IMG/VR virus record: IMGVR_UViG_3300025280_000043
Location: 1 to 51,812 of that record
Length of the DNA stretch: 51,812 nucleotides
Reading direction: 5' to 3' (one strand)
From: a virus
Shown here: positions 1-51,812 of the stretch, one piece after another
Numbering within the stretch: position 1 is the stretch's first letter
How the letters are laid out: each line of letters starts with the position of its first letter
The notes under the pieces: generated by a model
Told to the model about the DNA's origin: nothing
The model's database searches: none
Seen by the model: the letters and a program-made list of their open reading frames with translations, nothing else
Translations under genes and position numbers: made by a program

Positions 1-1804
1 GAACCATAGTTAACTCATCTTTATGTATCTCACAAATAATTTCATCATGCACTTGCAACAACACATTACTTCTAGTTCCTTTTAAATATTTGTATATTTC
101 TATTATCCGCTCATTTAAAATATCAGCAGATGTTCCCTGAACTAAATAATTAACTCCTTTATACCCAAAATTTTTAGGTATTTTATATACTCTGCCATAA
201 CGATTTTTAATCCATCCACGAACTATCACTGCTTGAACAACACTATCAAAGAAGTTTTTAGACCCTTTCAACCCCTCAAAATATTTTCGTTTATACTCTA
301 AAGCTTGTTTTGCCGATGTTCCTAGTTGAAGAGCCAATTTGTTACTTCCAATCCCATATATAGTTCCAAAAGTTATAGCCTTAGCCATTTGTCTATAAAA
401 CTTAAATTCGTTATCGTCTTCCTTAATGTTAAAGGCTAGTCTAGCAGCCTCTCCATGAAAATCTATATCTGATCTAGACAGTAATTGCTTAATCTCCTCG
501 TTCTGAAAATAGCTTAGAAAAACTCGTACTTCCATCTGAGCATAGTCAAAAGCAACTAAAGAATAATCTTTTCTAGGTATGAAAAGTCTTCTTATAGCTA
601 TTTGAGCCTCATCGGCTTCATCAAAGGACTCATCTCCAATAAAACTCCACGTATCTACAACATCATCATCTAAATCTAGGTTAGTTAATCCACCTTTAGA
701 AGCTATTAAGGCATTCACCCTTCCTCTAACTATCTGTCTTTCCGCATCATTTAAATCAACAGTTGTCAATTTAAAATGGTTTCTAGGAATGTTTTGCAGA
801 TTAGGTTCACGAGACGATAATCGTCCAGTTAATGTTCCCCAATTACAAAAAGATGTATGTTGAACAGCACTTTCCAAATAAGGTTCTAAGTATGTAGAAA
901 AGAGTTTTCCTAATGCTCTATATTGTCTAATAAGACCAGCTAATGGATTATTAATCTGGATTAAGGCTGCTTCATCCCAAGATTGCGCTCCTTTGGGAGT
1001 CTGTCTAGGCGAAAAAATCCCATTGTTATTCAAAACTTCACTTAATTGTTGAGTACTATTAATATTAAAATCACCTACTTCGGCAAATATCTGCTGCATA
1101 ATTTGTTCTTGTCTTATTTGAATTTTTTTTGCAATCTCGTTAGCATATTTTGTATCAATAGAAATACCTTCATGTTCCATAGCATATAGCACTTTGGTAA
1201 GCTCACACTCTAATTTAAATATGCTTTCCTGCTTAGTATGCCGTATCTGCTCTAATCTATCTCTATATAGAGTAGCTGTCCATTTCACATCTTGTTCACA
1301 ATACGGCCCTAGTACATCTACTGGGGCTTGAGAGAAATCTTTATGCCACTTATTTGTTTTTAGATATTTCTTTGTCTCTATATCATACTGTGCTGCTTCC
1401 GCACCATAGCTACGAATGATAGTTTTTGTTAAAGAAAGATCATTTTCTTCAGATGATTCTGTAAGTCTCACCATAACAATAACATCTACTAAATCTTGAT
1501 CTTCTATTATTAAACCTTCCCTAGCTAAGAAGTGTAAATCAAACTTAATATTATAACCAATTAAACTATCAACTGTATTAAGAAACTTTATAAAATCAAC
1601 CTTACAAGTTTGTGGAAGATTTCCTCCCTGTTGATGAAGAAACGGAAAATAATATGTGTCTCCTTCTAGCGTCCCTAATCCAATACCACATATTTGATTT
1701 TTAGTAAATGGATTTAAACCATTTGTTTCAACATCAACTACTAAACTATTGAAAAGTTTTAATTTATTTTTAATAGTATCATAATTTTCTACATTAACTA
1801 ACAT
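1..1804 (-). CDS. DNA polymerase, family A (C-terminus beyond window edge)
   Basis: Replicative DNA polymerase with proofreading domain. Read leftward from the ATG at 1804, residues 22-29 (VVDVETNG, D24 and E26) are exonuclease motif I. The polymerase part shows TGRLSSREPNLQNIP near residue 325, motif A as DYAQMEVR near residue 420, motif B as KAITFGTIYG (window 305-392) and motif C as VHDE near the left edge. There is no 5'-nuclease domain, as usual for phage enzymes. The start overlaps the dCMP deaminase stop by 11 bases, so the two are probably translationally coupled as the end of the replication operon. The last few tens of residues are outside the window. Family assignment is secure from the motifs. 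Confidence 0.95.
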   Translation of the reverse strand, partial: MLVNVENYDTIKNKLKLFNSLVVDVETNGLNPFTKNQICGIGLGTLEGDTYYFPFLHQQGGNLPQTCKVDFIKFLNTVDSLIGYNIKFDLHFLAREGLIIEDQDLVDVIVMVRLTESSEENDLSLTKTIIRSYGAEAAQYDIETKKYLKTNKWHKDFSQAPVDVLGPYCEQDVKWTATLYRDRLEQIRHTKQESIFKLECELTKVLYAMEHEGISIDTKYANEIAKKIQIRQEQIMQQIFAEVGDFNINSTQQLSEVLNNNGIFSPRQTPKGAQSWDEAALIQINNPLAGLIRQYRALGKLFSTYLEPYLESAVQHTSFCNWGTLTGRLSSREPNLQNIPRNHFKLTTVDLNDAERQIVRGRVNALIASKGGLTNLDLDDDVVDTWSFIGDESFDEADEAQIAIRRLFIPRKDYSLVAFDYAQMEVRVFLSYFQNEEIKQLLSRSDIDFHGEAARLAFNIKEDDNEFKFYRQMAKAITFGTIYGIGSNKLALQLGTSAKQALEYKRKYFEGLKGSKNFFDSVVQAVIVRGWIKNRYGRVYKIPKNFGYKGVNYLVQGTSADILNERIIEIYKYLKGTRSNVLLQVHDEIICEIHKDELTMV

Positions 1805-2261
1805 TATCCTCATTCCTTACGACTAACTCTATATTAGCTTTTTCAAATATCTCTCTAACTGTAGGGTGGGGATACCACTCCTGAGCTACTATTCTAACAA
1901 CATTGCTATTACAGATCATCTTAGCGCAAGAAAAACATGGAGTTGCTGGCAAATATGCCGTTAACTTATCTTCTGAAATTAGTTGTAAAAAGGCATTAAC
2001 TTCAGCATGTACTGCTAGACACTTATCTAGGTCAACCCCAGAAAGAGCGAAAGCTCCCTCACAGGGCTGATCTAAACAATGCGTAAATCCAGATGGAACT
2101 CCATTATAGCCTGTAGCTACAATATGTTTTTTAGAATCTACTAAAACACATCCCACTTTACGTCGCCTACAAGTACTCCGTTCACCTACGAGAGTAGCAA
2201 TCTGTGAAAAGTAATCATCTATTTCAAGTCTAAAATAATCTATCATTAGACTTCTCTTCAT
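1794..2261 (-). CDS. Deoxycytidylate (dCMP) deaminase
   Basis: Converts dCMP to dUMP, feeding dTTP synthesis for phage DNA replication. The zinc site is visible: HAEVNAF (His plus catalytic Glu) and PCFSCAK (PCxxC) about 25 residues later. The upstream CRRRKVGCVLV and GYNGVPSG segments are typical of the family, and about 155 residues is the normal length. The start is uncertain: the ATG at 2261 overlaps the preceding gene by 32 bases, while the second ATG at 2246 (MIDYF) also fits. It lies between the ssDNA-binding candidate and the polymerase in one operon. No thymidylate synthase gene is seen in the window, so that step is done by the host or by a gene elsewhere. Confidence 0.92.
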   Translation of the reverse strand: MKRSLMIDYFRLEIDDYFSQIATLVGERSTCRRRKVGCVLVDSKKHIVATGYNGVPSGFTHCLDQPCEGAFALSGVDLDKCLAVHAEVNAFLQLISEDKLTAYLPATPCFSCAKMICNSNVVRIVAQEWYPHPTVREIFEKANIELVVRNEDNVS

Positions 2262-2925
2262 TGTCTAAAGACACTGCTCCAATTCCATTAACAGATGGAG
2301 CATTTCCGTACCTTTCAAGAAAATATGCTCGTACAGGTGGAAGCTCATTAATTTCATTTGCTCGTTCATCTGGTATCATCGCATTTCTAGCAGTTGCTGC
2401 TAGAGTATAGGAAGTATCATACATACCTGTTCCAGTACGTTTAATTCTCATTACTCCTTTATTCAAACTACCCCAATCATTATAGATATCAACTAACTGG
2501 TTCCATATATAATCACTTCTACCAAAAGTTAATGCTATGATACGAAAATCTTCTACATTCTCTTTAAATACCTTACGCCCACCGGGACCGGCTATCTCTT
2601 CCCATGCGTCATTCCTTTTCTCTGGATGAACTATCTCGTGAACATACGCCCAAAAAGCAAACTTATGCGAAGGACGCATATTTGAAGGAACATCGCTATT
2701 ATCTATGGAATCATCAATAAGCCTATTAGTCCATCTAGATTCAGAATTCTTAAATGTGTACATGTAAATTTCATCAAGCTTATTATCATTCTCATCACCT
2801 GTTGCCACAGGAGATATAAAAGCCTGATCTCCATCCTTAAACCACACCTCTTTATTGGTTGGTCTATCTGACACTGGATTCCTACTTTGCTCTCTCTTCG
2901 TCGCTATTCTGTTTATACCACTCAT
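2230..2925 (-). CDS. Probable single-stranded DNA-binding protein (gp32-like)
   Basis: 231 residues. The central part (WFKDGDQAFISPVATG, then an acidic stretch and aromatic-rich strands) and the segment MRIKRTGTGMYDTSYTL near residue 170 match the layout of phage gp32-like OB-fold proteins annotated as ssDNA-binding, where a GxGxxDTxY motif closes the fold. This is recollection of the family pattern, not a search. A perfect Shine-Dalgarno (AAAGGAGG) precedes the ATG. Its place between primase and dCMP deaminase fits a replication role. It could also be an unrelated replication accessory protein. Confidence 0.5.
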   Translation of the reverse strand: MSGINRIATKREQSRNPVSDRPTNKEVWFKDGDQAFISPVATGDENDNKLDEIYMYTFKNSESRWTNRLIDDSIDNSDVPSNMRPSHKFAFWAYVHEIVHPEKRNDAWEEIAGPGGRKVFKENVEDFRIIALTFGRSDYIWNQLVDIYNDWGSLNKGVMRIKRTGTGMYDTSYTLAATARNAMIPDERANEINELPPVRAYFLERYGNAPSVNGIGAVSLDNEEKSNDRLF

Positions 2926-2941
2926 TTTTTTCCTCCTTTTC

Positions 2942-3802
2942 TTACCAAAAAGTTCTTTCTTTAATTATTTCATTTAATAATGTTTTGTCTCGAATGTCTT
3001 GTACATCTTTGTACCCATTTGGTAGTTGTATATAGCTTACCACAAATCGTTTAGCAATGCAACTCATGATTCTATCCGTTCCTATCTTCCCTGCATCATC
3101 ATTATCTAAACACAATACCAATTCATCTGTTGGTAACTTTAAAACCGCCTCTTGTTGACTAGTAGACATATTAGCTCCTAGAATTGCTACGGCATTATAG
3201 CCATGTTGAGCCAACCAAATAGCGTCTAATGTTCCTTCAGTTACACATACAAAGGAACAAGGCTCAATATTGAATTCTCCGAACAAGACCTTAGACTTTT
3301 TTAATCCTTTTGAATATAAATACTTGGGTTCTCTATCATATTGACGAGTAACCCACCCCACTAACCTAGATTCTCTGTCTTTAATAGGGATGATTAGGTT
3401 ATTATTACTATCCATACCACAATCCCACCGTTTTAAGGCTCTTTTAGTAAAACCTCTGTCAAAAACCCACTCTGGAACATACCCATTTGTAAAAGGGAAC
3501 TCAACTTCAGGTAGAGTCCCTGTTTCCAACGGTAATTCTTTATCAAACATGTTTATATCAAAGAAAAACTCACGTTCATTTAAATATTTACTTAAAGCAG
3601 AGTTATCAAACCCGAAAAACTTTTGTATAAATGACCTTAAACTCCCTTGTCCACACCCTCTAAAACAAATCCACATGCCTTTATCGACATTTATGGAACA
3701 TGAGGCATGAACATCGTCGTGAAAAGGACATTTTAAGATAAATTGAGGATTTTCTAATGGTATATCAAACCCTGCCTCAAGTAACAGTTGTGTCCAATCC
3801 AT
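2942..3802 (-). CDS. DNA primase (CHC2 zinc finger plus Toprim)
   Basis: Makes RNA primers for lagging-strand synthesis. Residues 25-50 form a CHC2-type zinc ribbon (C25, H28, C46, C50; CPFHDD and CFRGCG). Around residue 190 VTEGTLDA supplies the Toprim glutamate, and near residue 232 LCLDNDDAG supplies the DxD metal site. At 286 residues it is compact and lacks a helicase domain. The helicase is a separate gene upstream in the same operon (4015-5265), an arrangement common in phages. The start is preceded by AAAGGATAGG. Confidence 0.93.
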   Translation of the reverse strand: MDWTQLLLEAGFDIPLENPQFILKCPFHDDVHASCSINVDKGMWICFRGCGQGSLRSFIQKFFGFDNSALSKYLNEREFFFDINMFDKELPLETGTLPEVEFPFTNGYVPEWVFDRGFTKRALKRWDCGMDSNNNLIIPIKDRESRLVGWVTRQYDREPKYLYSKGLKKSKVLFGEFNIEPCSFVCVTEGTLDAIWLAQHGYNAVAILGANMSTSQQEAVLKLPTDELVLCLDNDDAGKIGTDRIMSCIAKRFVVSYIQLPNGYKDVQDIRDKTLLNEIIKERTFW

Positions 3803-3804
3803 TC

Positions 3805-3999
3805 TTACCTATCCTTTTTATTTTTACGAAGAAATAGAACAACTTCATTCTTATAACCGTATGCATCTATCGCAATGCCGCTCTTTATGTCTCCAATAGT
3901 AATTGGAACAGCCGTTTTAGTGGAACCTTTACTCTTAAGAGTTTTTACAACTGTCCTATTTGACTTATCTACATTGTTACTAAACAACCAATTAAACAT
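3805..3999 (-). CDS. Hypothetical small protein
   Basis: 64 residues, not recognised. It has an aromatic N-terminus (MFNWLFSN), a basic middle and a lysine/arginine-rich tail (LRKNKKDR). It is sandwiched between helicase and primase, with 2 bases to the primase start and a clear ribosome site (GAGGTGAGCG). The position suggests co-expression with the replisome, but nothing in the sequence shows a function. Confidence 0.7.
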   Translation of the reverse strand: MFNWLFSNNVDKSNRTVVKTLKSKGSTKTAVPITIGDIKSGIAIDAYGYKNEVVLFLRKNKKDR

Positions 4000-4014
4000 A
4001 CTCGCTCACCTCCT

Positions 4015-5265
4015 CTAAAATTTTTGATCTTCATAAGGGATTTCTTTAATATTTCCCTTATTTACATCCCATGTTAACATAGTAGCATCTAAATGTAACT
4101 GACCATCTCTATATTTCTGATATTGAACTAATCTTTTTTGATCGTCTCCTTCTACCATCGCCATTGCCATCGCTACATCAGATGCTCTAATCAAAGCATC
4201 GCCAAAGGCCACCTGATCAGGTCTAGGAGGAGCATACATATTAGCGGCAGCGTCTCTCGTAGCCTGGGTAGACACGAAAATAGGTGTATTTGTGGACAAA
4301 CATAGGTTCTTCATACCGTAGAATACTGCATGAGACTGTTCCCACATAGCTTTTTTCATATTAATTCCAGTACTTATAAGATAAATACCGTCTAAAACCA
4401 CAAAATCAGGTGAATGTTTTCTAATAAGACTAGCAATACTATCAATTGTTATGCTAGAAGCCCCCTCTATGTGGTCACAAACTAGTAATTGTTGTTCTTC
4501 CACAGCTTCAAGAAAGATTTTATACTCTTCTTCATCCATTTCATCCCCGTTTCTCAAGGCTCTGTGTGATAAATTGTAGCCCATCATATTAGCTAAGACT
4601 ACATCTGTTCTTAAACTAATAGATTCTACAGGCATTTCTGTAGAAATCAAAAGAGTTCTGAAGCCATTCAGTACTGCAGTGGCTGCTGCATGTACACATA
4701 ACCATGTTTTACCTACTGTAGGTCTTGCATATAGAGAAATAAGTTCTCCTGGCATCCATCCAACACCTGTAGAATTAAGGGATGCGAATGATGTAGGTAT
4801 TCCAAGTAAACCACCGCCAAGTTTACGTCTCTTTTTACGATCTTTCCATAAATCTAAGCGTTTATCAGCCTTTGTACTATATTCAACTACATCCTCATCA
4901 TAGACTAATTCAATATCTCCCAAGGCCGTCATTATTTTAGACAGTGCTTGTTTAGGTTCTGTACTAACTAGTTCCTTATTTGACTGAAACGCTCCAACTA
5001 TCTGCCTAAACAAGACCTGATTTTGAAATGCGTCTATAGCGTAATCTAAATTAAGACTTTGTGCGGATGGATCAAGTGTAGGATAGTTCTCACATAAGGT
5101 TTCTACAGATGGAAACTCTCCATACACATCAAAATAATCAACTACGAACTTATAAGCATCCCCATGTTTTTGAAAATCTGACCTAGAATACTTAAACTTT
5201 CCTAGACATGCTCGTGTATTTAAGTTAAAAACAATTCCTGATTCAATAAAATCGCTACTTTGCAT
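4015..5265 (-). CDS. Replicative DNA helicase, DnaB family
   Basis: Hexameric ring helicase that unwinds the fork and works with the neighbouring primase. Residues 1-115 resemble a DnaB N-terminal helical domain. The RecA-like motor follows, with the Walker A motif ARPTVGKT at residues 180-187, the DnaB-typical STEMPVESISLR stretch about 25 residues later, Walker B-like FVVLDGIYL near residue 285, and the downstream STQATRDAA and FGDALIRASD (motif H4/arginine-finger region). The length of 416 residues is normal for phage DnaB. It lies one base downstream of the preceding gene's stop. Confidence 0.93.
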   Translation of the reverse strand: MQSSDFIESGIVFNLNTRACLGKFKYSRSDFQKHGDAYKFVVDYFDVYGEFPSVETLCENYPTLDPSAQSLNLDYAIDAFQNQVLFRQIVGAFQSNKELVSTEPKQALSKIMTALGDIELVYDEDVVEYSTKADKRLDLWKDRKKRRKLGGGLLGIPTSFASLNSTGVGWMPGELISLYARPTVGKTWLCVHAAATAVLNGFRTLLISTEMPVESISLRTDVVLANMMGYNLSHRALRNGDEMDEEEYKIFLEAVEEQQLLVCDHIEGASSITIDSIASLIRKHSPDFVVLDGIYLISTGINMKKAMWEQSHAVFYGMKNLCLSTNTPIFVSTQATRDAAANMYAPPRPDQVAFGDALIRASDVAMAMAMVEGDDQKRLVQYQKYRDGQLHLDATMLTWDVNKGNIKEIPYEDQKF

Positions 5266-5529
5266 CTATACCTCCCTTTTCTCCGAATATAAAACTCTAC
5301 TATTTTCTGTAAATATATGTAACACTCCTGCTTCTACTACGCTTTGCTGTAAGACTTCCTGTGCTTCTTGAAAAGACGCATACACTCCCAAATTCGTTAG
5401 GGTTAACGTACCATCTTTTATATGTATAAGTGTATATCCCCCTTCGTTTTTTGTCAAATTCGAGTTAGGTTGTTTTAAAAGTTCTCCTTTTCTTCTTATA
5501 CGTCTACCCCTAAAAAATTTTTTGCTCAA
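5266..5529 (-). CDS. Hypothetical protein with TTG start
   Basis: 87 residues, not recognised. The N-terminus is strongly basic (KKFFRGRRIRRKGE), followed by a short beta-rich domain. The start codon is TTG at 5529, placed 5 bases after a strong AGGAGG inside the end of the sigma-like gene, with a 20-base overlap. The SD decides this unusual start. It lies directly before the helicase, so a loader or accessory role is possible but unsupported by any motif. Confidence 0.7.
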   Translation of the reverse strand: MSKKFFRGRRIRRKGELLKQPNSNLTKNEGGYTLIHIKDGTLTLTNLGVYASFQEAQEVLQQSVVEAGVLHIFTENSRVLYSEKREV

Positions 5530-6034
5530 ACAATCCTCCTAGTTTCTCTCTAAGAGTGGATCGCAATTTATATGCAGATGTTTGTAAATCTTCTGAAATC
5601 TCATCCATAGTTAATCCTTCAAGACGTAATACTATAAAAGAACGTTCTACAAAAGTTAGATCAAAACCATCTAATAAATCGTTAAACTCAAGTTCTTCAA
5701 AAATATTTACCGGGTCTTCTAATGCTTTAAGTATAGCCAATGGTATAATTTCTTCTTCAGTGAAGGGACTAGAAACAACTGTTTCTAAACTTAAACCTAT
5801 TGGTTGTCTCTGACCTCTAGAAATTAAGGTGCGTAATGTATTAACCATAGCTGTATGTAAATAAGTATGAAAAATAACACCTCTATCTTCATCAAATCCT
5901 TTAGCTGCTTTAATAATGGCTATACGGAGTTCTTGTGCAAGATCATCCCTACCCATTCCAATGACAAAAGTATTAGCTAAAAGTTTTTGAATTTTAGGCT
6001 CCCACTGTTTAATTAAATCATTATTAATTTCCAT
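5510..6034 (-). CDS. Sigma-70-like RNA polymerase sigma factor
   Basis: 174 residues. Residues about 20-65 (DLAQELRIAIIKAAKGFDEDRGVIFHTYLHTAMVN, in part) have the signature of sigma region 2, with the core-binding and -10-reading helices. Residues about 130-170 (FVERSFIVLRLEGLTMDEIS) look like the region 4 helix-turn-helix, with the GLTMDEI turn. There is no region 1 or 3, as in small phage or ECF-type factors. It sits inside the early replication operon, so it would appear before the virion genes. I infer it may redirect RNA polymerase to the AGTATAATA motifs upstream of virion genes. The family call is good; the promoter link is inference. Confidence 0.75.
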   Translation of the reverse strand: MEINNDLIKQWEPKIQKLLANTFVIGMGRDDLAQELRIAIIKAAKGFDEDRGVIFHTYLHTAMVNTLRTLISRGQRQPIGLSLETVVSSPFTEEEIIPLAILKALEDPVNIFEELEFNDLLDGFDLTFVERSFIVLRLEGLTMDEISEDLQTSAYKLRSTLREKLGGLFEQKIF

Positions 6035-6232
6035 CTACTCTCCTAAAAATTTTTTTACTTTTGGATGTCTACTAAGTGCGCCTAAAAGTAAACCTGATAT
6101 TAACACTCCTGAAATAATAAAAAATATATTGATCTCCGTATATCTGCCAAGAATTACTAAAGCTACATCTTCTGAAAAATGCGCTGTCGTAATTACAGCA
6201 GATATAGCAAAGAGTCGTTTCATGTACTTCAC
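6035..6232 (-). CDS. Small two-helix membrane protein
   Basis: 65 residues with an N-terminal hydrophobic segment (LFAISAVITTAHF) and a second one (FFIISGVLISGLLLGAL), ending in a basic tail. It is the first gene behind the promoter at 6270-6298 and one base upstream of the sigma-like gene. The SD is AAGAGGTG. Holin-like architecture is possible, but the early operon position argues against lysis. Function unknown. Confidence 0.65.
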   Translation of the reverse strand: MKYMKRLFAISAVITTAHFSEDVALVILGRYTEINIFFIISGVLISGLLLGALSRHPKVKKFLGE

Positions 6233-6269
6233 CTCTTTTTCATTATTTCCGAACTACGACGATGATCAA

Positions 6270-6298
6270 AGTGTAGCACATAAGAGACTTGGTGTAAA
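6270..6298 (-). promoter_or_regulatory. Sigma-70-type promoter of the replication operon
   Basis: On the minus strand: -35 TTTACA (6293-6298), 17-base spacer, -10 TACACT (6270-6275) preceded by TGTGC. The same TGTGC-TAnAnT pattern occurs in the promoters of the 35-51 kb region. It lies 38 bases upstream of the first gene of the operon that runs from 6232 to the polymerase. Confidence 0.7.
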
Positions 6299-6334
6299 AT
6301 TTGAAAAAATCGATGTTCATAGAGACCCCTCTAA

Positions 6335-6357
6335 GACCCTAACCCATGGTTTAGGTC
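6335..6357 (-). promoter_or_regulatory. Imperfect dyad between the virion operon and the replication operon
   Basis: A dyad centred on CCATGG (GACC.TAA.CC..GG.TTA.GGTC with three mismatches) lies about 40 bases upstream of the replication promoter -35 box and about 95 bases beyond the end of the virion operon. No T-run follows on either strand, so an operator is more likely than an intrinsic terminator. The rest of the 6233-6450 gap holds a second weak hairpin (GCTCTA...TAGAGC near 6380) and no gene. Confidence 0.35.
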
Positions 6358-6450
6358 ACGGAGACCCCCAAACGTTGCTCTATGGGCTTCCTAGAGCGTT
6401 CTAGCTTCAAAAAAGGGCTAAAATTTCCTATAAATACCTCTTTTTATCCC

Positions 6451-6828
6451 TTAAACATCACGTCGACCTCTATTATAACATAAACGAGAGCAATAAATAT
6501 TTTTATATCCGCGTTTATATCTCTGAGAGATTTCACTGCGCCTTAAATAAAATTCAACAGTACAATAAGAACATTTAACTTTAATTCGATTGTACAAAAA
6601 GCGGCAACGTGGAGAACAAGTAAGACTAAATCTCTTACCTTTCATGACATTACCACATATAACACAGTATAATATATCTAATTTATGGGGAACATTGGTT
6701 ACTAGATCATTTTTCTTTAATACATTAAAGACATATGCTCTAGAAACCCCTATTTTTCTTCCAATTTCCGCATTCGACATCAATGGATGTTGATTTCGTA
6801 AACGAACAACCTTCTTTTTTGCCCTCAT
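6451..6828 (-). CDS. Helix-turn-helix plus zinc-finger DNA-binding protein
   Basis: 125 residues. Residues about 18-40 (SNAEIGRKIGVSRAYVFNVL) form a helix-turn-helix of the resolvase/homing-endonuclease accessory type. Two cysteine clusters follow: CVICGNVMKGKRFSLTC..C, then CSYC...YCSRLC. This HTH plus double zinc-finger layout resembles the DNA-binding part of phage homing endonucleases or transcription regulators, but no HNH or GIY-YIG catalytic motif is present. It is the last gene of the virion operon and has a poor SD. It may be a regulator or a remnant of a mobile endonuclease. Confidence 0.65.
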   Translation of the reverse strand: MRAKKKVVRLRNQHPLMSNAEIGRKIGVSRAYVFNVLKKNDLVTNVPHKLDILYCVICGNVMKGKRFSLTCSPRCRFLYNRIKVKCSYCTVEFYLRRSEISQRYKRGYKNIYCSRLCYNRGRRDV

Positions 6829-6841
6829 AGCTATTCAATTA

Positions 6842-7033
6842 TTATTCCCACGCATCCGTACTAGCAGCCGCTTTTTCATGTCCTTGTACCCAACTAGATA
6901 CAAGTTCTTTCAATTTTTCCTGTAGATAAGCAGCATCCACATCTCCAGACCCATGTGGGCCTTTAATAGATGCTGAAGCAGCTACAATCCTAGTCCATTG
7001 TGCGTCTGTAAAACTTATTGTTACATCTGGCAT
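6842..7033 (-). CDS. Small protein next to tail fibre
   Basis: 63 residues. It starts MPDVTISFTDAQWTRIV and continues with a helix (AAYLQEKLKELVSSWVQGHEKAA). Similar short proteins often follow phage tail-tip genes. The role is unknown; it may be a minor tail subunit or assembly factor. It overlaps the fibre stop by one base and has a strong SD (AGAGGAGG). No enzyme motif. Confidence 0.65.
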   Translation of the reverse strand: MPDVTISFTDAQWTRIVAASASIKGPHGSGDVDAAYLQEKLKELVSSWVQGHEKAAASTDAWE

Positions 7034-10000
7034 TATCTTTCCTCCTCTAATTTTTTAATTTTTTCTGATAACTCCTGTACAGCTTTTATTAAAATAGCTA
7101 TAAATTCTTCGTATCTTGCTCCATAGCTAGAATCTTCAGTTCCTGTAATTCCCCCAAACCCATCTCTAGACTCTATACCATGTTCTTTTAAAGTTTCAAT
7201 AACTTCTTGAGCGATTAACCCATAATACGTAGGTCGTTCTGGCTTCTTTTTCCATTTATATGAAACAGGGTTTAAAGCATTAATAAAATCTAATCCTAAG
7301 AGCGTAGGAGTAATATTTGTTTTTTCTCGTCTATCTGAAGTACTAACTGTCGTATTCGTTGCATAAATGTCGTCCCACCTACGAGTACCACTAACTCCTA
7401 AATCATATGTATCATCGTCAGCAGGATATAAACCAGAAGAGGCAATTCTTACCCTCTCTTCGGCTCCAGTAGAAAAACTAAGTACGTTTGAGGCACTGGT
7501 ATACATACCAGTATCTAGGTCTGTATAAAAAGTAAATGTGGGAAGGGCTTCGGTTCCAGCACCACCACTATGCCACCATGAATTGATTCCAACTAATGGA
7601 TTATGATATCCAATCCAAGCATTATTATTGGAACCGGCATAATCAACAATAGGTTCAAAAATTAATCTATTAGCCTCAGATTGCATTACCCAAAACGCTG
7701 ACCGATCCGTATCTGTTGCTGGAGATGAGGTTTGTTGGTCTGAAGTAAACGCTAATACACTAGACGAACCTCCCCCACCATCTGTTGCATATCTAAACAT
7801 ACCGTAACTGCCTGTGGGTTGATCAGAGTCAACGCTTAACACTAGGGGTGTTGCTGACTGTACCGGCAATATACCATTGAACAAGAGGTAAGTATCATTT
7901 GTAGTTTGAATCTCAAGCCTGTCTTGTGAAGAATCATAGTATATATAACCACGTTGTAGTACAGTGGTATCGCCGGTATCCTGTCCGTCAAATCGAATAC
8001 CCGACCCTACGGTATTAGTATCGTTATTGAGTATGATAAATCCAGAGTCAATCGTTACAGATTTATTATTACCGGTACTCCCAGTAGAATTAAGAAAACT
8101 TCCACTGGTAGCAGTAATAGCTCCAGTAAGAGTTACATCTGTGGCAGTTATTAATCCAGTGCCAGCGGCAATATTTAATTTCACAGTACCATCTGCTGCA
8201 TACCCCACAATACCTCCTGCACTACTGATTATAAGACCGTTTTGGTCTGTACCACTACCGTCATTAACTGTAGGACTAGTTTTAATCAGACCATCACTAC
8301 CTGTTAAAGTTATTGTATGTGAGTTTAATGAACCGGTTTTAATAGCCTCAGCAGTTATAGCATTAGCTGCAATAACATCAGCAGTAATATTCTGTCCTTT
8401 ACCGTGGAATGCTTGAATAGCTATTTCATCCAGTTCAGATACATCACCAGTACTACAAATAGCTAATAGTCCTCTAGAATCAGAGGTAGCATCACTATAA
8501 GTAGTAGTACGTTCTATTTCAGCAGCATCAACATCAGTAAAATCCGACGTTTCAGTATTACCTGAATTAACTAATTTATAATATATATAATAAACAGTAT
8601 TATCTACCGTACCTAAATCAAGTGAATTATTATATTCTAGAGCAATAGTCGTATTATCAGCAAAACTAATGGTTCCGCTTGTACTAGTCCCAGCAACACC
8701 AGCAGTCGCATGAATATATCTTTGTTTATTAGCTGCAGAACTATTACCCACAAAAAGATTCATATTGGTTGTATATGGTTGTAAACTCTTCTTAAATAAG
8801 GCTGCGGAAAAAGCATCCTCACCAGTTCCACTTTTACCACCAAACATTCCTGTGCCTGTACCATCAAAAATTAGGGTTGCCAAACCAGTAGAAGTTTTCG
8901 CTGCCCTACAATGGCCTAAGATTATATAATCCATATCAGGATAAAAAGTAGTTACTCCAGATGTAACACCAGCTTGCTCTGTAAATACTTCAAATGTAAA
9001 AGCTCCATTAGAATCTGGTGTTTGATCTGGATCAAAAACAATTTTATGGAGATATGGAAAAGTTGTATTAGAATCCTCTGTGGTAACCAGACCACCACTA
9101 TTACCGGCAACTATTTTATACCTCTTCATTCCTCCAATAATAAACTCCCCACCTGTCCATGCAATGGTAATTCTATCCGTAGGTGAGAAGGATGCTGTAT
9201 CAGTAGTAGAAGTGGGTCTAAACGTCCAGCCCAACCCTCCCATAGGCACATTCGTAATTCTAGGATATTTCTGTGCCTCTCCTTCAATAGCGGTTACTAT
9301 TGAATAGGTAGTACCAATCCCTATAGAATTAGTTCCAGCAGTATTAACTCCTGTACCTTTATACATAGTTAATTGCGCCCCAGCTTGTTCTGTATAGGTT
9401 ATTTCCTGAACAAACATATATCCTTCAAAATTAACTAATATGTTGTTAACCCGTATATAATGTCCTGCTCTAACAGGAATATAAACTCTAATATCTCCGT
9501 CATAACCTGACCAACTTCCAGTATTTAATCCCCGTGCTGTCGTAACAGTTGCCCCACTAATAGTTGTTATATAACCATAAGCTGTTACAACACCAGCAGA
9601 ATTTACCTTAGCTATTGTCATTCCTATTCGTGCCCCATATAAATATGCATTATCATCCAATACTACAACAGTACCAGAAGTGATAGAAGCAACGCCAGTG
9701 GCAAGATAGGTAAACGGAGGAGGTAGCGTACTTACTACGCATTCAGTCCGTGTCAATTTAACTCTAGATAAAGATGACGCTATTCGTTCTCGTGCAGCAT
9801 CCACATTTTTAATATCATTACCGGTAATTCTTAAAGGTCTATTTATTCCGTAGTTTACCTTGGGTCTACCAGTAGATGGAGTAAAGTCAAAATGTTGATT
9901 ACCATTCGTTAAAGTAATCTCACTACTCCCGGTAGCAATGCTCTCAAACTCTTTTTTCTGTGTATTAATCGAAACATCACTAACTGTATCTCTTTCAAAA

Positions 10001-11430
10001 GAAATAAGAATATACCCAGCACCAGAATTTGTGCTTTGATATTGTAGCCTACCTACTATAGGATGTCTATATATAGTATCATCGTCATCATGTGCCACTG
10101 CTACTGAATAATCAGAATGAGTACTTCCCCATCCTCTAATAACTTCTATTTCAGTATTACTATTTACAGCAGTAACATACATATTTTCTGAGTTGCCGCC
10201 AGTAGTTATCATTATTATTTGACCAGTTTTAAAGGCAGCATCACCAGCAGTCCCGGTTTCCTCAATAGTTAGTGTTGTAACACTGTCATTAATAGCACCA
10301 TTTAGATTTGCAGTTGTATCTGTGTTCACCCCTAATTTCCATAGATAATCAGCGAACTTAAGGGCAGGAGTAGATACATCTCCAACTCGTGCGAATTTTT
10401 TCCCTTCCCATGCAGATGTACTAATAGTAGGATCGGCATGAATAAAAGCAGCACTAGGTGTACCTTCTAGAACCTCGAATTCAAGAGCAGTGTTATGATC
10501 AAAGGTTGCTCCATCAGCATCTTTAATATCACTTCTCAAAACTACAATTGCGCCGGTATACATATCGCTTGAGGGTTTATTAAAATCATAATCTGGAAGC
10601 ATGGGTACTTTAATACCTGTTTTTGTAAAAGCAACTACTGGATATTCAATTGTTAATCCTTTAAAATTAGATGCAGTACTTTCAAAAGTTGTTCTAGTCC
10701 CTCGTTTAAAATAGTTAAAGTCTGCTGCTGGATTATCTGATCCACCTGGATATTCAAATTGAGTATCTACATAATAATCATATCCAAAATCTTTCACAGG
10801 ACTAGAAGTTTCATGTGCATCATTGTTAGCTATTTCAGCTATAACTTTTAAGCCCTGTTTTCCCATAGAAGAAACATCAAATTTTGTTCCTGTAGATAAT
10901 GTTTTTCCACTAGTCTCAAATTTTTGTGTGTCATTGGTAAGAATATTAGCTGTACTAATCATTAATGAAGAACTGTGTGGATCAGAAGCTGAATCACGGA
11001 TTATTTTCTGAATCATTTCGCTTCTTGTATTAACAGTACTATCACTACTTATAAACTTCGTTTTATCGTCTGTAGGTATATCCGCTAATTCAGCAAGATT
11101 ATCCCTAGCATAGACTTTAATAACCTGTCCAAAAGCTTTATCATACTCTTGGTTAGATGAATATACTTTACCAGCAAAAAGCACTACTTTAGAATTACTT
11201 TCAATAATTCTTACAGGAGTAAAATCTGAAAACACGCCAGTTAATGGGCCATATCTATCAGAACCAGAACCAAAAGGCTCGGCAGATGGATTCATTAACG
11301 TAATATTCGCAACTCTTGGATTGCCTAACTTATCAACAATATCTACTCTAATAGTCGCACTTACACTAGCATTAGTGTTTGCTTGTTCCCAAGAATCACC
11401 ATCCCAATACTCAACTATAGATACTGCCAT
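7033..11430 (-). CDS. Tail hub/fibre protein with C-terminal S74 chaperone domain
   Basis: 1465 residues. The first roughly 130 residues (YWDGDSWEQ, VRIIES, LFAGKVYSSNQEYDK, VIKVYARDNLAELADI) have the look of a baseplate or distal-tail hub domain. The middle is beta- and Thr/Ser/Gly-rich, with fibre-like repeats from residue 1050. The C-terminal 101 residues from S1365 (SDRREK, LDFINALNPVSYKWK, GLIAQEVIE, YEEFIAILIKAVQEL) are an S74 intramolecular chaperone, which trims itself off trimeric fibres. Ser1365 and Lys1370 match the family's Ser-Lys dyad spacing. It lies downstream of the tape measure, as expected for tail tip and receptor-binding proteins. Confidence 0.85.
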   Translation of the reverse strand: MAVSIVEYWDGDSWEQANTNASVSATIRVDIVDKLGNPRVANITLMNPSAEPFGSGSDRYGPLTGVFSDFTPVRIIESNSKVVLFAGKVYSSNQEYDKAFGQVIKVYARDNLAELADIPTDDKTKFISSDSTVNTRSEMIQKIIRDSASDPHSSSLMISTANILTNDTQKFETSGKTLSTGTKFDVSSMGKQGLKVIAEIANNDAHETSSPVKDFGYDYYVDTQFEYPGGSDNPAADFNYFKRGTRTTFESTASNFKGLTIEYPVVAFTKTGIKVPMLPDYDFNKPSSDMYTGAIVVLRSDIKDADGATFDHNTALEFEVLEGTPSAAFIHADPTISTSAWEGKKFARVGDVSTPALKFADYLWKLGVNTDTTANLNGAINDSVTTLTIEETGTAGDAAFKTGQIIMITTGGNSENMYVTAVNSNTEIEVIRGWGSTHSDYSVAVAHDDDDTIYRHPIVGRLQYQSTNSGAGYILISFERDTVSDVSINTQKKEFESIATGSSEITLTNGNQHFDFTPSTGRPKVNYGINRPLRITGNDIKNVDAARERIASSLSRVKLTRTECVVSTLPPPFTYLATGVASITSGTVVVLDDNAYLYGARIGMTIAKVNSAGVVTAYGYITTISGATVTTARGLNTGSWSGYDGDIRVYIPVRAGHYIRVNNILVNFEGYMFVQEITYTEQAGAQLTMYKGTGVNTAGTNSIGIGTTYSIVTAIEGEAQKYPRITNVPMGGLGWTFRPTSTTDTASFSPTDRITIAWTGGEFIIGGMKRYKIVAGNSGGLVTTEDSNTTFPYLHKIVFDPDQTPDSNGAFTFEVFTEQAGVTSGVTTFYPDMDYIILGHCRAAKTSTGLATLIFDGTGTGMFGGKSGTGEDAFSAALFKKSLQPYTTNMNLFVGNSSAANKQRYIHATAGVAGTSTSGTISFADNTTIALEYNNSLDLGTVDNTVYYIYYKLVNSGNTETSDFTDVDAAEIERTTTYSDATSDSRGLLAICSTGDVSELDEIAIQAFHGKGQNITADVIAANAITAEAIKTGSLNSHTITLTGSDGLIKTSPTVNDGSGTDQNGLIISSAGGIVGYAADGTVKLNIAAGTGLITATDVTLTGAITATSGSFLNSTGSTGNNKSVTIDSGFIILNNDTNTVGSGIRFDGQDTGDTTVLQRGYIYYDSSQDRLEIQTTNDTYLLFNGILPVQSATPLVLSVDSDQPTGSYGMFRYATDGGGGSSSVLAFTSDQQTSSPATDTDRSAFWVMQSEANRLIFEPIVDYAGSNNNAWIGYHNPLVGINSWWHSGGAGTEALPTFTFYTDLDTGMYTSASNVLSFSTGAEERVRIASSGLYPADDDTYDLGVSGTRRWDDIYATNTTVSTSDRREKTNITPTLLGLDFINALNPVSYKWKKKPERPTYYGLIAQEVIETLKEHGIESRDGFGGITGTEDSSYGARYEEFIAILIKAVQELSEKIKKLEEER

Positions 11431-11432
11431 GA

Positions 11433-12008
11433 TTAACTATCCTTTCGGCTCGTCACAACAAACTGCATACTAAAAGTATATCTATCTTCTTTTGTTGCAT
11501 CAACCTGTAATCTACACTGTTGTAATGCTACTTCATATACTGCTCCCCCTGTTGAATGGGTTGAAGACGCATAAACAGGAAAGGAAGCATCTCCCCATTC
11601 TAACTCTAAGGGACTTTCCTCACTGTATATCTTTCCTGTTACAAAATCCTCTATCTTATTTTTATATGGTATAAAATATTTTTTAGCAGGAGTATCACTC
11701 TGAGTTCCATAACCTGATACTCTAGTATACGTGAATGAAGACATTCCTTCAAAACCCGAAGTAGTCTCAGAGGTATTTCCACCGATAGTATCTATCACAC
11801 CAGATAAACTGACAGATGGTCTATATACCCCAATATCAATCAATTGTGGTGATGATTGAGGGATAGGAATTTGAATAGGCGTTTTCGCATAGCTAATAGA
11901 CACATTGTCACATTTCAAAGCATATCCAAATAGAGTAGTAGTAGGAGTACTAGGTATATCTTCATGACTACATGTTCTTAATAATACTGAAATTTCTGGT
12001 TCGGCCAT
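11433..12008 (-). CDS. Putative tail protein between tape measure and hub
   Basis: 191 residues, beta-rich, with no recognised motif. The position directly after the tape measure and before the hub/fibre is where many long-tailed phages encode the distal tail protein, and the mixed beta content (VSISYAKTPIQIPIP, LEWGDASFPVYAS) would fit. The assignment rests on position. The SD is TTAGGAGA, and the stop lies two bases before the next start. Confidence 0.5.
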   Translation of the reverse strand: MAEPEISVLLRTCSHEDIPSTPTTTLFGYALKCDNVSISYAKTPIQIPIPQSSPQLIDIGVYRPSVSLSGVIDTIGGNTSETTSGFEGMSSFTYTRVSGYGTQSDTPAKKYFIPYKNKIEDFVTGKIYSEESPLELEWGDASFPVYASSTHSTGGAVYEVALQQCRLQVDATKEDRYTFSMQFVVTSRKDS

Positions 12009-12018
12009 TTCTTATCTC

Positions 12019-13542
12019 CTAAAGTTCATTGCCAAATTCATTTTCGATTCTTGCCCCTTCCGCAACCTTCACCTTCAGGTCATGAGTTACTTGCTCTTGG
12101 GTAACCCCCGCAGCACTATTGTTATTTATAGTCAAGGCTACTGTAAGGTCTCCTCCAGCTACGGGGGGAGAGCCTGGAAGACCACCCCCATTAATAGCTT
12201 GTACGGCTCCATTAGTTTTCTTACCTATCTGACTCGCTGCCAGAGTTCCTATAACATCTGTTGCTAACCCTAACCCAGACAAGCCAACACCTGTTAATCC
12301 TGTAGCGATTACCGTCTTAGTTGCTAGTGCCCCTGCTTTTGCATATTCACCAGAAGCAACTGCTTTACTAACTTCATACGCTCCAAATCCTGCTGTAGCC
12401 ACGGCTCCTACTACTGGAATAGCTTTAGTCAGTTTAGCAACTCCCCCTAGTGCAGTAAGAAGTTTACCTCCACCCAATACTTTACCTATAGAACTTGCTA
12501 ATACTTTAGGATTTTTAGCAGCAGTAACTAGTTTCGAGACACCACCAAGCATCTTTTCAAGTTTACCACCAATAAAGGGTAGTTTTCCTAATACTCCACC
12601 TAGACCCTTCATTATCAGCGAAATTAAACTTAAGGCTCCCTTATAAATAAGTTCCGGAAGTTTCTTTATAGGAGTTATTATCCTTCCACCAAGACTCGTA
12701 AAGAAACCACTTACCGCCCCAATAGCTCTTACAAATATACCACCAAAAAAAGGAAACATCATTTTGATTAGCCCACTTGTCATCTTAACTAAGAAACCCG
12801 GTATCTTAAATAGTAGTTTAAGCAAAAAGACCGGCAGCGTCACCAACCATTTTAATAATCTACCAGTTTGAGTAATAAAGAATGCTATAATCCATCCTTT
12901 AACTCTTGTATCAGTTCCTTTAAACCACTCCCATATATCGACTATTTTTTGTCCTATAGAATCCCTTACATCTATAAGTGTCTCTCCAAGCCACGGAGAA
13001 GCCGTACTCTTCCACCAATCCCTAAACTTATCTGTTAAACCACCTATACCTTCTGGCCCAAGAAGCATCTCTAGACTTCCATCCCACGTAGACAAAAAGC
13101 CGTCGACCCACGCCCACACTGACTTCAGTACCTCAGAAATACCCGTTATTAGGGGAACAATCCAGTTCTGCATAAGCCGCTGCATTAATGGAATTCCCTT
13201 AGCTAACCAACGTATTAGAGGCATAACCATAGGAAGCAAGGGAGCTAACATAACGTCAATTAATGCGCCAAGTAGCTGGAAGATAACACCAATTGTGCTA
13301 GTGAATATCTGAGACTGCTTAAGCAAGGCTCCAACACCAAAGTTTAATCCTAGTTGACCTTTAACAAACTTCCCGACACCACCAAGCAGTTTCTTGAATA
13401 TGGGAGTATCGACAGATGGTTTTTCTCCCTTGTCAGTATCTTTGGCAGCAGGTTTAGAACCGGTACCGGATGCGTCTGGGCCAGACCTGCCCCCGCCACC
13501 GTTCCATTTTAATAAAACGTCTACTTGTGTTGCTGCTGGCAT
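12019..13542 (-). CDS. Tail tape measure protein
   Basis: 507 residues. The N-terminus is Gly-rich and charged. Long amphipathic and hydrophobic helices follow (FTSTIGVIFQLLGALIDVMLAPLLPM and several LLKLLFKIPGFL-type stretches) with many glycines, and a Gly/Ala-rich part spans residues 300-460. It follows the two tail-assembly chaperones and precedes tail-tip genes, the defining context for a tape measure. At about 500 residues it is short, which would suggest a short tail if all of it spans the tube. The giant 2408-residue protein is not next to the chaperones and is therefore less likely to be the tape measure. Confidence 0.75.
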   Translation of the reverse strand: MPAATQVDVLLKWNGGGGRSGPDASGTGSKPAAKDTDKGEKPSVDTPIFKKLLGGVGKFVKGQLGLNFGVGALLKQSQIFTSTIGVIFQLLGALIDVMLAPLLPMVMPLIRWLAKGIPLMQRLMQNWIVPLITGISEVLKSVWAWVDGFLSTWDGSLEMLLGPEGIGGLTDKFRDWWKSTASPWLGETLIDVRDSIGQKIVDIWEWFKGTDTRVKGWIIAFFITQTGRLLKWLVTLPVFLLKLLFKIPGFLVKMTSGLIKMMFPFFGGIFVRAIGAVSGFFTSLGGRIITPIKKLPELIYKGALSLISLIMKGLGGVLGKLPFIGGKLEKMLGGVSKLVTAAKNPKVLASSIGKVLGGGKLLTALGGVAKLTKAIPVVGAVATAGFGAYEVSKAVASGEYAKAGALATKTVIATGLTGVGLSGLGLATDVIGTLAASQIGKKTNGAVQAINGGGLPGSPPVAGGDLTVALTINNNSAAGVTQEQVTHDLKVKVAEGARIENEFGNEL

Positions 13543-13554
13543 AATTTACTCCTT

Positions 13555-13773
13555 TTAATGGGCTGCAGCCATGGCTCTCTGTTGATCTTCTTCGTCCTTT
13601 TGACTAAATGCCGCAAGCACCCCCAAAAGAAAAATAATCTCTTCTTCAGAAAATTTTTGTATAGCCTCCCACGGAATCCCCTGTTTTAATAATTGTACTA
13701 CAACTATCCAATATGAAAACACCAGGGCTTCTGTTGGATCATGAGGGTTCGCCACTCCCCTCAAATATGTCAT
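13555..13773 (-). CDS. Tail assembly chaperone, downstream (T) frame
   Basis: 72 residues from its own ATG (PTEALVFSYWIVVVQLLKQGIPWEAIQKF...). The ATG overlaps the TGA of the upstream chaperone (ATGA). It lies in the -1 frame relative to that gene, just after an A7 slippery run at 13779-13785, so it is probably made mainly as the C-terminal part of a roughly 203-residue fusion, like lambda gpGT. No SD serves the ATG well. The product would recruit tape-measure protein during tail assembly. Confidence 0.75.
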   Translation of the reverse strand: MTYLRGVANPHDPTEALVFSYWIVVVQLLKQGIPWEAIQKFSEEEIIFLLGVLAAFSQKDEEDQQRAMAAAH

Positions 13774-14165
13774 TGCTCTTTTTTTATTACTCCTGAGTCT
13801 ATTGTATCATCCACACCTTCACCAAAAGCTTTAGGAACGAGAGTTTCTAAAGCCGTTCCCAACCGATCATCAAAAGAAAGAAGAAGAGTTTCCGTGGTTC
13901 GTCCCCATGGAGCCTCTACTATAATCTCCTTCAAACAATCTCTTACATAACCATCAGCACTAAAACTTGTATTTCCTGTACTATCCCAATGAAGATTCTT
14001 AGAAATTATCTGATTTCGTTTACTCCACGAAATTTGTTTTACTGACACTTCAAAGGATTCGCCAGTTCCGGAAATTTCAAGAGTTCGTATTTCTGGATCA
14101 TGTGATATTAAATATTTGTTATAATCAAATACCGCCTTTACTTTACTTTCACTACTTACTGTCAT
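13770..14165 (-). CDS. Tail assembly chaperone, upstream (G) frame
   Basis: 131 residues, acidic with helical C-terminal half (DCLKEIIVEAPWGRT, TALETLVPKAFGEG). Located between the tail-tube gene and the tape measure, with a second small frame entered by -1 slippage at its end, it fits the gpG role of the G/GT chaperone pair. The SD AGAAGGAGG is strong. Sequence alone would not identify it; the frameshift arrangement does. Confidence 0.75.
   Translation of the reverse strand: MTVSSESKVKAVFDYNKYLISHDPEIRTLEISGTGESFEVSVKQISWSKRNQIISKNLHWDSTGNTSFSADGYVRDCLKEIIVEAPWGRTTETLLLSFDDRLGTALETLVPKAFGEGVDDTIDSGVIKKEQ
13779..13785 (-). promoter_or_regulatory. Programmed -1 frameshift site (A AAA AAA)
   Basis: On the minus strand the upstream chaperone reads ATA AAA AAA GAG CAA TGA. 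The run A AAA AAA is a canonical X XXY YYZ slippery heptamer in the correct phase. A one-base slip back continues as AGA GCA ATG into the 72-residue frame without a stop. The slip lies three codons before the zero-frame stop. No obvious strong downstream stem was checked by folding. Confidence 0.75.
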
Positions 14166-14176
14166 ATGTCCTCCTT

Positions 14177-16030
14177 CTATGGATATATCGGTTCGTAATC
14201 CCTAATGTCTATTTTCATACTCCTAAATACAATATCCGCATCTGCCGAAATTGGATTTGTATCACCTAAATGATGTGGAGCAGTTCTGATAAACGCTCCT
14301 TGTTCGTTTCCTCCTTGGGCAGCCGTACCATCATTTGGTATAGTAATCTTGATATAATCTTTTTCTGTGGATTCATTAAGAGTAGCTAAGTCTCGTATAA
14401 ATGTTAATTCTATACCAAAGCCTTTAAAGGCAGTACCACCTCGATAATCACCAGCCAATAACAACTCTCTAAATAGATCAGCAACATCTTCAGTGCCCTT
14501 ATTAACAGAATCATTGGTTGCTAGAGTAGCAGACATAGTATACTCTCGGTTTCCTTCAAACTGCTCTTTAGGTGCCCTTCTACCGTCATATTGTGCCCCT
14601 ACATAATATTTAGGTTCAGGACTATTACTAATAGATAAATTAAAGCTTTGTAATCTAGCCAGTGCTGTTCCACTAGCAGCGGCTACATTAAACATCCTTA
14701 TTTCTCCCTGCGAGAAATAATATGGTGCCGTGGAAGGTCTGTCAAATGTCCCACTACTATTATATTTTCCTACTTTACTAGACGTAATACTTTGCATTGA
14801 TGTATATCTAGGCATTGGTTGGTTTGCTGGCAATGATGGATGAGATTTTACATTATGTACCATATCTAGGAAGTTCACTCCGTCCCAACCGCCTGTTAAA
14901 AGTCCTCCGGCCTCAGCCGATAGAGTCATACTACCAATCTTCCCACCTACATATCTTCGTTGCCATATATTAGTATTGGCATCATCTACAATAGATACGT
15001 TCCAAGTAACAGGAGTCAATGCGACCTGTTCATAAATCGAATGTAAGAACTCTGTAGAAGCACTTACCGTAACAGCATATACATCCTCGTCATCTACATG
15101 ATCATATGTTAGTGGGGGCCAAATATGCAGAGTAGCGTCAGCAGAACTACTAATTGCAGTTACAACCTGTTTAATTTCATACACTACTTTGTCACCCGCA
15201 GCAACGCCAAACGTCGTACCCGAATGAATACCGTTAGCTCCAGCTTGATCATGGGAACTTCCACTAGGTGCTGTTTTACCATCGGGAACACCAAGCAATA
15301 CATAACTCCCTGCCGCTATAGAAGCGGCTCCAGCCCCTCGATCAACATGTATAAAAGTATCTCCAGCTTTAGCAGCCCCGTCTAGCTGAAATCCTGTGTC
15401 AGAACCTCCGGTTACAGGAGTTGTTACAACTCTACCAACAGGAAACCGTAGAGGAAAACCATTGAGCATTATCATTCCACCAATAGACCCAGACAGAGTT
15501 TCCTGTCCTGCATACATCTGGTAGAAGTTTCGATTCGTTAGATTTCCTAGAATATAACGCGGCTCAAAGGCTTGTTCTGGGTCAGGGCAATCAACTGACT
15601 CGTAGACACCCGGTAGCCACGTAATAAATTTACCTTTATCGTCAGTCGTAACAGTGTCTGCTGTAGCATCGGCTGCAGTATTCAGATATTCGACCAAGTT
15701 CGCTGCAGCACTAATTGCTGGATGGGGGAAACCAAATGGAGTATCCACAGTTACTGTAGCCGTGTTAAATCCTGCAACGACTCGACGCATCTCTTTAGGG
15801 CCACTGAGATAAGTATCGTTTCCTATTATTATAAATGTTTTAAGATTGGCTCCGCTGCTTGGATTAAACGCACCAGTTAAAGTAACTGTCCTGTCTCCAG
15901 GCTTTACTGCCGTAGAAATGCCAAGACCAGTACTTGCAAACGAAGCAGAGTCTCCCGCTTCCATATAGCCACCCTGCCCCACTTCTGGTGCAAAGGTGAC
16001 TGTTGCCTGATCAGACCTATAAATTGCCAT
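14177..16030 (-). CDS. Probable major tail (tube) protein
   Basis: 617 residues, almost all beta-strand. It lies immediately upstream of the tail chaperones, where the major tail protein is normally encoded. The C-terminal part (REYTMSATLATND, FGIELTFIRD, DYIKITIPN, ADADIVFRSMKIDIRDYEPIYP) resembles the tube-forming beta-sandwich of long-tailed phages. It is longer than usual tube proteins (150-350 residues), suggesting added surface domains in the first 400 residues. No sheath signature is seen. A late-promoter-like motif (16061-16070) and SD GGGAGGG precede it. Confidence 0.55.
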   Translation of the reverse strand: MAIYRSDQATVTFAPEVGQGGYMEAGDSASFASTGLGISTAVKPGDRTVTLTGAFNPSSGANLKTFIIIGNDTYLSGPKEMRRVVAGFNTATVTVDTPFGFPHPAISAAANLVEYLNTAADATADTVTTDDKGKFITWLPGVYESVDCPDPEQAFEPRYILGNLTNRNFYQMYAGQETLSGSIGGMIMLNGFPLRFPVGRVVTTPVTGGSDTGFQLDGAAKAGDTFIHVDRGAGAASIAAGSYVLLGVPDGKTAPSGSSHDQAGANGIHSGTTFGVAAGDKVVYEIKQVVTAISSSADATLHIWPPLTYDHVDDEDVYAVTVSASTEFLHSIYEQVALTPVTWNVSIVDDANTNIWQRRYVGGKIGSMTLSAEAGGLLTGGWDGVNFLDMVHNVKSHPSLPANQPMPRYTSMQSITSSKVGKYNSSGTFDRPSTAPYYFSQGEIRMFNVAAASGTALARLQSFNLSISNSPEPKYYVGAQYDGRRAPKEQFEGNREYTMSATLATNDSVNKGTEDVADLFRELLLAGDYRGGTAFKGFGIELTFIRDLATLNESTEKDYIKITIPNDGTAAQGGNEQGAFIRTAPHHLGDTNPISADADIVFRSMKIDIRDYEPIYP

Positions 16031-16060
16031 GATTGCCCTCCCTCATAAAGACCTTCTTAT

Positions 16061-16070
16061 ATATTATACT
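16061..16070 (-). promoter_or_regulatory. AGTATAATAT motif upstream of tail tube gene
   Basis: The minus-strand sequence AGTATAATAT lies 31 bases upstream of the tube gene start, in a 49-base gap. The same AGTATAATA core precedes genes at 24403 and 31692. There is no good -35 box. Likely a phage late promoter (inference). Confidence 0.45.
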
Positions 16071-16079
16071 ATTAAACAA

Positions 16080-16529
16080 CTAAGTTTCTAATAAAATCGC
16101 ATTATTTTCTAATGTTACAGTTATGGTTCCTGCCCAGACATTAGCTTGTTCCTGTGTTAATTCTTGAAAATTGACAAACCTTTGCCGTTGAAAATTAGTC
16201 AAAGAATGTATTCTACTATGACAAATACGGCGTAATTCTCTTACTAAATCATACAGTCTCTGTCTACTAGTTAATGTATACACCTCTATATCTAAATTAT
16301 ATGTTCTATTCCCATATTTCCAGTTTCCTATAGGCTCTTCCTCTATTGCTGGACTTCCGGCCCTACCCACAAAATGATCATTATAATTTAAATCAAATCT
16401 CATAGGTTCACTAGCACCTGTAACTTCTACAAAAGCCGGTTTTGCAGAGGTGCCAGAAACATTTGAGTATGTCCACTGATCTTCCAATTCTACAATAAAT
16501 TCATTTATAGGAACTGGCTCAGTAGGCAT
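16080..16529 (-). CDS. Putative tail terminator
   Basis: 149 residues. The pattern YNLDIEVYTLTSRQRLYDLVRELRRI followed by a beta-rich end (WAGTITVTLENN) resembles small alpha/beta tail-completion proteins that cap the tube. It stands between the connector candidate and the tube gene, exactly where terminators are encoded. It abuts the upstream gene (stop 16530). The call rests on position and general fold impression. Confidence 0.5.
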   Translation of the reverse strand: MPTEPVPINEFIVELEDQWTYSNVSGTSAKPAFVEVTGASEPMRFDLNYNDHFVGRAGSPAIEEEPIGNWKYGNRTYNLDIEVYTLTSRQRLYDLVRELRRICHSRIHSLTNFQRQRFVNFQELTQEQANVWAGTITVTLENNAILLET

Positions 16530-17657
16530 TTAAAATACCTCAAACGCTGTCAAGAAGTCCAATCTATCCTCAATTTCTTCCTGCCAGCCTTGAATTCTAG
16601 ATTCCATACTAACTCTATCCATACCACTAACAACTGTGTTTCCGAAATCTGCATTTCGCATCACATCTATAGCAACCATCTTTTTACAGACTTCCTGAAT
16701 TATACCAGCCTGTACAATATCTGTATTAATATCTCGTCCAGCTAAATACGTTACTTTAACCGGCATTGTAAATTCTCCCCCACCCCATCTCCACACTGGT
16801 GCATTGTAACTTGTAAATCTAGCTGGTAAAAGAAAGTACCGACTAAATTGAACCATTCCTGTAGTTGGTACTAAGAAAAAATCTTTCGCTCTTCCTTGTT
16901 CTTTTGCGTCCCAACTTGCTCCATTCCAAACTTTTACACTTAGAACACGTTGAGCATTTGGCATCTCAAGTTTAAATCCATTCAAATTAAATTCGTGATA
17001 CTCATCATAGACTATATTTGGTCTCCACGATTTGCGAGTATTCATATCAATATAAGCTTGCGATTCATTGATAAAGAAATCTACTGTTTCTTTAGAAGGA
17101 ATCGTACTAGTTGTAAAATCCGTAGTTCCTGTTACATTTTTTAATTGCAATAATTCAAAGACAAGTTTACTCGTAGTATATATCGCAAAAGGTCTACATT
17201 GAATTCTTTTAATTGTAGGTGCAGTTGACACACTAGCTGCTGTAACTCTAATCCAATATATGTTTGAACTATTTATAGTTAATGTTGCCCAATCCTCTAA
17301 CAAATTCATTGGAAATATTTCAGCCCCATCTTTATCGAATGCGTATTGCGTACCCTCATTATCATCTGGGTCTATAGCAAATCTAGCTGAGGCTGGTATA
17401 AATTCTGTGAAATTACTACCATTACTATATTCCCATGTTAAGGCACCCAAACTTCCAGCCGTATCTACATCAAACATAGCCATATCAAATTTTTGGCTAT
17501 GTCCTAAATAGAGATAATGGGCACTACTATTAAAAAGTGTAAAGGGTGTTCCTGCTGGAGTTTGTGCCTCGAAAGTTACATCAGTATAATCACTACTAGA
17601 TGTGCCTACGCCATCCCAATTAAATATTTTTTTAAATTCCCAGCCTATTCCTGCCAT
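16530..17657 (-). CDS. Putative head-tail connector fused to a beta domain
   Basis: 375 residues in two parts. Residues 1-155 form a beta-rich domain with YLYLGHSQKFDMAMFD and NIYWIRVTAAS. Residues 170-375 begin with helices (KETVDFFINESQAYIDMNTRKSW), then strands, then a helical C-terminus (IQEVCKKMVAIDVMRN, IQGWQEEIEDRLDFL), similar to head-tail adaptor proteins. The beta domain could decorate the neck. The function is inferred from layout and neighbours. SD GGAG precedes the ATG. Confidence 0.45.
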   Translation of the reverse strand: MAGIGWEFKKIFNWDGVGTSSSDYTDVTFEAQTPAGTPFTLFNSSAHYLYLGHSQKFDMAMFDVDTAGSLGALTWEYSNGSNFTEFIPASARFAIDPDDNEGTQYAFDKDGAEIFPMNLLEDWATLTINSSNIYWIRVTAASVSTAPTIKRIQCRPFAIYTTSKLVFELLQLKNVTGTTDFTTSTIPSKETVDFFINESQAYIDMNTRKSWRPNIVYDEYHEFNLNGFKLEMPNAQRVLSVKVWNGASWDAKEQGRAKDFFLVPTTGMVQFSRYFLLPARFTSYNAPVWRWGGGEFTMPVKVTYLAGRDINTDIVQAGIIQEVCKKMVAIDVMRNADFGNTVVSGMDRVSMESRIQGWQEEIEDRLDFLTAFEVF

Positions 17658-17673
17658 TTATATTCTCCATTAC

Positions 17674-17931
17674 TTAAGGATATTCAACTTTTCGAGTAAT
17701 GTTATCCTCTTCCACACTAGTATCTTTAACAGAGGTCTCTACCTCCGCAACACCTTGTTTTTGTTGTTCTTGGGGAAGTTTTCCTCTTAGATACATAGCT
17801 ACACCATTTATATTTTGAATCTGTTGAATCATTTGATCCCTAGTCACTGTTATTTTATTTAGTTCCTCCACCATCTTTGTTATTTGATCATTTATTATAT
17901 TCAAATCGGCTTGTATATCCACCTCTACCAT
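17674..17931 (-). CDS. Small coiled-coil protein in virion operon
   Basis: 85 residues. Residues 5-45 are a continuous heptad-like helix (LNIINDQITKMVEELNKITV...), followed by an acidic, disordered tail. Function unknown. The SD AGGAGGAAAG is strong. It is the first gene behind the GGTATAATATAG motif at 17973. Confidence 0.65.
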   Translation of the reverse strand: MVEVDIQADLNIINDQITKMVEELNKITVTRDQMIQQIQNINGVAMYLRGKLPQEQQKQGVAEVETSVKDTSVEEDNITRKVEYP

Positions 17932-17972
17932 ACTTTCCTCCTTAACTATACTTAGTCTTACTTTGAGCCCTC

Positions 17973-17982
17973 TATATTATAC
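17973..17982 (-). promoter_or_regulatory. GTATAATATA motif upstream of 85-residue gene
   Basis: The minus-strand sequence GTATAATATA lies 42 bases upstream of the 17931 start, in the 115-base gap that separates the GC-rich island from the tail genes. It differs from the AGTATAATA group by one base. Possible late promoter. Confidence 0.35.
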
Positions 17983-18046
17983 CACATTTTGTACATTTCT
18001 AAATATTTCAGCCAGACCAACACCTATCAATAGTTGTTCGGCCATA

Positions 18047-18316
18047 CTAATCCAATCCAGTTTCCACGTTGATTTGAGCGTTGGTCACACTGGCAAAAAC
18101 ACCATCGATCACGTTCGCCCCGACCGTGAACCACCGTTGCCCTGTGGATGACGCAATTGCTTGGTTCTTGCTCAAGCCAGTACTGACGAGCCATTGGATT
18201 ACAAAGTGACGCAGTTCACGGGCTGAATACGAGGTGCCCGTGCGCCCAAGAGCCGCAAGAGCCGCCTTCGCATCGACTTTCATAGCGGTCGTTAGTGGAG
18301 CCGTAATACCTGCCAT
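18047..18316 (-). CDS. Hypothetical protein in GC-rich island
   Basis: 89 residues, mostly helical (VDAKAALAALGRTGTSYSARELRHFVIQWLV), with a beta C-terminus. Base composition is clearly GC-richer than the genes to its left and matches the C-terminal half of the 1100-residue gene just upstream. Its start lies at the stop of that gene. It was probably acquired together with that half and may be its partner or assembly factor. Not recognised otherwise. Confidence 0.7.
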   Translation of the reverse strand: MAGITAPLTTAMKVDAKAALAALGRTGTSYSARELRHFVIQWLVSTGLSKNQAIASSTGQRWFTVGANVIDGVFASVTNAQINVETGLD

Positions 18317-21300
18317 TATGCTACTCCCAGGGCTGCAAGCTTCCGCTCTGCAATTTCAAGCTTTGCCCCTAACTCCGCAAGATATTCTGCCTGTTGCCGA
18401 ACTGCGCCGATGACCAGCATGTTGGTGCGACTCCAGTTAATGAAATGATGGCCGTCATCGTTAAAGGTGACGAGCTTATGCTCCTCCAGAAACTCTCGGT
18501 GATCATCGAGCAACTGGCCGAACTGGGCACGAATAGGATCAACTTCTTGGCTGACCCCTGCAGCCAACGCGTGGAGTAGACCAACGTCATCGTAGTCATC
18601 GAAATTTGTCCAGGCCGTCCCAACATCCTGATGGCTGTCCCCCTCAGCATCGAATAGAAACCTAGTCGTACCGTTGTTCCTGATAGCCACGATATTGGCA
18701 TCGCTAGGCAAATCCCCTCTAGTATTACCGTCCAGATAAGCACCGCTGAGAACAATCGGGCCGAACCTAGATATGGATTTCGAGGTATCTTCGCTGGTAA
18801 CCGATCCGCGGATATGCACCGCGTCCCGGGCACCAACCTCAGTGAATCCATCAATGAGGATGCCGCCCTCGGCTGCGTTTGCCTTAGTAATGATCCCTGC
18901 GGTATCGGCTTCTACTAAATCGGTGAACGCATGGTTGATATCGGAAGACTTAAAGACGAGCATCCCATCGTCGGCGCTTGCCTGGTTGATGCAGATACCG
19001 GTGGTTACGTCTGCTGTGGCTGTATCGTTAAGTAGCAGGACACCGCCGTTGTCGAGACGCATCCGCTCGGTGACTCCCTGCTGCCCATCCGAAGTTGTGC
19101 GGAAAAGTATACGTCCAGGGGTGTCATTCTCCCCTGGCGTCCCGTCTATCTCAGCCAGAATGTCCGCTACGGTAGAGCCAAAATCGGTGCCATCATCAGC
19201 GAGGAAGGCGATTTGCCCACAATCGTCACCATCAGCGACGATGGCAAAAGAGCCATCAGCGATTGCTGGGTCACGGCTCTTGACGAACCTCAACGATGGG
19301 CCTGATGCGTTGGCACTCCACCTGCCTATCTGCAAGGAGGAGTCCGGCCCAGCCGTGCCCAGGATCTGCACCTCTGGAGCGTCCCCACCGCCACCACTAG
19401 AAACCTGCGCCGTGTGACCGACCACAACGCCCGTGCCGTTGGCAACATGCACATCGCTCGTGGCAGTCAGGTTCAACTTGGCCCCTGACGCTATCGTGAA
19501 ATCGGTGCCATCGCTCTCAATTTTCTGGCCGTCGTCCGCGAAGGTTAGGCCAACAGCCGAAGGAACATTGATGTCATCGGTGGCCTCTAGTTCAATGTCC
19601 GCCGCTGAGTCCAGCGTGACCGTTGTCCCAGCTAGTTCCGCCGTACCGTCAGCAGTGATCTGGATGTTTCCAGCGGCTCCTCCTGCATCTGTAGTGACTA
19701 TCGAAAGAGTGCCGTTCGTTCCAGCAGTAAACACAACGGTATCACTAGTATCGCCTGTCATCGTAATGACTTTGCCGTCAACAACTACATCATCAACGGT
19801 TAGGGCTGTTAGCGTACCCAGCGAGGTGATATTACCTTGGGCTGCATCCACTGTAATTGTGAGGTCATAGGGGTCACCATCACTACCAGTACTGGTATCT
19901 GTCCAGTTAATAGTTACACCAGACCCTATTATTTTCATCTCTTTATTTTCAGTTATAGTAACTTCTGTTCCATCATCGTCTTCAATTACAAAGCCGTCTC
20001 CCATAGTTTGAGCAGAACCGTCAACATAGGCTTTTACAGACTGTTGTGTAGGTATAAGAGTAGCTGAATTAGAACTCATATCATCTTCATCTACCCACGC
20101 CGTCACTGAAATAGACCCGTCAGACAAATTTCCGTATGTAATTGTACCAGTTGTGGTGATATTGCTAGACCCAGTATTAATTGCCCCAAATCCTGAAGTA
20201 ATTGAGCCAGCATCTAATGCTCCAGTTGTGACAATATTAGTACCGCCAACGCTATGGCTTGCAAAATACGTAGAAACAGTATCTACGTTGGTCATATTCA
20301 TTGTGCCACCATCGTTAATCACAATACCATCGCCACTAGCAACAGCAGTCGTTCCTCTAACTGTACCACCATCAAGTAAGTTAAGCTCTGCTCCAGTAGC
20401 GGTTATGGCGGTTCCAGCATAATTTAAATTACCGGCCGCTATATTTACTTCACCACTTCCATCTGGAGTTAATGTAATATCACCATTACTGTCTGTGCTA
20501 ATAATAGTATTCCCATTAATATTAATATTATCGATAGTAAGAGTTGTCAGCGTTCCAAGAGAAGTTACATTTCCCTGCGCTGCGGTTGATAACGTTCCAA
20601 CAAATGCTGTAGATGTAATAGAAGTTGCTCCAGTAATTACTCCAGCATCTACACTTATAGTACCGTCCAATAAGATAGCTGATCCTGCTGCCGGCTCTAG
20701 ATTTATTGCGGCACCAGAATCAAGAGTTAAGACTCCTACAGAATCTATGTCAACTGTTCCATCAGCAGTTATCTGTAAATTAGCTGCGGCTGCGGCTGTG
20801 TCCGTAGTGACTATAGAAAGAGTTCCATTAGTCCCAACTGTAAATACCGCAGTATCTCCAGAAGAACCTGTCATAGTTACTACTTTACCATCCACACTAA
20901 CATCATCAACGGTAAGGGCTGTCAAGGTTCCCAGAGAAGTCACATTTCCTTGTGCCGCCGTAGTTAAAGTTCCTGCTATATTAGCAGCTTGAAAATTTGC
21001 ATAGCTGGAAATAGTAACGTTACCTGCAGTTGATCCTGTCTCAGCGGTATTTATAATAACAAATTCATCTGCTGATTCATCCCACATAAAACCGACATTA
21101 GCTGACGTACCTCTTTCAACCACAAACCCAGCATCTTGTGATGGAGTTCCAGTTTCGTCCGTATTTAGTGCATACAGCGAATCAGCTATATTTAAGGTTG
21201 TCGTATTAACAGTCGTAGTTGTTCCTGAAACAGTTAGATTGCCGGCAATAATAACAGTTGTACCGCCAGCACCTATTGTAAGACTATTAGAACCAATAGT

Positions 21301-21618
21301 ATCTAAAATAGTTTTATCACCAGAGGTCATATCAAAGTCGGTTACGCCTGTAAATGCTTTATTAGTTATCGTTTGAGTAGCTGTAAGAAAGACAAATGTA
21401 TCAGCAGCACCTAATGCTGGAATAGACAAAATTCTATCCGCACCACTTGGTTGTGTCCAAGCAATCGTATAGCTATTCTCGCCATCCTTCTCAAGAACAA
21501 TAGAACCAGTAACGGTTGCAGTTATAACTTCGATGGCAGGAGTATTTAATTCTTTATCAAATAGGGTTCCACGAGCTAAGCCAGAACCCGGCATTCGGTC
21601 TAACCCAGTAATAGGCAT
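18316..21618 (-). CDS. Fibre-like virion protein, 1100 residues, mosaic
   Basis: Repetitive beta-structured protein. Repeats of the type AAQGN(V/I)TSLGTLTALTVDD occur at least three times, with GTNGTLSIVTTD and ITADGT following. The C-terminal part (RFLFDAEGDSHQDVGT, then a long helix ending EYLAELGAKLEIAERKL) resembles the end of phage structural proteins with a trimeric stalk. About 52-55% GC by hand count in sample lines from 18.3 to 19.85 kb, but 32-40% from 19.9 to 21.6 kb. The switch lies next to one of the internal repeats, a likely recombination point. It may be a head or tail fibre. The SD GGGAGG precedes the start. Confidence 0.6.
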   Translation of the reverse strand: MPITGLDRMPGSGLARGTLFDKELNTPAIEVITATVTGSIVLEKDGENSYTIAWTQPSGADRILSIPALGAADTFVFLTATQTITNKAFTGVTDFDMTSGDKTILDTIGSNSLTIGAGGTTVIIAGNLTVSGTTTTVNTTTLNIADSLYALNTDETGTPSQDAGFVVERGTSANVGFMWDESADEFVIINTAETGSTAGNVTISSYANFQAANIAGTLTTAAQGNVTSLGTLTALTVDDVSVDGKVVTMTGSSGDTAVFTVGTNGTLSIVTTDTAAAAANLQITADGTVDIDSVGVLTLDSGAAINLEPAAGSAILLDGTISVDAGVITGATSITSTAFVGTLSTAAQGNVTSLGTLTTLTIDNININGNTIISTDSNGDITLTPDGSGEVNIAAGNLNYAGTAITATGAELNLLDGGTVRGTTAVASGDGIVINDGGTMNMTNVDTVSTYFASHSVGGTNIVTTGALDAGSITSGFGAINTGSSNITTTGTITYGNLSDGSISVTAWVDEDDMSSNSATLIPTQQSVKAYVDGSAQTMGDGFVIEDDDGTEVTITENKEMKIIGSGVTINWTDTSTGSDGDPYDLTITVDAAQGNITSLGTLTALTVDDVVVDGKVITMTGDTSDTVVFTAGTNGTLSIVTTDAGGAAGNIQITADGTAELAGTTVTLDSAADIELEATDDINVPSAVGLTFADDGQKIESDGTDFTIASGAKLNLTATSDVHVANGTGVVVGHTAQVSSGGGGDAPEVQILGTAGPDSSLQIGRWSANASGPSLRFVKSRDPAIADGSFAIVADGDDCGQIAFLADDGTDFGSTVADILAEIDGTPGENDTPGRILFRTTSDGQQGVTERMRLDNGGVLLLNDTATADVTTGICINQASADDGMLVFKSSDINHAFTDLVEADTAGIITKANAAEGGILIDGFTEVGARDAVHIRGSVTSEDTSKSISRFGPIVLSGAYLDGNTRGDLPSDANIVAIRNNGTTRFLFDAEGDSHQDVGTAWTNFDDYDDVGLLHALAAGVSQEVDPIRAQFGQLLDDHREFLEEHKLVTFNDDGHHFINWSRTNMLVIGAVRQQAEYLAELGAKLEIAERKLAALGVA

Positions 21619-21622
21619 TTAG

Positions 21623-21946
21623 TTACCTCCCCCAAATAATTCCTCGAATTCGAGCATTCGTACTACCAGAACGAATAATACTTATTTTTGATCCTACATA
21701 AACAGAATCATCAAAATACCCTTCGTTAGCAGGAATTAACATAGATGATGTTGTAGCATCTCCATCAAATTCGATGTAAGCATCCGCTGTTTCCACAATA
21801 AAAGATACTTTGTTACATTCTTCCATTGACGCTGAAACATCTACAGCAGTTTCAGCACTTGAACTACTAGTTGTATATGTAAATGTCTTATGTCTTGGAT
21901 AATTCTGTAACAATTCTATCTCTTGTCTCCACGGTCTAGTTGTCAT
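21623..21946 (-). CDS. Hypothetical small virion protein
   Basis: 107 residues, beta-rich (KTFTYTTSSSSAETAVDVS, AYIEFDGDATTSSMLI, SKISIIRSGSTNARIRGIIWG). It may form a small beta-sandwich such as a decoration or fibre-attachment subunit. Four bases upstream of the fibre-like gene and overlapping the end of the coiled-coil gene. SD AAAGGAGG. Confidence 0.65.
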   Translation of the reverse strand: MTTRPWRQEIELLQNYPRHKTFTYTTSSSSAETAVDVSASMEECNKVSFIVETADAYIEFDGDATTSSMLIPANEGYFDDSVYVGSKISIIRSGSTNARIRGIIWGR

Positions 21947-22949
21947 TTCCGTCCTCCTTTACTTTAAACTTCAATAATGTAGGGGAAGAAGTACCCAAAA
22001 ATTGTTTTCTTATATTGTCCTTTCCAAAAGGCATCTTAAATCCTTCCTTCTGAGCTATAGAACTCATAGATAAATATCGAGGTTTTGCTGCTTCTTTACG
22101 CAAAGAAGAAACCAAACTCAATAAATACCTATTTTTAAAAGTTAAATGTTCTAATGCTTCAGTCACAACAGTTAATTGTCCCTGTAGTTTTTCTACTGCA
22201 CCTTTTTGTATCTTAGTTATACCTTTTTGTTGAGTTCTTTCCACTTTAACATCTTTTTGCAATTGTTGTAATATCGCACTTGTCTGTTCTAAATCATCAT
22301 TTTCAGCTTGCACGGTTTCTGAAACCCTTCTCCAATATTCCGCAACCGTATTAAGTTTACTGTAATCAGTCTTTAGGTTAACATAATTTTCTGTAACCTC
22401 ACTTAATTTTACTTCACTTGCCGAAAACCTGCTCTGAGTTTCTTGAAGTTCGTGTTTATTCGCTGCTGATCCCTGAATAGTTTCTTCCAATCCTCGTATT
22501 AAACCTCTTTCTATCTGTGAACTTTCCTCAACTTGCTCTGTTAATACACCAACTCGATTATTTAATTCTAGATTATTATGTGCAGCTTGTTCTAAATAAC
22601 TTTCTTTGATACCAAGTTGTCCTTTAATATCTCTTAACTCATTTTCCAACTCGTAGTTTCTAGTTTTTAAAACTCCCCCTTGTTTAACTTCCTCCTCTAA
22701 TAAAGTTTTATGCGCTTGTCCAACGATCTCTCGTTCCAGTGTCTCATGAAGTTGAATCTCTGCGGCTTGCATTCTCTGGTTAAAAAGAGATCGTTCTTCA
22801 TCCACAGTCTTTAATCTATCTAATTCATCTTGTAATCTTTGTACTTCAGCCCTCCAAGCATTGTTTTGAGTTTCATTAACAAACGAAATTACTTTAGAAT
22901 TAGACTTATTTTGTTTATTAGACTTATTAAAAAAATTATTCAGTTTCAT
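21936..22949 (-). CDS. Long coiled-coil protein
   Basis: About 337 residues from the ATG at 22949; an in-frame TTG one codon earlier is less likely, since the SD GGAGATAG favours the ATG. Residues 25-270 are nearly continuous heptad repeats rich in Glu, Gln, Leu and Lys (VQRLQDELDRLKTV...). The C-terminus is short and basic. It could be a scaffold, an internal virion rod or a fibre stalk. No family recognised. It overlaps the upstream gene by 14 bases. Confidence 0.7.
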   Translation of the reverse strand: MKLNNFFNKSNKQNKSNSKVISFVNETQNNAWRAEVQRLQDELDRLKTVDEERSLFNQRMQAAEIQLHETLEREIVGQAHKTLLEEEVKQGGVLKTRNYELENELRDIKGQLGIKESYLEQAAHNNLELNNRVGVLTEQVEESSQIERGLIRGLEETIQGSAANKHELQETQSRFSASEVKLSEVTENYVNLKTDYSKLNTVAEYWRRVSETVQAENDDLEQTSAILQQLQKDVKVERTQQKGITKIQKGAVEKLQGQLTVVTEALEHLTFKNRYLLSLVSSLRKEAAKPRYLSMSSIAQKEGFKMPFGKDNIRKQFLGTSSPTLLKFKVKEDGNDN

Positions 22950-23340
22950 CAACTATCTCCATATACGAAGTAGCATAAAAACCATAACCCAAGGCTGCTT
23001 TTGGAACATTCTTAACCCATTCTTTTGGAGCTTCATTACGAGAAACGAACACTCCATTAGATAAAGCTAAATCTCCTTTCAACAAATCTTCAATTTCTGA
23101 AGAATAATTATTATGTAGACTCTCTATTATGATATCTTGTTTAACATCAGACCAATAAAGGGTACCAACAACCTCATCGAAACGAACATCGCTAGGCTGT
23201 ATCTTTTTCCAAACCTGTATATAATATCGTTTAGGTATATCGCTATTCTTTTCAATAGGTTTTTCATTAAAAACTTCTACAGGCTGTTGCGCCATCTTCT
23301 TTTTTACTGTCTTTGTAGTTGTTACGGCTTTTCTAACCAT
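22936..23340 (-). CDS. Hypothetical virion-operon protein
   Basis: 134 residues. The N-terminus is basic and low complexity (TTTKTVKKKMAQQ), then a compact alpha/beta part (YIQVWKKIQPSDVRFDEVVGTLYWSDVKQDI, GYGFYATSYMEIVDE). Not recognised. SD AAGGAGG. It sits between the 350-residue basic protein and the coiled-coil protein. Confidence 0.65.
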   Translation of the reverse strand: MVRKAVTTTKTVKKKMAQQPVEVFNEKPIEKNSDIPKRYYIQVWKKIQPSDVRFDEVVGTLYWSDVKQDIIIESLHNNYSSEIEDLLKGDLALSNGVFVSRNEAPKEWVKNVPKAALGYGFYATSYMEIVDETE

Positions 23341-23350
23341 TACATCCTCC

Positions 23351-24403
23351 TTACCTCTTTCTCGGCTTTATATACTTAGATGTTCCTTTACTCTCATGTG
23401 GTCTAATGACACCGGCATCTGAGGCTCCCTTAAACCGTCGTCCAAATTCCACTCGCCGTACTTTTCCTGATCCATGACCACCCACAGTTCTCTCGTGTGC
23501 CCCTGTACCTGTCCCTCGTATACGTTTCTTACCCTGAACTTCAATAACTGTATGGCCTATATTTTCAGGTCGTGTCCATCTGTGTTTTACAGCATCCCAC
23601 TGTAAACCCTGTCGTGGAGGAATAGTAGAATGGTCTTTCTCTAACATATTAATTAGAGGAGTTCTTTTAATATAAGTATCTGTAGAATCCTCATAACGAG
23701 ACTGTAAGGACTCAAATGCATCTTTATTTAAAGATGTATCTGCAGATTTCCTCCGCATTTTACTTCTTAAGGTTCGTTCTAAATTTCTCCTTTCCGCAGC
23801 AGATAAGGTTCTTTCCCATTCACTAGTTTGTTCGGGAGTCATTTGACCTACTCTACCAACATCACTACTTAATGCCCATCCTGCAGCAGCAGACATTAAA
23901 GAAGCTAATTCTGGAGGAAAAGCCTTCAACATACTTTGTATAGCTTTTTCTTTTTTACCTTTACCAGAGTCTTTTCCTTCATCATATTTCCAATTAGCTG
24001 TACCGGGGTAACTTCCCGGCCCATGTTTAGCATCTATAGCAGCAGCAATAGTATCACGTACTCTAGCTCCTCGTCCTATCGCTTTACCAGTTTTCTTATT
24101 CCCAGTGCTAAAATCAGTCTCTCCCTGTCGTTGAGCAATAGCGGTAGCTACAGCCGCTGTATCTCTTCGTGCATAAGTTCCTTTTTCAATAGACTCTTCA
24201 AATTTCTCATCTAAAGCCTCAGTATAAGATTCTTTGCGTTGAATAGCTTCCATAATCTTTCTGGCACGACGCATTCCTGAAGCTTTATCATCAGAGAAAT
24301 CATCAAAGCCCTCTTCACGAGCTTCTCGTTCAGCCTTCTCTTCAATAGAAACTTCTTTTAAAAGTCGTTGCTTATAATATTGTTGTATGTCAACTAAACC
24401 CAT
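23351..24403 (-). CDS. Hypothetical highly charged protein
   Basis: 350 residues, very hydrophilic with many Lys, Arg and Glu. The N-terminus is helical (LLKEVSIEEKAEREAREEG), residues 180-225 are Arg-rich helix (RRNLERTLRSKMRRKS), and the C-terminus is basic and Gly-rich. It shares its composition style with the C-terminal region of the giant protein just upstream, suggesting they work together, perhaps as nucleic-acid-associated internal virion proteins. No family recognised. Confidence 0.65.
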   Translation of the reverse strand: MGLVDIQQYYKQRLLKEVSIEEKAEREAREEGFDDFSDDKASGMRRARKIMEAIQRKESYTEALDEKFEESIEKGTYARRDTAAVATAIAQRQGETDFSTGNKKTGKAIGRGARVRDTIAAAIDAKHGPGSYPGTANWKYDEGKDSGKGKKEKAIQSMLKAFPPELASLMSAAAGWALSSDVGRVGQMTPEQTSEWERTLSAAERRNLERTLRSKMRRKSADTSLNKDAFESLQSRYEDSTDTYIKRTPLINMLEKDHSTIPPRQGLQWDAVKHRWTRPENIGHTVIEVQGKKRIRGTGTGAHERTVGGHGSGKVRRVEFGRRFKGASDAGVIRPHESKGTSKYIKPRKR

Positions 24404-24430
24404 ATTGATTCTCCAGAAATGAATCCTTAT

Positions 24431-24443
24431 ATATTATTATACT
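24431..24443 (-). promoter_or_regulatory. AGTATAATAATAT motif upstream of 350-residue gene
   Basis: The minus-strand AGTATAATA core lies 28 bases upstream of the start at 24403, in the 62-base gap after the giant gene. It belongs to the same motif group as 16061 and 31741. No -35 box is evident. Confidence 0.4.
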
Positions 24444-24465
24444 ATTTAGAAAAATTAAAATCAAA

Positions 24466-27400
24466 CTACATTTTTGGTCTAGATTCTATCTCGCTATGTA
24501 TTCCTTTGCTCCATTCCCTCCATTGATCCATAGAACTTTTTCGTTCGTTTCTATCTTCTATATCCCTTATATGATCAAGTTGTCTTGCATGTTCTTGATT
24601 TCTTAGGCTATATATCTCTCTAAGAAAGCCTGGTAGTCTACGCCATAGCTCTACTTTTGCTTTTGCCTGGCGTTCATTTTTAGGCGCGAATCCCCCGGAA
24701 TAAACTCCACCCAGTGCCTTTCTACCTCTTTGTCTAGCTCCTCTTAGTGCATTTGCGACATGTTGTCCTATGTCACCTCCATCACCACTTCCCATTCGGG
24801 ATGCAAACTGTTGAACAGCAGATTGTCGTTGTCCTTGTTCTCCACGTAAACTATTTACATAATCCAAAGCACCCGTAAATTTTCTTCCAACTGCTTTGGC
24901 TGCTTGTCCATATGCAGCAAATTCTCCAGTTCCTGCCCTTCGTTGGGCTTCTACTCCACCAAACTGTCTTCCAATTTTTTCTCTTTTACTTTCAGGATCA
25001 CGGGCCTGTCCCTTACCTTTACCAGCAGCTTCAGCCATACCCCGTAGACCCACAGAATCAAGGTCTACCTCAAATGGTGCGCCATTTGCTGTAAAGTTTT
25101 CGTGATCAGTTATACCGGGCTGATTACCTAAATGGCTGCCCATAACACCTTCATGATCTAATTCATCATCATGTAATCCTGCGTCAGGATGATCAGGAGT
25201 GTGGATGGAGAACATGTTTGCACCATGTCCAGCCATTGGTGGTGACATTGGCCTATAATCCTCATCACCTTCTTGTCCATGACCTGCATCAAAGTGGCCT
25301 TGAGGATAAATAACCAGTTTATTATTTTTAGCTGCAGCAGCATTCTGACCATGAGAGGCCCTATAGGTATCTTCGTCTACCCAACCTTTACCTCTACCTG
25401 GAATCCAATACTGCTTTTTCATCTCCTCTGTTTTGGGGTCTTTAACCATACGAGTTTTTTCTGGCTTCTTATCTTCACCCTTAGCATCTTTTTCGCCAGT
25501 TGGCCCTGAGCCAGCCTCTTCATGGGCTTGCTGAACTTTATCCTGATGCTCTCCTAGCTGAGGATTCTTTTTAATAGCCGCTAATTTCTCTGGATCATCC
25601 TTTAAATATTCGTCTAATGTGGCATGTGCCCTCTCTTTTCTCTCTAAAGCGGCTTGATCTGAGACTTTTTTATCTGTACCAAGTCGTTTCTTCTGAACAT
25701 TAAAATTCTTTTTAGCGTCTCGTTTAAGCTTACCATGTAAATTATCTATCTTATCTCTGAGTATTTCAAAGTCATTAGTAACATACAGATTTTCTCGTTG
25801 TCTACGTACTATATGACCTTCACGTTCCTTTTCAAACTCTTCATTGGATGCATCTCCAGCCCTAGTCGCTTGGGCAAACATTTTTCCTTGTTCACTCTTA
25901 AAACCACGCCGTTTACTTTCAACATAATCTCCATGGTCGGTTTGAATTTGCTCACGAATAATCGCTGAGTCTGTCTCATGAGAACTTTGCTCTTGTCTCA
26001 TTTGATCTGCGAATCTTGTAGCGTCACCATCGTCTTCTATAAAAGCTTCAAGTCCAGCCGCATCCGCAACTTCTTGCAATGATTTGTTACGAATGTCTCT
26101 AGACTGATTAATAGCATCGTTCTCAGTTTTTCGTGCTGTAGCGTCCGTATGTGCTACGGCAGCATCTATACGTTCCATCCTAGCATGACCATCATCTGTT
26201 AACTTCTGTCTCTCTTCAGCCTGGTTAAGAAGAAGATCAGTTCCTGCTTGAGTCCACTCCTTACCTTCTTGACCAAGATTGTTAGCATGTTTTTCTATTT
26301 CAGTTTGATGACTCTGATGTAAATCTGCTACCTGTTGCTGCGAACCCCGATCAAATTCAGCAGCTTCTTGTTTATGTTGCTGCGTCAAATTACCTAAATA
26401 CTCCGGACTAGCCCCCCTAGCTGCAGCAACATTCGAATCATCTTGCTGCTTCTGATAGAATTGTTCCGAAGTTTTTGATAGCTTATTCCTTAAGTTTGCA
26501 AGTTGACCTGTCTGCTGTTTTGCCAAATCAGCGAAACTAGCGTCTGCATTAACAACTATGTCCATACCTTGCTGGTTATGCTGTTCAACTTCTTCATTAT
26601 GTTGTTTTATCTGCTCGGCTAGTATCGAATTAAGTTGATCGTTAGCTGTAGACCTCGCTTTTTTAGCTTTTTGTTCTGCCTCATAAATAGCATTCATCCT
26701 ATCTGCAGAAGCGTCACCAACATTTTTTTTATGCTGTTTATTTGCTTTATCAATATCTTGATGATAAGCATTATATTCATCTTGTTTCTTTTTTATCTTG
26801 CCATCGTGTTGCGCCAACTGACGCTCATGAGCATCAACAGCTTCATTTATAAGCTTCTTATGATTATCTAGTAATACTTTCTGTCTGTCCCCTTCACCAC
26901 TTACTCGTGCATAATTCGCATCACGCTGACGTTGATGTGAATTCTCTATATCAGCATCAAATTTAGCGTCATTCTCATCATAGTTCCGATCTCGTCCAGC
27001 AGTATTTGCAGTATGAGCATCTGTAGTTTTTTTATGTTCATCCACTTTAGCTGCCTCATGGGCCGCACGTAAACTACTTTCCGCTTCATGATGTTCTCTA
27101 TCACCTTTAGGTATAGCTAATTCAGCGTCATGTATTTCATTAACTAGTTGTTGTAATTTATCATCAGGATACCCATTTTCATCCACAGCATGAACTAATG
27201 GAGCTTTAGCATCTTCATGCTTTATCTCTGAGGTATCATGTTCAGGATCACCATTATGATCTAGCCCACGATGCCCATCATTACCATCTTTATCATAACC
27301 TCTAGAGAAATTACCATTCTCTAAGGCATGGGCAAGTTTTTCATTTTTATGATTAGCCTTAGCAAAAGCGGTTCTTTCGTCACGTTCCACAGTCTCCTTT

Positions 27401-30400
27401 AATTCTTTAGCATGAGCTAGAAATTCATCTGACCCTAAGTCAATACCATTACGTTGTGCTGACTTAATTTCCTCGGCAATCTCTCTAGCAGCCGAAGGAT
27501 TCAGATTAGCATACTCATGTACTCGCTCTCTTAAAGCTTTAAAATTTTCTGGGTCTCCGGATTTCGGGTCGAAATGCTGGAAATTTTCTTTTCGATGTTG
27601 AAAGTCTATTAACTCTCTAAAATGTTCTTTAGCCATTTCAGGACTCATTTTTTCACCATCATGTTCCTTAGCCCACTTATCTGGGTCTGGAAAGTTGTCC
27701 TCGAACTCAGCGACAGCCCTTATTTGATCGACTCCTCTAGCCCTATTCTGTTTTTCTTGCTTTTGTTGAGCTTCTTGGTTAGCTACTAAATTAGTTTGAG
27801 CTTTTACAGCATCTGTAATATCTTTAAGAGTAAAGCCAACGGACGGATCATAATGCCTCTCAAGTTTTGTAGTGGCTCTGGTCATTGCATCCTGATCAAG
27901 AACCTCGTCATCATCACCAATCAAATCAGGATTCTGTAATCGAGCTAATCGTTCCAAAGCCGCAGTACGATTCGGTTTATCTTTTTCTGTAGGCTTTGCT
28001 CCTGCAGATGCTGAGGAAGCAGTCCGAGCTTTCGGATCACGTACCTCTTTATTCCACATCTCCTTTATTTCTTTATCTGACATATCATCAGGATTATCTA
28101 GATGTTCATGGAAGTCTCCATGCATAACGTTCTTTAAGTCTTCTACCTGACGTTTTCGTGGTGAAAGATTTTTCCTTCTATATCTCTCGTGTATTTTCTG
28201 TGTAGCTTCTGCTGCTCTATCTGGTATCTTTCCCCAATCTTCGACCTCGGCACCAAAACCCGGTAGTCCTGCATGAGCTAGTCTAGGGTCTTCTTCTTCC
28301 GCTTGCTCCATTGCAACATGTGCCTGAACGAACTGATTCCTAACCTCCTCATTCTCCTTAAGAGCTATCTCCAGTTCACCAAATTTATCTGGGTCTGTCA
28401 AGACTTCTCTAAATGTGTTCATAACATCACTTGATGTCATTGCATCTACGTCATGTCCTAGATGAGCTAAAAGCGGTTTTATTTGATCACTAACTTTACT
28501 AGGAATATGGATTTCCTCATCCAAATTGGCTCTTCGTTGCCTAGCTTTTACTCCTTTCTTTGCCACAGCGTCAGCCGCAGAAGTAGGTTCAGGTGTAGAC
28601 ATAGGCTCAAAACCCATATCTTCAAACAGAGGTAGCTGTTTCCCATAATCTGGAGGAGTTTCAGCAATGTCTGGATAATCAGTTGCTACAGTTTCATTTA
28701 TTGAGTTATGAATTTTTTCGCCAGCGTCAGCAACCTTAATCTCATCAGATTCTATACCACTCTTAACCTCCTTAAGTTTTTCTTCGGTAATTTTCTTTGC
28801 TGTATCAGGATTCATTCCTTTATTTTCAAGTATGCTTTGTTCAATTTGTTGTATACCACCAAGTCCTGCAATAAACTCTCCGTGGTCGCTCGAAAAATCA
28901 TTACCAATTCGACTAGTAAGAAGTCTATTCCTAACCATCTCTCCATTTACTACAGAAAGATCGGGTGCTTGATTAGGCTCTACAGGAACTCCATTATCTG
29001 TCAGAGCTTCTCCAGTACGATCATTATGCGTTTTTTCTAATGTAGGAAGACCTTTCGCTACAGCAACCTTATTCATGTCATCTATTAGATGATTAAGGAA
29101 CGTACCACTGTTACCTATACCTACAATATTACCCTCTTTATCTCTGAAGTTCATTCCACGACGCCTATTAAACTTTGTAGCAATCGTGTCTTTATGTTTT
29201 TCAAAATGATCAACTGCTTCGTTAACCATTGGCCCAATTTGTTCAAAGAAGGCTTTACCCATTTCTGTAGGATTACCATCTTTATCTGTCAGCCCACGCT
29301 CACAAGCCACTCTTTTTGCAAAACCACTTTTCAACAGCGTTTTAGCTATGGCCTCTACCTCTGGAGAGATATTTTCTGCTGCTTCTAACACTTCTGGTTC
29401 TGGTGTGTCGCCTGACTCTTCTGCCTTTTTTGCATCAGCATCTGCTTCAGGAGTTTCTACAACAGGAGTTTCAACCACAGGAGTTTCTACAACAGGAGTT
29501 TCTACAACAAGTGGTTTATTTATTACAGTACCAAGCTCTGGTTCCATTATGTCTATATGTTGCCCGACTTTTTCTCCAGTAGGTTTACCATCCTTATCAA
29601 GGATATCCATATTTCTTATTTCACTAAAATGTTCATGATGTGGATGACCTGACTCTTTAAGATGCGTTATATAGTCCTGAGCTTGCGCCACAGTGCCTAC
29701 ATATTCACCATCTTTCGGTTCGTTTCCTTGCGAGTCAATGTATTTGCCTTTTATCTTACTATATTCATTTCCATCCCTATCTACCCACGTACCTTTTATG
29801 ACCTTACCTTTGTCATTCTTCTTACTTTCAAGCATGGGCGTTCCCATAGGGTCAAAAAGTTGCTCCCTACCTTTTCCAAGTTTACCTAAAAGAGCTTCTA
29901 AACCAGTATCAGAAATCGTTCTAGAAAGCTCTTCTTTAGCCTTGTCTGACAGTTGTTTCTTTGGGTCTTCTGGCTCAAGTGGGCCTTCAATAGTAGCTGG
30001 TGTCTTTTCCCCTGCAGATGATTCAGCCGCAGCGGCCCTCTCTGCATCCGCAGCGGCCCCCTCTGCAGCCGCAGCGACCCCCTCTCTCTTAATGGCAGCA
30101 TCAATGTCGCCTCTTTTCCAAGTTGGGTTTTCATCAAGGTGATTAAGCAGCGTATTTTTCATATTATCTGACATTTCAGTTATATTTTCTTGAGTATATC
30201 CAGCAGCCCTAAGCCGCCTGTCTCCACTTTTTTGTCGGCTGACCACCTGTTCAATGTCATTTCTGCTATGAGAAATATCTTCCGAACTTATCTTAACCCT
30301 AGCTACTAACTCATCATCAGACATACCCTCTAACTCGGAAAGTCTATACCCACCTCCATACAAGCTGCTCAATCTGGTTATAACCGTTGCTTTATTATAG

Positions 30401-31692
30401 GCAGGGTCAATCTCTTTTAATCTAGCATCAAGAGCAGATTCAGGTTTAGCCTCAGTTACCACTGCTTCTTCTGCTTCTTCTTGTGCTGTTTTAACAGTTT
30501 TTGCAAGTGTTTCCTGTAAATATTGCCTATATTTCTCTTGGTCAAGCAAGCCATCCGTTTGAAGCCCTTTCATCTTTGCTATTTTACCGATTTGATTTCT
30601 ATCAAACCCTTTAGCTACCAGTGCAGCCTCTAATTGAGTGGTATTAAGTTCCGCAATCTCCTCCAAAGTCTGGATTTGAGGAAGTGTACTATCTGCATCT
30701 AGAGGCTCAATTCCTTCATCGGTGTCTTCCCCTTTATCAGGCGTAACTTCAGGTTGAGTAGACTCCTGCTCTGTAGGGGATGTGTCCGTATCCACCCTAG
30801 CTTGAGTTCCTACATCTAATAAATCATTATGATTATCTATATTTCCTATTTTATGAGGATAATAGAAAGGGTCTCCTTGTTTACGGACAGAAGGGTCTAC
30901 ATTAATAGTAATATTACTCGTTGATCCTCTGGATTGGCCCTTCTCATTAATGCCATCAAGTTCTACATTATAACCATTGAGACGATTTACTTTAAATAAG
31001 TCACCTTGTTCATTTCGTACAAGGCTTCCAAGCTTCAAATCAGTATTATACTTATTACCACTTTCCCATTTTATTGGGAATATACTTTTTACCCCATCTT
31101 TTTTCTTAGATGTAACTTTCTCTGGAACATCAGATGTGGCGGTCTTAGGCTTAGCCGCAGGTTTAAACATGGCTGGATGCGATTTAGCCGTAGGTCGCTC
31201 CTCTCCAGCTATTCGTGCATCGTCACTTACTGCCATCCTATCTGGGATAATACTTGCTATATCCTTAAGACTTATTTCCAGAATAGGTTTACCCGAAGAA
31301 GTCGCCATAGGTGGATGATCTTTACGAAGTTGCTCTATAACTGCGTTTGAATAGTTCCTGTCTAGAAGATATTGTAAAGCATCCTCGTGGAAATGTTGTG
31401 GTTCTTTCGCCTTTTCCAATAATATATCTGTATCAGGCGAAGCCTCCGGCAGGTTCACAAAAGCGGCAAGCTTATTTACAGCAGACTGAGAGCCACCATT
31501 GTTGGAATATCCATTAGAAAAATGACCATTAGTCTTAACAAAACCCATCTCCAACGCTTCAGCATTATTTTCACTCTGTTGAATACGTTGTCGAGCCATA
31601 TTCAAAACATATTCATCTTTGGATATTTTAGCTGGTGGAACGATATCTGGATCATCCATAAGACTATTATAAATGTCTGTAAGTCGCGACAT
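24466..31692 (-). CDS. Giant protein of unknown function, 2408 residues
   Basis: Starts at the ATG at 31692, which has an AGGAGA five bases away; the frame is open 15 codons further up but without an SD. The protein is overwhelmingly hydrophilic and helical. It contains four PVVET pentapeptide repeats (window 29450-29509), an Ala/Glu repeat encoded by three 21-base units (30027-30086), and roughly 600 residues of Gln/Lys/Glu/His-rich coiled coil in the second half. It has a His/Asp/Gly-rich segment and a basic helical C-terminus (LWRRLPGFLREIYSLRNQEH). No enzyme motif was found by eye. The first large virion-operon gene; an internal or ejected virion protein is possible. It is unlikely to be the tape measure because the chaperone-linked candidate is elsewhere. 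Confidence 0.75.
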   Translation of the reverse strand: MSRLTDIYNSLMDDPDIVPPAKISKDEYVLNMARQRIQQSENNAEALEMGFVKTNGHFSNGYSNNGGSQSAVNKLAAFVNLPEASPDTDILLEKAKEPQHFHEDALQYLLDRNYSNAVIEQLRKDHPPMATSSGKPILEISLKDIASIIPDRMAVSDDARIAGEERPTAKSHPAMFKPAAKPKTATSDVPEKVTSKKKDGVKSIFPIKWESGNKYNTDLKLGSLVRNEQGDLFKVNRLNGYNVELDGINEKGQSRGSTSNITINVDPSVRKQGDPFYYPHKIGNIDNHNDLLDVGTQARVDTDTSPTEQESTQPEVTPDKGEDTDEGIEPLDADSTLPQIQTLEEIAELNTTQLEAALVAKGFDRNQIGKIAKMKGLQTDGLLDQEKYRQYLQETLAKTVKTAQEEAEEAVVTEAKPESALDARLKEIDPAYNKATVITRLSSLYGGGYRLSELEGMSDDELVARVKISSEDISHSRNDIEQVVSRQKSGDRRLRAAGYTQENITEMSDNMKNTLLNHLDENPTWKRGDIDAAIKREGVAAAAEGAAADAERAAAAESSAGEKTPATIEGPLEPEDPKKQLSDKAKEELSRTISDTGLEALLGKLGKGREQLFDPMGTPMLESKKNDKGKVIKGTWVDRDGNEYSKIKGKYIDSQGNEPKDGEYVGTVAQAQDYITHLKESGHPHHEHFSEIRNMDILDKDGKPTGEKVGQHIDIMEPELGTVINKPLVVETPVVETPVVETPVVETPEADADAKKAEESGDTPEPEVLEAAENISPEVEAIAKTLLKSGFAKRVACERGLTDKDGNPTEMGKAFFEQIGPMVNEAVDHFEKHKDTIATKFNRRRGMNFRDKEGNIVGIGNSGTFLNHLIDDMNKVAVAKGLPTLEKTHNDRTGEALTDNGVPVEPNQAPDLSVVNGEMVRNRLLTSRIGNDFSSDHGEFIAGLGGIQQIEQSILENKGMNPDTAKKITEEKLKEVKSGIESDEIKVADAGEKIHNSINETVATDYPDIAETPPDYGKQLPLFEDMGFEPMSTPEPTSAADAVAKKGVKARQRRANLDEEIHIPSKVSDQIKPLLAHLGHDVDAMTSSDVMNTFREVLTDPDKFGELEIALKENEEVRNQFVQAHVAMEQAEEEDPRLAHAGLPGFGAEVEDWGKIPDRAAEATQKIHERYRRKNLSPRKRQVEDLKNVMHGDFHEHLDNPDDMSDKEIKEMWNKEVRDPKARTASSASAGAKPTEKDKPNRTAALERLARLQNPDLIGDDDEVLDQDAMTRATTKLERHYDPSVGFTLKDITDAVKAQTNLVANQEAQQKQEKQNRARGVDQIRAVAEFEDNFPDPDKWAKEHDGEKMSPEMAKEHFRELIDFQHRKENFQHFDPKSGDPENFKALRERVHEYANLNPSAAREIAEEIKSAQRNGIDLGSDEFLAHAKELKETVERDERTAFAKANHKNEKLAHALENGNFSRGYDKDGNDGHRGLDHNGDPEHDTSEIKHEDAKAPLVHAVDENGYPDDKLQQLVNEIHDAELAIPKGDREHHEAESSLRAAHEAAKVDEHKKTTDAHTANTAGRDRNYDENDAKFDADIENSHQRQRDANYARVSGEGDRQKVLLDNHKKLINEAVDAHERQLAQHDGKIKKKQDEYNAYHQDIDKANKQHKKNVGDASADRMNAIYEAEQKAKKARSTANDQLNSILAEQIKQHNEEVEQHNQQGMDIVVNADASFADLAKQQTGQLANLRNKLSKTSEQFYQKQQDDSNVAAARGASPEYLGNLTQQHKQEAAEFDRGSQQQVADLHQSHQTEIEKHANNLGQEGKEWTQAGTDLLLNQAEERQKLTDDGHARMERIDAAVAHTDATARKTENDAINQSRDIRNKSLQEVADAAGLEAFIEDDGDATRFADQMRQEQSSHETDSAIIREQIQTDHGDYVESKRRGFKSEQGKMFAQATRAGDASNEEFEKEREGHIVRRQRENLYVTNDFEILRDKIDNLHGKLKRDAKKNFNVQKKRLGTDKKVSDQAALERKERAHATLDEYLKDDPEKLAAIKKNPQLGEHQDKVQQAHEEAGSGPTGEKDAKGEDKKPEKTRMVKDPKTEEMKKQYWIPGRGKGWVDEDTYRASHGQNAAAAKNNKLVIYPQGHFDAGHGQEGDEDYRPMSPPMAGHGANMFSIHTPDHPDAGLHDDELDHEGVMGSHLGNQPGITDHENFTANGAPFEVDLDSVGLRGMAEAAGKGKGQARDPESKREKIGRQFGGVEAQRRAGTGEFAAYGQAAKAVGRKFTGALDYVNSLRGEQGQRQSAVQQFASRMGSGDGGDIGQHVANALRGARQRGRKALGGVYSGGFAPKNERQAKAKVELWRRLPGFLREIYSLRNQEHARQLDHIRDIEDRNERKSSMDQWREWSKGIHSEIESRPKM
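29450..29509 (-). repeat. 15-base tandem repeat encoding PVVET x4
   Basis: Four copies of a 15-base unit (plus strand GGAGTTTCTACAACA; the second copy has two changes) inside the giant gene. They encode Pro-Val-Val-Glu-Thr repeats, probably a flexible linker. Confidence 0.9.
30027..30086 (-). repeat. 21-base tandem repeat encoding Ala/Glu-rich segment
   Basis: Nearly three copies of a 21-base unit beginning CCGCAGCG on the plus strand, inside the giant gene. They encode an Ala-Ala-Ala-Glu-type helix or linker. Confidence 0.8.
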
Positions 31693-31740
31693 AGTATCTC
31701 CTAAACATAGATCAGCTATATGCTGAATCAACAGCACTAC

Positions 31741-31751
31741 TATATTATACT
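31741..31751 (-). promoter_or_regulatory. AGTATAATATA motif upstream of giant gene
   Basis: The minus-strand AGTATAATATA lies about 50 bases upstream of the 31692 start. It is the best-placed member of the late-promoter-like group, heading the virion operon. No matching -35 box. Confidence 0.5.
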
Positions 31752-31754
31752 ACT

Positions 31755-32042
31755 TTAATTAGGTATTTTATTAAGAACTTTTATCGCCTTATCCCGTGTA
31801 TCGAGGCGTGAACCCATGGTATTTTTTAACCAATCAGCGGGAGGAACCTTCTTGTTCATTAAGGCGTGGTACATCTTGATGTTTGTACAACCATCCCAAT
31901 AACCAATATCATACCCCTTTTCATAACCCTGCTCAATTAAAACCCTATGTAAAAAGTAAGCTTTACCCAATAATAAACGAAGTAAAATATTTGCAACCAT
32001 TGATCCCGCAAAAAAGATTAGAAACCATTCCCATGTACTCAT
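31755..32042 (-). CDS. Small protein with N-terminal membrane segment
   Basis: 95 residues. Residues 4-26 are hydrophobic (WEWFLIFFAGSMVANILLRLLLG), and the remainder is soluble (YEKGYDIGYWDGCTNIKMYHALM). Inner-membrane anchored. Function unknown; it could take part in lysis or superinfection control. SD TAAAGGAGG. Confidence 0.65.
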   Translation of the reverse strand: MSTWEWFLIFFAGSMVANILLRLLLGKAYFLHRVLIEQGYEKGYDIGYWDGCTNIKMYHALMNKKVPPADWLKNTMGSRLDTRDKAIKVLNKIPN

Positions 32043-32054
32043 ATATAACCTCCT

Positions 32055-32333
32055 TTAAACGCCAGTGTCATCAATAATTAATGGATGATAGGAATCATAA
32101 GAAACTATACCTTTATATACATGAGAATCAGCGTATTCTACTGCGTCCTCTTCTGACAGCCCCTTATTATTAATAAGAAGTTCTGTATACTTAACATACG
32201 AGTATATTCCTAATGATGCCCCATATTGAGTTCTATAAATGCCGATTAAAGCATCATCCATATCCTCATACAGAATACCACCATTTTCCTCGTCTGTCAA
32301 AACTTCTCTGATCCTACTACCTTTACTCATCAT
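32055..32333 (-). CDS. Hypothetical protein
   Basis: 92 residues, acidic, with a compact helical middle (MDDALIGIYRTQYGASLGIYSYVKYTELLIN). Not recognised. It begins at the tandem ATG ATG behind AAAGGATAG, 28 bases downstream of an AGTATAATGT motif. First gene leftward from the non-coding repeat region. Confidence 0.65.
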   Translation of the reverse strand: MMSKGSRIREVLTDEENGGILYEDMDDALIGIYRTQYGASLGIYSYVKYTELLINNKGLSEEDAVEYADSHVYKGIVSYDSYHPLIIDDTGV

Positions 32334-32360
32334 AATCTATCCTTTCGCAAGATTCTTACT

Positions 32361-32370
32361 ACATTATACT
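32361..32370 (-). promoter_or_regulatory. AGTATAATGT motif facing leftward from the repeat region
   Basis: Minus-strand TATAAT-type -10 within AGTATAATGT, 28 bases upstream of the 32333 gene. No -35 at 17 bases (AAAATA). Variant of the AGTATAATA group. Confidence 0.4.
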
Positions 32371-32490
32371 CTTCAAATAGGGTTTTATTTTATAATTACA
32401 AAAATTTAGCTAGGACGTTTTGAAAAAATAGTCTTGGTAAATAGTACCCTAGATTAATGGTTACCTACAAGGAAACATAATAGTATAACC

Positions 32491-32536
32491 GGGGGGTCTA
32501 TATAAAGGAACAAGCTAACTTTTTAAGACACCCCCC
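32491..32536 (+). other. G6/C6 inverted repeat before the repeat array
   Basis: GGGGGGTCT (32491-32499) pairs with AGACACCCCCC (32526-32536), leaving a two-base bulge and a loop of about 26 bases. A plus-strand AGTATAA stands just before it (32482), so it could be the 5' hairpin of a rightward transcript or a structure protecting it. No long T-run follows. Confidence 0.45.
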
Positions 32537-32735
32537 TTCATCGTAATAGATTATAATATATTATTAAACGAATAAGTTTTTTAGTTATTTAATTAGTTAC
32601 TTACTTATTATTAATTAGTTAGTTATTAGTTAGAAAGAAATAATTATTAGTTGAAACTATAACTAGTTAAAGTTATTTAATCGTCTAGACCCACGGGGGT
32701 ATATTTACAGGCTTGAGTCAGTTTTAGAGGTTGAC

Positions 32736-34133
32736 TTGAAACCAGTTCACCCCCACCCCCTTCAAGAGGGTGTTGTGGACAGGGAGCCTGTGGAGGGTCA
32801 GGGCCAGCTAGAGAGCCTAGCCTAGAGGTGCTGCTGGCAGAGTGAGGGCTGACTAGCCTGTCAGGTAGAGGTGTCAGGCAGGTAGCTAGGCTGCTGTGGG
32901 TGTGCTGTGTAGGGTGTGTAGGCAGTGTGTAGAGCATGTAGACAGAGTGTAGAGCCTTGAGTGCAGAGTGTGGTGTGTAGAGGTGTCTGTGAGGCTGCTG
33001 AGAGGCAGGGCAGTGAAACCGAAATAGCTAAGATAAGACGAGTCTAGGCCAAGTTGACAAGAGCTAGGAGCTTGGTGTACACTGTAGAGATTAAGCTATG
33101 TCAGCTACAAGTAAGTAGGCTAGTGACTAGTGGACACAGGAGATGTGGGTGTAGGCGTGTACATCTACAGCAGGGTCACGGTCACAGACATCAGGGTCTC
33201 AGTGTGTAGAGACTGAGGCTGACTGTCTAGCTAGGTGGACACAGAGGCTAGCTGTCAGGTGGTCAGGCATGGTCGTCTAGAGCGTCAACTTGAAACCGAA
33301 ATAGAGTTAGTAAAGATAAGAACAGCCCAGCGTAGGACTAGCTACAGGAGGGTACAGGAGCCTGAGAGCTATCTACAGATAGCCTAGAGAGTGGCTAGGA
33401 CGAGCTACAGAGACTACAGAGATCGGTGGGAGCTAGACAGATAGCCAGAGGTCACTAGAGAGTCTAGGCACAGGAGGTAGAGAGTCTAGAGCCTAGCAAG
33501 CTAGATAGCTAGAGAGTCTAGGAGCATGGTGACCAGAGTGTACAAGAGATGTCAGCTAGAGTGACTGACTTGAAATGAAATAGGATTAACTAGCTATGTA
33601 TATAAGGTAAGGTAATAGATAAGTTAAGTAAAGTCTAGGCTAGATAACTAGTTATAGAGACTAGAGACAGACTAGGATAAGATGTAGAGACCACAGGGAT
33701 CAGAGAATAAGTATGTACATAGACAGAATTTTACTAGAGTATATAAGTAAGAGGTGTGGAGAGTGTAGACTAAGCAGCTAGACAAGTAGCTAAGAGACTA
33801 GACACACCATGTCCAGTAAGCATGGTGGTGGTGCTGAGAGGGCTGGACTTGAAACGAAATGAGATTAACTATCTATATATATAAGTTAAAGTAATAAGTA
33901 AACTACGTAAAATCTAGACTATAGAACTAGTTATAAAGATTCGTAAAAGCTTAGTACAGGCTACAGAAGTTGCAGGAATCAGAAGAGTTAAACAGGTTAG
34001 TAAAATCTATTAGAAGGTTTAAGTAAGAGCAACACAAAGATGTAGGATGCAGCAGCTAAATAAGTAAACTACATCTAGAAATATACTAATCTGTGTGATC
34101 AGACAGGCTCAGTTAGAGAGGTTGATTTGAAAC
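32736..34133 (+). repeat. Degenerate tandem repeat array, period about 278 bp, CTAG-rich, non-coding
   Basis: A boundary motif, (T)TGAAACCGAAATAG and variants, usually preceded by a GAGAGG...TGAC-like stretch, recurs with its TGAAA at 32737, 33014, 33291, 33571, 33850 and 34128, spacings of 277, 277, 280, 279 and 278. Units 4 and 5 can be aligned along their first roughly 90 bases (GATTAACTA, TATAAG, AACTAGTTATA shared). Units 2 and 3 share TGAAACCGAAATAG and AAGATAAGA. Composition drifts from GC-rich (first unit) to AT-rich (fifth). CTAG occurs 12 times in the third unit alone, where about one would be expected. TAG stops crowd every plus-strand frame. Together with 32340-32735 (AT-rich, TTAG-repeats, one hairpin) this fills the 1.8-kb divergent gap. 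Origin, untranslated RNA and packaging functions are all possible. Confidence 0.8.
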
Positions 34134-34155
34134 GGTATAAAGAAAGGATACCCTG

Positions 34156-34488
34156 ATGACAACTGATATATCTAAACAGGATAGAGACGCTACAGCCAGC
34201 GCTGTATACTGTATAGAAACTAACAAAAATATAGATCGTTTAGTACATGACATGCTACATTCATGTAAAACAGTAGAAGAATATACTGAAAAACTTAGTG
34301 GCTTACTTAAAATATTTTGGGGAAAAACTACGCCAGAAAAAAAGAATCTGGATGATGTAAACTGGCTAGAAGTAATGGTACAGATAATACCAACAAAATG
34401 CTTGATATCTATATTTAAACAATCTATATTAAAACTAGAAGGAAAGGAAAACGACAATGAAGAAACAGAAAACCCATGTGGCAGATAA
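34156..34488 (+). CDS. Hypothetical protein
   Basis: 110 residues, helical and acidic-to-neutral (DRLVHDMLHSCKTVEEYTEKLSGLLKIFWG). Not recognised. First rightward gene after the repeat array; the last repeat boundary motif lies 28 bases upstream, followed by the SD AAAGGA. It overlaps the next gene by 32 bases, so an operon of three to five tiny genes is likely. Confidence 0.65.
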   Translation: MTTDISKQDRDATASAVYCIETNKNIDRLVHDMLHSCKTVEEYTEKLSGLLKIFWGKTTPEKKNLDDVNWLEVMVQIIPTKCLISIFKQSILKLEGKENDNEETENPCGR

Positions 34489-34747
34489 AAAACAATATAA
34501 ATATTATTTAATTAATGAAATAGAAAGTTTACAAAATGAAAACACTAAACTATTAAAACAACTAAATATCTTACAAACAAAATATAACAAAATTATAGAG
34601 GTACAAGAAACAGAAGATTGTTATACATGTGTATGTGGACAAGTAGCGCAATGTAATTGTAAACATTTAGGATATTTAAAACAGAGGCTAATTCTAATTG
34701 ATACAGAAAAACTTGATAGTATGTGGAGCATTGAAAATGAAATGTAA
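34457..34747 (+). CDS. Small coiled-coil protein with Cys-rich end
   Basis: 96 residues. Residues 18-50 are a leucine/lysine coiled coil (NEIESLQNENTKLLKQLNILQ), followed by CYTCVCGQVAQCNCKH, a cluster of five cysteines that could bind zinc. SD GGAAAGGAAA lies inside the previous gene. Function unknown. Confidence 0.65.
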   Translation: MKKQKTHVADKKQYKYYLINEIESLQNENTKLLKQLNILQTKYNKIIEVQETEDCYTCVCGQVAQCNCKHLGYLKQRLILIDTEKLDSMWSIENEM

Positions 34748-34925
34748 TAAATGTAATGAAGAAATATTAAACAATTGGGCGATAACTTTAAAACGAGTTT
34801 TTAATTCAAATGGAACAGAAGATTTTATAGCTTATCATTCAATATGCAACCCGAAAAATACAGCAAAACCAAATTGGTTAAAACAACTATATTTTTTGAT
34901 ACGTTACGGTGGAGATTTGAAATAG
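34737..34925 (+). CDS. Small zinc-ribbon-like protein
   Basis: 62 residues beginning MKCNKCNEEILNNW (CxxC), with a further Cys and His later (AYHSIC), which may complete a zinc site. The ATG at 34737 has GGAG eight bases upstream and overlaps the previous stop; an in-frame start at 34698 lacks an SD. Function unknown. Confidence 0.6.
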   Translation: MKCNKCNEEILNNWAITLKRVFNSNGTEDFIAYHSICNPKNTAKPNWLKQLYFLIRYGGDLK

Positions 34926-34927
34926 TA

Positions 34928-34990
34928 ATGAAAGCTGAAAATTTAGTAAAAGAAATAACAAAAATAGTATTAAAAGCTGGGCTGGAGTGA
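34928..34990 (+). CDS. Possible 20-residue peptide
   Basis: An ORF of 20 codons (MKAENLVKEITKIVLKAG...) starts just after the preceding stop and ends at GGAGTGA. The SD is poor. Listed because the end (GGAGTGAAATAAA) repeats the pattern seen after the neighbouring genes and it keeps the operon's tight spacing. Confidence 0.3.
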   Translation: MKAENLVKEITKIVLKAGLE

Positions 34991-34996
34991 AATAAA

Positions 34997-35071
34997 ATGG
35001 TAGAAATATTATTAACAGGAATCTTTATTGGATCAATAGGATTAATAGTTTGGAGTATACTAACAGACTGA
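34997..35071 (+). CDS. Possible 24-residue membrane peptide
   Basis: 24 codons, almost a single transmembrane helix (VEILLTGIFIGSIGLIVWSIL). The ATG follows GGAGTGAAATAAA, with GGAG eight bases before it. Single-span phage micropeptides of this kind exist, but coding cannot be proved from so short a frame. Confidence 0.4.
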   Translation: MVEILLTGIFIGSIGLIVWSILTD

Positions 35072-35128
35072 AATGAAATAACCTAGTCAGAAACGGTTAG
35101 AATATTTTATATACTTATTTATATATAT

Positions 35129-35153
35129 TTAGACATAATAATTATCAACTCCC
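35129..35153 (+). promoter_or_regulatory. Operator-like dyad, copy 0 (25-bp exact repeat)
   Basis: A 25-base sequence around the quasi-palindrome GACATAATAATTATCAACTC, located 20 bases upstream of the -35 box at 35173. The identical 25 bases recur at 35763-35787. A likely protein-binding site controlling the cassette promoters. Confidence 0.6.
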
Positions 35154-35172
35154 AAAATCTTCATAGAGGCTA

Positions 35173-35200
35173 TTGACACTACATGTCATTCTGCTATACT
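35173..35200 (+). promoter_or_regulatory. Sigma-70 promoter of the 35265 gene
   Basis: TTGACA (35173-35178), 16-base spacer, TATACT (35195-35200). Transcription should begin near 35207, giving a leader of about 58 bases with a hairpin. Confidence 0.8.
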
Positions 35201-35238
35201 CCTTGTGTAGGGGATGACACCTCTAACATTACAAAGGA

Positions 35239-35252
35239 CAGCCGAAAGGCTG
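35239..35252 (+). other. Leader hairpin with GAAA tetraloop
   Basis: CAGCC-GAAA-GGCTG, a five-bp stem closed by a GNRA loop, 12 bases upstream of the ATG at 35265. The leader of the 36431 gene has a comparable GAAA hairpin. Confidence 0.6.
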
Positions 35253-35264
35253 AGAGTGAACAAA

Positions 35265-35609
35265 ATGGGATTTTGGGATAACATCACCCTCCTGCGAGCT
35301 AACGTCGTCGAAGGAAAAAGTGCAATAGCTAACGATAGCGCTGACCAAGTAGATCGAAATGTCGATAAGACTCAGGACGATATCATTAGGGCGGAATTTG
35401 AAGCATCAGTCAGGAATCTACCCAAAGATAAAATCTCGGATTCAAACGGAAATTGCGAAACTTGTGGCTCATATGCTGAGGGATTAGGAAATGGAATTTG
35501 TGCCAAGTGTTGGGATTATGTGGTAAACTTCTCATCCGCTAACAGCAAAATTTGGCCTGATGCCACCCAGTACGAAACCATTTACCAAGCGAGGTTAAAC
35601 CTAGGCTAG
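35265..35609 (+). CDS. Small protein with FWDNI start and zinc ribbon
   Basis: 114 residues from the ATG at 35265 (MGFWDNITLL). An in-frame ATG at 35214 is only about 7 bases from the predicted transcription start and would abolish the leader. The C-terminal half contains CETCGSYAEGLGNGICAKCWDY, a four-cysteine zinc ribbon. The N-terminal FWDNI is shared with the minus-strand gene at 37768-38241, which also has a cysteine pair, so the two are probably distant paralogues. It is a single-gene cassette with its own promoter. Function unknown. Confidence 0.75.
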   Translation: MGFWDNITLLRANVVEGKSAIANDSADQVDRNVDKTQDDIIRAEFEASVRNLPKDKISDSNGNCETCGSYAEGLGNGICAKCWDYVVNFSSANSKIWPDATQYETIYQARLNLG

Positions 35610-35616
35610 TCATAAA

Positions 35617-35643
35617 ACACCTGAGCAAGTGTATAAACTGCTC
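35617..35643 (+). ncRNA. Pseudoknot-like element, copy 1
   Basis: ACAC (35617-35620) can pair with GTGT (35629-35632), and GAGCA (35623-35627) with TGCTC (35639-35643), in H-type pseudoknot order, with CT and an A-rich linker ending AAAC. It starts 8 bases after the stop of the 35265 gene. Four further copies preserve both stems with different bases. Confidence 0.65.
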
Positions 35644-35664
35644 AAAGGGATTGACAAAAAACTA

Positions 35665-35760
35665 GACTTGATAGAATTATCAACTCTCGTTCCTTCCACG
35701 TTCCTTTCCTTCCACGTTCCTTTCCTTCCACCTTCCTTTCCCTTTCCTGCTCTCTCTATA
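35665..35760 (+). repeat. Dyad plus pyrimidine tract, junction 1
   Basis: A dyad GACTTGATA-GAAT-TATCAACTC (35665-35686) is followed by an almost pure C/T tract of about 75 bases. This includes three 16-base tandem units starting CCTTCCAC (35692-35739). The operator-like dyad at 35763 closes the module. No gene lies in the 35610-35906 gap. Confidence 0.7.
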
Positions 35761-35762
35761 TA

Positions 35763-35787
35763 TTAGACATAATAATTATCAACTCCC
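35763..35787 (+). promoter_or_regulatory. Operator-like dyad, copy 1
   Basis: Exact 25-base repeat of 35129-35153, 30 bases upstream of the -35 box at 35818. Confidence 0.6.
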
Positions 35788-35817
35788 GTTTTTTTGGTTT
35801 TCACTATAGTCATAAAT

Positions 35818-35846
35818 TTGACAAGGGGGTACGACTGTGCTACAAT
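35818..35846 (+). promoter_or_regulatory. Consensus sigma-70 promoter of the 35907 gene
   Basis: TTGACA (35818-35823), 17-base spacer ending TGTGC, TACAAT (35841-35846). The leader holds a GGGAG...CTCCC hairpin (about 35855-35873) before the SD GGAG. Confidence 0.85.
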
Positions 35847-35906
35847 ATTGATGTTGGGAGAAGTACCACTCCCGACAAAATATTTAGAATAAGGAGCGTG
35901 TGAATT

Positions 35907-36107
35907 ATGGTTAACAAGGCACTCAGAGAAGCGATGTACATTGAAGATGGCTTTGTGGTTATCGTCAAGAAGATTGCGCCTCGGCCCGCGAAATCCGGCA
36001 AGTCTGTGTTGCTTGCCACAACCTCGGGAACCGAGTCATTCATTCATGAAGACAAGAACGTTCAAGTCAATTTGAACGTCTACGTTCCTCATGTAGCGAA
36101 AGGTTAA
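35907..36107 (+). CDS. Small beta-rich protein, paralogue of 36941-37171
   Basis: 66 residues. The segment SVLLATTSGTESF and the ending VQVNLNVYVP match SMLLATTRGAETF and IKANVNLYVP of the minus-strand gene at 36941-37171, so the two are paralogues in opposite orientation about 0.85 kb apart. The family function is unknown. It is a single-gene cassette with a consensus promoter, a hairpin leader and AAGGAG upstream of the ATG. Probably strongly and early expressed. Confidence 0.8.
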   Translation: MVNKALREAMYIEDGFVVIVKKIAPRPAKSGKSVLLATTSGTESFIHEDKNVQVNLNVYVPHVAKG

Positions 36108-36198
36108 GGCACAGGGGGTAGCAAGTAGCTTGGTACACTACGAAAGCTACCCCACCAAATTCAAAGCATAGGAGTTAGCATATGCCGCCCCCGATTCT

Positions 36199-36226
36199 AT
36201 GACCTGAGCAAGTCATTAAACTGCTC
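36199..36226 (+). ncRNA. Pseudoknot-like element, copy 2
   Basis: ATGAC (36199-36203) pairs with GTCAT (36212-36216), and GAGCA (36206-36210) with TGCTC (36222-36226); the linker is TAAAC. About 90 bases after the 35907 gene. The 36108-36430 gap otherwise holds a dyad (36246-36273), a pyrimidine tract (36271-36329), an operator-like dyad and a promoter. Confidence 0.65.
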
Positions 36227-36245
36227 TTTAGTTTTGCCATTTTTC

Positions 36246-36329
36246 GATTTGATAAATAGATTTGATAAGAGTCTTTCCGTTCCTTCCATTCCCTATTCCC
36301 TGTTCCTTCCTTGTGTCCCCTCTTTTTTA
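36246..36329 (+). repeat. TTGATAA elements plus pyrimidine tract, junction 2
   Basis: Two TTTGATAA copies (36248-36255 and 36261-36268) lead into GAGTC and a C/T-rich tract of about 55 bases (TTCC repeats), then the operator-like dyad at 36330. Same order as junctions 1 and 3. Confidence 0.6.
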
Positions 36330-36349
36330 GACATGGTAATTATCAAGTC
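36330..36349 (+). promoter_or_regulatory. Operator-like dyad, copy 2
   Basis: GACATGGTAATTATCAAGTC, a 20-base dyad with two mismatched pairs, 9 bases upstream of the -35 box at 36359. Confidence 0.6.
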
Positions 36350-36358
36350 CTGTTTTAT

Positions 36359-36386
36359 TTGACAATACCTCTAAATGTGGTACTAT
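36359..36386 (+). promoter_or_regulatory. Sigma-70 promoter of the 36431 gene
   Basis: TTGACA (36359-36364), 16-base spacer ending TGTGG, TACTAT (36381-36386). Confidence 0.75.
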
Positions 36387-36393
36387 AGAGAAG

Positions 36394-36409
36394 TCAAGGG
36401 AAACCTTGA
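36394..36409 (+). other. Leader hairpin with GAAA tetraloop
   Basis: TCAAGG-GAAA-CCTTGA, a perfect six-bp stem with GNRA loop at the 5' end of the predicted transcript, before the SD CGGGAGG. Confidence 0.65.
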
Positions 36410-36430
36410 ACACTCTATCGGGAGGCTCGA

Positions 36431-36700
36431 ATGATTACCTACGCCCCTACCTATGTGCCTAGTGATCGAAAGTATCGAGTCGAAGTACGGGAAATTACGT
36501 GGAATGATTCTTCTCCTAGCGTTGTATACCCTTCTGATAGGATTCGCTATAGTCACTGGGATGCGGTACGCAAAGCGGTAGAATTTATTTCGGGTTTGTC
36601 GTGTTTCTCTATTACCGCTATGCGTGAGGAATTGGGTTGGTATTGTGAATCCGATCATGGCGACTTACTTACAGTCGAAATTGTAGAAAGTGAGGTGTAG
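36431..36700 (+). CDS. Hypothetical small protein in + cassette
   Basis: 89 residues, mixed alpha/beta (YRVEVREITWNDSSPS, SHWDAVRKAVEFISGLSCFSIT, LLTVEIVESEV). Not recognised. Third single-gene cassette with its own promoter and hairpin leader; a pseudoknot-like element begins 7 bases after the stop. Last rightward gene before the convergent minus-strand genes. Confidence 0.75.
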   Translation: MITYAPTYVPSDRKYRVEVREITWNDSSPSVVYPSDRIRYSHWDAVRKAVEFISGLSCFSITAMREELGWYCESDHGDLLTVEIVESEV

Positions 36701-36706
36701 CTTTGG

Positions 36707-36733
36707 CGACCTGGGCAGGTCGAAAAACTGCCC
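36707..36733 (+). ncRNA. Pseudoknot-like element, copy 3
   Basis: CGAC (36707-36710) pairs with GTCG (36719-36722), and GGGCA (36713-36717) with TGCCC (36729-36733); linker AAAAAC. Both halves of the second stem changed together relative to the other copies (GAGCA/TGCTC), a compensatory change. Confidence 0.7.
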
Positions 36734-36753
36734 ACCGCTCACTTGACAAAAGT

Positions 36754-36885
36754 GAGTTGATAAACTTATCAAGTCTCTTTCCATTCCTGATTCCCTTCCT
36801 TCCTTTCCTGTTCCCTTCCTCTATGGGAGAGGAGGGTAGACATGATAAGAATATATCCCTCTCTATATAAAAGCTATCATGTCTA
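36754..36885 (+). repeat. Dyad, pyrimidine tract, dyad: junction 3
   Basis: GAGTTGATAA-AC-TTATCAAGTC (36754-36775), then a C/T-rich tract to about 36822, then an 11-bp perfect inverted repeat TAGACATGATA (36837-36847) / TATCATGTCTA (36875-36885). A hairpin CTCACTT-GACA-AAGTGAG (about 36738-36755) precedes it. The convergent gap 36701-36940 holds no gene. Confidence 0.65.
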
Positions 36886-36940
36886 ATTTTGGGCAAAGAA
36901 ATAGGGCAGGTGTGCCAAACCTGCCCGATTCCTAGCTAGC

Positions 36941-37171
36941 CTATTTCTTGGATTTCTTGGCCTTAGCTTCCCATTCCTCAATAGGAACATAGAGATTGAC
37001 ATTGGCCTTTATCTCCATGCCTTCATAGGTGAAGGTTTCGGCACCCCTAGTAGTAGCTAGAAGCATTGAAATCCCTTTCTTACTGAGCGTAGGCAGTATC
37101 GGAAAGCGCATTACAATTTCGCCATTCTCAACTGTATACTTATCGGCTGGGTTTTTGGGCTGATTAGCCAT
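36941..37171 (-). CDS. Small protein, paralogue of 35907-36107
   Basis: 76 residues. SMLLATTRGAETFTYEG and NVNLYVP align with the plus-strand gene at 35907, and the C-terminus is a Lys/Ala-rich tail (WEAKAKKSKK) absent from the paralogue. Its own promoter lies at 37234-37262. Just downstream a GGGCAGG...CCTGCCC inverted repeat (about 36904-36928) may end the transcript. Function unknown. Confidence 0.75.
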   Translation of the reverse strand: MANQPKNPADKYTVENGEIVMRFPILPTLSKKGISMLLATTRGAETFTYEGMEIKANVNLYVPIEEWEAKAKKSKK

Positions 37172-37233
37172 TAGTCACCATCCTGTACTATAGTGTACGG
37201 TTTCAGCGGAGCCGTCTCGCTTGGCACATGACC

Positions 37234-37262
37234 AGACTATCACCGTTCGCAACTGTTGTCAA
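37234..37262 (-). promoter_or_regulatory. Sigma-70 promoter of the 36941 gene
   Basis: TTGACA (37257-37262), 17-base spacer, TAGTCT (37234-37239), read leftward. The downstream CCAAGCGAGACG resembles the CAAGTCGA motif of the other minus promoters. Confidence 0.7.
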
Positions 37263-37560
37263 ATTTGTGCCTAACACTAGCTACTCTATAGAGAATCTAT
37301 AAAAAAAATGGGGACATGATAACTCTACTCTGCCCTACACTCTGTAGAGTACTGCAGGTATCTGCCCTGCCCTATAGTATAGGGATTGTTTTTCCTTTCC
37401 CTTTCCTATCCTTTCCGCTTCCGACCTTGTTCCTATTCGACATGATAAAAAATTATCATGTCACAAAAAACAGGAACAAACTCAGGGAGTCTGTCCTGCT
37501 CTGTGATGCTCTACAGTGTAGAGCTATGCAGTGTATTGCATTATTCTGTAGGGTATTGGC
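37263..37560. other. Gene-free stretch with pyrimidine tract and dyads
   Basis: No convincing gene. Contents: a perfect palindrome CCCTATAGTATAGGG (37370-37384), a C/T-rich tract (37389-37438), a perfect ten-bp inverted repeat GACATGATAA-AAAA-TTATCATGTC (37439-37462) related to the operator-like dyads of the + cassettes, and a CTGTAGAG-rich segment. Confidence 0.6.
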
Positions 37561-37767
37561 CTACTCTGTTATACTCTGTACCCACCTTATCAGTTCTGCA
37601 GGTAGAGGCATTGCTCTCTCCTGTACTGCTATGGTTCTTCCCTTCACATGCTCTTTCAAGACTGTCTTCCAAGTCTTTACTGCTTTTCTGTTACTCTTTC
37701 TCACAATATTTACATACTCTCCTGTCTGTGCTAGTCTAGGTCTATCAGATACTATATAGCGTTTCAT
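37561..37767 (-). CDS. Hypothetical small basic protein
   Basis: 68 residues, basic (VRKSNRKAVKTWKTVLKEHVKGR). Not recognised. It starts immediately after the stop of the 157-residue gene with GAGAGCG as SD, so the pair is co-transcribed from 38284-38312. Confidence 0.65.
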   Translation of the reverse strand: MKRYIVSDRPRLAQTGEYVNIVRKSNRKAVKTWKTVLKEHVKGRTIAVQERAMPLPAELIRWVQSITE

Positions 37768-38241
37768 TTATTCGCTCTCCTCTATACTGTCCTGTGTTGC
37801 ATTGTAGACTGTCGTAATATCTCTAATGTCTGCGTCCTCTGCAATAGAGCCTGTCTCCACTGTGGGTGGGACTAGAGTAGCATTGAAGATACTCTGCTCA
37901 TCCCATCTGTTACTGAACCACTTTTCCCCACTACAGTTCTTGCATACACCTATAGCCCATGCAGTCTCTGAAGGTATTATCCAGTAGTGCGTACAGTCTT
38001 CTGCAGGTACTACCAATCCCTCTATAGTCTCGTATACTCTCTCAGCCTGTGCTACTGCTTTGCTCTTCTTAGCAGTCTTCTTCACTGCCTTAGGCTTGCT
38101 CTGCTTTACAGGCTTAGTCTCTACACCTAATCCTATACTCGCCCAGAAGTCCGATGTAATTACGACAGCGCAACCATTCACCACTATAGTATCTGTTACT
38201 GTCTCGTAAGACTTGAGAATGTTATCCCAAAAGCTACTCAT
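37768..38241 (-). CDS. FWDNI-start protein with cysteine pair
   Basis: 157 residues. It begins MSSFWDNILKSYETV, like the plus-strand gene at 35265. A Lys/Ala-rich linker spans residues 45-70 (KPKAVKKTAKKSKAVAQ), then CTHYWIIPSETAWAIGVCKNCSGEKWF gives CxxC plus another Cys/His for a possible zinc site. The C-terminus is acidic. Function unknown. SD AGAAGGAG. Confidence 0.7.
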   Translation of the reverse strand: MSSFWDNILKSYETVTDTIVVNGCAVVITSDFWASIGLGVETKPVKQSKPKAVKKTAKKSKAVAQAERVYETIEGLVVPAEDCTHYWIIPSETAWAIGVCKNCSGEKWFSNRWDEQSIFNATLVPPTVETGSIAEDADIRDITTVYNATQDSIEESE

Positions 38242-38283
38242 GTTGTACTCCTTCTATGCTTGGCGTTTTCTCGACTTGCCAAA

Positions 38284-38312
38284 AGTATAACATCGTTAAA
38301 ACCAAATAGCAA
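38284..38312 (-). promoter_or_regulatory. Family promoter for 38241/37767 genes
   Basis: Leftward TTGCTA (38307-38312), 17 bases, TATACT (38284-38289), followed by TTTGGCAAGTCGAGAAAACG, the conserved start of transcripts in this region. The adjacent 38313-38436 is low-complexity and gene-free. Confidence 0.8.
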
Positions 38313-38436
38313 ATTTCCTAGAGCATTTACAGACTGTCTTACTCTGTGTGTGATAGTTATATACTATACTCTTTTATCTTTGTAAATCTCTAGTAGCTAT
38401 TTCTACTGTACTGTTATACTCTGTTCTGTTCTGCTA

Positions 38437-38598
38437 TTACTCTTTCCTGTCTTGATTATAATATAACTTCTTCCTTCTGATTTCCTGTTCATCTATATAC
38501 TTTAGGTCTTTCCTAATGTACTTCCTTGCTTCCTTTATAGTCTCTAAGTCATAGAACTTTTGATACTCTATTATGAATGCTTTCAGTTCAGATATCAT
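38437..38598 (-). CDS. Small helical protein, 53 residues
   Basis: 53 residues starting MISELKAFIIEYQKF, highly helical and basic (IKEARKYIRKDLKYIDEQEIRRKK). The ATG overlaps the TGA of the 50-residue gene (ATGA), the typical coupling overlap. Function unknown. Confidence 0.6.
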   Translation of the reverse strand: MISELKAFIIEYQKFYDLETIKEARKYIRKDLKYIDEQEIRRKKLYYNQDRKE

Positions 38599-38747
38599 TC
38601 TTTTCTCCACCCCTTCAGTAGGGCATGAATAAGTTTCGCTTCCTTGCTTCCTATAGTCTTATCTCTATCAATCGCTTTCTGTACTGACTTTGCATTGTAC
38701 TTGGCTGTAGCAATTCCACCTGTAGAGTCATTGTATATGTTTACCAT
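38595..38747 (-). CDS. Small protein, 50 residues
   Basis: MVNIYNDSTGGIATAKYNAK..., then a Lys-rich helix ending LIHALLKGWRKE. The ATG overlaps the previous TAA (TAATG) behind AAGGGGGGG. Part of a three-gene micro-operon. Confidence 0.6.
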   Translation of the reverse strand: MVNIYNDSTGGIATAKYNAKSVQKAIDRDKTIGSKEAKLIHALLKGWRKE

Positions 38748-38833
38748 TACCCCCCCTTCTGACTAGGACAGTCTTGCTTATGGAATTGGATTCTGAAATA
38801 GAAGGAGTAGGCCATCCCACATGAGTTACACAT
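38747..38833 (-). CDS. 28-residue zinc-finger micropeptide
   Basis: MCNSCGMAYSFYFRIQFHKQDC...: CxxC, then HxxxxC, enough ligands for a single zinc finger. SD AAGGAG lies 8 bases upstream and the promoter 38875-38904 just before it. First gene of a micro-operon with overlapping stop/start codons, which supports real translation. Confidence 0.6.
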   Translation of the reverse strand: MCNSCGMAYSFYFRIQFHKQDCPSQKGG

Positions 38834-38874
38834 ATCAGTATCTCCTTGGTGATTCGTTTTTCCTCACTTCAAAT

Positions 38875-38904
38875 AGTATAACACGAAAACAAAACTTGTG
38901 TCAA
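38875..38904 (-). promoter_or_regulatory. Family promoter for the 38833 micro-operon
   Basis: Leftward TTGACA (38899-38904), 18 bases, TATACT (38875-38880); begins GGGATTTGACA directly after the stop of the preceding gene. Confidence 0.85.
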
Positions 38905-38910
38905 ATCCCT

Positions 38911-39096
38911 CTATACTTGTAGGACTCTATCCAATGCTTTGAACACTCTTACACTAGGTACTGTAAAATACCGACTAGAGTATCGCTCTGCTGTCCAAAG
39001 CATTCTGTCATACCTACTGACTTTGAATGCTCTACTCATATGCCAATACTCTAGCAGTTCCCCCTCATCAATATCACTACCATTCACATACAGCAT
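38911..39096 (-). CDS. Hypothetical small protein
   Basis: 61 residues, rich in Tyr and Arg (KVSRYDRMLWTAERYSSRYFTVPS). Not recognised. SD GAAGGAG; own promoter at 39128-39157; the stop is followed within 7 bases by the next promoter. Confidence 0.7.
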   Translation of the reverse strand: MLYVNGSDIDEGELLEYWHMSRAFKVSRYDRMLWTAERYSSRYFTVPSVRVFKALDRVLQV

Positions 39097-39127
39097 AACA
39101 ACTCCTTCGTTTTTTCACTTCCTCAAA

Positions 39128-39157
39128 AGTATAACATGAAAACGAAACTATTGTCAA
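39128..39157 (-). promoter_or_regulatory. Family promoter for the 39096 gene
   Basis: Leftward TTGACA (39152-39157), 18 bases ending CATGT, TATACT (39128-39133), then GAGGAAGTGAAAAAACG. Confidence 0.85.
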
Positions 39158-39167
39158 ATCCCCTGCA

Positions 39168-39494
39168 CTAAACAGGAACTAATACTTTTGCACCATTTGA
39201 ATCATCAAAGTAACGATTGTACAGTAGTGTAGTGTACTGTCCTAAATCATCATTATCGTCTACTCCATATTCCTCAGCAGTATGAACCCATCTTTGAACA
39301 TACTCTATAGAATAGTTAGGGTTAGTGTTGTACCTTGCCAAGTAGTGCATTACTGTTGCTACTGCATTGGCAGGTCTTTCATCTGTTCCCTCTACTACAT
39401 ACTTGCTTCCAAACTTAAACTTCCAGTAGTTAGCACCTTCCGCTTCCCCATAGTTCTCCATGTATTGTGTATATACGGATATGCTCATTTTCAT
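39168..39494 (-). CDS. Hypothetical protein
   Basis: 108 residues, beta/alpha (MSISVYTQYMENYGEAEGANYWKFKFG; VATVMHYLARYNTNP). The YTQYMENYGE start resembles short phage proteins of unknown role. Own promoter at 39520-39548, SD AAGTGAGG. Confidence 0.7.
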   Translation of the reverse strand: MKMSISVYTQYMENYGEAEGANYWKFKFGSKYVVEGTDERPANAVATVMHYLARYNTNPNYSIEYVQRWVHTAEEYGVDDNDDLGQYTTLLYNRYFDDSNGAKVLVPV

Positions 39495-39519
39495 ACCTCA
39501 CTTGTTTCGACTTAGCTAA

Positions 39520-39548
39520 AGCATAACACAAAACAAATCGCTTGGCAA
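39520..39548 (-). promoter_or_regulatory. Family promoter for the 39494 gene
   Basis: Leftward TTGCCA (39543-39548), 17 bases, TATGCT (39520-39525), then TTAGCTAAGTCGAAAC. Confidence 0.8.
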
Positions 39549-39555
39549 ATCCCTA

Positions 39556-39765
39556 CTACAGATACCATGAAAGATTCTTTTCTGTAATCTCTGATTCTGC
39601 TGTACTCTCCTCACTATCATAGTAAACATCAATCGTATAAGCAAAATCACCAGTAGTAGTTACATTTACCTGTTCCCGTAAAGCATTTAGTATTGCAAAT
39701 TCTACATCTTCTCTCTCATCATGAGAGAACAGTTCCTGTAATCCTTGATACTGTACTCTTGCCAT
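39556..39765 (-). CDS. Hypothetical small acidic protein
   Basis: 69 residues, acidic (SHDEREDVEFAILNALREQ, DSEESTAESEITEK). Starts 3 bases after the stop of the 73-residue gene. No motif recognised. Confidence 0.65.
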   Translation of the reverse strand: MARVQYQGLQELFSHDEREDVEFAILNALREQVNVTTTGDFAYTIDVYYDSEESTAESEITEKNLSWYL

Positions 39766-39768
39766 TAG

Positions 39769-39990
39769 TTACTCTCCTCCGTAGATAGGTCTATCAAAGT
39801 CTATAATTACTTCATTACACTTCACACACTCAACAGCTACAGTTTCACCATTGCCATAATTAGCAATCTCTATTGCACTACTCTGAATAGTTGACTCTAA
39901 TTCTATAGTACATTCAGAATGTGTCAGCAGTTTGTTATACATAACGTATACATAACTAGGTCGATTATACATACTTTCTTTAGTACTCAT
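39769..39990 (-). CDS. Hypothetical small protein with CxxC
   Basis: 73 residues from the ATG at 39990, chosen because GGGAGG lies 4 bases away and it makes an ATGA overlap with the 204-residue gene. CVKCNE near the C-terminus is a lone cysteine pair. Function unknown. Confidence 0.65.
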   Translation of the reverse strand: MSTKESMYNRPSYVYVMYNKLLTHSECTIELESTIQSSAIEIANYGNGETVAVECVKCNEVIIDFDRPIYGGE

Positions 39991-40601
39991 TGTTCCTCCC
40001 ATGCTCTCACTTTAGTATAGCCTTTATTTTTCCTATGCTGTACCCATGTCACTGCTTGTACTACATTGTAGTGTACACCAAGTTTCTTGCTTGCTAGTTT
40101 ATAGGAAGTCTGCATCCTTCTCATTACTTTAGGACTACTAAAGGCTCTGCTTTTGTCACGCTTAGAAACAGGCTTCCCATAATATATAGTCTGAGCATGG
40201 CTGTCTACTACAGGTAGATAGTTTCCATAAGGCTCTACTATTGCATGGTAGAAAGGAACAACTTTGTTTCCACCCAATACAGTGTCAGGGTCTTCCCCTT
40301 CACTAATCCTCTTAGCCTTTGCATTGTTTGCACTGGTCTGCTTTGTACTGTAGCCTAGTGAAGTAAACTTCAATGCTTCAGCTACATTATCTCCCCAATC
40401 TGTCTGAGGCGATAAGGCTGCTAAGATACCTGCACCTACTCGTATATCTTCAGTGCCTAGCAGTTTACTTACTTGCATTGCTATGTTATTAGCATCCGTG
40501 TACCAGTATTGCCCTTCAACTAAACTATCCGCTGAAGCCCTGTTATAAGCCTCTACTATATTCTGGTAAGAACCCTTGACTACATTCTCTGCTTTAGCCA
40601 T
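39987..40601 (-). CDS. Conserved phage protein with VxSPQxxW-type motif
   Basis: 204 residues. The pattern LAALSPQTDWGDNVAEALKF, then DPDTVLGGNKVVPFYHAIVEP and PVVDSHAQTIYYG, matches a widespread family of small phage proteins that I remember only as uncharacterised. The helical SPQxxW core and the VDSHA segment recall helix-hairpin-helix DNA glycosylases, but the catalytic Lys/Asp cannot be assigned by eye. It lies in an operon from promoter 40846-40874. Confidence 0.6.
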   Translation of the reverse strand: MAKAENVVKGSYQNIVEAYNRASADSLVEGQYWYTDANNIAMQVSKLLGTEDIRVGAGILAALSPQTDWGDNVAEALKFTSLGYSTKQTSANNAKAKRISEGEDPDTVLGGNKVVPFYHAIVEPYGNYLPVVDSHAQTIYYGKPVSKRDKSRAFSSPKVMRRMQTSYKLASKKLGVHYNVVQAVTWVQHRKNKGYTKVRAWEEQ

Positions 40602-40809
40602 TAGATATACCTACCTTTGCTAATCCAACATGGCAACTAGTTGTTTGAGATGTGAACCCCAACCCTCTACTAGTATAATCATATACTTCCCTACCCTGTC
40701 CAATCAACAGAGCATAGGAATAAAGATTATAACCATCAGTAGATAAGTGCCTAGCTTTGGTGACTCTCCCAGAGAGCCATGCTTGGATAACGTCGCTGTT
40801 CGATACCAT
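40594..40809 (-). CDS. Hypothetical small protein
   Basis: 71 residues (MVSNSDVIQAWLSGRVTKARHLSTDGYNLYSYALLIG). A short helix SDVIQAWL, then beta. Overlaps the 204-residue gene by 8 bases and is likely its partner in expression. Function unknown. Confidence 0.7.
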   Translation of the reverse strand: MVSNSDVIQAWLSGRVTKARHLSTDGYNLYSYALLIGQGREVYDYTSRGLGFTSQTTSCHVGLAKVGISNG

Positions 40810-40845
40810 AGTACACTCCTTTGCTTCGTTTTCCGACTTGCTTAA

Positions 40846-40874
40846 AGTTTACCACGGCGACAAGTTGGTGTCAA
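40846..40874 (-). promoter_or_regulatory. Family promoter for the 40809 operon
   Basis: Leftward TTGACA (40869-40874), 17 bases, TAAACT (40846-40851), then TTAAGCAAGTCGGAAAACG. Preceded by TAGGGAT. Confidence 0.85.
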
Positions 40875-40900
40875 ATCCCTAGTGCAGTTATACTGTCATC

Positions 40901-41344
40901 TTACAGAACAACCCTATAGAGGGCTGATTCTACATTGGTCTGCTCTGTTTCTTGTTCAGCCATAAAACGTATTCTATCGGCAGCCTTTTCATGAACTAAT
41001 CTAGCCAAATTTTTAGTCCATTTTCTATTATCCATTACAGTAGCATTAGTCAATAAACCTATATGATTTTGTACTTCCTGTAGAAAAGGCATCCTACTTT
41101 CCCTTTTCCCATCTACAAAATAATCAAGCATACCATACCCTACAATAATTTCAAACTCTATTAGTCTACGATAAAAGTCTTTATAATTCTTTCCTGTGAT
41201 CTTATTGAAACCTATAAGCATTGTAGCCCATATCAATGTGTGGGTTACAGGATGAAGTTCTACCTTTTCCGATTCCTCTTCAGAGGAAAACCAACATAAT
41301 TCTTTAGTATTTTGTACTGCTGTTATATCCCAATTTAATGACAT
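40901..41344 (-). CDS. Hypothetical helical protein
   Basis: 147 residues, helical, Trp-rich N-terminus (MSLNWDITAV). PVTHTLIWATMLIGFNKITGKNY and EIIVGYGMLDYF are typical of a compact helical fold found in small phage proteins that start NWD. Function unknown. The start overlaps the previous stop (TAATG). Confidence 0.65.
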   Translation of the reverse strand: MSLNWDITAVQNTKELCWFSSEEESEKVELHPVTHTLIWATMLIGFNKITGKNYKDFYRRLIEFEIIVGYGMLDYFVDGKRESRMPFLQEVQNHIGLLTNATVMDNRKWTKNLARLVHEKAADRIRFMAEQETEQTNVESALYRVVL

Positions 41345-41688
41345 TACTTAACTCCGTTAGATAAAAACTCAAAGGTTCCTGAGAAGAAGCCAAGCATAGA
41401 AGGAGCAACAGGTAAGCTATTCACTGTTGTCATATGCTTTATAAGATACTGCTCTACATCCTCTGTAGTATTAATTCCTAAGTCTATGCAATAGATACCT
41501 TTAGGGTCTTTAGCTGAAGTTCGTTCAAAGCATCCAAAATCTATGGCTTCCAATAGTCCTAAACACCTCCTCTGGTCACCATCTAACTGTCCAAGCATAT
41601 CCTGAGTATACGCTCCAATATTTATAGAATGGTGTCCACTAACTACAAGAGCTTGGTCTAGCACATTTCTGCTCAACTCTGTTGCCAT
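41344..41688 (-). CDS. Hypothetical protein
   Basis: 114 residues, not recognised. CLGLLEAIDFGCFERTSAKDPKGIYCIDLGINTTED suggests an alpha/beta domain. Overlaps the preceding gene by 16 bases. Confidence 0.65.
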   Translation of the reverse strand: MATELSRNVLDQALVVSGHHSINIGAYTQDMLGQLDGDQRRCLGLLEAIDFGCFERTSAKDPKGIYCIDLGINTTEDVEQYLIKHMTTVNSLPVAPSMLGFFSGTFEFLSNGVK

Positions 41689-41879
41689 GTCTCCTTCTCC
41701 TTTTGCTCTCTAGCTTTTTGTATTCTTTTAGCTTCTTCCCCTGATTTTTTCAGGAGCCATCGTACACTTCTTCTATTGTCAGGAGTAAACCGTTTCTTAG
41801 TGATCTTCTTAGAGTCTCGTCTACTCCATTTTGAATCTTTCTCTAGATGATACTCAGGCATTAAAACAACGTACTTCAT
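41673..41879 (-). CDS. Small very basic protein
   Basis: 68 residues, extremely basic (SKWSRRDSKKITKKRFTP, RWLLKKSGEEAKRIQ). Possible nucleic-acid binder by charge alone. First gene behind promoter 41937-41965. Confidence 0.65.
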   Translation of the reverse strand: MKYVVLMPEYHLEKDSKWSRRDSKKITKKRFTPDNRRSVRWLLKKSGEEAKRIQKAREQKEKETWQQS

Positions 41880-41932
41880 TATATACTCCTAATGCAATTA
41901 CTGCTCAGGTCACGAGTTATTTTTCGACTCGC

Positions 41933-42208
41933 TTAAAGTCTATCACTTTTTTGCGATAAGCGCAAATCTTCTAGTGTACTTTTAGTCCGAGGGTACGCAG
42001 CCTTTCTAGGTGCTAGTACCTCTACAGGAAAATTAAATACAGTCTCTTTTAGATAATGCATATCGTCTATATCAGATACTTCTTTATGCACCCCCTCAAC
42101 CTTTTCGAGTTCCTGTATACCGTAGTGTAATGCCTTGGCTATAATAAACCTTCCTCTCATAGAGGAAGCAAACTCTCCAGCTATTTCCAAATTCTCTTCT
42201 TTAGTCAT
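41933..42208 (-). CDS. Hypothetical protein whose tail reads through a promoter
   Basis: 91 residues. MTKEENLEIAGEFASSMRGRFIIAKALHYGIQELEKVEG is typical of a helical phage family seen near early genes; function unknown. The last residues (LRLSQKSDRL) are encoded by the -35 to -10 region of the next promoter. SD TAGGAGAGG; a TATAAT-like box (42221-42234) lies just upstream. Confidence 0.7.
   Translation of the reverse strand: MTKEENLEIAGEFASSMRGRFIIAKALHYGIQELEKVEGVHKEVSDIDDMHYLKETVFNFPVEVLAPRKAAYPRTKSTLEDLRLSQKSDRL
41937..41965 (-). promoter_or_regulatory. Family promoter embedded in the 3' end of a gene
   Basis: Leftward TTGCGC (41960-41965), 17 bases, TAGACT (41937-41942), then TTAAGCGAGTCGAAAAA. 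It lies inside the last 11 codons of the 41933-42208 gene. Confidence 0.75.
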
Positions 42209-42250
42209 AGTATACCTCTCCTAATAATTATACTTTCCAACATCATCAAC

Positions 42251-42535
42251 TTAACCATAAGCACACACTCCGCACTTCAGACCACCTTCTACTCTAGCAT
42301 CTTCATATCTATACTCTTCACATTCCCCACAGAGCAACCATCCATTATCTTCGTTTTCACATTCGTCACAAGTTTCATCCCATACCTTTACCTTATGACG
42401 ATTACAATAACCTACATGGATACCGTGGTCTTCTGCCCATTGGTCATGCTCCATACCATAACCAGTTCTTTGGTCTATCCACTTACGAATAGTTTGATTA
42501 GAATCTGTCCATAATATGTTAGATGGATTAATCAT
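42251..42535 (-). CDS. Zinc-ribbon protein
   Basis: 94 residues. Cysteine pairs CDEC, CGEC and CGVC plus YCNRH suggest two zinc-binding knuckles in the C-terminal half, and the N-terminal half is Trp-rich. It could bind nucleic acid or proteins. It overlaps the upstream Cys-rich gene by 8 bases. Confidence 0.65.
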   Translation of the reverse strand: MINPSNILWTDSNQTIRKWIDQRTGYGMEHDQWAEDHGIHVGYCNRHKVKVWDETCDECENEDNGWLLCGECEEYRYEDARVEGGLKCGVCAYG

Positions 42536-42737
42536 AATTATGATTTATAACTGGCGTAAAGGATTTTGTAGAAACATCATCATCCCAAGGGGAATGGCCT
42601 TCATCATAAAAAGGCACATAGTCATGACAGCTACTACAAACACCAAATGCGCCACTCTCATCAAAATCTATTTCTGTGCCATAAATTACTCCATAATAAC
42701 AACAGCTACTCAAGTAGTTACATTCGTGCTTTGCCAT
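42528..42737 (-). CDS. Cysteine-rich small protein
   Basis: 69 residues with HECNYLSSCC and CSSCHDY, arranged like a Cys4/His zinc domain; acidic C-terminus. Upstream at 42766-42781 a degenerate relative of the family promoter leader (AACTAAGTCGAGAG) is seen. Function unknown. Confidence 0.65.
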   Translation of the reverse strand: MAKHECNYLSSCCYYGVIYGTEIDFDESGAFGVCSSCHDYVPFYDEGHSPWDDDVSTKSFTPVINHNYD

Positions 42738-42780
42738 ATCTCACTCTCCTACTTCAACTTCTCTCGACTTAGTTCGCTTG

Positions 42781-43281
42781 TCAATTAGGTAAGTATCCTG
42801 CAATTGCCATCCCCTCTTCTCTATAAAACCAAGAAAAGTGCAGATCAGGAAATAGTTTTACTAATGCTGAGTAGACTCCTACAGGAGGCAACCAAGCAGT
42901 ATCAAAACTATAGTGTATTGTTGTATCAGCAAATTTGTCTACATAGACAGAAGCTGTGTCCCACTTAGTTCCCCAATTATTATTACACCAATCGTACCAA
43001 TTATCTGTCCCATACTGTTTCTTGAATCTAACACTCATCTGTTTAGTAATGGGCCTACCTTCAAAATCATATGTAGGTTGGTGTTTCCTAATCCAATCAT
43101 GATATTCTTCCACTGTACATATTTGCACAGGAGAACAAGTACCTGTGAGTTCAGAAGGCATGGGCATTATACTCTGAAAAGAAAACTCTACATCCGAACT
43201 TTTTACAAAATTTATAAAATTCTGTAATGTCCCTTTAGTATCTGCTGTTACAGTTACTTCATTCTGACACCAGTTAGGCAT
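42781..43281 (-). CDS. Api92/YubB-like protein (ferredoxin-like domain)
   Basis: 166 residues. MPNWCQNEVTV at the start, the middle NNNWGTKWDT and the ending WLPPVGVY...LHFSWFYREEGMAIAGY are hallmarks of a family found on phages and plasmids (YubB/Api92-like, ferredoxin-like fold). Molecular function unknown. The promoter 43325-43353 and SD AAAGGAG are immediately upstream. Confidence 0.8.
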   Translation of the reverse strand: MPNWCQNEVTVTADTKGTLQNFINFVKSSDVEFSFQSIMPMPSELTGTCSPVQICTVEEYHDWIRKHQPTYDFEGRPITKQMSVRFKKQYGTDNWYDWCNNNWGTKWDTASVYVDKFADTTIHYSFDTAWLPPVGVYSALVKLFPDLHFSWFYREEGMAIAGYLPN

Positions 43282-43293
43282 AGTTAATCTCCT

Positions 43294-43482
43294 TTACAAT
43301 CTAATTATTTTTCGACTTGCTTCAAGTTTAGCAGATTTTATGACATTCGTCAAATCGTCCTCTTCTAGTGGACAAATACATCCACCCTTATGACTATTAT
43401 GATCTGGATGTCTATAAGGATTGGCTCCTTCTTGACACCACTTATCCCTGATGTCACAGATATGTTCTACATTTCTAGCCAT
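43294..43482 (-). CDS. Small Cys/His protein reading through a promoter
   Basis: 62 residues from the ATG at 43482 (MARNVEHICDIR), chosen for AGGAAAGAG upstream; the open frame extends further without an SD. CDIRDKWCQEG, HPDHNSHKGGCIC provides several zinc ligands. The C-terminal DLTNVIKSAKLEASRK is encoded by the next promoter. Confidence 0.6.
   Translation of the reverse strand: MARNVEHICDIRDKWCQEGANPYRHPDHNSHKGGCICPLEEDDLTNVIKSAKLEASRKIIRL
43325..43353 (-). promoter_or_regulatory. Family promoter embedded in the 3' end of a gene
   Basis: Leftward TTGACG (43348-43353), 17 bases ending TCTGC, TAAACT (43325-43330), then TGAAGCAAGTCGAAAAA. It overlaps the last 20 codons of the 43294-43482 gene. 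Confidence 0.8.
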
Positions 43483-43498
43483 TACTCTTTCCTCTTTC

Positions 43499-43753
43499 CT
43501 AATGGTATAAAATAGATTCACCAGCAAGAGTAGTAAATAAAGGACGCTTACCAGTTAGGTCGGATAATAAGGATATCATAGCCATCTGGTGTGGAACTTT
43601 ACAGACTGTTGTATTGGCCTCTTCCCAACCCCCTTGAGTACCTTTCCATGTAATATATACTGTGTAGGCACTAGACCCATCATGCTCTATAACAATGTTG
43701 TCGTGTGTCCATGTTCCCTTTGGCTGTGCAATAAATACTGCTTCAGTTTCCAT
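43499..43753 (-). CDS. Hypothetical protein
   Basis: 84 residues, beta-rich (VFIAQPKGTWTHDNIVIEHDGSSAYTVYITWKG). First gene after about 510 bases of untranslated leader from promoter 44273-44301. SD AAAGAGGAAA is rather far from the ATG. Function unknown. Confidence 0.65.
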   Translation of the reverse strand: METEAVFIAQPKGTWTHDNIVIEHDGSSAYTVYITWKGTQGGWEEANTTVCKVPHQMAMISLLSDLTGKRPLFTTLAGESILYH

Positions 43754-44272
43754 GTGTTGATGTTTCCTCTTTTATATTTTATTAGCAGGGAATGCATAGC
43801 CTGTGGTTGACAACCGCACAGGGACTGTTCATACTGGCTCTCTGGATACAGACGGATTGACGGTCAACAAGCGGTACGCAAGTAAACGTGAACCTAGAAT
43901 TGCCTAAGACATTAACAGTTCTGCGTTCTAGATTTATCCGTCCTTCGTACTTTGTGATACAACGTATGCACGGTACACTGGATACAACAGTAGTAAAATC
44001 AGTATGGATATAGGTATAATACAATCCACAAGCTATACATCCCCCTAACCTATCCCTGCACCTAAATAATATTCGATTATGCAGGGAGGCTATGCTTTCA
44101 CGTATTAGCTATTAGAGAGTAAGCATTTATCCTTGCCTTCGTCAAGGTTTAGATTTTACGACTATTCTAATAACGTTCTTAGCCTAGTAGCTTATCTCTC
44201 AATACTGGTTTATTACGAATATATAATTACATCTCACACCTCCACAAAATGCCGTTTTTCGACCGCTTCATT
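43754..44272 (-). ncRNA. Candidate structured non-coding RNA or long leader
   Basis: About 520 bases without a credible gene, downstream of a good promoter (44273-44301). Paired segments seen by eye: CCTGTG-GTTG / CAAC-CG-CACAGG (43800-43822); CTAGAA/TTCTAG (43894-43931); CCCTGCA/TGCAGGG (44054-44086); and a three-way-junction layout in which GAGAG.AAGC (44115-44124) pairs with GCTT..CTCTC (44190-44200), enclosing hairpins CCTTG/CAAGG (44131-44147) and TTAGA/TCTAA (44149-44170). An 80-codon minus frame here begins with TTG and has no SD. Could be an independent RNA or a regulatory leader of the 43753 gene. Confidence 0.5.
44227..44242 (-). promoter_or_regulatory. Shine-Dalgarno followed by ATG-TAA start-stop
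   Basis: GGAGGTGTGAG-ATG-TAA at the beginning of the long untranslated transcript. A nearly identical GGAGGTGTAGAT-ATG-TAA occurs at 46028. A ribosome could initiate and terminate at once. Confidence 0.5.
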
Positions 44273-44301
44273 AGTTTAGCATGTTTCGACGTTTGTGGCA
44301 A
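44273..44301 (-). promoter_or_regulatory. Family promoter for the RNA candidate and 43753 gene
   Basis: Leftward TTGCCA (44296-44301), 17 bases ending CATGC, TAAACT (44273-44278), then AATGAAGCGGTCGAAAAACG; preceded by GGGGAT. Confidence 0.8.
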
Positions 44302-44313
44302 ATCCCCACTGCT

Positions 44314-44589
44314 CTAATTCGATAGAGGATGGTCGGGTATAAGATAGGGTATAGTATTCATGTGAAAAGGGTCTTCAGATATTATTTGCTCACGTAAATG
44401 TTCTTGTTTCATGTGCAGTACTTGAAGGTGTAGGAACGTGAAGTATTGTTGTACTATCGTTTCCCATATCCAATTAGGTAACAGCACTCCCGCATAATCA
44501 GACATCGCTTTAGATAATGACTGTACTGCTAAGTACGGATCATGAGGGAAAAAAGGTAACATCAATTGTTCAGCGTCTTTAGTATCCAT
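44314..44589 (-). CDS. Hypothetical helical protein
   Basis: 91 residues, largely helical, with aromatic and His residues (LPNWIWETIVQQYFTFLHLQVLHMKQEHLREQ). Not recognised. Its leader contains a pseudoknot-like element 33 bases upstream of the ATG; SD GCAGGAAT. Confidence 0.65.
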   Translation of the reverse strand: MDTKDAEQLMLPFFPHDPYLAVQSLSKAMSDYAGVLLPNWIWETIVQQYFTFLHLQVLHMKQEHLREQIISEDPFHMNTIPYLIPDHPLSN

Positions 44590-44621
44590 ATATTCCTGCA
44601 GCGTTTATAGTCTATAAAATA

Positions 44622-44649
44622 GAGCAGTTTTCTGTCATGCTCAGGACAG
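44622..44649 (-). ncRNA. Pseudoknot-like element, copy 4
   Basis: Leftward: CTGTC (44649-44645) pairs with GACAG, and GAGCA with TGCTC (ending at 44622); linker AAAAC. Stem 1 is the mirror choice of bases compared with copies 2 and 5, yet stays complementary. It lies between an AGTATAATAG box (44669-44678) and the 44589 gene. Confidence 0.65.
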
Positions 44650-44668
44650 CACCCTCACCTTGCTCTTT

Positions 44669-44678
44669 CTATTATACT
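44669..44678 (-). promoter_or_regulatory. AGTATAATAG box upstream of pseudoknot copy 4
   Basis: Overlaps the stop of the DUF932 gene by two bases. The same box followed by a pseudoknot occurs at 50497-50506, so the box, pseudoknot and gene form a repeated arrangement. Confidence 0.4.
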
Positions 44679-45735
44679 AACTATTAGTTACTAATTGTCT
44701 AGCAGTTGAAAAAGCCCTAGCCTTAGCATCTGCCCTAGAGCCAAACAATGCGGTAGCAGAATTAGCGTGGCCCTTCCTATAGTCTTCTGTTTCTACAATC
44801 GCTTGCCATATAGCCCAAGGAGTACGAGCAAGATTACTAAACTCATCGTTGAAAGCAGTATAACGTTCCCTTGCTCCATTACGAATCAATTCTATTCTCT
44901 CTACTCGTTTCTCATATTCTTCTTGCAATTCTTTCTTGTCACCAAGAAGTTTCATCCACACACCAGTAGGGACATCATCAGCAGTGATATCCTTTGAAAG
45001 AGATAATCGTCTGGGCTGAGAAGCGTCAGGATATGCAGACTTCAAAACTCTCTCCACATCTGTGTCCTCTATAGTAGTTGTATTAAGAGTGTTCATAACA
45101 GCAATAGCTTCATCCTTTGCTGAACTCATTTGATTAAACAATCCTATGTACCACTCTGTATCCGATTCAATTCTCCTAGTATGGGTAAGCCTTACTGAAA
45201 TCTTAGCATTTGCCAACCCCGCCGTAAGTGTATTCTGACACACAACTCGTACAGGAGTAAAAGCAATTTGCAATGCACCCATACCATCACGATGGTCAGT
45301 AACGAGGAAGTATAGTTTATGGTCTTCACCACAAATCTTACTATCCCCTGCATCTAAGGTCATGAAGATTTTCTCTCCATAACCTATTGCACCTATGGTT
45401 TCCACAGGATACTTTTCTGTTACAGGGTCTAACATCCTACCCAAATCCACAGCTTGAATAGGAGTCCACTCTTTTCCTACTATAGACAATACTCTATATT
45501 CATCGTCGTCTTTTACAGGTTCTCGCACAACTGCAAAATTATTAGTAGGTACAAGGTCTATAGTCTCTCCTTTATCTATCTGAACTACTACAGGATGTTT
45601 TGCAATATGAAAATCAATACCTGCTTTACGAATAGCCTGACTCATAGACATAGGCTCTTCAAATACTTGTCCAATCCTATGCCATGCAGGTGTGCGCCTT
45701 CCTAGAAATCTATCACCAAAAATCGATGCTGACAT
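44677..45735 (-). CDS. DUF932 (phage/plasmid-like, TIGR03299-type) protein
   Basis: 352 residues. The N-terminus RRTPAWHRIGQVFEEPMSMSQAI, the middle LYFLVTDHRDGMGALQIAFTPVRVVCQNTLTAGLANA and the C-terminal helical part (WAIWQAIVETEDYRKG) are the signature of this family, which is common on phages and plasmids and of unsettled function (sometimes linked to recombination or anti-restriction). It is the largest gene of the 36.9-51.3 kb region. SD AAGGAGC. Confidence 0.88.
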   Translation of the reverse strand: MSASIFGDRFLGRRTPAWHRIGQVFEEPMSMSQAIRKAGIDFHIAKHPVVVQIDKGETIDLVPTNNFAVVREPVKDDDEYRVLSIVGKEWTPIQAVDLGRMLDPVTEKYPVETIGAIGYGEKIFMTLDAGDSKICGEDHKLYFLVTDHRDGMGALQIAFTPVRVVCQNTLTAGLANAKISVRLTHTRRIESDTEWYIGLFNQMSSAKDEAIAVMNTLNTTTIEDTDVERVLKSAYPDASQPRRLSLSKDITADDVPTGVWMKLLGDKKELQEEYEKRVERIELIRNGARERYTAFNDEFSNLARTPWAIWQAIVETEDYRKGHANSATALFGSRADAKARAFSTARQLVTNS

Positions 45736-45753
45736 TATATTAGCTCCTTTATA

Positions 45754-45975
45754 CTAAATTATATTATTTGAGTCGTCTTCTATACTCTCTGCTTCATATA
45801 GATTTGTTTCTATTCTATAGAGAAGTTCTATATCCTCTTGGAGAGCTTCTAGTGTGCTTACGGCTCTATCTCTTACATCCTCTGCCGTAGCCATTATATC
45901 TTCAACCTTTAGCTGTACGTCCTCTAAGTTGCTTACACTATCCTGTATGCTTTTTACTATTTCTTGTATACCCAC
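45754..45975 (-). CDS. Small coiled-coil protein with GTG start
   Basis: 73 residues, acidic coiled coil over nearly the whole length (VKSIQDSVSNLEDVQLKVEDI, VSTLEALQEDIELLYRIETNL). The start is GTG with AAAGGAG seven bases upstream. Function unknown; probable oligomer. Confidence 0.65.
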   Translation of the reverse strand: MGIQEIVKSIQDSVSNLEDVQLKVEDIMATAEDVRDRAVSTLEALQEDIELLYRIETNLYEAESIEDDSNNII

Positions 45976-46027
45976 GATTTACTCCTTTATGTACTAAACA
46001 TACTTTGATATTGAACATCCTCGATAA

Positions 46028-46045
46028 TTACATATCTACACCTCC
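46028..46045 (-). promoter_or_regulatory. Second SD-ATG-TAA start-stop element
   Basis: GCGGAGGTGTAGAT-ATG-TAA in the leader of the 45975 gene, matching the 44227 element in SD, spacing and following TTAT. The real start follows about 50 bases later. Confidence 0.5.
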
Positions 46046-46078
46046 GCAAAAGCGAATCGGTTTTTTCAACGCAACCTT

Positions 46079-46108
46079 AGTTTAACACAAGCGTAAAACT
46101 TTTGTCAA
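46079..46108 (-). promoter_or_regulatory. Family promoter for the 45975 gene
   Basis: Leftward TTGACA (46103-46108), 18 bases ending TTGTGT, TAAACT (46079-46084), preceded by TAGGGAT. Confidence 0.85.
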
Positions 46109-46112
46109 ATCC

Positions 46113-46355
46113 CTAGAGCAGGGAATCCCATAATCGTAGATTATATGAGAAATAACCAAAGGCTTCACCATTTCTATAGAGTACAGGATTTGTCCAATTG
46201 CCGCCACCAACCATCCAGAAACTTTGCCACTTAGAAATCTTATCACGGACTTCATCTATTGTAATTCCCCAAAAATCTTCAGGGTCTGTGATAGGCGTAT
46301 ACTGTTGTTTATCTACATTCCCTACTGTTTTAACTGTTGTTGTGTAAACGTCCAT
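46113..46355 (-). CDS. Hypothetical small protein
   Basis: 80 residues from the ATG at 46355 (MDVYTTTVKTVGNV), preferred because GGAGGGAAGG lies just upstream; an ATG 15 bases earlier lacks an SD. The C-terminus WTNPVLYRNGEAFGYFSYNLRLWDS is beta-rich. Function unknown. Confidence 0.65.
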   Translation of the reverse strand: MDVYTTTVKTVGNVDKQQYTPITDPEDFWGITIDEVRDKISKWQSFWMVGGGNWTNPVLYRNGEAFGYFSYNLRLWDSLL

Positions 46356-46373
46356 TATCCTTCCCTCCATTCT

Positions 46374-46628
46374 CTATAACTTATCTCTAACTTCTTCACT
46401 AATTTTTCGTATACGAATATTCTCATCTCTGATACATTCTGTATCTTTCCGAATAATAATAGTTTCTGCTAAGATACCTTTCGTATCGTTCCTAATAGTA
46501 ATAGTTTCCTGTAGAATAGATTTAGTTAAACCTACTAATCTAAAGGAAAGATAGGCAATATAGATATTAAGTATACCCACAATTCCCATACCTATAACCG
46601 ATAGAATTATAAAATATCCCATTGTCAT
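46374..46628 (-). CDS. Single-span membrane protein with coiled tail
   Basis: 84 residues. Residues 4-32 are hydrophobic (YFIILSVIGMGIVGILNIYIAYLSF, in part), followed by a repeating stretch of the form ETITIRNDTKGIL / ETIIIRKDTECIRDE / NIRIRKISEEV, three degenerate heptad-like repeats. Probably membrane-anchored with a cytoplasmic coiled coil, spanin-like or sensor-like in look, but unassigned. Confidence 0.65.
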   Translation of the reverse strand: MTMGYFIILSVIGMGIVGILNIYIAYLSFRLVGLTKSILQETITIRNDTKGILAETIIIRKDTECIRDENIRIRKISEEVRDKL

Positions 46629-46954
46629 TAGTCTCTAGCCTCATAATCATAATCATCTAAATCTGGTTCTTCTACATAATTTTTCCACACTCTGTTCTTA
46701 GGGATTGAAGCTATTCTATTCTGTCTATATGTTTCCAAAACAGTATCCCATATTTCCTGTTCAGTTACAGTACGCCCAATTTTCTTTTCTAATCGTTTCC
46801 AAACTTTCAGAAGTTTCTTTTCCTTTCTCCTAGTTTCAAGCATATTAAATTCTCCATCACAAGCAAGATTTTCCGGCGATAATTTATTACACAACTCTTC
46901 AAACTGTGCTAGATATTTTGATTCGATAATCAACTTGTTCTTTACTGCAATCAT
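46628..46954 (-). CDS. Hypothetical basic helical protein
   Basis: 108 residues from the ATG at 46954 (MIAVKNKLIIES), chosen because AAGGAG lies 10 bases upstream inside the Mom-like gene; the longer frame has no SD. Basic helices (ETRRKEKKLLKVWKRLEKKIG), then an acidic tail (EEPDLDDYDYEARD). It overlaps the Mom-like gene by 56 bases and may be coupled to it. Confidence 0.6.
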   Translation of the reverse strand: MIAVKNKLIIESKYLAQFEELCNKLSPENLACDGEFNMLETRRKEKKLLKVWKRLEKKIGRTVTEQEIWDTVLETYRQNRIASIPKNRVWKNYVEEPDLDDYDYEARD

Positions 46955-47564
46955 AATACGTATACTCCTTATTATCTTTTTTAGGATAGACTTTTGGAAG
47001 CCACTTCGTTTGAAGAGTCTTGTCAAAAACTAATAAATATCTATGTTTTCTTGGTCGGTGTCTCCATTCTCCTTTACTACCTTTTACCTTGCCTCTAGTA
47101 TGTTTAAGAAAAGTGCCATCCTCTTGTTCAAACCACCAATCGCTTTTAGGGTCTGTGAGTCCATAATACATAAAGTTTAAAGATTGATATATATACCCTG
47201 CGTGGTAGCGAGAATCTGCATAGCTAAGAATAGCTCTAACGTCCAGTTCCTTACGTACCTCTTTCATAGCCATTGCTACAAATTGAGACAGTATTAAACT
47301 GCCGTTGGCAGACGGATGTTTTACTAATCGCCCAAGTTCAAGTATACCACGTTGATCGGTTCGTGTCAAACCGAAGCACCCCTTCACCAACTCAGGAACA
47401 GAAGGATTATGAAATATACAGACAGCCTGTAAAACATCATCAATGAATGCACCATAATTATAGCCTGTCCTAAAACCTTTGCTTTCCTTTGTCAAATAAT
47501 GATAGGGATGAAGTAATGATTCTGCTTCCTTCTTTGTTATCTTTCTAACTATAGGCTTACACAT
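46899..47564 (-). CDS. Mom-like GNAT-fold DNA modification protein (putative)
   Basis: 221 residues. HPYHYLTKESKGFRTGYNYGAFID, LQAVCIFHNPSVPE, ILELGRLVKH, SQFVAMAMKEVR, AILSYADSRYHAGYIYQSLNF follow the order of motifs in the Mu Mom family, an acetyltransferase fold that converts adenine to a carbamoylmethyl derivative and protects phage DNA from restriction. The C-terminal 70 residues are basic. No separate hydroxylase or Com-like activator is obvious, although zinc-finger micropeptides are nearby. The family is recognised by pattern memory; the exact chemistry is not shown. Confidence 0.6.
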   Translation of the reverse strand: MCKPIVRKITKKEAESLLHPYHYLTKESKGFRTGYNYGAFIDDVLQAVCIFHNPSVPELVKGCFGLTRTDQRGILELGRLVKHPSANGSLILSQFVAMAMKEVRKELDVRAILSYADSRYHAGYIYQSLNFMYYGLTDPKSDWWFEQEDGTFLKHTRGKVKGSKGEWRHRPRKHRYLLVFDKTLQTKWLPKVYPKKDNKEYTYYDCSKEQVDYRIKISSTV

Positions 47565-47778
47565 TAGTGTTATCCCATACAGTGTAATTCATCATTAAGT
47601 CTTCTGAAAGTTCTGGCTCTTGGATATCAATCAGACTTACTGAATTGTCAGACATGAGTCCTTTACACAGTATGGTTTGAAGTATGCCCTCTTTGTCATA
47701 TCCATAACTCACTGGCTCAAGCCACTCGAACCCTAGTACCGTATCCTCTTTTCTTCTTGGGTCTAAAACAAGTCTCAT
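47557..47778 (-). CDS. Hypothetical small acidic protein
   Basis: 73 residues from the ATG at 47778 (MRLVLDPRRKEDTVLGFEW). GAGGAG lies 6 bases upstream, while the longer frame from 47811 would overlap the previous gene without an SD. It overlaps the Mom-like start by 8 bases. Function unknown. Confidence 0.65.
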   Translation of the reverse strand: MRLVLDPRRKEDTVLGFEWLEPVSYGYDKEGILQTILCKGLMSDNSVSLIDIQEPELSEDLMMNYTVWDNTNV

Positions 47779-47779
47779 C

Positions 47780-47977
47780 TTACTCTCCTCTTTTATAGGT
47801 TTCAACCTCATATAAGGTACTCACCGTATCTCCATGAGGATCATATTGCATAGGGCCTTCATAGTCTCCTATATGCTCTCGTACAATTTCTTCGGCTTCT
47901 GTAACACTATCTGCTTCTATTTTAGCAATACCAGAAACATGATATCTCTTGCTCCAATATACTTTATAGTTTGGCAT
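47780..47977 (-). CDS. Hypothetical small protein
   Basis: 65 residues (YKVYWSKRYHVSGIAKIEADSVTEAEEIVREHIGDYEG), a beta-beta-alpha start like many small phage domains of the form YxVxWxxxxxVxGxxxIEAxSxxEAE. Function unknown. Overlaps the upstream gene by 14 bases. Confidence 0.65.
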   Translation of the reverse strand: MPNYKVYWSKRYHVSGIAKIEADSVTEAEEIVREHIGDYEGPMQYDPHGDTVSTLYEVETYKRGE

Positions 47978-48164
47978 TTAAGTAGCTCTCTAGTTGATTA
48001 TAAACATTTTGTTTGCTTCCCGTAAAACCTAGTTCAGATTTAATAATTGCATAACAGCTACGTCCTTTATTAGTCATTCGTATACCTTTTAACTCTAACT
48101 TTAAACCACTAAGCAATGTATGTAATCTAAATAAAGGAATTAGGTCACCAGTTATAATTGTCAT
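47964..48164 (-). CDS. Hypothetical small protein
   Basis: 66 residues from the ATG at 48164 (MTIITGDLIPLFRLHTLLSGLKLELKGIRM), preferred over 48212 because AAGGAG lies 9 bases upstream. GRSCYAIIKSELGFTGSKQNVYNQLESYL looks like a compact helical domain. Function unknown. Confidence 0.65.
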   Translation of the reverse strand: MTIITGDLIPLFRLHTLLSGLKLELKGIRMTNKGRSCYAIIKSELGFTGSKQNVYNQLESYLNAKL

Positions 48165-48177
48165 CGTTATACTCTCC

Positions 48178-48462
48178 TTAGCGCAAATATAGAGGAGACT
48201 GAATTCCCCCAACTTTGCACCAACTATTAACTTTCTCTTTACTTCCCCAACATCCAGTTGGAGCTTCCCAGTAAATCCATTTCACAATTTCCTGTAAACG
48301 TGGAAGGTTCTTACTATCTGCTCTGGCAAAAGCTCCCACTAAATCATTTTCAAGACAGGCCATAAGAAAGCCACCTGCCTCAATACCCCTTTCAACATAT
48401 TGTTGCATACTGCCCTGCAAACCTTCAGGTAGTAGAGAATAATGGTAAATATCTATACTCAT
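48178..48462 (-). CDS. Hypothetical small protein
   Basis: 94 residues (QQYVERGIEAGGFLMACLENDLVGAFARAD) with an AGGFL...NDLVGA pattern seen in small phage proteins of unknown function. It lies 26 bases downstream of the tRNA gene and may be expressed from the same transcript. Confidence 0.65.
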   Translation of the reverse strand: MSIDIYHYSLLPEGLQGSMQQYVERGIEAGGFLMACLENDLVGAFARADSKNLPRLQEIVKWIYWEAPTGCWGSKEKVNSWCKVGGIQSPLYLR

Positions 48463-48488
48463 ATCTATGTCCCCCTTATACTTCTTTT

Positions 48489-48572
48489 TGGTGCCTCTGG
48501 AAGGAATCGAACCTTCACGCCTTTTGGCACTTGGGCTTAAACCAAGCGTGTCTACCGTTCCACCACAGAGGC
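48489..48572 (-). tRNA. tRNA-Leu(UAA)
   Basis: 84 bases with CCA encoded. Acceptor GCCTCTG pairs with CAGAGGC (7 bp), discriminator A. Anticodon stem CTTGG/CCAAG with loop TTTAAGC, anticodon TAA reading UUA. Long variable arm TGCC-AAAA-GGCG and T arm GAAGG-TTCGATT-CCTTC. UUA is a common codon in this AT-rich genome, so the tRNA probably supports late translation. Confidence 0.95.
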
Positions 48573-48583
48573 TTTAAAAAATA

Positions 48584-48608
48584 GGGGGGGGATTTTTATA
48601 TCCCCCCC
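48584..48608 (-). terminator. Intrinsic terminator between 48641 gene and tRNA
   Basis: A GGGGGGGAT/ATCCCCCCC-type stem with an A/T loop. On the minus strand it is followed by CTATTTTTT, as expected for a leftward terminator. Confidence 0.75.
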
Positions 48609-48640
48609 ATATATATATACCTACGAATGATGTGTATTAT

Positions 48641-49150
48641 TTACTTATTTACATCTATAGTGATATCAATTTCATCCGAAATTACCGTATCAAAATTAAC
48701 TTGAACATCTTTAAGTAGGTAATCTATCTGCACATCTCTACTCTCTTGTTCAAGCTCATCAGCATACAGTAATGCACAAACTTTACGTTTTAAATTATAG
48801 CCTACAGGTTCATCTCCAATTTTAATAAACGATGATGCTACCTCCCTAATCATAAAGAGTTCTGTAATATCTATCTCAAACGTATACTCTTTACCTTGAT
48901 TTTCCTGTTTTGTAGTATAGACCACAGCTTTACCAATCTTGTCCATTAAGTCCAATGGTACGGCTAGTCCTGCAGTCATTTGTACAGGTCGCATAGAAAA
49001 TACTCGCTGTTCATCTCCTTCTCGTTCAACCATTAAAGTCAGACTATCATCTAAAAACAATGCTTCATTTCTAGATAAACTGAACGATAATTCTTTTTCC
49101 AGTTCTTCATAATCATGTTCCTCTAAGGGAGTATTATTTTCTTCTACCAT
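48641..49150 (-). CDS. Hypothetical protein
   Basis: 169 residues from the ATG at 49150 (MVEENNTPLEEHDYEEL), which follows AAGGAGGAG; the upstream ATG at 49165 overlaps the previous stop and has a weaker site. Acidic; the middle LDLMDKIGKAVVYTTKQ and EYTFEIDITELFMIREVASSFIKI looks like a small alpha/beta domain. Function unknown. Confidence 0.7.
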   Translation of the reverse strand: MVEENNTPLEEHDYEELEKELSFSLSRNEALFLDDSLTLMVEREGDEQRVFSMRPVQMTAGLAVPLDLMDKIGKAVVYTTKQENQGKEYTFEIDITELFMIREVASSFIKIGDEPVGYNLKRKVCALLYADELEQESRDVQIDYLLKDVQVNFDTVISDEIDITIDVNK

Positions 49151-49164
49151 ATACTCCTCCTTCA

Positions 49165-49296
49165 TTACCTTTTATAAAAGGTCTCCTGTATTTGATTACA
49201 GCGGGAACATCTAATAATATCTTTAAGTATATATACTTCTAATACATTATTTGAATGACCCCTTCGTCTACATATAAATTTCTTTAACATACGCAT
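49165..49296 (-). CDS. 43-residue protein with cysteine pair
   Basis: MRMLKKFICRRRGHSNN...RCSRCNQIQETFYKR. C9, H14 and the CSRC pair could bind one zinc. The stop overlaps the next start (TAATG). Function unknown; small basic zinc-ribbon proteins recur in this region. Confidence 0.55.
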   Translation of the reverse strand: MRMLKKFICRRRGHSNNVLEVYILKDIIRCSRCNQIQETFYKR

Positions 49297-49298
49297 TA

Positions 49299-49478
49299 TT
49301 AAGTTACTTCCTCAGCTTCGTAGTCTTCAAGCCTTCGCAACTTCTTTTTTAGTTTAGACCACTCACGAGATTGTTTAGAATCTTTTTGAAGGGTTTTACG
49401 AAACGGCTTACTTAAGTTTTTCAGATACCGTTTAGATGTTGTTTTTCTCTCTCGACTTGACCAATTATGATTATCCAT
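49299..49478 (-). CDS. 59-residue very basic protein
   Basis: MDNHNWSSRERKTTSKRYLKN..., Lys/Arg-rich with an acidic end (DYEAEEVT). It overlaps the preceding gene by 8 bases and ends 3 bases before the next start. Probably nucleic-acid binding by charge; no motif. Confidence 0.6.
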   Translation of the reverse strand: MDNHNWSSRERKTTSKRYLKNLSKPFRKTLQKDSKQSREWSKLKKKLRRLEDYEAEEVT

Positions 49479-49644
49479 AATTCTTTTCTTTTAGTCGAAA
49501 CTCTAGTAAATCAATCTTATCTTGAATGTCTATCAATTTTTGCATTACCTCCTGATGTGTTTCATGCATGAGTCTTTCAGTACTGTCTAATCTTATATTA
49601 AACTCCTGTGTATGAATCAACATCTGTTCTGTTACGCCACTCAT
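49471..49644 (-). CDS. 57-residue coiled-coil protein
   Basis: MSGVTEQMLIHTQEFNIRLD..., nearly all helix with heptads (VMQKLIDIQDKIDLLEFRL). SD AAGGAG; a TATAAT-type box (49656-49664) immediately upstream. Function unknown. Confidence 0.6.
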   Translation of the reverse strand: MSGVTEQMLIHTQEFNIRLDSTERLMHETHQEVMQKLIDIQDKIDLLEFRLKEKNYG

Positions 49645-49756
49645 TTCTCTCTCCTTATTATACTATTTAAAACTGACCTACTTTATTTTTTTCGTTTTGA
49701 AACCTTCCCTGTAACTAGTTTCCACATTGGTATACTTCAGGTTCTTTTCTCTATAA

Positions 49757-49981
49757 CTACCTCTTTCTCCAGTTTAACCAATCTTTATTTGCCACAGGCT
49801 TCCCATCATTTAATACACTTTTTATCAATAATCCATTTTTAATGGCTATCTCCAAACCTATTATATGGATCATATCATTTAGGATATCAGCAATGTGACT
49901 AACATCAAAGTCAGCACCTAGTGTATAAATCTGTCCTGTATCTGAATCCCATACTGTTAAGCTCCATATATCTATAGTCAT
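49757..49981 (-). CDS. Hypothetical small protein
   Basis: 74 residues (MTIDIWSLTVWDSDTGQIYTLGADFDVSHIADILNDMIHIIG): beta then helix. It abuts the upstream gene's stop (TAATG overlap). The following 49645-49756 is gene-poor. Function unknown. Confidence 0.65.
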   Translation of the reverse strand: MTIDIWSLTVWDSDTGQIYTLGADFDVSHIADILNDMIHIIGLEIAIKNGLLIKSVLNDGKPVANKDWLNWRKR

Positions 49982-50223
49982 TAAAATAACTTTAATTGAA
50001 CAGGTTCTTTCTCAACTACAGCTTCCCATTTCTTCCATGGCATATCGTTATACTTTAAGAGAGGTTGGCTAGAAAAATCTATATTAGACATTACATCATA
50101 AAGTTCTTCTACAGTTTCTCTAAGTAACTTATTCTCTACTCTTAGTTCACCATTTAACTTTCTATGTTCTTCATTTGTTTGCAACAATAAATCCATGTCT
50201 GTCCATTGCATTTCATGATCCAT
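49981..50223 (-). CDS. Small coiled-coil protein
   Basis: 80 residues from the ATG at 50223 (MDHEMQWTDMDLLLQ), chosen for AAGGAGG upstream. Residues 18-45 form a coiled coil (LRVENKLLRETVEELYDVM). Function unknown. Confidence 0.65.
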   Translation of the reverse strand: MDHEMQWTDMDLLLQTNEEHRKLNGELRVENKLLRETVEELYDVMSNIDFSSQPLLKYNDMPWKKWEAVVEKEPVQLKLF

Positions 50224-50237
50224 GCGTATTGTCCTCC

Positions 50238-50423
50238 TTATTGATAGTCTGATGCAAGACAATCCCAACATAGGGTTACTGCATCATTCAGATTAGTGCC
50301 ATTACATTCTGGACAGTGAGGTAGCTCATATTCATATTCGTCCCCAAACTTTTCGGACAACCACCTATCAACTTTAGTTGCCTCCAAAGCCTCTTCTAGA
50401 GAAACGATTTCAAAGATTGGCAT
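50238..50423 (-). CDS. Small zinc-ribbon protein
   Basis: 61 residues. The acidic helix SLEEALEATKVDRWLSEKFG is followed by CPECNGTNLNDAVTLCWDC, a Cys4 zinc ribbon. The leader contains a pseudoknot-like element 28 bases upstream of the ATG; SD AAGGATG. Confidence 0.7.
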   Translation of the reverse strand: MPIFEIVSLEEALEATKVDRWLSEKFGDEYEYELPHCPECNGTNLNDAVTLCWDCLASDYQ

Positions 50424-50450
50424 TATTCACATCCTTACATAATAAAAATT

Positions 50451-50477
50451 GAGCAGTTTAAAGACATGCTCAGGTCT
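50451..50477 (-). ncRNA. Pseudoknot-like element, copy 5
   Basis: Leftward: AGAC (50477-50474) pairs with GTCT, and GAGCA with TGCTC (ending 50451); linker TTAAAC. A T-rich stretch follows. It lies between an AGTATAATAG box (50497-50506) and the zinc-ribbon gene. Confidence 0.65.
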
Positions 50478-50496
50478 ACTTCAGTGTAGGTTTATT

Positions 50497-50506
50497 CTAT
50501 TATACT
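50497..50506 (-). promoter_or_regulatory. AGTATAATAG box upstream of pseudoknot copy 5
   Basis: It overlaps the last codons of the 50500 gene and stands about 20 bases before the pseudoknot, the same arrangement as at 44669-44678. No clear -35. Confidence 0.4.
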
Positions 50507-50787
50507 AACTTAGCTAGGTCTTTGTAAGCCCTAAGTAAGTCATAATATCGAATCTGTGTATCTTGTTCACGCTCAGTATCAGTAATGTATACTCGCATAG
50601 AAGTAGCATTCTCTTTACGAGTAGACGCTTGGGGAGTACCCTTTGGACGCTTACCAGAATAACGAACTCGTATATCATAAGTATTCTTATTAAGATGCTT
50701 CTTCAAACTCTTAATAAACTGATTACCCTTGAAAGTATTCTCCACCCTCAACACAAACTTCTCTTTGGATTCATTCTGTATCTGCAT
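50500..50787 (-). CDS. Hypothetical basic protein
   Basis: 95 residues from the ATG at 50787 (MQIQNESKEKFVLRVENTF), fixed by TTAGGAGG and by the promoter at 50829-50858, which overlaps the longer frame. Basic; IRVRYSGKRPKGTPQAST and a helix YYDLLRAYKDLAKL. Function unknown. Confidence 0.7.
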   Translation of the reverse strand: MQIQNESKEKFVLRVENTFKGNQFIKSLKKHLNKNTYDIRVRYSGKRPKGTPQASTRKENATSMRVYITDTEREQDTQIRYYDLLRAYKDLAKLV

Positions 50788-50828
50788 AATATGTAACCTC
50801 CTAAAATGTAGCGTTTTCGCTTGATTCA

Positions 50829-50858
50829 AGTTTACCACAAAACTTGATACTTTGTCAA
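50829..50858 (-). promoter_or_regulatory. Family promoter for the 50787 gene
   Basis: Leftward TTGACA (50853-50858), 18 bases, TAAACT (50829-50834), then TGAATCAAGCGAAAACG. Confidence 0.85.
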
Positions 50859-50865
50859 ATTTTCT

Positions 50866-51150
50866 CTATACTACTTGAGCTATAGAGTATTCATGACCTT
50901 TCATATTCAATTTGTACAGAGTTTCTGTATTTAACATTCTATATTGTTTCTTGTGCATATCATACACAGTCATAAGTTGTTTACTTTCAGGGTCATATCT
51001 TAGTCCTTCACCAGTAACACTTTTAGAAACTCCTAGCCTTGCTGACATGTTTCTTATATCTCCTGTGGTACGCTTTACAAAGGTCACTCCAAAAATCTTT
51101 CCTTTACTATATTTAATCATTTGAATAGCCGTTTCTTTATCTATTAGCAC
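50866..51150 (-). CDS. Hypothetical protein, start uncertain
   Basis: About 94 residues if started at the GTG at 51150 (VLIDKETAIQMIKYSKGKIFGVTFVKRTTGDIRNM), which follows AGGAGG. A GTG at 51177 overlapping the stop of the upstream micropeptide is an alternative; the frame stays open to 51228. KIFGVTFVKRTTGDIRNMSARLGV is typical of small phage proteins (often written as SH3-like) whose role is unknown. Confidence 0.6.
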   Translation of the reverse strand: MLIDKETAIQMIKYSKGKIFGVTFVKRTTGDIRNMSARLGVSKSVTGEGLRYDPESKQLMTVYDMHKKQYRMLNTETLYKLNMKGHEYSIAQVV

Positions 51151-51173
51151 CTTTCCTCCTCTCTCTAAACTAA

Positions 51174-51254
51174 TCACATTCCGCAAAATGCCATTGAAAA
51201 CATACCTCCCACCATCAAAAATAACCAAAACTTTATTGGGTTAACTATCATCAT
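51174..51254 (-). CDS. 26-residue hydrophobic micropeptide
   Basis: MMIVNPIKFWLFLMVGGMFS..., one likely membrane span. It is the first frame after promoter 51292-51320, with AAGGAGG about 12 bases upstream. Short, so coding status is uncertain. Confidence 0.45.
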   Translation of the reverse strand: MMIVNPIKFWLFLMVGGMFSMAFCGM

Positions 51255-51291
51255 AAGCGTTTCGTGCCTCCTTTTTCGTTGGATGTTTTCA

Positions 51292-51320
51292 AGTTTAGCA
51301 CAATTTTCGTTTGGACGCAA
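51292..51320 (-). promoter_or_regulatory. Family promoter for the 51254/51150 genes
   Basis: Leftward TTGCGT (51315-51320), 17 bases ending TTGTGC, TAAACT (51292-51297). Divergent from the HNH gene. Confidence 0.75.
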
Positions 51321-51341
51321 CTCGACTTTTTATCTCAATAT

Positions 51342-51350
51342 AGTATAATA
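51342..51350 (+). promoter_or_regulatory. AGTATAATA box upstream of the HNH gene
   Basis: Plus-strand TATAAT (51344-51349) within AGTATAATA, 18 bases before the ATG at 51368, followed by the SD AGGAGG. Confidence 0.5.
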
Positions 51351-51367
51351 AAATAGGAGGTATACTT

Positions 51368-51787
51368 ATGATTCGTAAACGATTTATAGCAGAGGGTGTA
51401 CGACCATTTAGAACTAAATGGGATGTTCAGAAAGCCATGAAGACTAGTGAGCTAGACATCTATCCTCAGATGTTACTGAAAACTAGAGAGATGAAAGAGT
51501 ACTTGAATAATAAAGTGCCTATGCAATCAGATAAACTTAAGGTACGTCTACTAAATGAAGGTTATTTGGAACCACAATGTGCTATTTGTTTACGTGTGTT
51601 CTGGGTAGGAGAAACCATTCCGTTACAGTTAGATCACATTAATGGAAACAATGAGGATAATAGATTAAATAATCTAAGACTCTTATGTCCTAACTGTCAT
51701 GCACAGACACCTCAATACAGATTGAAAGATGAGTTTAAGGGAGAAACTTATTCCAATAAGGATAAAGAAGACTCCAATAGAGCATAA
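51368..51787 (+). CDS. HNH endonuclease
   Basis: 139 residues. The HNH core is complete: CAIC near residue 75, LDHINGNNEDNRLNNLRLLCPNCHA (in part) with the DH, N and zinc cysteines (CPNC). The N-terminal 60 residues are basic and could hold the DNA-recognition helix. It is free-standing and opposite to its neighbours, as usual for homing or mobile HNH genes; a packaging-linked HNH is also possible, but no terminase is adjacent. Confidence 0.9.
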   Translation: MIRKRFIAEGVRPFRTKWDVQKAMKTSELDIYPQMLLKTREMKEYLNNKVPMQSDKLKVRLLNEGYLEPQCAICLRVFWVGETIPLQLDHINGNNEDNRLNNLRLLCPNCHAQTPQYRLKDEFKGETYSNKDKEDSNRA

Positions 51788-51812
51788 TCCATTTCAATAA
51801 GGTTCTTATCAA

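Follow-up and report, generated by a model that had tools for sequence, protein, structure and literature searches.

A lineage-specific array of diverged 278-bp units, possibly an untranslated leader, at a divergent junction of an uncultured tailed phage

Genes and features around the divergent junction

The DNA analysed here, referred to as the window, is IMG/VR record IMGVR_UViG_3300025280_000043, a linear stretch of 51,812 bp from an uncultured tailed phage. Among its genes are those for a DnaG-type primase, a DnaB-type helicase, a sigma-like factor and the tail, and we take the open frame of its first 1.8 kb to be an apparent family-A DNA polymerase. The window overlaps a near-identical record, IMGVR_UViG_3300009413_000010, which runs ~7.6 kb beyond the window's right end, into head genes. 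A bacterial host is suggested by strong sigma-70-like promoters (TTGACA-17-TATACT, with copies at 38853 and 39106); the promoters at 38264, 38853 and 39106 lie on the minus strand, and the 38853 and 39106 copies are 77% identical over 57 nt. In contrast to the host suggested by these promoters, the nearest named phages for the major capsid protein (L132 8180-9040) and for gp16530 (16530-17657) are the archaeal tailed viruses HVTV-1/HCTV-1. The window also encodes a Mom-family DNA modification protein (46899-47564) and a leftward protein of 2423 aa with no family match (24466-31737), whose homologue in the related record G018 has 1540 aa, with similarity confined to the N-terminus. A 15-bp repeat at 29448-29509 has one copy fewer in two near-identical records.

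As the sequence-only reading had stated, the array lies in a divergent gap between leftward and rightward genes. The gap is bounded on the left by gp32055 (32055-32333, minus strand; 92 aa, phrog_13182) and on the right by gp34156 (34156-34488, plus strand; 110 aa, no family), which is preceded by a AAAGAAAGGAT ribosome-binding site. The predicted structure models of gp34156 (pLDDT 57) and gp2230 were of too low quality for any use. Between gp32055 and the array, pattern scanning and synteny delineated a control element at 32458-32503 (TGGTTACCT-N14-TAGTATAACCGGGGGGTCTATAT), and an inverted repeat of a G-run and a C-run, GGGGGGTCT ... AGACACCCCCC, spans 32490-32536. Its stem is predicted by DNA folding, with a z-score for the whole region of just -0.4. 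An AT-rich tract follows at 32552-32681; among the 130-bp windows of the record it has the lowest GC content (13.8%) and the least stability, and it is a candidate promoter or unwinding region. Further to the right, at 35129-37460, are three rightward single-gene cassettes with repeated parts in common, namely a ACCTGAGCAAGT..AAACTGCTC hairpin, (TTCC)n tracts and an operator-like TTAGACATaATAATTATCAACTCC, and a perfect palindrome, GACATGATAA-AAA-TTATCATGTC, is found at 37439.

Geometry and composition of the array

The array extends over ~1.4 kb and is marked by six TGAAA boundary motifs at 32737, 33014, 33291, 33571, 33850 and 34128, spaced 277, 277, 280, 279 and 278 bp apart, exactly the positions and the period of about 278 bp previously claimed. 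Unit 1 (32717-32993, plus strand as for all units; 56% GC, 5 CTAG) carries TGAAAC at its boundary, and unit 2 (32994-33270; 51% GC, 7 CTAG) carries TGAAACCGAAATAG. These are followed by unit 3 (33271-33550; 50% GC, 12 CTAG), unit 4 (33551-33829; 37% GC, 10 CTAG) and unit 5 (33830-34107; 33% GC, 3 CTAG), so that the reported fall in GC content from the first unit to the fifth holds. The sixth boundary motif (34108-34138, plus strand) directly precedes the ribosome-binding site of the first rightward gene, its TGAAA lying 28 nt before the start codon.

To score periodicity, runs of at least six matches at lag 278 ± 3 were compared with dinucleotide shuffles. The score was 73, whereas the shuffles averaged 5.4 and never exceeded 14, and all tested lags away from 278 scored 25 or less, the best of them (557) being twice the period. 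Tandem Repeats Finder did not detect the array because its units are too diverged. In global alignments against dinucleotide shuffles, units 4 and 5 gave a z-score of 11.1, bearing out the clear alignment claimed for this pair, and they are 73% identical across 147 nt. Scores for the other pairs were 6.4 (units 3/4), 5.6 (1/3), 4.6 (2/3), 3.8 (2/5) and 0.2 (1/2). Units 3-5 are homologous throughout their length, with unit 3 alignable to both 4 and 5, while units 1 and 2 have little in common past the boundary. A profile built from units 3-5 detected neither unit 1 nor unit 2, and found no additional copies in the window.

All six reading frames are closed, each containing all three stops repeatedly. 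The exclusion of plus-strand translation proposed from the sequence is thereby confirmed and extended to all six frames, and a degenerate protein-coding repeat, including one with recoded stops, was rejected. On the plus strand ATG and TTG reach about half their expected numbers, and TAG is at least doubled on both strands. Plus-strand purine content is 55-68% through the array, about 50% in the control region and 37-47% in the gaps between leftward genes; exceptions to this rule are two TTCC-rich intergenic gaps of the plus strand at 35.6-36.4 kb, with 44-45% purine. From this purine bias we infer probable rightward transcription of the array into a 1.4-kb untranslatable leader, although no convincing rightward sigma-70 promoter was found directly upstream of it.

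Since CTAG had been described as dense in the array and normally rare in phage DNA, its frequency was determined across the window. The density stands, with 12 copies in unit 3 and 37 in the 1.4 kb, versus 28 expected from the array's own CTA and TAG counts, an excess of about one third. The scarcity does not, since 205 copies were found outside the array versus 221 expected. The dinucleotide signature of the array (CpG 0.2, AA/TT about 0.5, CT/AG 1.6-1.9, TA 1.4) recurs at 37.2-41 kb on both strands, coding sequence included, and weakly across much of the genome. The array seems to be an unmasked extreme of a dinucleotide bias found across the genome, and this bias accounts for most of the CTAG excess. 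CTAG was therefore rejected as a special signal, as it is at expectation elsewhere in the phage and its excess tracks this bias. The shared bias is no signal in itself, and means that the array sequence has long been resident in the phage. The signature is common to coding and noncoding DNA at 37200-41000 and is absent at 34.2-37.2 kb, a pattern that suggests newer cassettes between older DNA.

A repeated RNA had also been proposed; as a structured array, it could be ROOL/GOLLD-like or a tandem series of small RNAs that are processed and fold functionally. The rightward purine loading is compatible with such an array, as is the precedent of phage ICP1, in which a highly transcribed, ~1-kb orf-less region yields a measured noncoding transcript and gene-free gaps give abundant noncoding transcripts of ~0.8-1 kb (PMC7567579). 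However, neither strand folded more stably than its dinucleotide shuffles (mean z -0.08 on the plus strand and +0.57 on the minus), and Rfam covariance models, those of GOLLD, ROOL and OLE included, searched at E values up to 5 gave no family except one chance match. RNAalifold, applied to the three alignable units only, returned a weak covariation term and many broken pairs. A structured RNA lacks support, and we consider this explanation improbable. GOLLD and ROOL are large ornate noncoding RNAs of phage genomes (PMC12286853); the array is likewise a large noncoding element of a phage genome, but it has neither an Rfam match nor excess structure and does not lie beside the phage tRNA gene.

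The junction in related phages

Alignment of the capsid protein identified more than 80 related uncultured contigs, and gp21623 brought in further long ones. A homologous divergent junction is present in three records, G018, G031 and G033. In G018, a leftward giant gene and two leftward genes are followed by a 334-bp gap and then by rightward small genes. G031 has homologues of gp31755 and gp32055 on the leftward side, the latter 37% identical and at the same junction, and the layout of G033 is that of G031 and the window. The control element is common to the window, G031 and, in weaker form, G033 at this junction, where the three share a TAGTAYAA..GGGGG..TATAT element with GGTTACCT or GGTTAACC ahead of it.

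The sequence-only reading had pointed to this site in related phages as a place where the array might recur. The junction is indeed found there, without the array: the 278-bp period is absent from the junctions of G018, G031 and G033, and the boundary motif occurs in none of ten relatives. In near-identical records that cover the junction the array is 100% unchanged, and these therefore add no evolutionary information; the closest relatives outside the species (G005, ~90% identity in the helicase) stop short of the array site. The array had no BLAST match in the phages, plasmids and E. coli genomes searched, and pattern scans in IMG/VR returned, beyond the near-identical records, single-match, chance-like hits among the matches listed. 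In our judgement, an old control region shared with relatives has gained the array in this lineage. A 916-bp gap of G018 with 213/248-bp repeats was considered as an array homologue and rejected, as it has two exact duplicated blocks, is at a different genome location and is non-homologous. In that record, the noncoding gap at L228 18188-18640 holds exact duplications of 67 nt and 55 nt, 248 and 213 bp apart, and a TTGACT...TATACT promoter-like block.

As relatives that share the junction lack both the periodicity and the motif, the array is no origin or packaging element common to the family. A replication origin would have the boundary motifs serve as initiator-binding direct repeats beside an AT-rich unwinding tract, by analogy with oriR of the Bacillus phage SPP1, where a long intergenic region flanking moron genes contains direct repeats and an AT-rich unwinding element (PMC6316719). 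The array resembles this arrangement in that direct repeats and the least stable tract of the record adjoin one another in a long noncoding gap that lies amid late genes and beside small moron genes. The record also encodes a primase, a DnaB-type helicase and the apparent family-A polymerase, and strand composition switches at the junction, although divergent transcription explains this switch equally well. Unlike SPP1 oriR, the repeats are ~278 bp apart, a spacing much wider than that of usual iterons; they are absent from the three junction-sharing relatives, and no initiator was recognised, the neighbouring proteins being without family. The array has no DnaA box. The earlier proposal of an origin with spaced sites is thus unsupported, and we regard an origin as unlikely. 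A packaging or DNA-wrapping element, also put forward from the sequence and here taken to have phased sites, would fit the constant unit length. Against it, the CTAG sites show no helical phasing, the head genes are 20 kb distant and the array is missing from relatives, which together make it very improbable.

Boundary conservation and a possible untranslated leader

Ungapped identity among units is 0.65 in the 16-bp boundary versus 0.28 in the interior, where only units 4/5 reach 0.50. On a 278-bp lattice the boundary is the most conserved position, with a mean identity of 0.66 (16-bp window median 0.29, sd 0.09), and the interiors of units 1-3 are at chance level. The motif has no further occurrence in the window, and a search of genome contigs gave three matches, equal to chance. 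A boundary hairpin was dropped as a candidate since, read by eye, it was visible in four of the six copies rather than in all. In simulations of neutral indels, five units stayed within 3 bp of one another in fewer than 7% of runs for most parameter choices, and in 21% with the mildest parameters, so that a 3-bp range of lengths seldom survives neutral indels except where little divergence is combined with small indels. Because the interior diverges while the boundary persists, and because neutral indels rarely preserve length, both the boundary motif and the unit length are probably under selection, as had been suggested for unit length; the case is good, short of proof.

The serious rival is slow neutral decay. 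Here the array would be a near-neutral relic of an old tandem duplication, in a leader that the phage could do without, its period and boundary persisting via occasional re-duplication or conversion and not through function. The three array-free junctions, the chance identity of the unit 1-3 interiors, a composition that tracks the phage's own dinucleotide bias and the absence of RNA structure are all in keeping with a relic. A relic would not, however, be expected to keep its boundary once the interior is saturated, its constant length is improbable under most neutral parameters, and 1.4 kb of useless DNA would have been retained by an otherwise mostly coding genome. We judge this explanation possible, if on the doubtful side.

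Our preferred, still tentative, reading is that of an untranslated leader which arose by tandem duplication in this lineage and in which boundary and spacing have been retained as repeated recognition sites. A noncoding segment of ~278 bp would have expanded in tandem within the interval from a bidirectional control region (the shared element and AT-rich tract, 32458-32710) to the first rightward small gene, and rightward transcription would produce a 1.4-kb untranslatable leader. A boundary element of ~25 nt (TCAG-TTAGAG-n-GGYTGACTTGAAACsGAAAT) would be maintained at constant spacing as a putative site that is recognised by a protein, on DNA or RNA, or used in RNA cleavage; its last copy lies just ahead of the first gene's ribosome-binding site. 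We favour a leader because the period and boundary conservation exceed chance and the 3-bp length range is unlikely under most neutral parameters; because the array is purine-rich on the plus strand, depleted of ATG and TTG and enriched in TAG; and because the sixth motif abuts the ribosome-binding site, the motif is confined to the array within the window and relatives share the junction without the array. Counted against a leader are the want of a convincing upstream sigma-70 promoter and of a hairpin common to the six boundaries, the purine exceptions at 35.6-36.4 kb, and the steady drop in GC along the array, for which it does not account; the constant length may also stem in part from recent duplication of units 3-5. 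In a more specific and quite improbable form, short conserved repeats would alternate with diverged spacers of a fixed ~250 nt, and the transcript would be cut at the repeats into equal-sized untranslated RNAs, the last cut freeing the first mRNA. If true, such a repeat-spacer array of equal-sized cut RNAs would be of a kind hitherto undescribed.

The SPP1 origin and the ICP1 transcript indicate that origin and noncoding-transcript functions both occur in such gaps. Like ICP1, a lytic phage, this phage has a gene-free gap of about 1 kb that possibly gives a noncoding transcript; the ICP1 transcript was measured, whereas transcription of the array is deduced from its composition, and a tandem period does not feature in the ICP1 description consulted. 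The phage satellite PLE also has a noncoding region with repeats, several families of which serve replication with proven RepA binding (PMC7145576); function is proven for PLE and putative for the array. The junction, its control element and the array-free relatives offer a natural comparison with and without the array. Were the array a decaying relic, it would warn against reading function from a strict period and abundant CTAG alone. If boundary and length are selected, it would serve as a compact test of why a phage genome that is mostly coding retains 1.4 kb of regularly spaced, untranslatable DNA.

Follow-up and report, generated by a model that had tools for sequence, protein, structure and literature searches.

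A 27-nt fold that recurs five times in a single virus record, with stem bases that differ from copy to copy and still pair, raises the question of what such an element does and which of its neighbouring genes it serves. A preliminary description of the window, meaning the whole 51,812-nucleotide stretch of record IMGVR_UViG_3300025280_000043, had proposed five H-type pseudoknots with compensatory base changes that belong to no known family. We re-read the sequence and scanned the record with a family model, R1 (103 training sequences, mostly from other genomes, copy 3 included), and recovered the same coordinates, strands, stems and loops, with exactly five matches and none elsewhere:

35617 to 35643, plus strand: pseudoknot copy 1, stem 1 (S1) ACAC/GTGT, loop L1 CT, stem 2 (S2) GAGCA/TGCTC, loop L3 ATAAAC; model R1, 40.2 bits
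36199 to 36226, plus strand: pseudoknot copy 2, S1 ATGAC/GTCAT, S2 GAGCA/TGCTC, L3 TAAAC; model R1, 39.6 bits
36707 to 36733, plus strand: pseudoknot copy 3, S1 CGAC/GTCG, S2 GGGCA/TGCCC (compensated), L3 AAAAAC; model R1, 35.7 bits, this copy being one of the model's training sequences
44622 to 44649, minus strand: pseudoknot copy 4, S1 CTGTC/GACAG, S2 GAGCA/TGCTC, L3 AAAAC; model R1, 37 bits
50451 to 50477, minus strand: pseudoknot copy 5, S1 AGAC/GTCT, S2 GAGCA/TGCTC, L3 TTAAAC; model R1, 41.7 bits

The segments run in the order S1-L1-S2-L2-S1'-L3-S2' and both helices covary, which bears out the H-type fold, and in copy 1 S2 gains an extra T-A pair with A35644. Searching the record with the motif pattern reversed gave 0 matches, and an exhaustive scan of the 52 kb for small perfect pseudoknots found others attributable to chance, none of them with CT...AAAC loops. 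Comparison with Rfam 15 agreed that the element matches no known family, as a gathering-threshold scan of the window returned one tRNA only and a scan of copies 1 to 3 at E<=5 returned nothing; a DNA-level comparison of the surrounding gene cassettes with named phages likewise gave no match.

The search for covarying homologues that the preliminary description had set as a test yielded very many. Among the matches listed, up to 120 loci per scan, the family comprises hundreds of viral and bacterial loci, carried by phages of Staphylococcus, Lactobacillus, Bacillus, Mycobacterium, Arthrobacter, Synechococcus and roseobacters, by crAss-like phages and by some bacterial genomes. The consensus, NNNNC-CU-RRNYA-W-GNNNN-NN-AAAC-URNYY, describes an element of 27-30 nt with an S1 of about 4 bp, an S2 of 5-6 bp and fixed loops (CU, W, NNAAAC). 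When sites were anchored on S1 and the loops, S2 was perfect in 452 of 475 and took 16 different sequences (among the matches listed), as against 0-3 perfect cases for most loop-swapped controls and 6 for the exception, loop GAAC, which had been searched for deliberately earlier. S1 reached at least 4 bp in 393 of 542 sites versus 45 with shuffled partners, and the covariation score was 0.70 as compared with 0.24 when shuffled and at most 0.16 when slid. While the stems drift, loops CU, W and AAAC hardly vary, a conservation partly built into the search patterns. Phages usually carry one copy, not a tandem array; Synechococcus phage S-EIV1 has six confident copies. Residence in bacterial chromosomes is uncommon, with the exact GAGCA form present in 1/80 and 2/96 genomes of two phyla (seed genomes included) and no match in E. 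coli genomes to one 34-nt query. The family is apparently new to description, and family-based annotation misses it, probably owing to its short length and its pseudoknot.

The window copies lie among the following genes and boxes:

35214 to 35609, plus strand: 131-aa ORF, no Pfam match, stop 7 nt before copy 1
35818 to 35846, plus strand: promoter-like TTGACA-17-TACAAT (consensus match only), where the next cassette begins after copy 1
35907 to 36107, plus strand: 66-aa ORF upstream of copy 2, stop 91 nt before it
36182 to 36202, plus strand: possible 6-codon ORF (MPPPIL and stop, sequence read directly) with a good Shine-Dalgarno GGAG
36359 to 36386, plus strand: promoter-like TTGACA-16-TACTAT (consensus match only), where the next cassette begins after copy 2
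36431 to 36700, plus strand: 89-aa ORF, stop 6 nt before copy 3
44669 to 44678, minus strand: AGTATAATAG box, possible phage promoter, overlapping the stop codon before copy 4
44677 to 45735, minus strand: DUF932 / PHROG 1221 gene upstream of copy 4, stop 27 nt before it
50497 to 50506, minus strand: AGTATAATAG box, possible phage promoter, overlapping the stop codon before copy 5
50500 to 50838, minus strand: 112-aa ORF upstream of copy 5, stop 22 nt before it

Copies 1 to 3 had been placed behind the stops of single-gene cassettes, none of which shows an intrinsic terminator of its own. This placement holds for copies 1 and 3, but copy 2 is remote from the annotated stop, and it is the stop of the putative 6-codon ORF that falls inside its stem 1. 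Copies 4 and 5 had been assigned to the leaders of small genes behind a box. The AGTATAATAG box is indeed present and is possibly a promoter, but it overlaps the stop codons of the upstream genes; a shorter form, TAGTATAATA, is present at 7 sites on the two strands of the record, mostly near gene starts, and therefore may well be a phage promoter. We rejected a promoter box as a general partner of the pseudoknot because TATAAT is not enriched upstream of it in other genomes. Family-wide, the distance from stop to S1 is most often 4-9 nt with a mode of 5-6 nt, S1 lies 0-15 nt after a stop in 40.8% of copies versus 2.1% at random, and the distance to the next start codon is much looser than that to the upstream stop; in annotated phages, too, the pseudoknot is a 3' UTR element of the preceding gene. 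The family is thus an element behind stop codons that tracks the upstream stop and not the downstream gene, and because copies 4 and 5 also follow stops, their placement in leaders needs correcting.

On the 3' side of the family, 37 tRNAs, representing 11 isotypes, begin 3-14 nt beyond a pseudoknot, with most RNase P sites at 3-8 nt, and no antisense tRNA lies within 150 nt. Hammerhead-like cores numbered 7 on the downstream side, against 0 upstream and 0 in antisense orientation; four were at +24 or +25 and one was confirmed by Rfam, and the cleavage sites lie about 6-7 nt beyond the pseudoknot. In the crAss-like cr7_1, 4 nt separate the end of the pseudoknot from the mRNA piece of a permuted tmRNA. 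Copies next to tRNAs, hammerheads and this tmRNA thus suggest a mature RNA 3' end close to the pseudoknot. In three loci the DUF2800 RNA (RF02960) starts a few nt after the pseudoknot. About 90% of copies adjoin no tRNA or ribozyme, and directly downstream of most there is no tRNA, no known ribozyme and no U-run. The first G downstream comes at a median of 9 nt versus 3, i.e., the tail is G-poor. Conserved hairpins downstream showed no general excess, only scattered terminators, and a tRNA-like ACCA end was rejected, with ACCA after only 30/573 copies.

Lying just after genes and just before RNA cut sites, the pseudoknot therefore probably protects new mRNA tail ends, and we propose that it is a 3'-end cap blocking 3'-5' exonucleases on RNAs made by cleavage or termination, a reading that sequence context leads us to rate at about even chances. 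Under this proposal, messenger and precursor RNAs of phages and some bacteria would carry a modular pseudoknot as their 3' end region, such that cleavage or termination would leave the upstream RNA ending in a compact pseudoknot and a short G-poor tail. That tail would be too short for RNase II, RNase R or PNPase to load or to pull through two stacked helices, and the proposed block would therefore stabilise the mRNA. RNase R requires an overhang of about 7 nt (PMC12320835), and E. coli RNase II stalls 5-7 nt short of a duplex (PMC3293843). In the window, copies 1 to 3 would cap the terminator-less single-gene cassettes and copies 4 and 5 would cap their upstream genes, one of them DUF932. The preliminary description had offered a small-ligand aptamer, a nuclease-blocking 3' end or a protein-binding RNA, and among these the nuclease-blocking end appears to suit the context best and the aptamer least. 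More tentatively, and on balance doubtful at present, there may be one undescribed, broadly distributed 27-nt fold that recurs behind many unrelated genes of DNA phages and some bacteria and shields 3' ends whether made by RNase P, ribozymes or termination.

In bacterial genomes, single copies stand behind a conserved 20-codon gene, a standalone mRNA that has the pseudoknot at its end and no gene regularly following it, which is in keeping with a 3'-end cap. A first impression of a link to ribonucleotide reductase (SIO1, P12053L and some bacterial loci) was rejected, the bacterial cases being this separate 20-codon gene. At several of these genes (L171, L164, L223) an ordinary terminator lies 30-40 nt further on; the need for another 3' barrier there is not obvious, which counts against a 3'-end cap. 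The promoter-like box between stop and pseudoknot in copies 4 and 5 also counts against it, as does the ability of RNase R, once loaded, to unwind structure, and a roadblock acting by mechanics alone would not call for loop letters as conserved as these.

Near-invariant loops beside drifting stems are what recognition would give, and a specific phage or host protein may instead bind the pseudoknot, which would then serve to regulate or tag the upstream mRNA. An example is T4 gp32, which binds first its own pseudoknot and next the adjacent unstructured RNA, and the pseudoknots here are followed by a G-poor tail; a copy directly adjoins the SSB gene in Synechococcus phage S-EIV1 and Arthrobacter phage Amigo, in Amigo between the SSB stop and a tRNA, and DUF932 family (PHROG 1221) genes are over-represented upstream (17/109 sampled viral loci). 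However, the carriers are unrelated phage and bacterial groups with no known common gene or protein, and the invariant loops are equally explicable by the triples that an H-type pseudoknot needs and partly by the search patterns, such that we consider protein binding unlikely, if deserving of some weight. The position right behind stop codons would also suit an element that acts during transcription by terminating, pausing or blocking Rho just past the end of translation, and runs of at least 5 U within 14 nt follow 13.4% of copies versus about 2%. Yet 87% have no such run, which is not the intrinsic-terminator arrangement of a helix and then an immediate U-run, convergent copies are no richer (20/150 versus 57/423 for the others), a normal terminator follows some copies, and transcription has to pass into tRNAs, hammerheads and downstream genes, all of which makes a transcriptional role improbable. 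The precise spacing to most RNase P sites and to hammerhead sites would be expected of an insulator or helper of cleavage, i.e., a folded spacer to prevent tRNA, tmRNA or ribozyme sequences from pairing wrongly with the mRNA before them, or an aid to RNase P, but with the great majority of copies next to neither tRNA nor ribozyme we find this quite improbable.

A 5' leader element of the downstream gene, whether riboswitch or translational operator, would fit copies 4 and 5, which have a promoter-like box on one side and the next gene on the other, and the Staphylococcus, Lactobacillus and Bacillus phages, where the pseudoknot precedes scaffold/capsid genes. It is nonetheless very unlikely given the tight spacing to the upstream stop and loose spacing to the downstream start, the 81 convergent sites (versus 33 divergent, among the matches listed) with no same-strand downstream gene, and the diversity of downstream genes in the sampled loci, with many copies facing tRNAs or nothing. 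Phages being the main carriers, a role as decoy or in counter-defence could be imagined, for instance by mimicry of type III antitoxin pseudoknots, and phages with mimics of the ToxI antitoxin are known (PMC3475682). Bacterial genomes hold their single copies behind the conserved 20-codon gene, though, and phages typically hold one non-tandem copy tied to a stop codon, leaving this reading highly improbable. Stimulation of stop-codon readthrough or frameshifting is scarcely credible and was rejected: a position 4-9 nt after the stop resembles the classical recoding geometry (an H-type pseudoknot 5-9 nt downstream), but tRNAs or ribozymes directly follow and open frames past the stop are no longer than controls (0 frame >30 codons, 17% versus 20%; other frames shorter than controls).

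How processed phage mRNA ends survive exonucleases is poorly known outside a few model phages. If the 3'-end cap is real, it would represent a common and easily tested solution in phages of Gram-positives, cyanobacteria and roseobacters and in crAss-like viruses, a possible portable means of stabilising synthetic mRNAs in bacterial cells, and a positional marker for finding unrecognised RNA cleavage or processing sites. Because the spacing to the DUF2800 RNA (RF02960) resembles that to tRNAs and hammerheads, a cleavage site would then be predicted just inside the 5' part of that RNA. Even if the mechanism is wrong, this is a new RNA family missed by family-based annotation.

Among known systems, the tobamovirus upstream pseudoknot domain and the tymovirus tRNA-like structure are H-type pseudoknots right after the last stop that are thought to stabilise the RNA 3' end. 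They share the fold and post-stop position of the phage family, but are tandem or bear a tRNA-like end, whereas here a single 27-nt unit occurs in DNA phages and bacteria. The T4 gene 32 autoregulatory pseudoknot is likewise small, H-type and phage-borne, and its loop 1 is short, but it occupies the 5' leader of one (SSB) gene, whereas the family follows many unrelated genes and, in Amigo, comes after SSB. Type III antitoxin RNAs (ToxI and relatives) are also short pseudoknot RNAs, in tandem repeats beside a toxin gene, in contrast to single scattered copies here, and the five genes upstream of the window copies gave no toxin match in Pfam. The STAXI motif (Weinberg et al. 2010) comprises small pseudoknots near phage and DNA-metabolism genes, two or three in tandem (PMC2864571), whereas our family lacks tandem repeats and any Rfam match. 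For hammerhead ribozymes that flank prophage genes, the proposed role is to divide long transcripts of the phage into gene-sized mRNAs (PMC3088659); the pseudoknot lies directly upstream of a hammerhead in L135, L189 and L196, yet mostly has no such neighbour and itself lacks the ribozyme core (CUGANGA ... GAAA with three stems). Terminator and REP hairpins, too, are structures at or near bacterial mRNA 3' ends, and RNase R together with PNPase targets REP RNAs (PMC12320835), but where these are hairpins, the phage family, usually with no U-run, is a pseudoknot with fixed loops.

The pseudoknot carried by the window forms a real and widespread RNA family, built in the order S1-L1-S2-L2-S1'-L3-S2' with loops CU, W and NNAAAC, and a direct sequence check found all five of its copies where the preliminary description had placed them.

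35617-35643 (+): copy 1, ending a single-gene cassette, with a new promoter-like site next on the 3' side
36199-36226 (+): copy 2, ending a single-gene cassette, likewise with a new promoter-like site next on the 3' side
36707-36733 (+): copy 3, ending a single-gene cassette, with an opposing gene next on the 3' side
44622-44649 (-): copy 4, behind a gene end, with a promoter-like box at the same place
50451-50477 (-): copy 5, also behind a gene end with a promoter-like box

Searching the window's record with a covariance model of 103 sequences, most of them from other genomes and copy 3 among them, we recovered the same five copies and no sixth. The reversed pattern, scanned as a control, gave zero matches, and chance perfect pseudoknots of similar size exist in 52 kb, none of them with the CT...AAAC loops.

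The two-helix pseudoknot fold of the family is, judged from covariation, almost certainly correct, with the compensatory changes first noticed among five copies extending family-wide in both stems. Under viral contig search patterns that left stem 1 free, at least 4 consecutive stem-1 pairs formed at 393 of 542 unique sites, against a mean of 45 and a maximum of 63 for shuffled partners. Anchoring instead on stem 1 and the loops, stem 2 was perfect in 452/475 sites and took 16 different sequences, a variety partly selected by the searches themselves, while loop-swapped controls gave 0-3 perfect stems, the exception being GAAC with 6, a loop that, unlike the others, had itself been a search target. 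Even so, twenty stem-2 variant copies turned up incidentally, prior to the variant searches, against about one in each of several controls. Across the 103 sequences 93.8% of cells were paired, double changes occurred in 9 of 10 pairs, and the covariation score was 0.70 (shuffled, 0.24; slid, at most 0.16), with most copies adding a sixth stem-2 pair between the U of loop 1 and the A after S2'. Nested folding programs, for which pseudoknots are out of reach by design, predicted the stem-2 hairpin for most copies and a stem-1 structure for copy 4.

Covarying homologues, which the preliminary description had set as its test, occur at hundreds of loci across phages and bacteria, sampled non-randomly by pattern and scan and in several cases related to each other. 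The pattern CTGAGCA-N4-8-AAACTGCTC matched at least 120 IMG/VR loci, and the gap was 7 in 125 of the 139 matches listed, although five gap lengths were permitted, over which chance would spread matches evenly. Compensated stem-2 variants GGGTA/TACCC, GGACA/TGTCC and AAGCA/TGCTT each matched at least 120 loci, a GAAC loop variant matched 86 (both stems intact in only about 6), and at least 116 loci, spread over many phyla, came from GTDB genomes. Among the named carriers are Roseobacter phage SIO1, Celeribacter phage P12053L, Staphylococcus phage B166, Lactobacillus prophage Lj771, Bacillus phage Page, Anoxybacillus phage A403, Mycobacterium phage Labelle, Arthrobacter phage Amigo, Synechococcus phage S-EIV1 and crAss-like phage cr7_1. 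The family has no Rfam entry, in line with the first impression that it was no familiar riboswitch or terminator, and we found no earlier description in open-access text.

The pseudoknot probably lies in 3'-UTRs. Measured from the stops of open frames 80 or more codons long, the start of stem 1 has a clear mode at 4-9 nt, with 40.8% of pseudoknots 0-15 nt from such a stop versus 2.1% of random positions (simple ORF calls outside annotated phages), while distances to the next start codon are broad. Convergent contexts number 81 versus 33 divergent, several of the latter being short ORFs overlooked by the ORF caller. Phage annotations place the pseudoknot ~10 nt past the ribonucleotide reductase stop in SIO1, ~9 nt past a head morphogenesis gene and ahead of scaffold/capsid genes in B166, ~5-7 nt past a CDS and ahead of a tRNA in Labelle and Amigo, and 3-9 nt past stops for 5 of 6 confident copies in S-EIV1, Lj771 being an exception (annotated stop ~170 nt off). 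DUF932 (PHROG 1221) lies upstream in 17/109 sampled viral loci and likewise upstream of copy 4. In bacteria, Aminicenantes and other MAGs carry a conserved standalone gene of 18-23 codons (PRxAHCxEGC; products such as MKRFTVPRIAHCAEGCRHSS and MRWMFPHATHCSACGSMR, each followed by a stop) that has its own Shine-Dalgarno, in several loci a sigma70-like promoter, and an end inside or just ahead of the pseudoknot (loci L126, L139, L144, L147, L155, L164, L171, L205, L207, L212, L213, L220, L223, L227, L230, L235, L237 and L239). Its product matches nothing in NCBIfam, nor anything in Pfam above cut-off, and the genes 3' of it, often convergent, share no consistent identity. Tight stop spacing, loose start spacing, convergence and this small gene together argue that the pseudoknot belongs to the upstream RNA.

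The window has several further features. A mini-ORF with a Shine-Dalgarno (36182-36202 (+), MPPPIL then stop), whose PPP run could stall ribosomes, overlaps copy 2 stem 1 with its stop. One CTTCC-rich + strand pyrimidine tract follows each cassette (35690-35750, 36275-36320, 36785-36820), and GACATRRTAA operator-like repeats, likely repressor sites, lie between cassettes (35132, 35766, 36330, 36839, 37313, 37439 (+)), some with an inverted half such as GACATGATAAAAAATTATCATGTC at 37439. TAGTATAATA, probably a phage-specific promoter, recurs at 16071, 24444, 31752, 44679, 49665, 50507 (-) and 51341 (+), in most cases with gene starts nearby.

At some loci an RNA adjoins the 3' side. We found 37 tRNAs of 11 isotypes beginning 3-14 nt 3' of the pseudoknot (mode 4) and no antisense tRNAs within 150 nt, and seven hammerhead-like cores 3' of it versus none upstream or antisense, one of which (locus L135) was confirmed by Rfam. 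The hammerhead core rules put predicted cleavage ~6-7 nt past the pseudoknot, at two sites in L135 and also in L189 and L196. In cr7_1 (Crassvirales), a permuted two-piece tmRNA (Rfam RF04321; L731:1660-1895, NC_055895.1 about 20659-20894), annotated as an ordinary tmRNA, carries inside its intervening segment a copy of the pseudoknot that stops 4 nt ahead of the mRNA piece's 5' end, which we infer to be an RNase P-type site. The DUF2800 RNA (RF02960), which may contain a cleavage site, lies a few nt 3' of the pseudoknot at three loci.

L148:5432-5592 (+): DUF2800 RNA
L160:2824-2981 (-): DUF2800 RNA
L215:1691-1849 (-): DUF2800 RNA

The L148 RNA and the L135 hammerhead both open with ACCGTC. 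Two gut Firmicutes loci (L163, L183) share an RNA-like sequence, GTGATCG...CCGAGTGCACA, immediately behind the pseudoknot, with no Rfam match at gathering threshold. A U-run follows within 14 nt in ~13% of pseudoknots versus ~2% elsewhere, G is scarce in the tail, where the first one comes at a median of 9 nt versus 3, and the terminator scan found no + strand intrinsic terminator directly behind copies 1-3.

As a single mechanism, an exonuclease-blocking 3' cap is the best candidate that these arrangements suggest, at roughly even chances. If the 3' sites are cleaved, the upstream RNA would in most such cases end in the pseudoknot plus a tail of ~3-8 nt. In the window, copies 1-3 would on this reading cap the ends of single-gene cassettes. 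RNase R requires an overhang of ~7 nt (PMC12320835) and RNase II of E. coli stalls 5-7 nt ahead of a duplex (PMC3293843), so a short-tailed pseudoknot should block both.
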